A stretch of DNA of 29,023 nt from a virus: the IMG/VR virus record IMGVR_UViG_3300046787_000397, positions 1 to 29,023 of that record; one strand, written 5' to 3'. The number at the start of each line of letters is the position of its first letter. Within the stretch, counting starts at the first letter, position 1. Made by a program: the position numbers and the translations under genes. Below the pieces are notes generated by a model. It worked only from the letters and a program-made list of their open reading frames with translations. It had not been told where the DNA came from and ran no database searches. Positions 1 through 29,023 of the stretch are shown one piece after another.

Positions 1-473
1 GGTGCAGGTACTGGCTTAGGTGGGTTAAGAAGCTCTGTAGCCCTATTCCAGATAGCCTCGCAAGGTAAGTCACCAGGGCAAGCCGTACTAACAATATCTC
101 GGTGTCGTTGGAAACCAATAATGCTAGGGTGGGTCTTTCTAAGTAAAGCTACTAGCTGGGCTGAGTTCTCTAGCGTCTGAGCGTTAGAATAGCCAAAACG
201 CCAATCTCCCTCATGTTCAATAGAGATACTTTCTAGGTTAGAGTTCCAATTACCATTTCCCCAAGCAGTGTTGTCGGTGTCTACAAACTGCCAAACACCT
301 CTCGCACCTACTGCAAAGTGAGTAGATACCTGTTGTGAGGCATTTTGAAACCTGCTGTTGGCACTCTCCATACTCCCTACAATATGGTGAAAAGTGATAA
401 ATCTTGGTGCTTTGCCACCTCTACCACCAGTGAAGTTGGGGCTACCTTTCCAAACTATATCGTTCCAGACCAT
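1..473 (-). CDS. N-acetylmuramoyl-L-alanine amidase (endolysin), 3' end cut by window edge
   Basis: Translating the minus strand from ATG at 473 gives at least 157 residues with no stop before the window edge. It reads as an Amidase_2/PGRP-type zinc amidase, which cleaves the bond between N-acetylmuramic acid and L-alanine in peptidoglycan. Visible motifs are FITFHHIVG (His29/His30), STHFAVG, a Trp/Asp-rich strand, SISIEHEGDW (His87) and HRDIVSTACPG (His124, Cys132). His29 or His30, His124 and Cys132 fit the usual two-His-one-Cys zinc site. No signal peptide is seen. A Pro-rich stretch (PPKPVPA) at the edge may be a linker to a cell-wall-binding domain outside the window. A strong SD (AAGGAGG) precedes the ATG, 12 nt after the previous gene. 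Upstream membrane-protein genes complete a lysis module. Confidence 0.88.
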   Translation of the reverse strand, partial: MVWNDIVWKGSPNFTGGRGGKAPRFITFHHIVGSMESANSRFQNASQQVSTHFAVGARGVWQFVDTDNTAWGNGNWNSNLESISIEHEGDWRFGYSNAQTLENSAQLVALLRKTHPSIIGFQRHRDIVSTACPGDLPCEAIWNRATELLNPPKPVPA

Positions 474-484
474 TTTAGACCTCC

Positions 485-928
485 TTATTTAATTACTTTA
501 AAATCTTGGCTTTCCCATACAACAGACTTGGTGCGTATCGGGTTTACTTTGTAGTTGTTGGTAAACTTAAATTTACAAGTTGCTCCAACATTGACAGTAT
601 CAGGCAAAATATACGACCTAGATATAATGGTGTACTCACCGTCAGGCAGGTTTACGCTTCTACTCGCTAAGGTAAACAAGCTACCGTCATTACATAAAAT
701 GGTTGAAGATGAACTAGGGCTATAGTTGTTGTTCTTAACTATATTGAGTTTCATTACTATTGGCTCGCCCCTAGCAATTTGGTTGTTTTCATTTAGTATT
801 TCAATCGGTTGTTCTACATAGGTTACTGGGTAGTCTTTTATTAGCCAGTATGCAACTAAGCCAATCAAAAACAGGTTGCCAATGATTATTAGAGTAGCTA
901 GTAAATGTATAAACTTCCGTAACATCAT
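485..928 (-). CDS. Membrane-anchored protein of the lysis module, function unknown
   Basis: The 147-residue protein has one N-terminal transmembrane helix (about residues 5-29) followed by about 115 residues rich in beta-strand-like Ser/Thr/Asn/Val. That topology fits a membrane-tethered extracytoplasmic domain. The start codon overlaps the stop of the upstream gene (ATGA), with GAGGGGG as SD. It lies directly before the amidase, so a role in lysis or envelope disruption (spanin-like or lysis accessory) is possible, but I recognise no family. Two Cys residues (in ILCND and ATCKF) could form a disulfide outside the cytoplasm. Confidence 0.7.
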   Translation of the reverse strand: MMLRKFIHLLATLIIIGNLFLIGLVAYWLIKDYPVTYVEQPIEILNENNQIARGEPIVMKLNIVKNNNYSPSSSSTILCNDGSLFTLASRSVNLPDGEYTIISRSYILPDTVNVGATCKFKFTNNYKVNPIRTKSVVWESQDFKVIK

Positions 929-1164
929 TGCCCCCTCAGCAGTAAGCCCATAAGAGCTGTAATTAACGCCCCACCAGCAATAGCAATCAACCCATAAACA
1001 AACCTTTTCAGTGGTTGCACTTCACTTTCAAACACTTGTATTCGCAAGTAAGTTTTGTCTACTTTGTCCTCTAGTAGTTCATCTCTAGCAACAAGCTCTT
1101 TTCTAAGTTCATTTAGAGCTTGGTATATTTCTAGGTTGGTTACTTCTGGTTTTTTGTTAGGCAT
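925..1164 (-). CDS. Small coiled-coil protein with C-terminal membrane helix, XhlA/holin-like
   Basis: The 79-residue protein has a charged helical N-terminal part (about residues 8-50, heptad-like LEIYQALNELRKEL), then one hydrophobic helix (about 54-76, YGLIAIAGGALITALMGLLL) and a short basic tail. This layout matches the XhlA type of phage lysis accessory proteins, which partner with a holin at the membrane. No catalytic motif is present. It sits between another one-helix protein and a membrane-anchored protein, just before the amidase, which supports a lysis role. The family call rests on topology and context only. Confidence 0.65.
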   Translation of the reverse strand: MPNKKPEVTNLEIYQALNELRKELVARDELLEDKVDKTYLRIQVFESEVQPLKRFVYGLIAIAGGALITALMGLLLRGQ

Positions 1165-1165
1165 T

Positions 1166-1378
1166 TCAAAGTCCTATAGTCCTGTTACTGTCAGCCATAT
1201 CTGAAATAGCACTAGATAGTTCTCGTCTTTCGGCTCGGTCAGCTTCTCGGTCTTTTTCAGCTTGTGTCATCAAGAATTTAGCAATCCCATAAAAACCAAC
1301 TAGCATACCAGCTAAGATAGCTAATATTGGGGAGAGTTCTACGAGGGATATTTCTGCAAATGTGTGTATTGCCACCAT
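1166..1378 (-). CDS. Putative holin-like small membrane protein
   Basis: The 70-residue protein has a single strong transmembrane segment (about residues 15-38, LSPILAILAGMLVGFYGIAK) followed by a highly charged helical tail (QAEKDREADRAERREL). One-helix proteins of this size with a charged C-terminus are common holins or holin partners. The next gene starts 1 nt after its stop, so the pair is probably translated together. Function is inferred from topology and from the amidase two genes downstream. Confidence 0.6.
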   Translation of the reverse strand: MVAIHTFAEISLVELSPILAILAGMLVGFYGIAKFLMTQAEKDREADRAERRELSSAISDMADSNRTIGL

Positions 1379-1380
1379 AG

Positions 1381-1518
1381 CTATTTCTTCTTCGGCTTTT
1401 CAGTTTTTTCGATTATAGATTTCAGTCCTTTTTTCTTAGGCTCTGTTTTCTCTAGTTTCGCTGGCTCCTTTTTCTCTAGTTTAGCATACAGGAAAGCCCT
1501 TTGCGCAGAATTTTTCAT
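1381..1518 (-). CDS. Small lysine-rich protein (45 aa)
   Basis: An open frame of 45 codons starts at ATG 1518, overlapping the stop of the 769-residue gene by one base (TAATG). It ends at TAG 1381, two bases before the next start. The product is very basic (MKNSAQRAFLYAKLEKKEP start, ending EKPKKK) with two copies of a KLEK-EP-type repeat. No family is recognised. It fills the gap exactly and keeps the one-base overlap seen at other junctions, so it is likely real. It could bind nucleic acid or be a minor virion component. Confidence 0.6.
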   Translation of the reverse strand: MKNSAQRAFLYAKLEKKEPAKLEKTEPKKKGLKSIIEKTEKPKKK

Positions 1519-3827
1519 TATAGTCCTATAACACCTTGAGTGTCATTGCCAGCAGTGCCAGTTCTATTAGCAACTGATTCAAATAGATTTTGGAACATAT
1601 CAAGTTTCTGATTAACCGTATCTGCATTGTCAAATGCTTGAGGCATCATACTGCGATAAAACTTTTCTTCACTTTCTGTTATGGCAGCACCTGTTCGTAA
1701 ACGAGTAATAACATCAGTTATATTCTTTTGAGCAGCATTATATGAGCTTGTACCGAGGGCGTTGCCCCCAGCCCCACCGAACATGCTTTGCCCTGGTATT
1801 ATTTGCTTGGTCTTAGCACTAGGATCATTCTCCATAATTTGTCTAAGCTGAGCAAGGGAGGTAAGTCCACTGTTGGCATTAGATATAACCTTAGATGATT
1901 CTGCGCTTAATGGTTTAGTTCCTGAACTATCTGGCCCGAACATCTTATAGCCATCTAAAATCATACTAGCGGCTTTAGTGTTGCCGTCAGCAAGAGCAGC
2001 TAGGTAAGCCTGTTGAACTTTTTGAGTGTCACCAAATGGGCCAGTATCAACTGTATCAGTACCAGTAATGTCAGCACCTGACGTATCACCCATAGATGCT
2101 GGGTTTTCTTGTTCGTATTGAGCTAGGGTAGCCTCTACGGCTTGGGCTTGTTTTTCTTCTTCTGATTTAGGCATCATTGGGCCAACTACTGCACGGGAGA
2201 TACCTTGCTTAGCGCCAGCCTTAATATAGGGCTTGAACCCTTGGTTAAGCATATTGGGTTTAACAGCCTGCTTAGCAGTATTAGCCCCTGCTTGTTCTGC
2301 TACGGCAGCGCCTGGGTTCACTGGTGGTGGAGGAGCGCCAGCTGAGCCGTTCCAAAACTTATTGATACCTTTAGTACCTGTCATCTTCAAGTCTCTCGCT
2401 GTATTGAGTGCCCCCTCTGTGGCCTGGCCAAAGCCCTTAATAGGCATACCGAGAAGTCTAGGATCTATTACCCTACCAGATGCAGCTAGCGACCTAGAAA
2501 CAGCCTCTTTAGATAAGGCGTATTCTTTTTGGGCGGCTTTGTATTCTGGCGAAGCATTGCCTGTGAACTTACTAACCTTTTCTCTAGCTATTTTGTTTAT
2601 GGTGGATACTTTAGTGCCTGAGCTTTCGCCACCCTTACCATATCTAACACCATCATCCAGTGAGTTCATACGATATTCAGAAATACTCTTAAGGTCTTTG
2701 GAATCTTTTGCGCTTCTTATTCTATCAAGAATGTCTTGTTTCAACTGAGTGTTAGAGCTTTTTATATTGGTGTCTAAAGCCCATGAATCTTCAATTTGCT
2801 TAGCTAGATTATCTCGCTCTGCTTGAGTTATTGGGCGGTTGGATTTAGTTAGGGTATCAGATAAGTTCTTAGTGACTTGCTGGTGATTAGCATCTAGCTG
2901 TTCTGCAACTCTGCTTGGCTGATTACTAGTTATCCCCTTGCTTTGTCTGTATTCATCTAATTGAGTGCGTCTTTTATTTGTTAATACTCTTTGGTAATCC
3001 TTGGTGGTGGTATTATCTTTACCGAAAAAGCTTTCAGCCTTTGCCCGTTGAGAGTTTTGGACAGACTTATCTAGTTTACCTAATGGCGCCTCTTTGACCA
3101 TTTGTTGGGTAGGTGCGGTAGCATTTACCGAGCTGCCAGTTGGGCTACGCATTTTAGCAACCTTAGCAGCTTGGGTAGCACGGATAGCATCTGCCTTAGC
3201 GCCTAGTTGAGATTCTGTTAATCCACCCATAGTAGGTACTTCTCGTTGTATAAATGGCGTGTTGAATTTATCGGTGGTAAGTCTGCCTAGTTTAGCAGTT
3301 TGCCCAGAGGCGGTTAAGTCTTGTAGCTCGCCAATAGTTGGATTAATAGTAGTCTTTAGGGTAGTGCCGACTTTTGGTACATTAGCAGCCTTAGTAGCGG
3401 CAGCCATACTTTCGGCTCCTTTTATAGCTTTCCCAGCTTTAGCAGCTGTGCCAGCTTCGGCTAGTGCCCTGGTACCAGTCAAGCCCCTAGCGGCTGTTAA
3501 GCCACCCTTGGCTAGTTTGCCAACCCCAGGAATAGCGCCTAATGCGCCCTGTGTGGCGATAGAACCATAGTTAGTTTTCTCTCCTAATAATTTTTGTCTA
3601 GCAAGTTCGCCCAAGGCAGAACCGCCAGCGCCACCAACTGCGGTGCCTACTACTGGGGCTACTAAAGAACCACCAACAGCACCAACGGCACCACCAATAA
3701 GAGGTAGCATACCAGCTGCAAAACCCTTTAAGCCACCTACTTTTTTAGGTTGTTGGCTAGCTAAGTATTGTCTAATTTCTTCGGGTGAATAACCACCCTT
3801 TAAGGCTGCTTGTGTATTAAATGGCAT
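1518..3827 (-). CDS. Probable internal virion / DNA ejection protein (769 aa)
   Basis: This is the largest protein of the window. Residues about 31-110 are Gly/Ala-rich and hydrophobic (LPLIGGAVGAVGGSL and following), as in proteins that insert into or cross the host membrane. The rest is mostly helical, rich in Ala, Lys, Gln, Ser and Thr, with a Pro-rich stretch near 500 (SAGAPPPPVNPG). Short-tailed phages store such proteins in the capsid and eject them to form a channel for DNA. Position after the tail genes and before lysis also fits. No muralytic motif is visible. A tail-associated structural role is the main alternative. Confidence 0.55.
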   Translation of the reverse strand: MPFNTQAALKGGYSPEEIRQYLASQQPKKVGGLKGFAAGMLPLIGGAVGAVGGSLVAPVVGTAVGGAGGSALGELARQKLLGEKTNYGSIATQGALGAIPGVGKLAKGGLTAARGLTGTRALAEAGTAAKAGKAIKGAESMAAATKAANVPKVGTTLKTTINPTIGELQDLTASGQTAKLGRLTTDKFNTPFIQREVPTMGGLTESQLGAKADAIRATQAAKVAKMRSPTGSSVNATAPTQQMVKEAPLGKLDKSVQNSQRAKAESFFGKDNTTTKDYQRVLTNKRRTQLDEYRQSKGITSNQPSRVAEQLDANHQQVTKNLSDTLTKSNRPITQAERDNLAKQIEDSWALDTNIKSSNTQLKQDILDRIRSAKDSKDLKSISEYRMNSLDDGVRYGKGGESSGTKVSTINKIAREKVSKFTGNASPEYKAAQKEYALSKEAVSRSLAASGRVIDPRLLGMPIKGFGQATEGALNTARDLKMTGTKGINKFWNGSAGAPPPPVNPGAAVAEQAGANTAKQAVKPNMLNQGFKPYIKAGAKQGISRAVVGPMMPKSEEEKQAQAVEATLAQYEQENPASMGDTSGADITGTDTVDTGPFGDTQKVQQAYLAALADGNTKAASMILDGYKMFGPDSSGTKPLSAESSKVISNANSGLTSLAQLRQIMENDPSAKTKQIIPGQSMFGGAGGNALGTSSYNAAQKNITDVITRLRTGAAITESEEKFYRSMMPQAFDNADTVNQKLDMFQNLFESVANRTGTAGNDTQGVIGL

Positions 3828-3828
3828 A

Positions 3829-4614
3829 TTAAAATAACTTTCTTGCTAAGCTTTTTATTCCGTTATATCCAGCTTTAGCAGCTGTATAAGTTAACCCTGG
3901 TATTGTTCCATACTGCAAGGCCTTTAGAAGGTTAGTACCATATTCTTTAGCAAAATCAGACGGTGTGACTTTTGCGGTATAGACAGCTGGCTCCTGATAA
4001 CTCTCTATAGGCTTTCTATTGCCACCACCGCCACTAGGGGTCGCAGGCACCTTATCTCTATTATTTTGGTTAGCCTGTAATTGTGACATAAACTTCTGGT
4101 AATCAAGTTGGGATTTCCTAGCTTCGGCAGCAGCATTTAGGGCATCCTGACGAGCTTGTTCAGCTTGTTGCTTAGCAATAGCATCTTGTTCTCTCTTGTA
4201 TAATGAATCATACAATGATTGTAGGGAACTACGCTTAACATCATCACCAGTCAGCCTCATCTGGGCTTCCTTAGAGGCTTGACTTTGCAAGTCGCTGTAG
4301 TTGGAGTTCTCGTTGCCTAAAGCGCCTTGTTGCTGGCTGTATTGCTCGGCTATAGGGGCACGTTCATTAGCCACCATACGGCTTCTTTGAGCTTCGGTTA
4401 CTAGCGAATTAGAAGTACGCCCAGTAACTGATGGGTCAACTGCATTTAAGGCACCCTCGGTGCCCATAATAGCGCTTCTTAGGCCAACTAATCGTTGCCT
4501 GGATTGGCCTACGTTATATTTGCCCTCAGCTTGGCTTAAGACATCAGTAGGATTAGCTCTACTGGCATCGAAGTTTTGTATGTCCTGAAATGCTTGTTGT
4601 GAATTTTCTGCCAT
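3829..4614 (-). CDS. Coiled-coil virion protein, probable ejection/internal core component
   Basis: The 261-residue protein is hydrophilic and helical, with a long Gln/Ala/Arg-rich coiled coil (about residues 100-190, containing KREQDAIAKQQAEQARQDAL), a Gly-rich hinge (PSGGGGN) and a more hydrophobic C-terminus. It is followed after one base by the 769-residue gene, like small and large internal proteins of podoviruses. It is the first gene of the leftmost transcription unit, behind the AGAGGAC leader at 4640-4682. An AAGGAC stretch lies 13 nt before the ATG as a distant SD. No enzymatic motif is seen. Confidence 0.5.
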   Translation of the reverse strand: MAENSQQAFQDIQNFDASRANPTDVLSQAEGKYNVGQSRQRLVGLRSAIMGTEGALNAVDPSVTGRTSNSLVTEAQRSRMVANERAPIAEQYSQQQGALGNENSNYSDLQSQASKEAQMRLTGDDVKRSSLQSLYDSLYKREQDAIAKQQAEQARQDALNAAAEARKSQLDYQKFMSQLQANQNNRDKVPATPSGGGGNRKPIESYQEPAVYTAKVTPSDFAKEYGTNLLKALQYGTIPGLTYTAAKAGYNGIKSLARKLF

Positions 4615-4639
4615 AATTTTTAAAAAAGTCCTTGTAAAA

Positions 4640-4682
4640 TAAAATAAAACTGCTATGGGGCAGTCCTCTGGGTTCTATTATA
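4640..4682 (-). promoter_or_regulatory. AGAGGAC hairpin leader with -10 box (copy 1)
   Basis: On the minus strand: TATAAT (4682-4677), 7 nt, AGAGGAC (4669-4663), hairpin CTGC-CCCATA-GCAG (4663-4650), then a T-rich tract. This is the weakest stem of the six copies (4 bp), although the CCCC run is kept. No good -35 box is visible. It heads the ejection/lysis unit. Confidence 0.7.
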
Positions 4683-4709
4683 GCACTTTTTTAATTAAGT
4701 AAATATAAA

Positions 4710-5198
4710 TTAGCTAGTTATGTCTTGGGCGAATACATATACCCTTAATTTGACTACACAGGGAACCAATGAGCCTGCTACCCCAGATAGCCTATATTTA
4801 TCAACATATATATTGACATTGGTGGCATCAGTTCTAACGGCTATAGAGGCACTATCCACCCCCTCAAAAGTCTTAACACTCAGTAGCATCCTATCCTGGT
4901 TATAGGTTTGGTAGGGTGTTTGGCTGGTGGGTGGTACTATTTCGGTAATCATTGACCAGACCTGTGGAACATAGCTGTAGCCGTGGGGGAATGAATATAT
5001 AAGAGTAGAGTTAGTCAGCCCAACGCCTGGCTCTGGGGGGTCGTTATTAAAGGCTATGGTAATGTTCTGAAAGCTGGCGGCCTTAGTAATGTCCAACTTA
5101 GCTATTGGATAGGTCATATTCATTAGTAAGTTAGCTGCCGTAGCCGTTTGAGCATCTACTCCAGGTGTAGCTATTTTGATTCCGTAGTCAGTAGCCAT
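4710..5198 (-). CDS. Beta-rich virion protein with YGIKI N-terminal module
   Basis: The 162-residue protein starts MATDYGIKIATPGVDAQT, closely resembling the start of the upstream gene product. The rest is beta-strand-like with aromatic residues (SFPHGYSYVPQVW), as in small receptor-binding or tail-tip lectin-like domains. YGIKI-starting proteins occur widely in phage structural clusters, as far as I recall, but no biochemical role is assigned. It follows the 272-residue paralogue after one base and has no clear SD, so translation is probably coupled. Confidence 0.6.
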   Translation of the reverse strand: MATDYGIKIATPGVDAQTATAANLLMNMTYPIAKLDITKAASFQNITIAFNNDPPEPGVGLTNSTLIYSFPHGYSYVPQVWSMITEIVPPTSQTPYQTYNQDRMLLSVKTFEGVDSASIAVRTDATNVNIYVDKYRLSGVAGSLVPCVVKLRVYVFAQDITS

Positions 5199-5199
5199 A

Positions 5200-6018
5200 T
5201 CAATATTTTACCGTTATATCGTTAGAACTGAACATAGGATCACGTAGGATTATTAGACAAGCTTTAGCGGCAGTAGCACCAAATGGCCCATAGTTAAGCT
5301 GATAGGTATAAGTTCCTCCTGAGCTATTAACAAATAGTCTTGGGTATGATTGGGCGTAATAGCCAGCCCAGTAATAATACCCCTGGTCATCAGTCTGAAA
5401 CCCAAAAGCCCATAATGGAGTAGCGACTGGAGGAGTATATAAGATGTCGAATGTGCCACCACCCAAAGCGCTAGTGATACCGCTAGCTTCCGTTTTTACC
5501 GCTAAAATTTGGGGGCTTTGTGTTCGGGAATGGAGGATAAAATCTCTTAGGTCGGTGCTTTCTATGTCTTTACCGTCTTTAACTATCTTTATCCCATAGC
5601 TAGCATCGTAATAAGAACTGACCCCTGTTGGTTTCACATAAGGGTATTCTTTGTCCACGGCTAGGTTGATGTTATAGCAGACTATATGGATACTGCTATA
5701 GCCAGTGATGGTAGCTCCTGAATAAGTCCATAGTAGCATTACCTTGGTGCTGTTTATAGAGAAGTCATTATATCTTTGGGTCTTGCCAGTAGTAGCATCA
5801 GTAGCCCAGGCTATCACAAACGGGGTGAATCCCAGCCCATGGGTAAAGGCTAGGGTATAATCTGAGAAATTAGAAGTTCCCCCATAGGCACTATTAGTAA
5901 AAGTAGCTTCGGCAGCAATCGGTAGTGTTGGCCATGACGAACTAAACAGCAAATTAGAATCGGCTGCGGTGGTTGCATCGTAGAACGGTTGGGATATTTT
6001 CAACCCATAATCTGCCAT
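5200..6018 (-). CDS. Tail/virion protein with two YGIKI modules
   Basis: The 272-residue protein carries two versions of the same short module. One is at the N-terminus (MADYGLKISQPFYDATTAAD, followed by a strand ending TLPI). The other is at about residues 138-175 (SYGIKIVKDGKDIESTD, ending SPQIL). Between and after them are beta-rich segments with GLGFTPFVIAW and YTPPVATPLWAFGF, suggesting two similar globular domains. AGGAGG is a strong SD 4 nt from ATG. It probably contributes to the tail tip or receptor recognition. This is inferred from neighbours, not from a characterised homologue. Confidence 0.6.
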   Translation of the reverse strand: MADYGLKISQPFYDATTAADSNLLFSSSWPTLPIAAEATFTNSAYGGTSNFSDYTLAFTHGLGFTPFVIAWATDATTGKTQRYNDFSINSTKVMLLWTYSGATITGYSSIHIVCYNINLAVDKEYPYVKPTGVSSYYDASYGIKIVKDGKDIESTDLRDFILHSRTQSPQILAVKTEASGITSALGGGTFDILYTPPVATPLWAFGFQTDDQGYYYWAGYYAQSYPRLFVNSSGGTYTYQLNYGPFGATAAKACLIILRDPMFSSNDITVKY

Positions 6019-6026
6019 ATTACCTC

Positions 6027-6227
6027 CTAGAAAGCATCTTTTTGATAACCCAGTACCATACGGGTGGTACCACTGTCATCAACTACTAGTATCCTACCCT
6101 TAACAATCATATCACCACGGCTGTTGCCAGTTGATACTTGCCTGGGTAGAACCCTGCCAGTAGCATCAGCTGTCAATGGTACATCTGGTATGCTGGGGTA
6201 TTCTTGAGTGTCGGGATTATTAAACAT
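6027..6227 (-). CDS. Small virion-associated protein (66 aa)
   Basis: The 66-residue protein ends in GRILVVDDSGTTRMVLGYQKDAF. This resembles the C-terminus of short phage tail proteins that end in a VVDD-G--R-LIGYQK motif, by recollection. Its start overlaps the stop of the nozzle-like gene by one base (TAATG), implying coupled translation. Likely a small tail component or fibre attachment protein; the exact role is unknown. Confidence 0.6.
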   Translation of the reverse strand: MFNNPDTQEYPSIPDVPLTADATGRVLPRQVSTGNSRGDMIVKGRILVVDDSGTTRMVLGYQKDAF

Positions 6228-8113
6228 TAGCCTTGAGTTTCGTGATAATTACTATTGTAAATAAGGGTAACACAATTAACTGACGGGGTGGTAGTAGTAG
6301 AGCCTAACATGACCCTAGTACTTATGTAATAGAAACGCTTGTTTATCTTTAAGGTAGCGAGATTGCCAGTAGCTACGGCTGTTCCGTATACCCATGCCCC
6401 ACCATCAATGCTATAGCCGAGGGTGACTGTTTCGCCAGCGTTAAGATTACTACATAGGGCGCTCAGTTCTATAGCGCTTTTAGCCTTGGTTCTCTGACCA
6501 TTATCGAAAGTCAAGCCCTGCCAGATAGCAGTAGACTGCGGATCGCTGTAGTTATCAACTATATCTACCCCATAACCGTTAGTATCGTCTTGCCAGCTTA
6601 TATGAAGCATGTCGGCAAAGTTCTTAACCATACCTATCTTTAAGTTGCCAGAGGTATTAGTTAGGGTACCTGTGCTGATTGGATAACTGAATCCGAATGA
6701 TTCTTGGTAGTTCTTATCTATTGAGCCGTAGCTGTAAACCCCGTGCTCTATTGACTGGTTGGTAGTAGTTGAGGGGTAGCCGAACAAATGGATACCACGC
6801 CTAATAGTAGCCATATTCGGGTAAACGATAGTTTGGTCAACTCTATCGGTGTATTCACTGTCAGTATTAGGCATGGTACGAAGTTTCACTGGGGCAGCGT
6901 TAGCATACCCATACCAAGCTCCCCCAGCGAAATAGTACAAAATATTTTTGTGTTCGTGGAGTGAGTATGGTGAACCCTCTGGTATCTTGACATAGTAGTT
7001 ATAGGTCGATGCCAAACCATCCCAGAAGAAGATGTAACCTTGTTGAGCCGATACGGTAGCGCTAGTACTACGTTGTTCGCAAGCGATAGCTAAGTATTCA
7101 TTAAACGGAGCTAGTCCACAGACTTCTAAGCCTGCTGGGAATGTTAGGCGGTGTCTAAGCCATTCAGCATTAGTCGGTACGTCTGAGAGTGGTTCCCAGG
7201 CGCTTAGGTAGTTGCCGTTGCCAAAACACTGGTACTGTAGGAATGTTTCTTGGGGGTGCATACCGTTGTTGGTATTGATAAGCCTGTCAGCCCAGTATTC
7301 ATAGTCGCAAGTATTCAGATCGTTAGCAGTTGAGCTGGCTACCGTGCCATCGGCTACAGTGCTGGTTAGGTGGAAGTGATAGGTTCGGGCGTTAGGTTTA
7401 ACATATTGTCTTATCTGCGATGAGAAAGAGAAGTAATTAATAGCATTATTATTTAGGCTGGCATTAGCCACGGTCACTGTACCTAAGACATTGTTGACAC
7501 CATCATGTAGGGTGAGTGTCCAGTTACCAGTACCCTTGGCTATGATCTTAACCCCAATCTTTACACAAGGTTCTATGTCTGGCTGGTAGGCTTGTTTGGC
7601 GTTTTCTGCTTCGGATAGAGAGGTACCGATAGCGGTCGTTAAGGCTCCCCCTGTTAGGTAGGCGGTTGAAACTGACGAAGCGCTAGCCCCGAATTTGTCT
7701 ATCTTAATGCTGGGGGAATTAGATATTGGGGAGTATTCGCTAACTGTATTAAGGCTGGTAGCATACACGGCATCGGTATCACGCCTGTAAGATAAGCCGT
7801 GCGATCCGTTACTGTTTAAGGTAGCTTGCTTAGACCAGACCCCAGCTGTAGTTCGTTTGTAGAAACTACCAGCACTGCCTAGAGCATAGATAACACCGTC
7901 ATTAGTCATCACTTCATTCTGAACAAGGTCAGTAACAGTACCGCCAGTTTCTTTTCTGGCTCCAGGCAATACGCTGAACTGGGTAGGTTTCTTTCTAAAG
8001 TCAATACCCTTGGAATAAGCAAAAGAGCTGGGGCCACCCAGCTGGTCATCAGTAGCCCAGCCACCGTAAAAAGAGCTTTGTACTAATGGTACAATCTCAA
8101 GTCGCCTAGCCAT
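6227..8113 (-). CDS. Large tail nozzle / tubular-B-like protein (628 aa)
   Basis: The protein is beta-rich throughout, with repeated strand-turn units (for example GVIYALGSAGSFYKRTTAG and GLAPFNEYLAIACEQR) that look like propeller blades. The N-terminal part (SFYGGWATDDQLGG, DFRKKPTQFSVLPGARK) resembles phage proteins that begin by describing a surface or tail assembly. Its place directly after the adaptor parallels the adaptor-nozzle order of T7-like and P22-like phages. I infer a tail nozzle or tail needle platform; it could instead be a large receptor-binding protein. No enzyme motif is seen. Confidence 0.6.
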   Translation of the reverse strand: MARRLEIVPLVQSSFYGGWATDDQLGGPSSFAYSKGIDFRKKPTQFSVLPGARKETGGTVTDLVQNEVMTNDGVIYALGSAGSFYKRTTAGVWSKQATLNSNGSHGLSYRRDTDAVYATSLNTVSEYSPISNSPSIKIDKFGASASSVSTAYLTGGALTTAIGTSLSEAENAKQAYQPDIEPCVKIGVKIIAKGTGNWTLTLHDGVNNVLGTVTVANASLNNNAINYFSFSSQIRQYVKPNARTYHFHLTSTVADGTVASSTANDLNTCDYEYWADRLINTNNGMHPQETFLQYQCFGNGNYLSAWEPLSDVPTNAEWLRHRLTFPAGLEVCGLAPFNEYLAIACEQRSTSATVSAQQGYIFFWDGLASTYNYYVKIPEGSPYSLHEHKNILYYFAGGAWYGYANAAPVKLRTMPNTDSEYTDRVDQTIVYPNMATIRRGIHLFGYPSTTTNQSIEHGVYSYGSIDKNYQESFGFSYPISTGTLTNTSGNLKIGMVKNFADMLHISWQDDTNGYGVDIVDNYSDPQSTAIWQGLTFDNGQRTKAKSAIELSALCSNLNAGETVTLGYSIDGGAWVYGTAVATGNLATLKINKRFYYISTRVMLGSTTTTPSVNCVTLIYNSNYHETQG

Positions 8114-8116
8114 TAT

Positions 8117-9010
8117 CTACCACGTTCCTGTTGCAGCAGATGGCGGTAACTGCCAAAAATTATATGCAGGGGCTTCTTCCGTTATTACTTGTGAGGCACT
8201 AGAACTGGCGTATTTAGCCTTAGCATCAGCTACAGCTAGTTGGAATTTAGAATTATGATAAGTAGCCCTGTCGGGGTTGTTTCTAACTTCAAAGTATCGT
8301 CCAAGGGCAAAGTCTACTGGGGCATCATGGTACTCATCAGGGAATATAAATGATTCGCCGATGAGGAATGTCTTGGAGCCGCCACTAAGGCCGATGTAGG
8401 GTTCCTCTAGGGTTAGAACTGTTCCGCTTGAGTAACTGGTAACTTTATAGGTATAGCCATCGGAACCATCAGTAGTTTGGAATGTCCTACCAACCATTGT
8501 GTTAGTAAAGGTAGTGCCAGAGCCAGTGACGGTGGTTAGGCCGTTGGTAACTGTAACTGTGCCAGTTGAATAATCATCTTGGGTTAGCTGGTGGTCACGG
8601 GGTTCATAGTAAATCTCTAGCCCGTTAGTAACGGCTTGTGATGGTATAGGCCATAGACCAATTTCATCTGCACCCCTAACAAAATAGTAGGTAGCCCAGT
8701 TACCAGTTTGCTGGATAGTATTAATAGCTCGCCACTCATATTCAGAGCGTATTTGTCTAACTGGGTATTTACGCCCGTTGCTAAGAGTATTGGTAACACC
8801 CCTAACCCGTATGCAGTCTGGTGGGGTTTGGTAGAATTGCTGGTTAGCCACGGTATCAGTTGATTTAGCTTTACGGGTGAAATAGCGGTCTAGTGCTGAG
8901 TTAAACTTAGCAGCCCCGATATTCATATCGTCTTTAGCCTGCGTTAAAGCCTCTGCTGTTGTATCAGCAGATATGCGTTGGAATTTTGCCTGTGCCTGAG
9001 TAAATGTCAT
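8117..9010 (-). CDS. Head-to-tail adaptor (connector) protein with an inserted beta domain
   Basis: The 297-residue protein begins with a helical region (QAKDDMNIGAAKFNSALDRY) and continues with strands typical of phage adaptor/tail-tubular-A proteins. An inserted beta domain lies at about residues 145-210 (GTVTVTNGLTTVTGSGT to LTLEEPYIG), a module I recall in connector proteins. The C-terminal part returns to helix (HDAPVDFALGRYFEVRN). Such proteins form the ring beneath the portal. It is the first gene behind leader copy 2 and has no SD between the hairpin and its ATG. Adaptor is the best call; a stabilisation protein is close to equivalent. Confidence 0.68.
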   Translation of the reverse strand: MTFTQAQAKFQRISADTTAEALTQAKDDMNIGAAKFNSALDRYFTRKAKSTDTVANQQFYQTPPDCIRVRGVTNTLSNGRKYPVRQIRSEYEWRAINTIQQTGNWATYYFVRGADEIGLWPIPSQAVTNGLEIYYEPRDHQLTQDDYSTGTVTVTNGLTTVTGSGTTFTNTMVGRTFQTTDGSDGYTYKVTSYSSGTVLTLEEPYIGLSGGSKTFLIGESFIFPDEYHDAPVDFALGRYFEVRNNPDRATYHNSKFQLAVADAKAKYASSSASQVITEEAPAYNFWQLPPSAATGTW

Positions 9011-9057
9011 ACAAATAAAAAACGCCCTATAGGGGCGTGTCCTCTGTATGTATTATA
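9011..9057 (-). promoter_or_regulatory. AGAGGAC hairpin leader with -10 box (copy 2)
   Basis: Minus strand: TATAAT (9057-9052), 6 nt, AGAGGAC (9045-9039), hairpin ACGCCC-CTATA-GGGCGT (9038-9022), then TTTTTATTTGT to the ATG at 9010. The stem has 6 pairs and the T tract makes it a textbook intrinsic terminator shape. The spacer from stem to ATG is 11 nt with no SD in it. TTGTAT 15 nt upstream of the -10 is a possible -35. Confidence 0.8.
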
Positions 9058-9090
9058 TCATAAACCAATATCATACAATGCCTAGTTGTT

Positions 9091-9915
9091 TTAGATTCCT
9101 ATAGCTATCCAATTTATCGTTTGCCCAGTATTAGCTACACCAGCATCAGTTACTACTTGGCAACTGAATCCAGTCGTTGTCACACTGCTCACAACCGCAA
9201 AGGTATTTGCGCCAACTGCCGTGACAACGTTTGCTACGACTACTGGGGCGTAAGTATATGCTGTAGGAAAAGTATGAGCGGTTGGGCTACCACTATTAGC
9301 AGTTGTACCACATTGTATTCTAACGTCAGAGGCACTCACATCATAATCCGTAGTTCCAGCAGTACCCCAAACGGTTGCGCTACCGCCTCTACGTTTATAG
9401 ATTTGCCCATTAAGCATTTTGGCTGCCGTTACCGCATCATCCGTAATGTTGGTAGTGACCACCGAATTGGCTGTATTCAAAGCACTGTCCTTAATACTCA
9501 ACCCATCAATCGTCACCCCATTAGCACCAGTATATTCAGCGATACTATCTACTGTCAAAGTAGGGTTGGCTATAGTAGCAGTATTTACAACAGGACTAGT
9601 TAAAACTTTATTAGTCAAAGTTTGGCTAGCGGTTGTGGTTACTACTGTGGCTGGGAAAGTAGGTGTGCCACCTATGGTATAAGTCCCAGCTATAGTACCT
9701 GATAGGGTAGCTGCGTTTATAGTTGGGTTAGTAAGCGTCTTGTTGGATAGTGTTTGACTATCCGAGATTCCTGTGGGGGCGCTTGTGATACCAAGGAGGC
9801 TGTCCCTAGTGATTTTCTTTGTCATCCCATTTCCAACGTCCACGATAGGCAATACATCCTGAGTTGCGTCAGGGTTGGTGTAGGAGGTAAGAGCAGTTAT
9901 TTTGCTGTTACTCAT
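9091..9915 (-). CDS. Tail fibre protein with H-type-lectin-like C-terminus
   Basis: The 274-residue protein has a short N-terminal head (ITALTSYTNPDATQDVLPIV), a shaft of repeated strands with Asn/Thr turns ([45 protein letters not shown]) up to about residue 152, then a distinct C-terminal domain. That domain (TFPTAYTYAPVVVANV, TTTGFSCQVVTD, INWIAIG) has the strand pattern of H-type lectins and phage receptor-binding tips. Its shaft matches the upstream gene almost exactly over residues 114-152. The start overlaps the upstream stop (TAATG). It probably binds a surface sugar. Confidence 0.72.
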   Translation of the reverse strand: MSNSKITALTSYTNPDATQDVLPIVDVGNGMTKKITRDSLLGITSAPTGISDSQTLSNKTLTNPTINAATLSGTIAGTYTIGGTPTFPATVVTTTASQTLTNKVLTSPVVNTATIANPTLTVDSIAEYTGANGVTIDGLSIKDSALNTANSVVTTNITDDAVTAAKMLNGQIYKRRGGSATVWGTAGTTDYDVSASDVRIQCGTTANSGSPTAHTFPTAYTYAPVVVANVVTAVGANTFAVVSSVTTTGFSCQVVTDAGVANTGQTINWIAIGI

Positions 9916-10802
9916 TATGCCGTCTCATAATATCCGCTAAGGTCTATAATGTCGGTAGTCGCCCACGTAAATGGAACAGTTGATGACGTAGCAGTTATAG
10001 TAGAATAAGTGCCAGCTGCATTATTTGCATATAGGTCAATCCTACTAGTTGTGCCGAATAGAGCATAGCCATAGTTTCTAGCCGAAGCACTTGTATCAGC
10101 GAACTGGACTACCCCCGTTGCCATATCTGCAGCGGTGACATTGCCAGTGGTAGGAAGTGATACCCCGACAAGTCCAGCTACCCCAGCTCCAGCAAGAGTA
10201 TACCTAAACTTATACATAATTATTTTGCCAACTTGAGTATACAGAGCGTAATTTAATGTGCCACCAGATAAATTAGTGAGTGTTGGTGCCCAGCTAGTCC
10301 ATGCCCAACTAGCGCCCCATGCCCCAGTGTTGTTATGGGCGTTATTCGGTACGCTATTAGAAGTATTTAGGGCGCTGTCTTTGATGTTTAACCCATCAAT
10401 AGTCACGCCATTAGCACCAGTGTATTCTGCAATACTATCAACTGTCAGCGTAGGATTAGCTATAGTAGCCGTGTTAATAGTCGGGCTTGTCAATGTTTTG
10501 TTTGTTAGGGTCTGGATGCCTGTTAGGGTAGCTACCGAAGCAGGGAACGTAGGAGTACCACCTATAGTATAGGTGCCGTCTAATGTGCCAGATAATGTTG
10601 CCCCGTTTATGGTCGGGCTGGTTAGGGTCTTATTGGATAAGGTTTGGCTGTCCACATCACCTATCGGGTTGCCAGTGATGCCAAGCATAGCATTGGGGGT
10701 TATCTTATTACTGGTGTTGCCAGATACATCAGTAACCTCCAAAACGTCAGTAGTCCTGTCTATCGCCCCTAGTGATGGTAGTTCAGTTATAAGCTTTGTC
10801 AT
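9915..10802 (-). CDS. Tail fibre protein, paralogue of the downstream fibre with a different tip
   Basis: The start chosen is ATG 10802, which gives a TAATG overlap with the upstream stop and aligns [10 protein letters not shown] with [11 protein letters not shown] of the paralogue. An ATG at 10817 would add five residues. The shaft repeats ([14 protein letters not shown] and [13 protein letters not shown], then the shared block beginning [11 protein letters not shown]) match its neighbour. The C-terminal domain differs: [19 protein letters not shown] to [12 protein letters not shown], a type common at phage fibre tips. It is probably an alternative or accessory receptor-binding protein sharing an attachment point with its paralogue. 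Confidence 0.72.
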
Positions 10803-11152
10803 TATGCTTCCACCCATATTGTATCATCTTTAGGGGTATAAGAACCATCGGCAGTTACCCTAGAATCGCCAGAAATTGTCACCCTAGTATCACCTGATAT
10901 GGTCACTCTTGTGGCCGTGGCACTAGAGCCAACATCACCAGAGCCATCTACTCGCCATACAGTGTCATCTTTGGTATCGGTTTGTGACCATACAGTATCA
11001 TCTTTCGGGGTTACTACTGATGAATCTAAGATTAAAAAGTCACCTGATTCAGTGATAAGAAAATCGCTACTTTCAGTAATCAAAAAGGTATCAGTGATGC
11101 TGGTTGCATCACCTGTACCTGATTGTGGTCGCCATGCTGTAGCTGATTTCAT
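10802..11152 (-). CDS. Short-repeat virion protein
   Basis: The 116-residue protein is built of three kinds of short imperfect repeat. One is [15 protein letters not shown] (three copies of FLITES or FLILDS), one is PKDDTVW or TKDDTVW (three or four copies), and one is [18 protein letters not shown]. Each would form a beta-strand with a turn, suggesting a small solenoid or trimeric fibre segment. Repeats of this FLLLESGD type occur in phage structural genes, as I recall. It lies between a small beta protein and two fibres, so a tail or fibre-network role is likely. Confidence 0.6.
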
Positions 11153-11164
11153 TTAGTTGGTTTC

Positions 11165-11434
11165 CTATACTGGGCCGTGTGAAGTATCTACCGAAACTGT
11201 AATATCTGGCGTACCAGTAGTTACTATTCTTACGCCACTGTTAAAGCCAAAAGCCCTAATAAGCATACCTACTGTTGGGGCGGTTACTACTCCGTGGGTT
11301 GATGTTGTACCAGTAGTACCATCAACTATAGTAATGTTACCTGTTGGGGTGGCATTAACTTGTATCCAAATTTGCTTAGCTTTACCAGTGTATACCTGGG
11401 TTGTGGCAGCGGTGGTGATGTTTGCAATCGTCAT
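11165..11434 (-). CDS. Small beta-sandwich-like virion protein (89 aa)
   Basis: The 89-residue protein is almost all strand-forming Thr/Val/Ile (VYTGKAKQIWIQVNATPTG, GNITIVDG, RIVTTGTPDITVSVD). No motif identifies an enzyme. It is the first gene after leader copy 3 and has its own SD (AAGGAG, 6 nt before ATG). It is followed by the repeat protein and the two fibres. It is probably a fibre-associated or decoration-type protein; homology is not recognised. Confidence 0.6.
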   Translation of the reverse strand: MTIANITTAATTQVYTGKAKQIWIQVNATPTGNITIVDGTTGTTSTHGVVTAPTVGMLIRAFGFNSGVRIVTTGTPDITVSVDTSHGPV

Positions 11435-11445
11435 TTTATCTCCTT

Positions 11446-11493
11446 AAAAAATAAATAGCCCCTTTTACGGGGCTATCCTCTGGATTTATTATA
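11446..11493 (-). promoter_or_regulatory. AGAGGAT hairpin leader with -10 box (copy 3)
   Basis: Minus strand: TATAAT (11493-11488), 6 nt, AGAGGAT (11481-11475), hairpin ATAGCCCC-GTAAAA-GGGGCTAT (11476-11455; the stem shares two bases with the heptamer), then ATTTATTTTTT and an SD. At 8 pairs this ties with copy 5 for the longest stem. It is the only copy with T instead of C at heptamer position 7, and the matching A on the other arm keeps the pair. Confidence 0.8.
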
Positions 11494-11496
11494 TCA

Positions 11497-11649
11497 CTAT
11501 TTCTTTACAATATCTTTAGCTTCTTGGTCTAACTGTTGTATGCGAGCTTGTAAAGCTCTTAGGTTGTTCTGTTCCATTTCTATGCGTTGGATACAATCAA
11601 AGGCTAGGGCTTTAGCTTGTTCTACTGTTTTAATGTCACTCAACTGCAT
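11497..11649 (-). CDS. Small coiled-coil protein (50 aa)
   Basis: The 50-codon frame begins at ATG 11649, overlapping the upstream stop by one base (TAATG), and ends at TAG 11497. The product is one amphipathic helix (MQLSDIKTVEQAKALAFDC then QRIEMEQNNLRALQ and QQLDQEAKDIVKK). It could be a small chaperone, fibre coupling peptide or structural accessory. It is the last gene of its unit; the next promoter's -10 box lies only four bases beyond the stop. Confidence 0.65.
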   Translation of the reverse strand: MQLSDIKTVEQAKALAFDCIQRIEMEQNNLRALQARIQQLDQEAKDIVKK

Positions 11650-11957
11650 TACTTTACTCCTTTTATTACTTCTTCTACTGGGGCTTCTTTAACTTGCATA
11701 GCTTCTAGTTTGGCTGTGGCTATTGCTTGGGCTTGTTCTTTTAGGGCTGTTTGCTTTTTATCTACAGTTACATCGGCTACAGGTACAACACCTGCTATAG
11801 CATTTCGATTAGCTTGTTCTAGAAGGTCGTTTGATATTTTGTCTAGGATTTTGCTTGTTACAAAATCTTCTATACTGATACCTGAATCTACAGTCCAGCC
11901 GTGAAAGGTTGCGTAGTTTTCGGCTGAGGTAGAATCTAGTTTGATATTTATGTCCAT
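11649..11957 (-). CDS. Hypothetical protein of the tail-fibre unit (102 aa)
   Basis: The 102-residue protein is acidic and mainly helical. The central region (SIEDFVTSKILDKISNDLLEQ) is followed by an Ala/Gln/Lys-rich helix ending in VEEVIKGVK. No motif is recognised. It lies between the 536-residue fibre and a 50-residue coiled-coil protein, overlapping the latter by one base. An SD-like AAGGAG lies 5 nt before ATG. A role in fibre assembly is possible but unproven. Confidence 0.6.
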   Translation of the reverse strand: MDINIKLDSTSAENYATFHGWTVDSGISIEDFVTSKILDKISNDLLEQANRNAIAGVVPVADVTVDKKQTALKEQAQAIATAKLEAMQVKEAPVEEVIKGVK

Positions 11958-11969
11958 TGTATTCTCCTT

Positions 11970-13580
11970 TTAGGCTATTAAGCCTAGTGATATTAGTTTG
12001 GCTTTAAGATTATTAACAAGTGTGATTGCGGTGGCTAGGTCAGTTGCATCTGCCGAAGTACTAGCTGGCTGTACTACAGGTGTAGCATTGAAGAAGCCTA
12101 GTTTCTGAGATGTGGCTGTGCCTATTTTAGTACCAGTGGTAGTGCCAACTACGATATTATGTGCATCAGTTATCGTAAGCCCATTTTCATCTATGACAAG
12201 TCGAATTGCTTCAGTATTGCCAGCATCGCCCCTAGTATTTATATTATAAGTTCCGCCACCAGAACTATCGCCTATAGCTCCCTTAGCCTTTACAATTACA
12301 TAAGCTAGTCGTTTGTTCACCGTTCCAGTCCAGCCGTGAAAAGAGTGATAGCCCACTTCGGTATTATTAGTTAGAGCTGCGGTATCATCTCCAGTAGTGC
12401 CTCTTTTGACTATAGCAAGACCATCCGAATATATATTAGCCGACCTATAATTCATCTGCATAGCCGATGTTGAGCCACCACTGCCCACATATAACGCTTC
12501 CGCAATCGTGGTTCTTCCAGTATTGTCAACTTTGAACTTACTTACTCCTCCTACTTGTGCATCTATGAGGAGTTTAGTACCTGTGCCTGTAGTGGTTTCA
12601 GTGGGGTTGATTAGGAGGGCTGTGTAGCCAGCAGTGGAGGATTGGTTGATGGTGGGGGTAATAGCAAATGTTACCTGTGATGCACTACTAGATGATACTA
12701 TTGCGCTTGCAGTTATAGGATATGATGCTCCTGTTGATGCTACGTTTAAGCTGATTTTACCAGACGTAGCAATTCCACCAAACTCGTTAAGGGTTATACC
12801 AGTAATAGGAGAAGAACCTATAAATAAAGCCCTAGCCGTACCAGTGCCGCCTTTTTCTGGGAATATATTAAATACGTTTCCACTCCAATAAGCCCGTACT
12901 CGCTCAAAGTTAGTAGTCTGGTCTGCTGTGTTATAGAGGGCTATGCCTGTAGAGGTAGAGGGTAGGGTTAGGGTGTGGGTGGGGGCTGTAGTGCCTAGAC
13001 CAACTAACCCAGTTATAGCTAATGCACCAGCAGTTGCACCATCTATTGTTGCGGTGCTATTGAAGAAGATTTTATCTGTGTAGGTGTTAGACCAGTAGAG
13101 AGATGATGTGCCGTTAGTATAAGTTGAATCAGCTAGAGGTGCTATGTTCTTGGTAATTGGGCCACCCGATTGAAGGCTTAAACCAGCATTAGCAGCGTTG
13201 GTTTTAATCTCAAATGGCTGAGTGCCTGCGGTATTGTTGTAAACCCCATAGACCCCAGAGCTGTTGTTGAAGGTTTCCCATACCTGAGTACCGTTGTTCA
13301 AGAAGAACTTTACATTTCCAGTAGCACCATTAGCAGGAAATATAGTTAGCCAATTTGTATGTATAGAGCTTGTTGTGCCACTTGATGTAGTGCCATTTGC
13401 TATAAGTCTCGCAAACGTAGGCGTAGCCCCCGTATGTATATCCTGTGGTAGAGATAAGGTAGGATTACCACTTACTCCATCACCATTGGTTACAGTGACT
13501 TGGTTGGTTGTGCCTGTGATGGTTCTGGCTGGGAAGCCCACATCATCGAAATTTCCAGTTAAAGGGTTTAACTTAATCAC
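11970..13580 (-). CDS. Long tail fibre / tailspike protein (536 aa)
   Basis: The start is GTG 13580, directly after the TAG of the upstream gene. The N-terminus (IKLNPLTGNFDDVGF, then ITGTTNQVTVTNGDG and TPTFARLIANGTTS) is typical of phage fibre proteins. The middle is long beta-repeat sequence, and the C-terminus (GTKIGTATSQKLGFFNATPVVQP) is a motif I recall near the end of many phage fibres. No lyase or hydrolase active site is evident, though such sites are hard to see by eye. It is likely a trimeric fibre for host contact. Confidence 0.72.
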   Translation of the reverse strand: MIKLNPLTGNFDDVGFPARTITGTTNQVTVTNGDGVSGNPTLSLPQDIHTGATPTFARLIANGTTSSGTTSSIHTNWLTIFPANGATGNVKFFLNNGTQVWETFNNSSGVYGVYNNTAGTQPFEIKTNAANAGLSLQSGGPITKNIAPLADSTYTNGTSSLYWSNTYTDKIFFNSTATIDGATAGALAITGLVGLGTTAPTHTLTLPSTSTGIALYNTADQTTNFERVRAYWSGNVFNIFPEKGGTGTARALFIGSSPITGITLNEFGGIATSGKISLNVASTGASYPITASAIVSSSSASQVTFAITPTINQSSTAGYTALLINPTETTTGTGTKLLIDAQVGGVSKFKVDNTGRTTIAEALYVGSGGSTSAMQMNYRSANIYSDGLAIVKRGTTGDDTAALTNNTEVGYHSFHGWTGTVNKRLAYVIVKAKGAIGDSSGGGTYNINTRGDAGNTEAIRLVIDENGLTITDAHNIVVGTTTGTKIGTATSQKLGFFNATPVVQPASTSADATDLATAITLVNNLKAKLISLGLIA

Positions 13581-13871
13581 CTAAGACCTCGTGACGGTGC
13601 TTATTTGACTTTTAGTGGTGTCGGTAAATACGATTGTTATAGTGGCCACAGTAGTGCCGCCAGAACCACCAGTTTTATACACATAGGTATCGGTTGTCGT
13701 GTTGGTGTTGGTATATCCAATATAATCATAATTGTAGGGAACTAAGATACCAGCGCTAGTCGGGGTCAAAAGAATAGCTCCCGTGGAGCTATCGCCCTTT
13801 ACTGGGAATGGTAAGCCCGTGATACTGTCAAGTACTTGTAAGGTTTCTCTATGGTTATCAGTTATGTTCAT
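13581..13871 (-). CDS. Small beta-rich structural protein (96 aa)
   Basis: The 96-residue protein is beta-rich with Thr/Gly loops (GAILLTPTSAGILVPYNYD, TDTYVYKTGGSGGTTVAT, ITIVFTDTTK). It resembles short proteins placed before fibres in phage genomes; function unknown. It is the first gene behind leader copy 4, with ATG 10 nt after the hairpin and no SD there. The following fibre gene starts immediately after its stop. Confidence 0.6.
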   Translation of the reverse strand: MNITDNHRETLQVLDSITGLPFPVKGDSSTGAILLTPTSAGILVPYNYDYIGYTNTNTTTDTYVYKTGGSGGTTVATITIVFTDTTKSQISTVTRS

Positions 13872-13916
13872 AAATTAAAAATGCCCTAAATGGGGCAGTC
13901 CTCTGCCCTTATTATA
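13872..13916 (-). promoter_or_regulatory. AGAGGAC hairpin leader with -10 box (copy 4)
   Basis: Minus strand: TATAAT (13916-13911), 6 nt, AGAGGAC (13904-13898), hairpin TGCCC-CATTTA-GGGCA (13897-13882), then TTTTTAATTT to the ATG at 13871. The stem is 5 pairs. There is no SD between stem and ATG (10 nt). Confidence 0.8.
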
Positions 13917-13924
13917 CACCAATG

Positions 13925-14725
13925 TTACAATTTCATAAACTTAGCGTACTCCTGTGCCTTTTGCTCCATTCCAGCTATTTTAGCCTCTCTACGGTTCATC
14001 ACTTGCTCCCGAAGTTCTACAACCTTTACCCTAACATTTATATCATTGTTAATCTTGGCTTCTTTTTGCTCCAAGTACATTAAGCGATTTACAGCATCAG
14101 TACTTTTCTGAATAACAATCTTCATATCATCTTCAATGGCGTTTTTACGGGTCATTAAATCGGCTCGTAAGTTAGTAAGCTGTTCCTCGGCCGTGTTAAT
14201 GGCTTCCCATAAATCAGCTTGTCTACCTATGCCAATCCCTAGCTTATTATCTATATCTTTAAGCTCATCGGCTTTATCATCTATAGATTCCTCTATGTCG
14301 CTCAGGTCATTCTCGGCTTCTTCTATGCGTTCATCTAATAACTTTTTTCTCTCTTGGGTCTTTTCCAGTAAGGCTGTTTGGGTTTCGATGTTGCCTTGCA
14401 ATAGCTTAAGTTCACCTATAGCATCGGCAATAGACTGCATGACTGATTGTTTTTGATCCTCTAGGTCTTTTAAGACATTAGGATAGGCGGCAATATCTAG
14501 TTCATATTTAGTCTGCTCTTTGGAAAACTCTTTAGCGGCCCTAGCTTTTCGGGCCTCTATTTCTTTTAAATGGATAGCTAAAGATTCATCGGCTCGTTGT
14601 TTTTTAAGTTCAACGCTAGCTAGTTCATTTTTTAGATGCTGTAGCTGGGCTTCTGCTTGTTCCTGCTTTTCCAATGCTTGGTGCAGGTTGAGGGTGGGTT
14701 GTTTGGGCTGCGAACGGTTGCTCAT
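13925..14725 (-). CDS. Long coiled-coil protein (266 aa)
   Basis: Almost the whole protein is predicted coiled coil by eye: heptads of Leu/Ile/Ala with Glu/Lys/Gln (for example QAEAQLQHLKNELASVELKK and EAENDLSDIEESIDDKADEL). It has no Cys and no enzymatic motif. The ATG at 14725 has AGAGG 9 nt upstream and lies 101 nt inside the 185-residue gene in another frame. No other Met exists until about residue 95, so the overlap seems genuine. It may be an elongated structural, assembly or internal protein. A short tape-measure role is possible but lacks hydrophobic segments. Confidence 0.6.
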   Translation of the reverse strand: MSNRSQPKQPTLNLHQALEKQEQAEAQLQHLKNELASVELKKQRADESLAIHLKEIEARKARAAKEFSKEQTKYELDIAAYPNVLKDLEDQKQSVMQSIADAIGELKLLQGNIETQTALLEKTQERKKLLDERIEEAENDLSDIEESIDDKADELKDIDNKLGIGIGRQADLWEAINTAEEQLTNLRADLMTRKNAIEDDMKIVIQKSTDAVNRLMYLEQKEAKINNDINVRVKVVELREQVMNRREAKIAGMEQKAQEYAKFMKL

Positions 14726-15182
14726 CTTGTGTAACCTCTAGTTCTTCGGTTTTATTTAATTCATTAAGCTGTCGTTGGAATCGCTCCTCGGCAGTGATAA
14801 TATCTTCGCTTTGTTGGAATTTAGCGCTGTCCATAATAACCTTTTCTTCAAAAGCTATTCTAAGTGTTTTGTCACCCATCTGTTTAACTGCACCCTCACG
14901 TTGCATGAGTTCATTAACTAGCTGGGTAACAACCACACGAGCTACATGCCCTGGCATTTTTTTGCTTTGACCAGACGGGATAGTAACGGTATTGACTACA
15001 TGGCTTTGTCCTGGGTGGCTGTTATTTCTTAGCCCAAGTCGTTCAATAGTCTTATCTATTCCTGCATTTGGGTTGACCACGCTGGTGGCTACCTTAGCTT
15101 CAAAGTCATTGCTTAGCGGATTAAAAACCTCCACTATATCATATTCGGTGAAAGCATCTACTAATGATTTATTTTCGTCCAT
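14625..15182 (-). CDS. Hypothetical protein with Pro/Ser-rich tail (185 aa)
   Basis: The N-terminal 120 residues are mixed alpha/beta (TEYDIVEVFNPLSNDFEAK, PSGQSKKMPGHVARVVV, QLVNELMQREGA). The phrase VEVFNPLS--F resembles small phage proteins just after capsid genes, by recollection. The tail (THPQPAPSIGKAGTSRSP) is low-complexity and is the part overlapping the next gene by 101 nt. SD AAGGAG lies before ATG 15182. The role could be capsid or tail assembly. No confident family. Confidence 0.55.
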   Translation of the reverse strand: MDENKSLVDAFTEYDIVEVFNPLSNDFEAKVATSVVNPNAGIDKTIERLGLRNNSHPGQSHVVNTVTIPSGQSKKMPGHVARVVVTQLVNELMQREGAVKQMGDKTLRIAFEEKVIMDSAKFQQSEDIITAEERFQRQLNELNKTEELEVTQDEQPFAAQTTHPQPAPSIGKAGTSRSPATASKK

Positions 15183-15372
15183 TTTTGGCTCCTTTTACCA
15201 CTTTCGGTGGTATTATTTCTACTTCTTCTAACTTATTTAATACTTGGTCAATCATATTAAAAGCACCCCTTAACTCGGAGCGCTCTGCATTTAATTTATC
15301 TATTTCGCTGCCAGCATTAGCAAAAGCCTTTTCTATCTCTGCCTTGCGCTCCTCAAGCCATTCTTGGTTCAT
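15169..15372 (-). CDS. Small coiled-coil protein (67 aa), possibly from a leaderless mRNA
   Basis: The start chosen is ATG 15372 (MNQEWLEERKAEIEKAFANAG). ATG 15390 or a TTG at 15405 would extend it by 6 or 11 residues. The product is a helical hairpin-like protein with heptads (EIDKLNAERSELRGAFNMID) and a basic tail. There is no SD before ATG 15372; instead TATAAT lies 6 nt upstream, so transcription would begin at or next to the ATG. A terminator lies just upstream. It overlaps the next gene by 14 nt. Function unknown; the helical form suggests a scaffold-type or tail chaperone role. Confidence 0.55.
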   Translation of the reverse strand: MNQEWLEERKAEIEKAFANAGSEIDKLNAERSELRGAFNMIDQVLNKLEEVEIIPPKVVKGAKNGRK

Positions 15373-15378
15373 TTTATT

Positions 15379-15384
15379 ATTATA
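15379..15384 (-). promoter_or_regulatory. -10 box TATAAT for a possible leaderless transcript
   Basis: TATAAT on the minus strand ends 6 nt before ATG 15372, with an intrinsic terminator directly upstream. No convincing -35 is seen. The position predicts a transcript starting at the ATG. Confidence 0.45.
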
Positions 15385-15398
15385 TACCATAACGCTTA

Positions 15399-15428
15399 AA
15401 AACAAAAAGCCCCCATTTCTGGAGGCTT
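15399..15428 (-). terminator. Rho-independent terminator after the small decoration gene
   Basis: Minus strand stem AAGCCTCC-AGAAAT-GGGGGCTT (15428-15407, 8 pairs including one G-T) followed by a T-rich tract (TTTTTGTTTTT). It follows the stop of the gene at 15447-15857 by about 18 nt. Unlike the six leader hairpins it has no AGAGGA and no -10 box in front. Confidence 0.8.
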
Positions 15429-15446
15429 AATGCTTGAACAGTTAGC

Positions 15447-15857
15447 TTAGCTAGACTGACCTTTTATAACCACGAAGTTGATAACGATTGCACCCGTTTC
15501 AGCTGTACCAGCTGCTGGGTTGTTGTTAATAACTGTGATGCTAAATGAGCCAGCTGCGACAGCCGTTACGACTACATCAGTGTTTAATGCGACAGTACCG
15601 CTTGCGATACTTACTAGCACAACATCAGTTGCGGCAACAAAAGAGTTCGTTACTGTGAATACTGCGCTTGCTTCAGCAGCAAGGCTCGTGTTATTCGTAG
15701 TAATTTGACCACTTAAAGCGTTAATAGTAACGCCAGTTGCTCGGTTAGTAGCTTGAGTAACAGTTGAACCAGAACCAACAGCATAACCAAACTTTTTCTT
15801 AGTTTGGAAGCCATCGAGCTTTACAGCTTGTTCAAATTGTTCTAAAGTTCGTGCCAT
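15447..15857 (-). CDS. Small capsid decoration-type protein (136 aa)
   Basis: The 136-residue protein has a short helix (TLEQFEQAVKLDGFQTKKKF), then a beta domain from about residue 37 on: ATGVTINALSGQITTNNTSL, EASAVFTVTNSFVAATDVV, GSFSITVINNNP and INFVVIKG. This VTIN--SGQITTN ... FTVTNS ... INF-VIKG pattern is a domain I recall in phage decoration and head or tail surface proteins. It lies second after the major capsid gene and ends at a strong terminator. SD AAGGGG precedes ATG. It may trimerise on the capsid surface. Confidence 0.62.
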   Translation of the reverse strand: MARTLEQFEQAVKLDGFQTKKKFGYAVGSGSTVTQATNRATGVTINALSGQITTNNTSLAAEASAVFTVTNSFVAATDVVLVSIASGTVALNTDVVVTAVAAGSFSITVINNNPAAGTAETGAIVINFVVIKGQSS

Positions 15858-15867
15858 TTTTAACCCC

Positions 15868-16584
15868 TTATCTTAAAGTTAAGAAGATAGGCTTGTAAGC
15901 TGTATCTACAGTTAATTCTGGAGCAAAACCAATTCTTTGAGTAACAGTAGCTGCAACTTCTATTTCTACAGCACCAGCGACAGCATCAGAGATGATTGCG
16001 CCAGCACCCTTAGTAATAGCACCGTCAGATAGAACTGCACAGTAACCATTAACTTGGAACCAAGCGTAGTTTGCAGCTGCAACGTCTACGTTTGCTACAC
16101 CAGCTGCTTGGAAAGCAACTGCACTTGAGCTAACGATAAGGTTAGCGTAAGTGTTAGGGTATAGTGACAATTTAGAGCTAGTTGTTAATGCAACTGTCAA
16201 AGGTTCTGCAAGCGTAACGGTAGTTGTACCGCTAGAACCAGCAGAAGTGTTACCTACGATGAGGTAAAGGTTTTGACCTGGGCCAACATCTACTGCCAAG
16301 AAACCACCAGCGTACTGGTCGGCTGTTACTGCTGTAGCACCAACAGCGACTGCAACTGAAGTTGAGCCAGCTGCGGTAGCGGCAGCGGTACGAGTAATGT
16401 GGTTAGCTACTAATGGGCTAGAAATGTTCAATTTACCAGCTGATAGAGCTACTGCGCCAGCAGTACCGTATGCGTACTGACGGCCATCGGCTGTTGAAGC
16501 TAATTGACCTAGTTTTGCTGAACCACGGCTAGAAGCCGTTGAACGTGCATCTTGGTCAGTTAGTTGAATTTGTGCGGAAATCAT
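15868..16584 (-). CDS. Capsid-associated (head decoration/fibre-like) protein (238 aa)
   Basis: The 238-residue protein is very Ala/Thr/Val/Ser-rich and beta-structured. It begins with a hydrophilic stretch (QIQLTDQDARSTASSRGSAK) and continues with strands such as GQNLYLIVGNTSAG and SKLSLYPNTYANLIV. Genes directly after the major capsid gene with this N-terminus are annotated as head proteins in other phages, as far as I recall. SD GAGGAGAA precedes ATG. It starts 24 nt after the capsid stop, in the same unit from leader 5, so high expression with capsid is expected. Confidence 0.58.
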   Translation of the reverse strand: MISAQIQLTDQDARSTASSRGSAKLGQLASTADGRQYAYGTAGAVALSAGKLNISSPLVANHITRTAAATAAGSTSVAVAVGATAVTADQYAGGFLAVDVGPGQNLYLIVGNTSAGSSGTTTVTLAEPLTVALTTSSKLSLYPNTYANLIVSSSAVAFQAAGVANVDVAAANYAWFQVNGYCAVLSDGAITKGAGAIISDAVAGAVEIEVAATVTQRIGFAPELTVDTAYKPIFLTLR

Positions 16585-16608
16585 ATATGTATTCTCCTCT
16601 TTCCTTAA

Positions 16609-17676
16609 TTAAACGGTTGTTATACCAGTTATTTTTGCATTACGCACAGGATTTCGGTGAATCAAGTTTCCATAAACAACGAAGATACCAATCTCAGCAA
16701 GCTGATTAACAGGTTGCATGTAGTCCCTGAACTGGAAAGCACTTGGCTTTACCTTGTCGTATACGCCCTCGGTGACTTTGTTAGCGGTAGCAACAGTTTT
16801 TAGGCTAGGGATGCTAAGGCTACGGAACTCCATGTAACTTGGGTTAATGAAGTACATTGTGCCACTAGGACATTTGTCATCACGGAAAACAGTTTTACCA
16901 CGATAGTCAACGCCTGTGAAACCACCATGGCCTTGTGCACCATCTCGAGTTGCTTCACCAGGTAGCGTTAAGCTAGCTGTTGGATAACCCATAGTTTGGT
17001 ACATAGCTTGTTTTGTAGGTTCTAGTAAAGAAGCATACAAAGTCCATGCAGTTTTGGTTGTGATAACGGCTGCACTAGTTTCGCTAGCAAGACCAGAAAC
17101 GGTTGAAGCATCATCTGCTGCATCCATAAGGTCTAGGCTCAAAACACCAGCTGAGGCAGCTGAAACATAACCATTGATGTAAGTTCCGTATGTGCTACGA
17201 GAAAGTCCACCATATGAACTTGTGCTAGTGCTGTCGTCAACGATAAGGTTTAAACCGTCAAAGTTGTCGCCAGTACCTGTACCGTAGTAGATAGAACCAA
17301 GAGCATTGCTCATTGAGTTCTGTGCGTACTCGTAACTAGCTTGCTGAATTTCGATAACACCAGCTGAGCCAGCGTTAGCGCCACGCTCTACAAGGCTATC
17401 TACAACTGGTTGTCCAAAACCTGTTGCATACCATGTCAAGTTTACTGTGTTCATGTCTACGTTTGTATCAAACGTATCTGCCCCACGGAAACTCTTACCT
17501 TGGCTAGAGTTGTTAGTGAAAATAGGTTGCTGAATCTGACGGCCATTCCATGGCTTTGGATTGCTAACTACCCATAGGTTTATTAGGCTGGAACGGTTTA
17601 CCGTGTCGACAACCTTTGGTACGATTTCTTCTAGGGTTAGGTTATTTAACCTATCCTGAAAAGCTGTTGCGCCCAT
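16609..17676 (-). CDS. Major capsid protein, HK97-like fold
   Basis: The 355-residue protein has the length and layout of HK97-fold capsids without a protease-type extension. It has an N-terminal helix (TAFQDRLNNLTLEEIVPKVV), an E-loop-like region (QGKSFRGADTFDTN), a spine helix (QASYEYAQNSMSNALGSIYY), an A-domain segment (PGEATRDGAQGHGGFTGVDY) and a C-terminal part (DYMQPVNQLAEIGIFVVYG). It follows a scaffold gene and precedes decoration proteins. SD AAGGAG 6 nt before ATG; it is the first gene behind leader 5, consistent with strong late expression. The exact subfamily cannot be fixed by eye. Confidence 0.85.
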   Translation of the reverse strand: MGATAFQDRLNNLTLEEIVPKVVDTVNRSSLINLWVVSNPKPWNGRQIQQPIFTNNSSQGKSFRGADTFDTNVDMNTVNLTWYATGFGQPVVDSLVERGANAGSAGVIEIQQASYEYAQNSMSNALGSIYYGTGTGDNFDGLNLIVDDSTSTSSYGGLSRSTYGTYINGYVSAASAGVLSLDLMDAADDASTVSGLASETSAAVITTKTAWTLYASLLEPTKQAMYQTMGYPTASLTLPGEATRDGAQGHGGFTGVDYRGKTVFRDDKCPSGTMYFINPSYMEFRSLSIPSLKTVATANKVTEGVYDKVKPSAFQFRDYMQPVNQLAEIGIFVVYGNLIHRNPVRNAKITGITTV

Positions 17677-17701
17677 GTGTATCTCCTTAATTTACTTACT
17701 A

Positions 17702-17747
17702 ATATAAAAAACAGCCCCAATGGGACTGTCCTCTGCTATACAATATA
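17702..17747 (-). promoter_or_regulatory. AGAGGAC hairpin leader with -10 box (copy 5)
   Basis: Minus strand: TATATT (17747-17742), 7 nt, AGAGGAC (17734-17728), hairpin ACAGTCCC-ATT-GGGGCTGT (17729-17711, 8 pairs with one T-G), then a run of six T. It heads the capsid unit. TTGTAA lies 11 nt upstream of the -10, too close for a normal -35. Confidence 0.8.
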
Positions 17748-17770
17748 CAGCATTTATTTTACAAGTGCAA

Positions 17771-18724
17771 TTATGTTCTATAGGTAATATCCCTAATATT
17801 GCCACCAGTGCCAACAATCATATTGTCGGGCACATTAGCACCACCTTGGCTTTGGCTAGATTCTCCACCTACCATAGCCCCACGAGCTTTAGTAGCGGCT
17901 TTAGCGGCATTAACCCTAGCTATGTTGGCCTGTTTAAGGCCGTCTAATTCCATGGAGTTGTGGGCATCAAGAACCGACATCAACCTAGGTACCCCAGCTT
18001 TATCTCTTTTAGCATTTTCAGTAGCCATGTAATTAATGATAGCAACTCGCTCTTTAACGCCTGGTTGCTTAGCAACTTCTGGGTCTGACCAGTCGGCATT
18101 TTCATATTGCTTAGGTACTGGAGGCAATGAACCGTTAGACTCTAAATAACCCATGCCAGATTCAATACCACTAATGAACTGCTCTTGTTGCTGGACAGTT
18201 TCTTGGTGGCTATCAAATTCAGATTTCTGGGCATCGTAAGCTTTTTTATCGTTTTCGATACCAGTAAGCATCCGAGTGTAGTTAGCCTGGGTTTTGATTA
18301 AATCGCCAGCACTAGCAAACTCTACGTCTGCGCCTAGAGCTTCAATATCTTCTGGGGTACTGATTTTAACAGTTGAGCCATCGGCTAACTTAATATCGAA
18401 CGAATAATCATTAGGCTTAAATTCACCTGGGTCTACTAATTCAGAGGCTGGTTCAACTGGAGGGGCAACGGCAGGGGCTGTTGGTTGTGCCACGTTGTCA
18501 GGCTGACTGTCATCACCCTTGGTGTCATCATCGTTACTGCTATCATCGGCTGGCTTGTTGTCTGCTGATTCATCTTTAGGTTCCTCTGCTGGTGCATCAT
18601 TATCTAACATTAATCCAACTGGCACATTGCTATCCTCTTGGATAACTGGGGCTGCTGGTTCTTCTGCTGGTGCATCTACCACAGGGGCATCTACAACTGG
18701 TGCAATAATATTTTCTTCATCCAT
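17771..18724 (-). CDS. Capsid assembly scaffolding protein
   Basis: The 317-residue protein is strongly acidic and repetitive at its N-terminus (Ala/Pro/Asp/Glu-rich), then has a short beta segment (YSFDIKLADGSTVKIST) and a long helical, Gln-rich region (KKAYDAQKSEFDSHQETVQQ), ending basic near the C-terminus (AAKATKARGAM). This layout, placed between portal and major capsid, is the usual phage scaffold: it guides procapsid assembly and then leaves. No protease motif is seen. It starts behind a TATAAT box next to the portal stop, with SD AAGGAG. Confidence 0.8.
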   Translation of the reverse strand: MDEENIIAPVVDAPVVDAPAEEPAAPVIQEDSNVPVGLMLDNDAPAEEPKDESADNKPADDSSNDDDTKGDDSQPDNVAQPTAPAVAPPVEPASELVDPGEFKPNDYSFDIKLADGSTVKISTPEDIEALGADVEFASAGDLIKTQANYTRMLTGIENDKKAYDAQKSEFDSHQETVQQQEQFISGIESGMGYLESNGSLPPVPKQYENADWSDPEVAKQPGVKERVAIINYMATENAKRDKAGVPRLMSVLDAHNSMELDGLKQANIARVNAAKAATKARGAMVGGESSQSQGGANVPDNMIVGTGGNIRDITYRT

Positions 18725-18749
18725 AACTGGCTCCTTACTTTATGACTAT

Positions 18750-18755
18750 ATTATA
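18750..18755 (-). promoter_or_regulatory. -10 box TATAAT before the scaffold gene
   Basis: TATAAT on the minus strand abuts the TAG of the portal gene. Downstream comes AAAGTAAGGAGCCA and the scaffold ATG. The same arrangement (gene end, TATAAT, AAAGGAGCCA, ATG) occurs before the small gene at 25424. No AGAGGA leader is present. Confidence 0.5.
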
Positions 18756-20807
18756 CTACATCCCTGCTGGCGGTGCTTGTGGAGGCATCGGAGGGCCACC
18801 TGGAGCTGGTGCACCCATGGCTGGGTCGGCTGGGTTCATAGAGGCAACACCGCCCATATCTAAGCCTTGCTGGTCTGTAGCGGCGTTGGCTGTTTCGCTT
18901 TGAATATTAGCAGTACGGGTAGCTACTTCTAATACACCCTTTAGGAAGTCGGTAATTCGTTGCTGGGCATCTGGTTGTAGCTTAGCGTACTTATTGCTAG
19001 CAATGTAGTTATTCATATAGTTAAGGTAGCCTGGGTCGTATTCATCCCGTTCTTCTGGCACCTTGTTATCTGTAAGGATAGCAATGTCCATATTAGCATC
19101 ACGGCTAAATTGTTCTTTTTCAATATCAGCCATATAGCCAGCTGGGTCGGTAGTGGACTTCTGTACTCTTTCGGCAACTTCTGTAGCATCTGGTATACCC
19201 AACATTTCAAATAAGGTTAGGTTGTCTATACGATCTGGGCCGAGTTTAGCAAGTTCTAGGGCAGCATTTCGGAGCTGGTCTTTGTCTTGCGGTAGGGTAG
19301 AGCCAGACTGAACGCTGACTTTTACCCCTGTATCTATATTGTCCGAACTAATAACTACGAAGTCATAAGTACCATCTGGGCCTTTAGTCTGTACCCAATG
19401 TTCTTCTGTGTAATAGACTTTCATCATCTGGGCTAGATATTTGTAATACTGGCCCATTGCCTGGTCTACTGCTCCAGCTATGTCATCTTGCAAGGCTCCA
19501 GCTTGCTGTTTAATAAGCATGTTTTCACCAAGCGTATTAGCACCTTGCTGTTGCTGACCACGAAATATATTAGGGGTGCCGAAGATTTGGTCTAGCTCAT
19601 TACGGGCATCATAAAGCGTATCGATAACGTAGCCTGGAAGCATCTGCGGTTCTACGACTTTCATATCATTGGATATGTTGCCAGAACCCTTAGAGCCGTC
19701 TACTAACATAATAGTCTTAGGATTCTTATTTAAGAACTTAGAGGCATCTTCTTCGCTCATTATTCGGCTGTCGGCAATAACCCGACCATTGACATAATCA
19801 GCGTTATCCCAAATTTGACGACCTCGTTTATTAATAAGATCCTGCATTGGTTTAGCCTGGTCGAATAGAGAAGTTTCATCAATGTAGCTCTTGCCTGAGT
19901 TTAGATAGTTGAATGGAATGAACGGTTTGATAGGCAGATTGGTAATATTGTTGTGCATGTCATTAGTCTGACCATCTGAATAAACCCAGTTAGGGTTACG
20001 CATCTTACCGAGTATTAGTTGACCTATTGGCATGAACCAAGCTAGACCCTCTTGCTTCTTTTTTTCCTTATCTATATAAGTAAACCAAACTTCGTAATAA
20101 TCTACCCTAGCAGTCACCTGTGACTGAGTACCACGCTTAATACCTAATGATTTTTTAATATCATCTTCTTTGTCTGGGAATTTAGCGATTAGTTCTTCTA
20201 CAGTACATGTTTGCTTATGATAAATAGCCCGTGGGTTGTCCTGAAAACGAGCATATCGGTCAATAACGACATTCTCTGGGTCGATGCTTTCAACTACTAT
20301 TTCTCCAAATTGACCGAGAGTAGGGTCGAATCTCAACTTTAAAAAACCACGTTTTCTAACAATTAGGTTACGAGTAGCAGACTTAACCTTTATATTAAGA
20401 AAAGCATCTACCCCGTGCTGGTATAGAGCACTCTTAAAGTCCTCGGAAAACTGTTTAAACTGTGAGCCTGGCTTGGATGGTACCACTTCTGGCATAGCTA
20501 CCCTGGCATTAACATAGGCTAGCACCGAACGGGCTGCTGCGAAAATACGGTTATCTATATAACGGGCGTTATGAGGTTGAAGAAACTTCTCATCTAATTG
20601 TTCGCCAAGCATGTACTTGTTGTTGTCTTTATCGGTTTTGGCTAGCTCAAACGGCTTGCTGTTCCAGTGATCTATATTCTCCTGTAAGGCTGGTATCAGC
20701 ATCTTAGCAAGTTTGTTATCTTCAATATCTAAGTCATATAATTCGTACTGTATATTGTCGTTATTTAGGTCGGTATAAGCACCTTGGTCTAGTATATTAT
20801 TGTCCAT
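18756..20807 (-). CDS. Portal protein (683 aa), P22-like type
   Basis: The 683-residue protein has the size and order of large podovirus-type portals: a helical start (DNKLAKMLIPALQENIDHW), a stem/wing region (RNLIVRKRGFLKLRFDPTLG, VVESIDPENVVIDRYARF), a long middle with DLINKRGRQIWDNADYVNGR and DARNELDQIFGTPNIFRGQQ, and a Pro/Gly-rich disordered C-terminus. It forms the twelve-subunit ring through which DNA is packed and ejected. It lies between terminase and scaffold. Its ATG is 11 nt from the hairpin of leader 6 with no SD. Confidence 0.85.
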   Translation of the reverse strand: MDNNILDQGAYTDLNNDNIQYELYDLDIEDNKLAKMLIPALQENIDHWNSKPFELAKTDKDNNKYMLGEQLDEKFLQPHNARYIDNRIFAAARSVLAYVNARVAMPEVVPSKPGSQFKQFSEDFKSALYQHGVDAFLNIKVKSATRNLIVRKRGFLKLRFDPTLGQFGEIVVESIDPENVVIDRYARFQDNPRAIYHKQTCTVEELIAKFPDKEDDIKKSLGIKRGTQSQVTARVDYYEVWFTYIDKEKKKQEGLAWFMPIGQLILGKMRNPNWVYSDGQTNDMHNNITNLPIKPFIPFNYLNSGKSYIDETSLFDQAKPMQDLINKRGRQIWDNADYVNGRVIADSRIMSEEDASKFLNKNPKTIMLVDGSKGSGNISNDMKVVEPQMLPGYVIDTLYDARNELDQIFGTPNIFRGQQQQGANTLGENMLIKQQAGALQDDIAGAVDQAMGQYYKYLAQMMKVYYTEEHWVQTKGPDGTYDFVVISSDNIDTGVKVSVQSGSTLPQDKDQLRNAALELAKLGPDRIDNLTLFEMLGIPDATEVAERVQKSTTDPAGYMADIEKEQFSRDANMDIAILTDNKVPEERDEYDPGYLNYMNNYIASNKYAKLQPDAQQRITDFLKGVLEVATRTANIQSETANAATDQQGLDMGGVASMNPADPAMGAPAPGGPPMPPQAPPAGM

Positions 20808-20859
20808 AAAATTACAAATTCCCCGAAATTAACAGGGGAAGTCCTCTATTTCAAGTATA
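20808..20859 (-). promoter_or_regulatory. AGAGGAC hairpin leader with -10 box (copy 6)
   Basis: Minus strand: TATACT (20859-20854), 6 nt, AGAGGAC (20847-20841), hairpin TTCCCC-(10 nt)-GGGGAA (20840-20819, 6 pairs), then TTTGTAATTTT to ATG 20807. TTTACC 17 nt upstream of the -10 is a weak -35. No SD lies between stem and start. Confidence 0.8.
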
Positions 20860-20867
20860 GCACACCA

Positions 20868-21149
20868 CTATCCTAAGGTAAACGAGTAGTATATTTTGCA
20901 GTACTTACCGCTACACTTATATTCAATAGGTACATGCTTGTTATCTTCTACTTGAGATATGTCATTACTATCGCTTATATATATGACTTGGCCGCTTAAC
21001 TCACATATCTTCTGCTTGCACTTAATACAATAAAATTCCCAATAGCTAGGGCGTTTATCAGCCAGTAACATAACATGGATACGATAGCGATAATCCTGTC
21101 CCCCAGCTTGCATAGTTCTACCACCATTGAAACTAAACCCCTCGCTCAC
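20868..21149 (-). CDS. Small zinc-ribbon protein (93 aa) behind the terminase
   Basis: The start is GTG 21149, overlapping the terminase stop (GTGA), with GGAGGG as SD. The protein has two cysteine pairs, CIKC (41/44) and CSGKYC (79/84), about 35 residues apart, suggesting one zinc ribbon. The rest is beta-rich and aromatic (YWEFYCIKC, KIYYSFTLG). It has no recognised family. Being between terminase and portal it may help packaging or capsid assembly, or be a small DNA-binding regulator. Its stop lies 8 bp from the -10 box of leader 6. Confidence 0.62.
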   Translation of the reverse strand: MSEGFSFNGGRTMQAGGQDYRYRIHVMLLADKRPSYWEFYCIKCKQKICELSGQVIYISDSNDISQVEDNKHVPIEYKCSGKYCKIYYSFTLG

Positions 21150-22774
21150 ATATCCCTCCAGTCTGTTATTGTTGTGTTGTCATAAGCTTCATTTATTTTA
21201 TCACTTAAATCAGTAACTAGTTGCCCCTCGTCATCTACATAATCACCGCCGTTCTTTTTCTCACCACCAACAGTCACGAATGAACCATGACCACCGCCAG
21301 AGCCTATAACCTTAGCCAGAGCGGTACGGAAATAAAGGGTGGCAAAAGCCCAGTGATCGGCTTTGTTTTCTTTAGTAACCCACTCACCAACTGGGCCGTT
21401 ATTAGTTTCTTTAGTTGTCCTATACATAACTGACCAGTGGGAAATATAATCTTCTAGCTCATAGGGGGTTTGCCTAAACATAATACTCTGGTCGCTAATC
21501 TCCTGTGCTACAAGGTCAATAATCTTAGTACGGTCAGAATAGACTACCCCACGGTTGGTAGCTGCTCCCCAGCGTACAACACCAAGGTTTTTAGTATCTC
21601 GAACAAAATAGTTAATAAATACCTTGCCTGGGTACTTGTCTACAAGCTTTTTAGGCGTGGCTGGGTATGGGTTAGCATCTATTACCATAAAGGCATCATA
21701 CGAGTTCCTGAGGTGTTCTATCTCATCCCAACTCTCAGTTTGACCGTAAGCAAAGATGCCGTCAGGGGTTCCCATAACCCAATGTTTAACGATACCGTTA
21801 TCTACGCCCATACAGACATTTTGCTTAGCTATCATGCCTGGGCTACAGGCTCGCAGTATAACACTCCTGTCAATAATCATGTCGGCTGGGGTGTAGGCTT
21901 TGCCTAGCACGAAGTTATAGAAGAACTCGATAGAACTATCCTCTTTTTGCTCTAATATCCGCTCAGCTGATACCCATGGGGCCATCATTTGGCTAAACCA
22001 ATAGCCGTGGGAGGCTCGACCTGGGAAAGCGGCTACCCACTCACCATTTTGGCGTTCTTCGTTGGTTATTTCGCCATCACACTTGCCACAGGCGTATATC
22101 TTGCGTTCTTCATCTACATAGTGGCTTTCGGTGCCTTTTTCAAAGTCCATATACCAGTTATGACCGCATTTGTGCTTAACGAACCAATGGCGTTGGTCGG
22201 AGGCGGTGAACATGCCATCTACCCCAAAGCCTACAGCACTAGGGTTGCTAAATCGCCACCTCCAGCCATACTGGGAGGCTTGCAAACGACTATCATAGGT
22301 ATTTAAGACACTCATATCCAAACAACGGTCATATTCGTCAATAGCTAGGATGTCGGCAGAGGTTGAAATGGCCTCTCTTTGCGAACCTGACCCCTTATAA
22401 TGAATAAATCGATTGCCAATTTGCTTTAATGTGACTGAATCCTTACTAACTATCTTTTTTATAGCTTCATTTGAGGTTAAAAGGGGGTCTACTTTCGGCT
22501 GTACAAAGGATTTCACAATATCCTGGGTCGGTAGCACATAAATTGTGTTCATTCCCTTGTATTCAGCTAACCAAACACTCTTGAGGATAGATAAAACTGA
22601 AAATCCTATCTGGGCTGACTTACGAACCACGATATTGTGGTGCATATCCTCAAATGGCTCTATTAAGAAACGGTGGCTAGTGAACTCAATCGGTTGCTGG
22701 TTCTCATTAACCATTTCATTAGCCATAATCCAGGCTACGGGAGATATTGAACTTAAATCAAAGTCAGGCTTCAT
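21146..22774 (-). CDS. terL: Terminase large subunit, lambda gpA-type
   Basis: The 542-residue ATPase/nuclease drives DNA packaging. A deviant Walker A, RKSAQIGFSV (51-60), has its Lys early (KSAQ-G-S) as in lambda gpA (KSARVGYS). Walker B is DILAIDEYD (141-149). A zinc-like pair set follows (KCGH near 203, CGKC at 229-232). The C-terminal nuclease has Asp325 (MGVDNG), Asp366 (MVIDANPYP) and Asp473 (KADHWAFATLYF), the expected acidic triad. It starts 11 nt inside the upstream gene without SD, so translation is coupled. It forms the packaging motor with TerS and the portal. Confidence 0.9.
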   Translation of the reverse strand: MKPDFDLSSISPVAWIMANEMVNENQQPIEFTSHRFLIEPFEDMHHNIVVRKSAQIGFSVLSILKSVWLAEYKGMNTIYVLPTQDIVKSFVQPKVDPLLTSNEAIKKIVSKDSVTLKQIGNRFIHYKGSGSQREAISTSADILAIDEYDRCLDMSVLNTYDSRLQASQYGWRWRFSNPSAVGFGVDGMFTASDQRHWFVKHKCGHNWYMDFEKGTESHYVDEERKIYACGKCDGEITNEERQNGEWVAAFPGRASHGYWFSQMMAPWVSAERILEQKEDSSIEFFYNFVLGKAYTPADMIIDRSVILRACSPGMIAKQNVCMGVDNGIVKHWVMGTPDGIFAYGQTESWDEIEHLRNSYDAFMVIDANPYPATPKKLVDKYPGKVFINYFVRDTKNLGVVRWGAATNRGVVYSDRTKIIDLVAQEISDQSIMFRQTPYELEDYISHWSVMYRTTKETNNGPVGEWVTKENKADHWAFATLYFRTALAKVIGSGGGHGSFVTVGGEKKNGGDYVDDEGQLVTDLSDKINEAYDNTTITDWRDM

Positions 22775-22961
22775 CGATTATTATTTTGTCATCTTCAAGT
22801 TTGTATTTAACCTCGCCAGATATACCTAATCTACCAGCTATTACGCTCTGCATAAATAGGCCTAAAGTTTTGTCTAGGTACTGCATAGTGTAGCTAATGG
22901 CTGCGATATGGTCTTGCTCTTGCTTGGTAAGGGTGTATTCTTTACTTTTAGGTACTTTCAT
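22764..22961 (-). CDS. Hypothetical protein (65 aa)
   Basis: The 65-residue protein is mixed helix and strand (SKEYTLTKQEQDHIAAISYT, YKLEDDKIIIDEA). Start ATG overlaps the upstream stop (ATGA), and the end overlaps terL by 11 nt. The spacing suggests a packaging-operon gene. No family recognised; it lacks Cys and transmembrane segments. Confidence 0.6.
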   Translation of the reverse strand: MKVPKSKEYTLTKQEQDHIAAISYTMQYLDKTLGLFMQSVIAGRLGISGEVKYKLEDDKIIIDEA

Positions 22962-23242
22962 ATTCTACTGTCCTCTAATTTATCTTTACCAAAATGATTA
23001 AGGGCCTGTTCGGGGTAGGCTTTTGCCCAGTCGTGGTCAATTTCGTTCTTATCGCTAAAATCATAGCGCTGCAACATATCCTTGCGGTAATCTTCACGCT
23101 GACGGTCCCTGACCCATTTGGCAGCATAATCAGTTGGTTTTTGCCTAACTAAGCAATTACCACAACGCTCATCTAAATAGACACCCTTAACAACTGCCGC
23201 CTGGAGGGTAACATTATCTCGGTTGCATATTGGGCATTTCAT
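22958..23242 (-). CDS. Zinc-finger-like phage protein (94 aa)
   Basis: The N-terminal 30 residues hold CPIC (3/6) and CGNC (27/30), a compact zinc ribbon. A helical, charged body follows (WVRDRQREDYRKDMLQRYD). I recall this build, zinc ribbon then a YA-WV-DRQREDYRKDMLQ helix, in small phage proteins next to terminase genes; they have no assigned function. It overlaps both neighbours by ATGA, so it is translated as part of the cluster. Possibly an adaptor or DNA-binding regulator. Confidence 0.65.
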   Translation of the reverse strand: MKCPICNRDNVTLQAAVVKGVYLDERCGNCLVRQKPTDYAAKWVRDRQREDYRKDMLQRYDFSDKNEIDHDWAKAYPEQALNHFGKDKLEDSRI

Positions 23243-23451
23243 TGGTTTAAGTCTTTCATAAGCTGTTCGTGTTGCTTGCGAGCTAGTTCCTCCATTGATT
23301 GCGGTTCTACCATACTGGATACTGGTTTGACTGGCTCTTTAAGTTCACGGGTAGTGACAATCCGTTTAACATCCGAAAGTATTTCACGTACTTCTCTTAG
23401 ATAATACCCTAAAAAGAAAGCGATGGGTACTAATAGGAGTACGTAAAACAT
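23239..23451 (-). CDS. Single-pass membrane protein (70 aa)
   Basis: An N-terminal hydrophobic segment (FYVLLLVPIAFFLGYYL, residues 2-18) is followed by a charged cytoplasmic-type helix (REVREILSDVKRIV) and a soluble tail. It starts right after the GroEL TAG with AAGGAGG as SD. No family recognised. It might anchor something at the inner membrane. Its start at the GroEL stop implies coupled expression. Confidence 0.62.
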   Translation of the reverse strand: MFYVLLLVPIAFFLGYYLREVREILSDVKRIVTTRELKEPVKPVSSMVEPQSMEELARKQHEQLMKDLNQ

Positions 23452-25005
23452 CTATTCCTCCTTATTTTGGAACGTAATAACTACGCCAATAGTGACCATG
23501 TTGCCAGCTATAGAAGCGGCATTTTCAACAATTTGTTTAACTACTAGCACTGGGTCGAGTACGCCCGATTCAATAACATCTATTAGCTCTGGGCCTTGAC
23601 GTAAGTTAAAGCCCATAGGGTATTCGCTGGCTAGTACTTCGTTCAGCTTGACATCAGCAGATAGAGCAGCATTGTTCAGAAGTTTCTTAAAGGTATTGAC
23701 TAGAGCGTTTTTAAATATAGGGCTGATGTCTAGCTTGGATAGTTCTACTAGAGTCACGCCACCGCCAGCTACCACGCCTTGGGAGTGGGCCGCACGGGTT
23801 GATTGGATAGCATCCTCTACCCTAAATTCTTTTTCTTCACGCTCAGTGTCGGTAGCTCCACCAATTCTGAATAGGGCTATTTTACCTTGGAGTTTGGCTA
23901 GGCGGTCACGAATTTTCTCAGCAATGACTTCGTTTTCCTCAGCTTCAATACGAGCCTGGAGTTCTGCAATACGCTTATCATATTCTTCATCATCACGGGT
24001 GCCATCAAAGATAGAAGCAGTTGACTGGGTGCAGACAACCCTTTTAGCTTGACCGATATACTCAGCCCCGAAGTTCTTAATGTTGTCGCCCTCGGCAATT
24101 ATCTTACCGCCAGTATAAACTGCGATGTCCTCTAGGTACTGGGTACCCATATCACCAGTGGATGGCGAACCGACTACGATAGCATCTATATTACCTTGAA
24201 TAATATTAGCCACGATTGTCTGGTAGGCTTCGCCCTCAAATTCACCCACGAAAGCCACTCTTAGCTTGTCGCTTGGGCCAGACTTAGTTGCTTCGGCTGT
24301 CTTTTGCAGTAATTCTAAAGCATCTATAGCCGAGCTGATTCGCTTAGCGGAAACTATAACTAAACAGTTGCTTAGTTCTTTTTTACCATCAGTAATAGCC
24401 GTGAAGCCTTTTTGGATATAATAACCCTCAACATATTCACGCTCTACCCCAGATACATGAGCTTTTTCAGTGATTAAACCACCATCACGGCCAACATATT
24501 CCACCGCTCCAGCAATTAATTTACCAAGGGCTGGGTCGCCACTAGATATAGTTGCTACCTGTTCCAACTGCCCCTCGGCTACTGGGCTGGCTAATTCATC
24601 GATTGCATCGGCTAGGGTCAGGCTATCTTTAGTAATAACATCCCGAACTTCCATTGGATTCATTCCAGCGGCTACCGCTTGGTTGGCTTCTTTAAGTAGA
24701 TTATAAGTAAGAGCCACAGTAGCAGTGGTGCCATCACCAGCAATACGGTTGGTGTTCTGGCTCGCTTCGCTTAGTAGCTGAGCACCCATATTCTTAGGTC
24801 GGTCACTAAAATATACTTCCTTGGCTACAGTCACACCGTCACGGGTAAGCATGGGTCGGCCATAGGTTTTTTCAATAAGGACATTTAAACCCTTAATTCC
24901 ATAGGTAGTGGTTACGGCATCGTAAAGCTCCCTAGCACCATCCATAAGATAGCCCCTGGCTTCGGTTCCATAATAAACTAATTTATTGTCTTTTTTATCT
25001 TGCAT
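23452..25005 (-). CDS. groEL: Phage-encoded chaperonin GroEL (Hsp60)
   Basis: The 517-residue protein is a group I chaperonin that folds polypeptides in an ATP-driven cage. Asp56 in LTRDGVTVAKEV matches the conserved N-terminal ATPase Asp. GDGTTATVALTY (90-101) is the P-loop-like GDGTTT motif with the third Thr changed to Ala. RVEDAIQSTRAA carries the ATPase Asp398 equivalent, followed by GVVAGGGVTL. The C-terminus ends ITFQNKEE and lacks the usual GGM tail. It follows groES after one base, with a GGAGGA SD inside the groES end. It probably helps fold phage capsid or tail proteins in place of, or with, host GroEL. Confidence 0.93.
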   Translation of the reverse strand: MQDKKDNKLVYYGTEARGYLMDGARELYDAVTTTYGIKGLNVLIEKTYGRPMLTRDGVTVAKEVYFSDRPKNMGAQLLSEASQNTNRIAGDGTTATVALTYNLLKEANQAVAAGMNPMEVRDVITKDSLTLADAIDELASPVAEGQLEQVATISSGDPALGKLIAGAVEYVGRDGGLITEKAHVSGVEREYVEGYYIQKGFTAITDGKKELSNCLVIVSAKRISSAIDALELLQKTAEATKSGPSDKLRVAFVGEFEGEAYQTIVANIIQGNIDAIVVGSPSTGDMGTQYLEDIAVYTGGKIIAEGDNIKNFGAEYIGQAKRVVCTQSTASIFDGTRDDEEYDKRIAELQARIEAEENEVIAEKIRDRLAKLQGKIALFRIGGATDTEREEKEFRVEDAIQSTRAAHSQGVVAGGGVTLVELSKLDISPIFKNALVNTFKKLLNNAALSADVKLNEVLASEYPMGFNLRQGPELIDVIESGVLDPVLVVKQIVENAASIAGNMVTIGVVITFQNKEE

Positions 25006-25006
25006 T

Positions 25007-25339
25007 TTAATCCTCCCAGGCTGTTAATAATGATAATTTCATAAGGCAGTAGCTTTTATCGTCTACTTCAACAATCACACCCCTGTCAGAAAATTCTGGC
25101 CAGTATACGGTCTTGCCGATAAGGTCTTTATAAAACTCCTGGAGAGTAGATAGCTTGTCGGTATTTAATAAACTATCCTCAGATACCCAGCTATTACCGC
25201 CAAAGAACGGCATTTTGTCCGAGATGGACACTAGGGTGCCTTTTTCAAAACCTTTTGGTGGTTCATTAGATACGAACTTTCCATACTTATTTTTTTCTAT
25301 TTCCACTACACAGTGGTCATTTAACGCATGTAACGCCAT
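25007..25339 (-). CDS. groES: GroES-like co-chaperonin (110 aa)
   Basis: The 110-residue protein is slightly longer than cellular GroES (about 97). It keeps the GroES frame: an opening strand HALNDHCVVEIEK, a flexible loop region (KFVSNEPPKGFEKG), then GTLVSIS, IGKTVYWPEF, and the closing DKSYCLMKLSLLTAW, comparable to the terminal strand of GroES. The mobile loop lacks the classic GGIVL anchor, as in some phage co-chaperonins such as T4 gp31. It lies one base upstream of groEL, a classical groES-groEL pair. SD AGGAG before ATG. The call rests on context and strand pattern. Confidence 0.75.
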   Translation of the reverse strand: MALHALNDHCVVEIEKNKYGKFVSNEPPKGFEKGTLVSISDKMPFFGGNSWVSEDSLLNTDKLSTLQEFYKDLIGKTVYWPEFSDRGVIVEVDDKSYCLMKLSLLTAWED

Positions 25340-25340
25340 T

Positions 25341-25424
25341 TTATTCTCCTATTAGATTTATTAACCAAATAACGCACATAAACAAAAACAACACCCCTAA
25401 CACTTGGAATATTAATGTAATCAT
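25341..25424 (-). CDS. Micro membrane peptide (27 aa)
   Basis: A 27-codon frame with SD AAGGAG (9 nt before ATG 25424) and TATAAT upstream. The product is essentially one transmembrane helix (LIFQVLGVLFLFMCVIWLIN). Its TAA ends two bases before the groES ATG. It is either a membrane peptide or a translated leader of the chaperonin genes. Confidence 0.5.
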   Translation of the reverse strand: MITLIFQVLGVLFLFMCVIWLINLIGE

Positions 25425-25448
25425 TTTATGGCTCCTTTACCTATTATC

Positions 25449-25454
25449 ATTATA
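25449..25454 (-). promoter_or_regulatory. -10 box TATAAT for the chaperonin genes
   Basis: TATAAT on the minus strand overlaps the end of the methyltransferase gene. AAAGGAGCCA follows 11 nt later, then ATG 25424. No -35 box is clear. It could drive the micro-peptide, groES and groEL. Confidence 0.5.
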
Positions 25455-26412
25455 CTATATGTCTTACTAACTTTTCCATAACCGCCTGAACGGTGTTCAC
25501 AGTTACTGCGTTTCCACACATCTTGTAGCGTTGGGTATCTGATTCTCCTGCTGTCCACCCATCGGGAAAGCCTTGCAGTCGTTCACACTCTAGGGGTGTT
25601 AAGCGGCGTATTCTTGCTTCTTGTTGCAACATCTTACGCTGGTTAGATTGCCCCTTGTAGTAGTTGGCGTCAAGTGTTGGGTGTATAAACGGTTGCCTAT
25701 TGCCGCCCTGCATTGTGTTCAGGGTTGGTGCTACCCCCCCCGTACCGTAGACCCTGTCATTACTGTGCCTGGGCTGGTTGAGCTGGACAATATCTTGGCC
25801 GTTTGTTCCGCCGATAGGTAATACTTGTCGGCTACATTCGTCTCTAAGATGTCCGATAAAGTAGATGCGTTCTCGGTTTTGGGGAACTCCGAAGTCTTTG
25901 CTGTTAAGTACCTGCCATTCAACTCGATACCCCAAGTCGGAGAGAACCCCAAGTATTGTCTGGAAAGTTTTTCCTTGTTCGTGACTAAGTAAACCCTTGA
26001 CATTTTCGAGTACCAGATGTCTGGGTCTTTTTTCTGCAAGAATCCGAGCGATGTCAAAAAAGAGTGTGCCTCTTGTGTCGTCAAATCCTTTTCGTTTGCC
26101 AGCGATTGAGAATGCTTGGCAAGGAAATCCTCCAACGAGTAGGTCAAAGTCTGGGAGTTCGGTAGCATTGATTGTTGTTGCGTTGCCATAATTTTTGTGT
26201 CCATTGAATTGCCTTTCGTAGACTTTAATTGCGTATTTGTCGATTTCGGAGTAACCAATACAATCTGGCTGTTGCCATTTGAGTAGTTTGTCCTTAATGT
26301 TGTCACTACCTTGTTCTGTTTGAGCATCGCTTTGTTGTACGCATCGTATATAAGCACTTTGTATTCCAATTTCAAATCCTCCTATTCCACTGAAAAGAGA
26401 TAAATATTTCAC
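25450..26412 (-). CDS. DNA (cytosine-5) methyltransferase, orphan
   Basis: The 320-residue protein has all main C5-methyltransferase motifs. Motif I is LFSGIGGFEIG (6-16), IV is GGFPCQAFS with catalytic Cys98, VI is ENVKG (136-140), VIII is QNRERIYFIG (178-187), and X is GNAVTVNTVQ (300-309). The target-recognition region is about 190-265, followed by LECERLQGFPDGW. An insertion of about 25-30 residues (20-51) separates motif I from the YSEID motif II. Start is GTG 26412, overlapping the terminase-small stop (GTGA). No restriction enzyme is nearby, so it probably protects phage DNA from host restriction. Confidence 0.92.
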   Translation of the reverse strand: MKYLSLFSGIGGFEIGIQSAYIRCVQQSDAQTEQGSDNIKDKLLKWQQPDCIGYSEIDKYAIKVYERQFNGHKNYGNATTINATELPDFDLLVGGFPCQAFSIAGKRKGFDDTRGTLFFDIARILAEKRPRHLVLENVKGLLSHEQGKTFQTILGVLSDLGYRVEWQVLNSKDFGVPQNRERIYFIGHLRDECSRQVLPIGGTNGQDIVQLNQPRHSNDRVYGTGGVAPTLNTMQGGNRQPFIHPTLDANYYKGQSNQRKMLQQEARIRRLTPLECERLQGFPDGWTAGESDTQRYKMCGNAVTVNTVQAVMEKLVRHIV

Positions 26413-26897
26413 TGGGCTTTAGTTTTCTTTTTAATATACTCCAAGAACTCAGCTCGCATTTCTTCGGGTATCTCGCCAGTGGAGGTAGCCTGGCCCTGGA
26501 TAGTAACATCCATCTTATTGCCATACTGGGCATCAGATAGCCATTTCCTAGCATTGGCATCCCCCTCCATCGCCTTGGCCATCGCCACATAAGAGATAGC
26601 TACCCAGCCCCTTTTACCATATTTCTTAAGCATACGGTCTTGGCTCTTTTTACCGCCCTTAACTGGTACCTTAGACCAATCAATCTCCCCACGGGTCATC
26701 ATACGGTCAATTATGGTAGATAGGCTGATAGAGCCTACTGGGCGACCATTAGGGTTCCTAACCTCCCCTGGTTTGATTTGGGTAGCTTTGTTTTGCCAGG
26801 TGGTCTTGGGTTTGGGTTCGTCATGGAGGATTAAATCATCCTCAACTTGTTCCACCTCCACAGGTTCTACTATTTCAGGTTCGACAATATCACTCAT
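26409..26897 (-). CDS. Putative terminase small subunit (DUF5681-like)
   Basis: The 162-residue protein has an acidic N-terminus, then IKPGEVRNPNGRPVGSISL (about 42-60), the KPG-GNPNGRP motif of DUF5681 proteins that often lie beside terminase genes. The C-terminal part is helical (WVAISYVAMAKAMEGDANAR) and ends with a charged tail. By position, three to eight genes before terL and next to a possible packaging site, it is a fair candidate for the DNA-recognition subunit. The alternative is a small nucleic-acid-binding protein. Only a weak SD (AATAGG) precedes ATG 26897. Confidence 0.6.
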   Translation of the reverse strand: MSDIVEPEIVEPVEVEQVEDDLILHDEPKPKTTWQNKATQIKPGEVRNPNGRPVGSISLSTIIDRMMTRGEIDWSKVPVKGGKKSQDRMLKKYGKRGWVAISYVAMAKAMEGDANARKWLSDAQYGNKMDVTIQGQATSTGEIPEEMRAEFLEYIKKKTKAQ

Positions 26898-26947
26898 ACT
26901 ATAAGCCTATTCTTTTAGTTAATAAATAAAAATCAGATTGGGGGTAA

Positions 26948-27301
26948 CTAAAGGTTGTCATTAACAACCTCGCCAGTAAATTTATTCTGCCAGTAAGCCT
27001 CCAGCTCATTATGCTCCCAGTGGGGACACCGCCTGGTTTTAGACACGCAGCAAGCATAGCCTATAGTAGCTGGCGCAGGGGTGTTTGCATAAGGGTTCGG
27101 CTTGGTTACTGCTGCTGGTGTTTTACCAACGTTCCCCACAAAAACATCATTAGGCTTATAAACTGGCTCGGCATTGTCTACAGCATCAGTTAGCGCCCGA
27201 GAGAGTAATCGGTTGGTATAAGCAAAGATAGTCCGTTGATCCCCAGCTGCATTAGCTACTAATACATCATATATAGCATCATCTATTCTAACCATCTTCA
27301 T
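26948..27301 (-). CDS. Putative ribbon-helix-helix DNA-binding protein with a Cys/His C-terminus
   Basis: The start chosen is ATG 27301 (117 residues). An ATG at 27337 would extend it by 12 residues but lies inside the -35 box of its promoter. Residues 4-38 (RIDDAIYDVLVANAAG, then a second helix NRLLSRALTDA) look like a short strand plus two helices, the ribbon-helix-helix fold. A Pro-rich linker follows, then CC (84/85), Cys92, His94 and His97, a possible metal site. The promoter's -10 ends 7 nt before ATG, so the mRNA would be leaderless. It may regulate the adjacent two-way control region. A TerS-related role is an alternative. Confidence 0.55.
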   Translation of the reverse strand: MKMVRIDDAIYDVLVANAAGDQRTIFAYTNRLLSRALTDAVDNAEPVYKPNDVFVGNVGKTPAAVTKPNPYANTPAPATIGYACCVSKTRRCPHWEHNELEAYWQNKFTGEVVNDNL

Positions 27302-27308
27302 AACAGAT

Positions 27309-27337
27309 AGTGTATACAAAGTGTTACATAAATGCAA
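27309..27337 (-). promoter_or_regulatory. Minus-strand promoter, TTGCAT-17-TACACT
   Basis: On the minus strand, TTGCAT (27337-27332) and TACACT (27314-27309) are separated by exactly 17 bp. The predicted start is at or next to ATG 27301. This promoter faces the packaging and virion genes. Confidence 0.6.
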
Positions 27338-27356
27338 CAGATTATTACATAGCTTA

Positions 27357-27368
27357 TTACCTCTGTTA
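27357..27368 (-). repeat. AACAGAGGT repeat, copy A
   Basis: TAACAGAGGTAA on the minus strand. It lies about 20 bp upstream of the -35 box of the leftward promoter, so it is not in that transcript. Confidence 0.65.
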
Positions 27369-27403
27369 GATACCGTTAGCTTATTGATTTTACGGCTAGA
27401 AAT

Positions 27404-27463
27404 GGGTGGGGGTCAGTAATTTTTCTTACCCCCGTGCCCTTTTCGGGGCATACCCCCGCCCCC
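27404..27463. other. GC-rich island with G-runs and a small hairpin
   Basis: The plus strand has GGGTGGGGG (27404-27412). Further C-runs lie at 27429-27433, 27437-27439, 27453-27457 and 27459-27463. On the minus strand these make four G-runs, so a G-quadruplex is conceivable. GGGGGT (27408-27413) can pair with ACCCCC (27428-27433). TGCCC/GGGCA forms a small hairpin at 27435-27450, of the same form as leader copy 4. It stands out sharply from AT-rich surroundings just upstream of the packaging genes. Confidence 0.55.
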
Positions 27464-27470
27464 TGCCTAT

Positions 27471-27494
27471 GTCGTACAACATATATTGTACGAC
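27471..27494 (+). promoter_or_regulatory. Perfect 9-bp dyad overlapping a possible rightward promoter
   Basis: GTCGTACAA-CATATA-TTGTACGAC is a perfect inverted repeat. TATAAA follows at 27495-27500, and TCGTAC (27472-27477) lies 17 bp before it, so the dyad covers the -35 and spacer. This is the usual form of a repressor operator. Confidence 0.6.
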
Positions 27495-27500
27495 TATAAA

Positions 27501-27512
27501 TAACAGAGGTGA
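27501..27512 (+). repeat. AACAGAGGT repeat, copy B
   Basis: TAACAGAGGTGA directly after TATAAA (27495-27500), near the predicted transcription start of the promoter overlapping the dyad. Confidence 0.7.
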
Positions 27513-27545
27513 TACATAATAAATATAGACATTGATACATATATA

Positions 27546-27559
27546 CGCTACATATAGCG
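27546..27559. repeat. Small dyad CGCTA-CATA-TAGCG
   Basis: A perfect 5-bp inverted repeat with loop CATA, about 50 bp after the larger dyad. It might be a weak operator or a small hairpin. No function can be assigned. Confidence 0.4.
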
Positions 27560-27637
27560 CCTTGTATTGTCATATATATAGGTATAAATAGCTTTAATCT
27601 GTTATTTTATGTTTTGTTTTGGGTGTGCCTGACAACC

Positions 27638-27649
27638 CAACAGAGGTAA
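27638..27649 (+). repeat. AACAGAGGT repeat, copy C
   Basis: CAACAGAGGTAA on the plus strand; no obvious -10 box precedes it. Confidence 0.65.
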
Positions 27650-27682
27650 CGGGTACAATGTCCGTATGTTTGTATGATCTAT

Positions 27683-27715
27683 TATAAGTATGACTTATAT
27701 TAAATGCTTATAAGC
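27683..27715. repeat. Clustered TTATAAG palindromes
   Basis: TATAAGT-ATG-ACTTATA (27683-27699) is a perfect 7-bp dyad. GCTTATAAGC (27706-27715) is a perfect 10-bp palindrome seven bases further on. They share CTTATA, suggesting two sites for one dimeric DNA-binding protein, or AT-rich origin structure. Confidence 0.5.
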
Positions 27716-27791
27716 TGTTTGTTTTTCGTATATGTATAATGTATTAATTTAATCAGTTAAACTCGTTCTAAGCTATTCTACGCGGGCCAAA

Positions 27792-27841
27792 ATAACTATA
27801 TACTAACCATTTTGTATAGGTTAGCTTGTGCTGCTAGTTAT
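27792..27841. repeat. Nested two-stem hairpin
   Basis: An outer stem ATAACTA/TAGTTAT (7 bp) encloses an inner stem CTAACC/GGTTAG (6 bp, 10-nt loop), with a bulge of 4 nt on the left and 10 nt on the right. An AT-rich, T-ending stretch follows on the plus strand. It could be an RNA structure, a weak terminator or a DNA cruciform. Confidence 0.45.
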
Positions 27842-27906
27842 ATATATTTTTGTATCTGTTCGATGCTATTTTATTTTAACTTGGGCCGCTTTTATAAATA
27901 AAGTAC

Positions 27907-27935
27907 TTGTATTATCTAAGCTTATGGTATACAAT
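27907..27935 (+). promoter_or_regulatory. Rightward promoter, TTGTAT-17-TACAAT
   Basis: TTGTAT (27907-27912) and TACAAT (27930-27935) are 17 bp apart. The small gene at 27982 begins about 40 nt past the predicted start. It has the same form as the leftward promoter at 27309-27337. Confidence 0.6.
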
Positions 27936-27981
27936 GGTGTTAGTAAGATAAATAACACTTACTAGAAAGGATATAAGTACC

Positions 27982-28074
27982 ATGAGTATAAATGTAAAGC
28001 AAGTATCAGATATAAATACATCTTATGTATTTACTAATGATATTACAGGCGCAAGTACTATATTATTCGTATAA
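27982..28074 (+). CDS. Very small protein (30 aa)
   Basis: A 30-codon frame with SD AAAGGA (about 10 nt before ATG), downstream of the promoter at 27907. The product (MSINVKQVSDINTSYVFTND start, ending STILFV) is not recognised. SD and promoter support translation; its size leaves function open. It could be a leader peptide for the genes that follow. Confidence 0.45.
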   Translation: MSINVKQVSDINTSYVFTNDITGASTILFV

Positions 28075-28097
28075 TATATACTTTAATTATACCACTA

Positions 28098-28109
28098 TAA
28101 CAGAGGTAA
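28098..28109 (+). repeat. AACAGAGGT repeat, copy D
   Basis: TAACAGAGGTAA on the plus strand, in the 151-nt gap between two small genes. TATACC lies 8 nt before AGAGG. The gap otherwise shows only a doubtful 14-codon frame. Confidence 0.7.
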
Positions 28110-28225
28110 AACAATAAAAAAGAACGGAAATAAAAGGTTATGGCAAGTAAAAAATTAAAAGGGTTTAAGATCTATATAAAGTGAAATTATTAAAACAGTA
28201 ACATTAAAGTAACGGAGGTTCAACT

Positions 28226-28534
28226 ATGACAAAGCAACAGAGAATAGAACAGTACAATAAATTAAATGCTGGTTATAACATTACAGGCATTAAGAAGTTG
28301 AGTAAAGAACATCTAAATTATGCAAGACTAAATTATGCTAAAAGTTTAGACGAACTATACAAAAGCTATAGCTTTGCAAAAGAGGCTAGTTTTAAGAGTA
28401 TTTTAAACACTTATAAACCTGAGATTATAGGTCTGCAAGGTAGCTCAATGACTTACAGCGTATACCTAGTAGCAGATAATGGCGATACACTTTGGATAAC
28501 TAGAGACAATAATTATTTAGTGGAGGAGGTTTAA
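28226..28534 (+). CDS. Hypothetical protein (102 aa), early-side gene
   Basis: The 102-residue protein has a strong SD (GGAGG) before ATG 28226. It is helical at first (QQRIEQYNKLNAGYNITG, YAKSLDELYKSYSFAKEA) and beta-like at the end (YSVYLVADNGDTLWITRDN). No family recognised. It lies first of three closely spaced small plus-strand genes ending at the terminator at 28891. Small proteins of this kind in phage early regions often modulate host functions, but there is no sequence proof here. Confidence 0.68.
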   Translation: MTKQQRIEQYNKLNAGYNITGIKKLSKEHLNYARLNYAKSLDELYKSYSFAKEASFKSILNTYKPEIIGLQGSSMTYSVYLVADNGDTLWITRDNNYLVEEV

Positions 28535-28568
28535 AAGTGAAAACACTTAAAAGAATAGAGGCTATAAA

Positions 28569-28634
28569 ATGATTATATTTATAACAGTTCTGCTGCTAGC
28601 AGGTGTTTCATTGCTAGCACTATACGATCAATAA
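28569..28634 (+). CDS. Micro membrane peptide (21 aa)
   Basis: ATG 28569 overlaps the stop of an 11-codon GTG frame (28537-28572, product begins VKTLKRIEA) by ATGA. AGAGG lies 7 nt before the ATG. The product is one hydrophobic helix (IIFITVLLLAGVSLLAL) plus a short tail. Such peptides can act at the membrane, or their translation may regulate the following gene. Confidence 0.4.
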   Translation: MIIFITVLLLAGVSLLALYDQ

Positions 28635-28655
28635 TTAAATAAGAGGGGTTACATT

Positions 28656-28868
28656 ATGAAAACACTACGAATCATTAAAACAAGTGCTTTTAGCAGTAAA
28701 AAAATATATTTTGATAATTACACAAGTGCTTTAAATGCTTTAATACTAGCTAATCACTTGCAACCAAAACATCCAGATATTACAACAGAGTTTCAAGCGC
28801 ATGGCGGTAAAAAATGGTATACAGTTGGAATTGCTAACAATGGCAATATAAACTTTACACAAAACTAA
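28656..28868 (+). CDS. Hypothetical small basic protein (70 aa)
   Basis: The 70-residue protein has SD AGAGGGG before ATG. It begins MKTLRIIKTSAFSSKKIYF, has a central helix (YTSALNALILANHLQ) and a closing strand pair (KWYTVGIANNGNINF). Its first residues resemble the 11-codon frame just upstream (VKTLKRIEA), a possible sign of small duplication. It ends 22 nt before the terminator. No family recognised. Confidence 0.62.
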   Translation: MKTLRIIKTSAFSSKKIYFDNYTSALNALILANHLQPKHPDITTEFQAHGGKKWYTVGIANNGNINFTQN

Positions 28869-28890
28869 CAAACATAACATAGATATAAAT

Positions 28891-28918
28891 AGCCACTGTT
28901 ACAAGTGGCTATTTTTTT
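28891..28918 (+). terminator. Rho-independent terminator of the plus-strand gene cluster
   Basis: Perfect 7-bp stem AGCCACT-GTTACA-AGTGGCT (28891-28910), then A and seven T. It ends the small plus-strand cluster. Confidence 0.88.
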
Positions 28919-28958
28919 ATACCTGGTAACAGATCATAAATAGTTATATATACAGATA

Positions 28959-28970
28959 TAACAGAGGTTA
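28959..28970 (+). repeat. AACAGAGGT repeat, copy E
   Basis: TAACAGAGGTTA on the plus strand, about 40 bp after the terminator. TATACA lies 8 nt before AGAGG, so it may open the next transcript, which runs beyond the window. The last 100 bp hold no other feature. Confidence 0.65.
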
Positions 28971-29023
28971 TTCCTAGCCATTTACAGGCGTTCTAAGCGG
29001 TGTATATATAAAAACTGTATATT

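Follow-up and report, generated by a model that had tools for sequence, protein, structure and literature searches.

Six minus-strand elements in a virus contig, together with their counterparts in related phages, are read here as late promoters whose leader holds an intrinsic terminator close to the promoter; this terminator would end the upstream transcription unit and attenuate the element's own (probability roughly 50%). The reading is drawn from the shared architecture, its conservation with changed stem arms, a transcript start (+1) placed by analogy with leaderless genes, and a terminator-like energy and tail, all of them features of sequence. The window (the whole 29-kb contig analysed, 29,023 nt) holds a virion block on the minus strand and also encodes GroEL and a cytosine methylase. 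Its nearest named relative, TM7 phage DolZOral124_53_65 (capsid identity 42%), has a candidate division TM7 bacterium as its host, which makes Saccharibacteria the likely hosts of these phages, on the basis of one record.

All six elements of the original prediction were read as it had described them, on the minus strand and at the positions collected in Table 1. The −10 box is TATAAT in four copies (TATATT at 17747, TATACT at 20859), the gap between box and hexamer, predicted as 6–7 nt, measures 7 nt at 4682 and 17747 and 6 nt at the other four, and the heptamer is AGAGGAC in five and AGAGGAT in one. The pattern TATA[ACT]T-N6-7-AGAGGA was found six times on the minus strand and not at all on the plus strand, far beyond the chance expectation from 100 dinucleotide shuffles (0.04 on average, maximum 1). 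Folding of the 30 nt 3′ of AGAGGA gave a summed energy of −53.9 kcal/mol for the six sites, whereas 2000 shuffles averaged −21.0 kcal/mol and went no lower than −38.7 kcal/mol, with single-site P values from 0.005 to 0.054. Perfect stems are 4 bp (4682), 5 bp (13916), 6 bp (9057, 20859) and 7 bp (11493, 17747) long; the weakest is that at 4682 (CTGC/GCAG, −3.8 kcal/mol), and the tail of element 6 (TTTGTAATTTT) is weaker than the others. The expected placement at the heads of virion units was borne out by family matches for portal, major capsid and SU10-type adaptor, and the other three element-led genes, with no firm family match, sit within the virion block, and an element of this kind also accompanies their orthologues. 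The stand-alone terminator and leaderless promoter at 15428/15384 stand in the ordinary order, terminator and then promoter.

Table 1. Coordinates of the elements, the genes they precede, and contrasting features in the window
Feature	Position	Strand	Parts	Remarks
Element 1	4640–4682	minus	−10 TATAAT 4682–4677; AGAGGA 4669–4664; stem CTGC/GCAG 4663–4650; T-rich 4649–4640	
261-aa ORF (after element 1)	3829–4614	minus		G005 orthologue (40.7% identity) also with AGAGGA element
Element 2	9011–9057	minus	−10 TATAAT 9057–9052; AGAGGA 9045–9040; stem ACGCCC/GGGCGT 9038–9022; T-tract 9021–9011	
SU10-type adaptor (after element 2)	8117–9010	minus		Family match; no Shine-Dalgarno 3′ of hairpin
Element 3	11446–11493	minus	−10 TATAAT 11493–11488; AGAGGA 11481–11476; stem TAGCCCC/GGGGCTA 11475–11456; T-tract 11455–11446	
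89-aa ORF (after element 3)	11165–11434	minus		Orthologues in G005, G006, G007, G008 hairpin-led
Element 4	13872–13916	minus	−10 TATAAT 13916–13911; AGAGGA 13904–13899; stem TGCCC/GGGCA 13897–13882; T-tract 13881–13872	
96-aa ORF (after element 4)	13581–13871	minus		No Shine-Dalgarno 3′ of hairpin; G006, G007 orthologues hairpin-led
Element 5	17702–17747	minus	−10 TATATT 17747–17742; AGAGGA 17734–17729; stem CAGTCCC/GGGGCTG 17728–17712; T-tract 17711–17702	
Major capsid (after element 5)	16609–17676	minus		Family match; T-tailed hairpin before capsid gene in 36/40 relatives
Element 6	20808–20859	minus	−10 TATACT 20859–20854; AGAGGA 20847–20842; stem TTCCCC/GGGGAA 20840–20819; T-rich 20818–20808	
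Portal (after element 6)	18756–20807	minus		Family match; no Shine-Dalgarno 3′ of hairpin
Terminase	21146–22774	minus		Virion block
Stand-alone intrinsic terminator (contrast)	15407–15428	minus	AAGCCTCC agaaat GGGGGCTT; T-rich tail	After capsid unit
Leaderless promoter (contrast)	15370–15384	minus	TATAAT-AATAAA-ATG	Just 3′ of stand-alone terminator

For close relatives (84–97% identity in portal or capsid), AGAGGA and the stem were kept at both sites with altered arms, namely CAGTCCC/GGGGCTG in the window, AGCCCCA/TGGGGCT in L004 and AACGGCCCA/TGGGTCGTT in L009 before the capsid gene, and TTCCCC/GGGGAA in the window and TTCCCTG/CAGGGAA in L004 before the portal gene; a loss of hexamer or pairing in relatives, which had been named as grounds for rejecting the elements, was thus not seen among these. 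In G005, whose capsid protein is 56% identical, AGAGGA elements precede the portal and capsid genes, the counterparts of the 261-aa, 89-aa and adaptor genes, and one further gene. Among more distant genomes, the hairpin precedes the capsid gene in 8/8 (two readings combined) and the 89-aa gene in 4/5, with others hairpin-led too, and only two of the eight adaptor orthologues are so led, the remainder showing no promoter-hairpin just upstream. A sequence-only alignment of 18 copies left the stems out of register, so that RNAalifold detected only GG/CC between hexamer and 5′ arm, and pairing was therefore assessed by arm swaps and at orthologous sites. Own arms scored 20.9 and swapped arms 10.5, and since arms differ among copies and orthologous sites yet still pair, the proposed selection on pairing is upheld. 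Distant relatives keep AGAG-like starts and pairing. The hexamer itself is only this clade's version, with AGAGGT, AGAGTC, AGAGCTT or AGAAGACT as start forms in other lineages; the family-wide invariant is promoter, then terminator-like hairpin, then U-tract. A scan of all viral contigs for TATAAT-N6-AGAGGAC with a T-tract gave 24 matches, none with such a G+C-rich hairpin, which look like chance.

Capsid upstream regions of about 55 relatives were read, and most have the same order: promoter, short start segment, G+C-rich hairpin, T-tract, and either a Shine-Dalgarno sequence with ATG or a direct ATG. A T-tailed hairpin precedes the major capsid gene at 36 of 40 loci, across the family down to about 30% identity, and the 8 nt after the capsid-site stem, located by a search that did not require T, have a T fraction of 0.79 (background 0.30). 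The promoters are of sigma70 type (TATAAT-like −10 with TGn or TTGACA, start 6–7 nt after the −10). In pooled loci, TATAAT-like boxes peak 12–29 nt upstream of T-tailed hairpins, and across 16 genomes a box lies 11–31 nt upstream in 58 of 162 cases (12 and 12 in control windows), the counted copies being related and hence not independent events. No such excess was found in the control phages lambda, A118 and Sfi21 (4/39, with 2 and 3 in control windows) or at 24 unrelated viral loci (7/30, with 8 and 3). Some distant virion units, such as the G018 portal, are leaderless and lack a hairpin, so the hairpin is not obligatory for late genes; DolZOral124_53_65 and its sister phages lack the leader hairpin, and this sister clade has the motif CCAG[GA]GTTTT in the −35 region.

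The original prediction put the transcript start at or beside the heptamer, and leaderless genes of the same phages agree with it. Their ATG lies 6–7 nt after an extended −10 in 26 cases (about 1.5 per nt elsewhere), and AGAG occupies this offset in 20 of 73 hairpin-led promoters (shuffled mean 1.5), or AGAG or AGAA when both forms are considered. The equal offset puts +1 at the A of AGAG, by analogy, and on this numbering the stem begins at +5 or later in 71/73. Starts no more than 16 nt from the stem have a Shine-Dalgarno sequence in 0 of 27 cases, compared with 35 of 46 for those further away.

Termination had been set down as the chance alternative to a leader, an opposition that did not survive, as the hairpins match the stand-alone terminators of the same phages: the median energy is −12.8 kcal/mol for leader hairpins and −12.9 kcal/mol for stand-alone stop-proximal terminators, and the T count in 8 nt is 7 and 6, respectively, the leader hairpins in this comparison having been chosen with a T-tail required, so that the unbiased measure of the tail is the capsid-site search, whose 0.79 T is what an intrinsic terminator calls for. 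Stems in elements 2–6 are G+C-rich and perfect over 5–7 bp, with at least 5 pairs taken as terminator-like, and element 1, with 4 bp perfect, would be a weak terminator. Because of this match the simplest view of the leader is that of an intrinsic terminator close to its promoter, which is also favoured by the stem position at +5 or later and by the activity of close terminators in vitro: in a 38-bp transcription unit, an intrinsic terminator stops E. coli RNA polymerase about one-third of the time, and polymerase released there is able to initiate again from the promoter directly before it (PMC6978380). Restart at the adjoining promoter would be an attractive, hypothetical consequence for these leaders as well.

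Under the promoter-proximal terminator reading, each element would be a late promoter of sigma70 type, often with an extended −10. Its transcript would begin with the A of AGAG and immediately enter the G+C-rich hairpin (about +7 to +25) and then the U-tract (near +26 to +36), where part of the polymerases would stop and release an RNA of about 30 nt while the rest read through to give virion mRNA. With units arranged head to tail and about 20 nt from stop codon to −10, the hairpin would also terminate the upstream unit, so that the element would serve both as a boundary between units and as an attenuator governing how much late product is made. Termination in vivo, its efficiency and its regulation are what we infer from the sequence features. 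Placing a terminator ahead of the virion gene in greatest demand looks wasteful if it is neither leaky nor relieved. The strongest objection to the reading is that a leaky stop before the capsid gene has to be accounted for, which partial read-through, start-sequence effects or an antiterminator could do. The start sequence affects termination at T7 A1 and lambda PR′.

A possible, if rather doubtful, alternative is that the hairpin is a 5′ mRNA structure that stabilises virion mRNA or keeps the ribosome site open, with the U-tract as a translation-friendly unstructured stretch and negligible termination. A parallel is offered by the stem-loops at the 5′ ends of the ompA and T7 gene 10 mRNAs, the hairpin stands before the gene of the most needed product, capsid, at the 36 loci above, and the distribution of Shine-Dalgarno sequences (none for the 27 close starts, present for 35 of the 46 others) couples the leader to translation starts. 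Stabilisation by 5′ stems, as known from ompA, needs at most a few unpaired 5′ bases, and counted from the inferred +1 the stem begins too far in for this in 71/73, which makes a stabiliser less likely; moreover, a T-tract directly at the stem is superfluous for that role, and the hairpins are indistinguishable from stand-alone terminators. The hexamer could instead be a Shine-Dalgarno site, brought to the start codon by the hairpin as a folded spacer, of the kind reported for T4 gene 38. Elements 2, 4 and 6 do lack any other such site and have a stem-to-ATG distance of 10–11 nt, but AGAGGA is kept at elements 3 and 5 despite a normal Shine-Dalgarno after the hairpin, and AGAGTC, AGAGCTT or AGAAGACT in other lineages are poor matches with starts equally close, so that this proposal is scarcely credible. 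Plain unit-end terminators that overlap the next promoter through short intergenic gaps, an order without function, would suit the gaps of about 20 nt and the finding of a separate terminator between stop codon and −10 in none of 17 hairpin-led promoters (against 3 of 56, too underpowered a comparison to claim that such promoters avoid stand-alone terminators). Against this very unlikely explanation, the promoter-then-hairpin order persists with little change in spacing across relatives as distant as about 30% identity, the AGAG start motif persists with it, and the reverse order also occurs in the same genomes, as at 15428/15384 in the window.

An unlikely elaboration of the terminator is a late antitermination regulon, in which virion units with a leader hairpin would stay silenced by their terminators until a phage factor reads the AGAG start or leader RNA, or in which the AGAG-NN start would pair with the hairpin base as a self-antiterminator. 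As a multi-site regulon of Saccharibacteria phages, with a terminator at about +30 of each hairpin-led virion promoter opened in one of these two ways, it is likewise given a low likelihood. The start sequence is common to the elements within each genome, the consensus promoters are strong and without an obvious activator site, and the −35 motif of the hairpin-less sister clade looks as if it were a replacement control. The stretch following AGAG could form pairs with the lower end of the 5′ arm in many copies, and the two change together within a genome (GGC/GCC and GAC/GTC in G012; GACT/AGTC and GCCT/AGGC in G026); complementarity averaged 4.86, compared with 3.37 for shuffles and 3.61 for swaps, above 300 of 300 of each. 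The mean nascent-fold energy (−1.84 vs −1.53) nevertheless lay inside the null range, with folding at all in 91% vs 63% (maximum 80%), and the putative alternative pairing is offered as a lead, not a result. The phage antiterminator is a postulated one: none was recognised among the matches listed, and no family named for antitermination appeared among those listed for 55 proteins (best 25 of 50 for PHROGs; window phage incomplete). Leaderless late units would also escape such control.

Compared with known systems, the elements share with intrinsic (Rho-independent) terminators a G+C-rich stem of matching energy and a T-tract directly at the stem, but lie in a 5′ leader, less than about 30 nt from their own promoter, rather than at the usual site after the last gene. 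Lambda Q acts at PR′/tR′, which likewise combines late virion genes, a strong promoter and an intrinsic terminator in the leader; that terminator is single and ends at about +194, whereas here it ends near +30 and is repeated at many units, and no Q homologue was recognised in these phages among the matches listed. In T7 gene 10, as here, an mRNA for a capsid protein bears a hairpin close to its 5′ end with an A/U-rich stretch behind it, but by contrast with the gene 10 and ompA leaders the stem is not at the extreme 5′ end, the T-tract is terminator-like and the promoter is of host sigma70 type. Alternative-hairpin attenuators also have a leader terminator, and the start segment of many copies here is able to pair with the 5′ arm, but there is no leader peptide and no known ligand, and the alternative pairing is short and putative. 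DolZOral124_53_65 late promoters serve related virion genes and GroEL, but its capsid gene has no leader hairpin, with CCAGGGTTTT in the −35 region instead. The supposition that no named leader family has this form is in keeping with the lack of any Rfam match above gathering score for the window and five relative loci. The feature is real, conserved and outside Rfam; its parts (promoter, intrinsic terminator, leader) are known, and we could not find their order and copy number described. Literature searches found no published description of such promoter-hairpin leaders and no study of late gene control in Patescibacteria phages.

Most virion gene units of this phage family open with a strong promoter and, within about 30 bases, a hairpin resembling a transcription stop; this unusual order persists while its sequence changes, and it probably serves to throttle late gene expression or to keep its units apart. 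Such a conserved combination of promoter, terminator-hairpin and leader, repeated at the heads of virion units, would give a compact genome its own means of adjusting late output and keeping units separate, and the cassette points to where virion units begin in contigs that lack other annotation.

Leaderless promoters, in which an extended -10 is followed by ATG 6-7 nt on, form a second promoter class within the same phages, with many sites in six related genomes (G018, G019 and G023-G026); in the window, one lies immediately after a stand-alone terminator. In another related genome, G006, a stretch of roughly 1.95 kb is present twice (positions about 2200-5200), apparently as a tandem duplication, and both copies carry identical hairpins (3215/5163 and 2438/4386).

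In the window, two neighbouring genes with segments in common ([10 protein letters not shown]..., [17 protein letters not shown]) are probably a duplicated, tail-fibre-like pair. The phage also encodes GroEL, and the gene immediately upstream of it is GroES-sized; GroEL-like genes are annotated in loci L016 and L017 of related phages as well. Contigs with phages of this family were binned in GTDB genomes as Prevotella and Terriglobia (L126-L128), likely by mis-binning.

Coordinates of the features
Feature	Position	Strand	Remark
Leaderless promoter and stand-alone terminator	window 15370-15428	-	promoter after terminator
Gene pair with common segments	window 9091-9915 and 9915-10817	-	
GroEL and GroES-sized gene	window 23452-25005 and 25007-25339	-	
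CCAG[GA]GTTTT, -35 region	L016:19155; G010:25723 and 30706; L062:9929		hairpin-less sister clade

In the hairpin-less sister clade, comprising TM7 phage DolZOral124_53_65 and its relatives, CCAG[GA]GTTTT occupies the -35 region ahead of the capsid and other genes, which suggests that these phages use a different, activator-type control.
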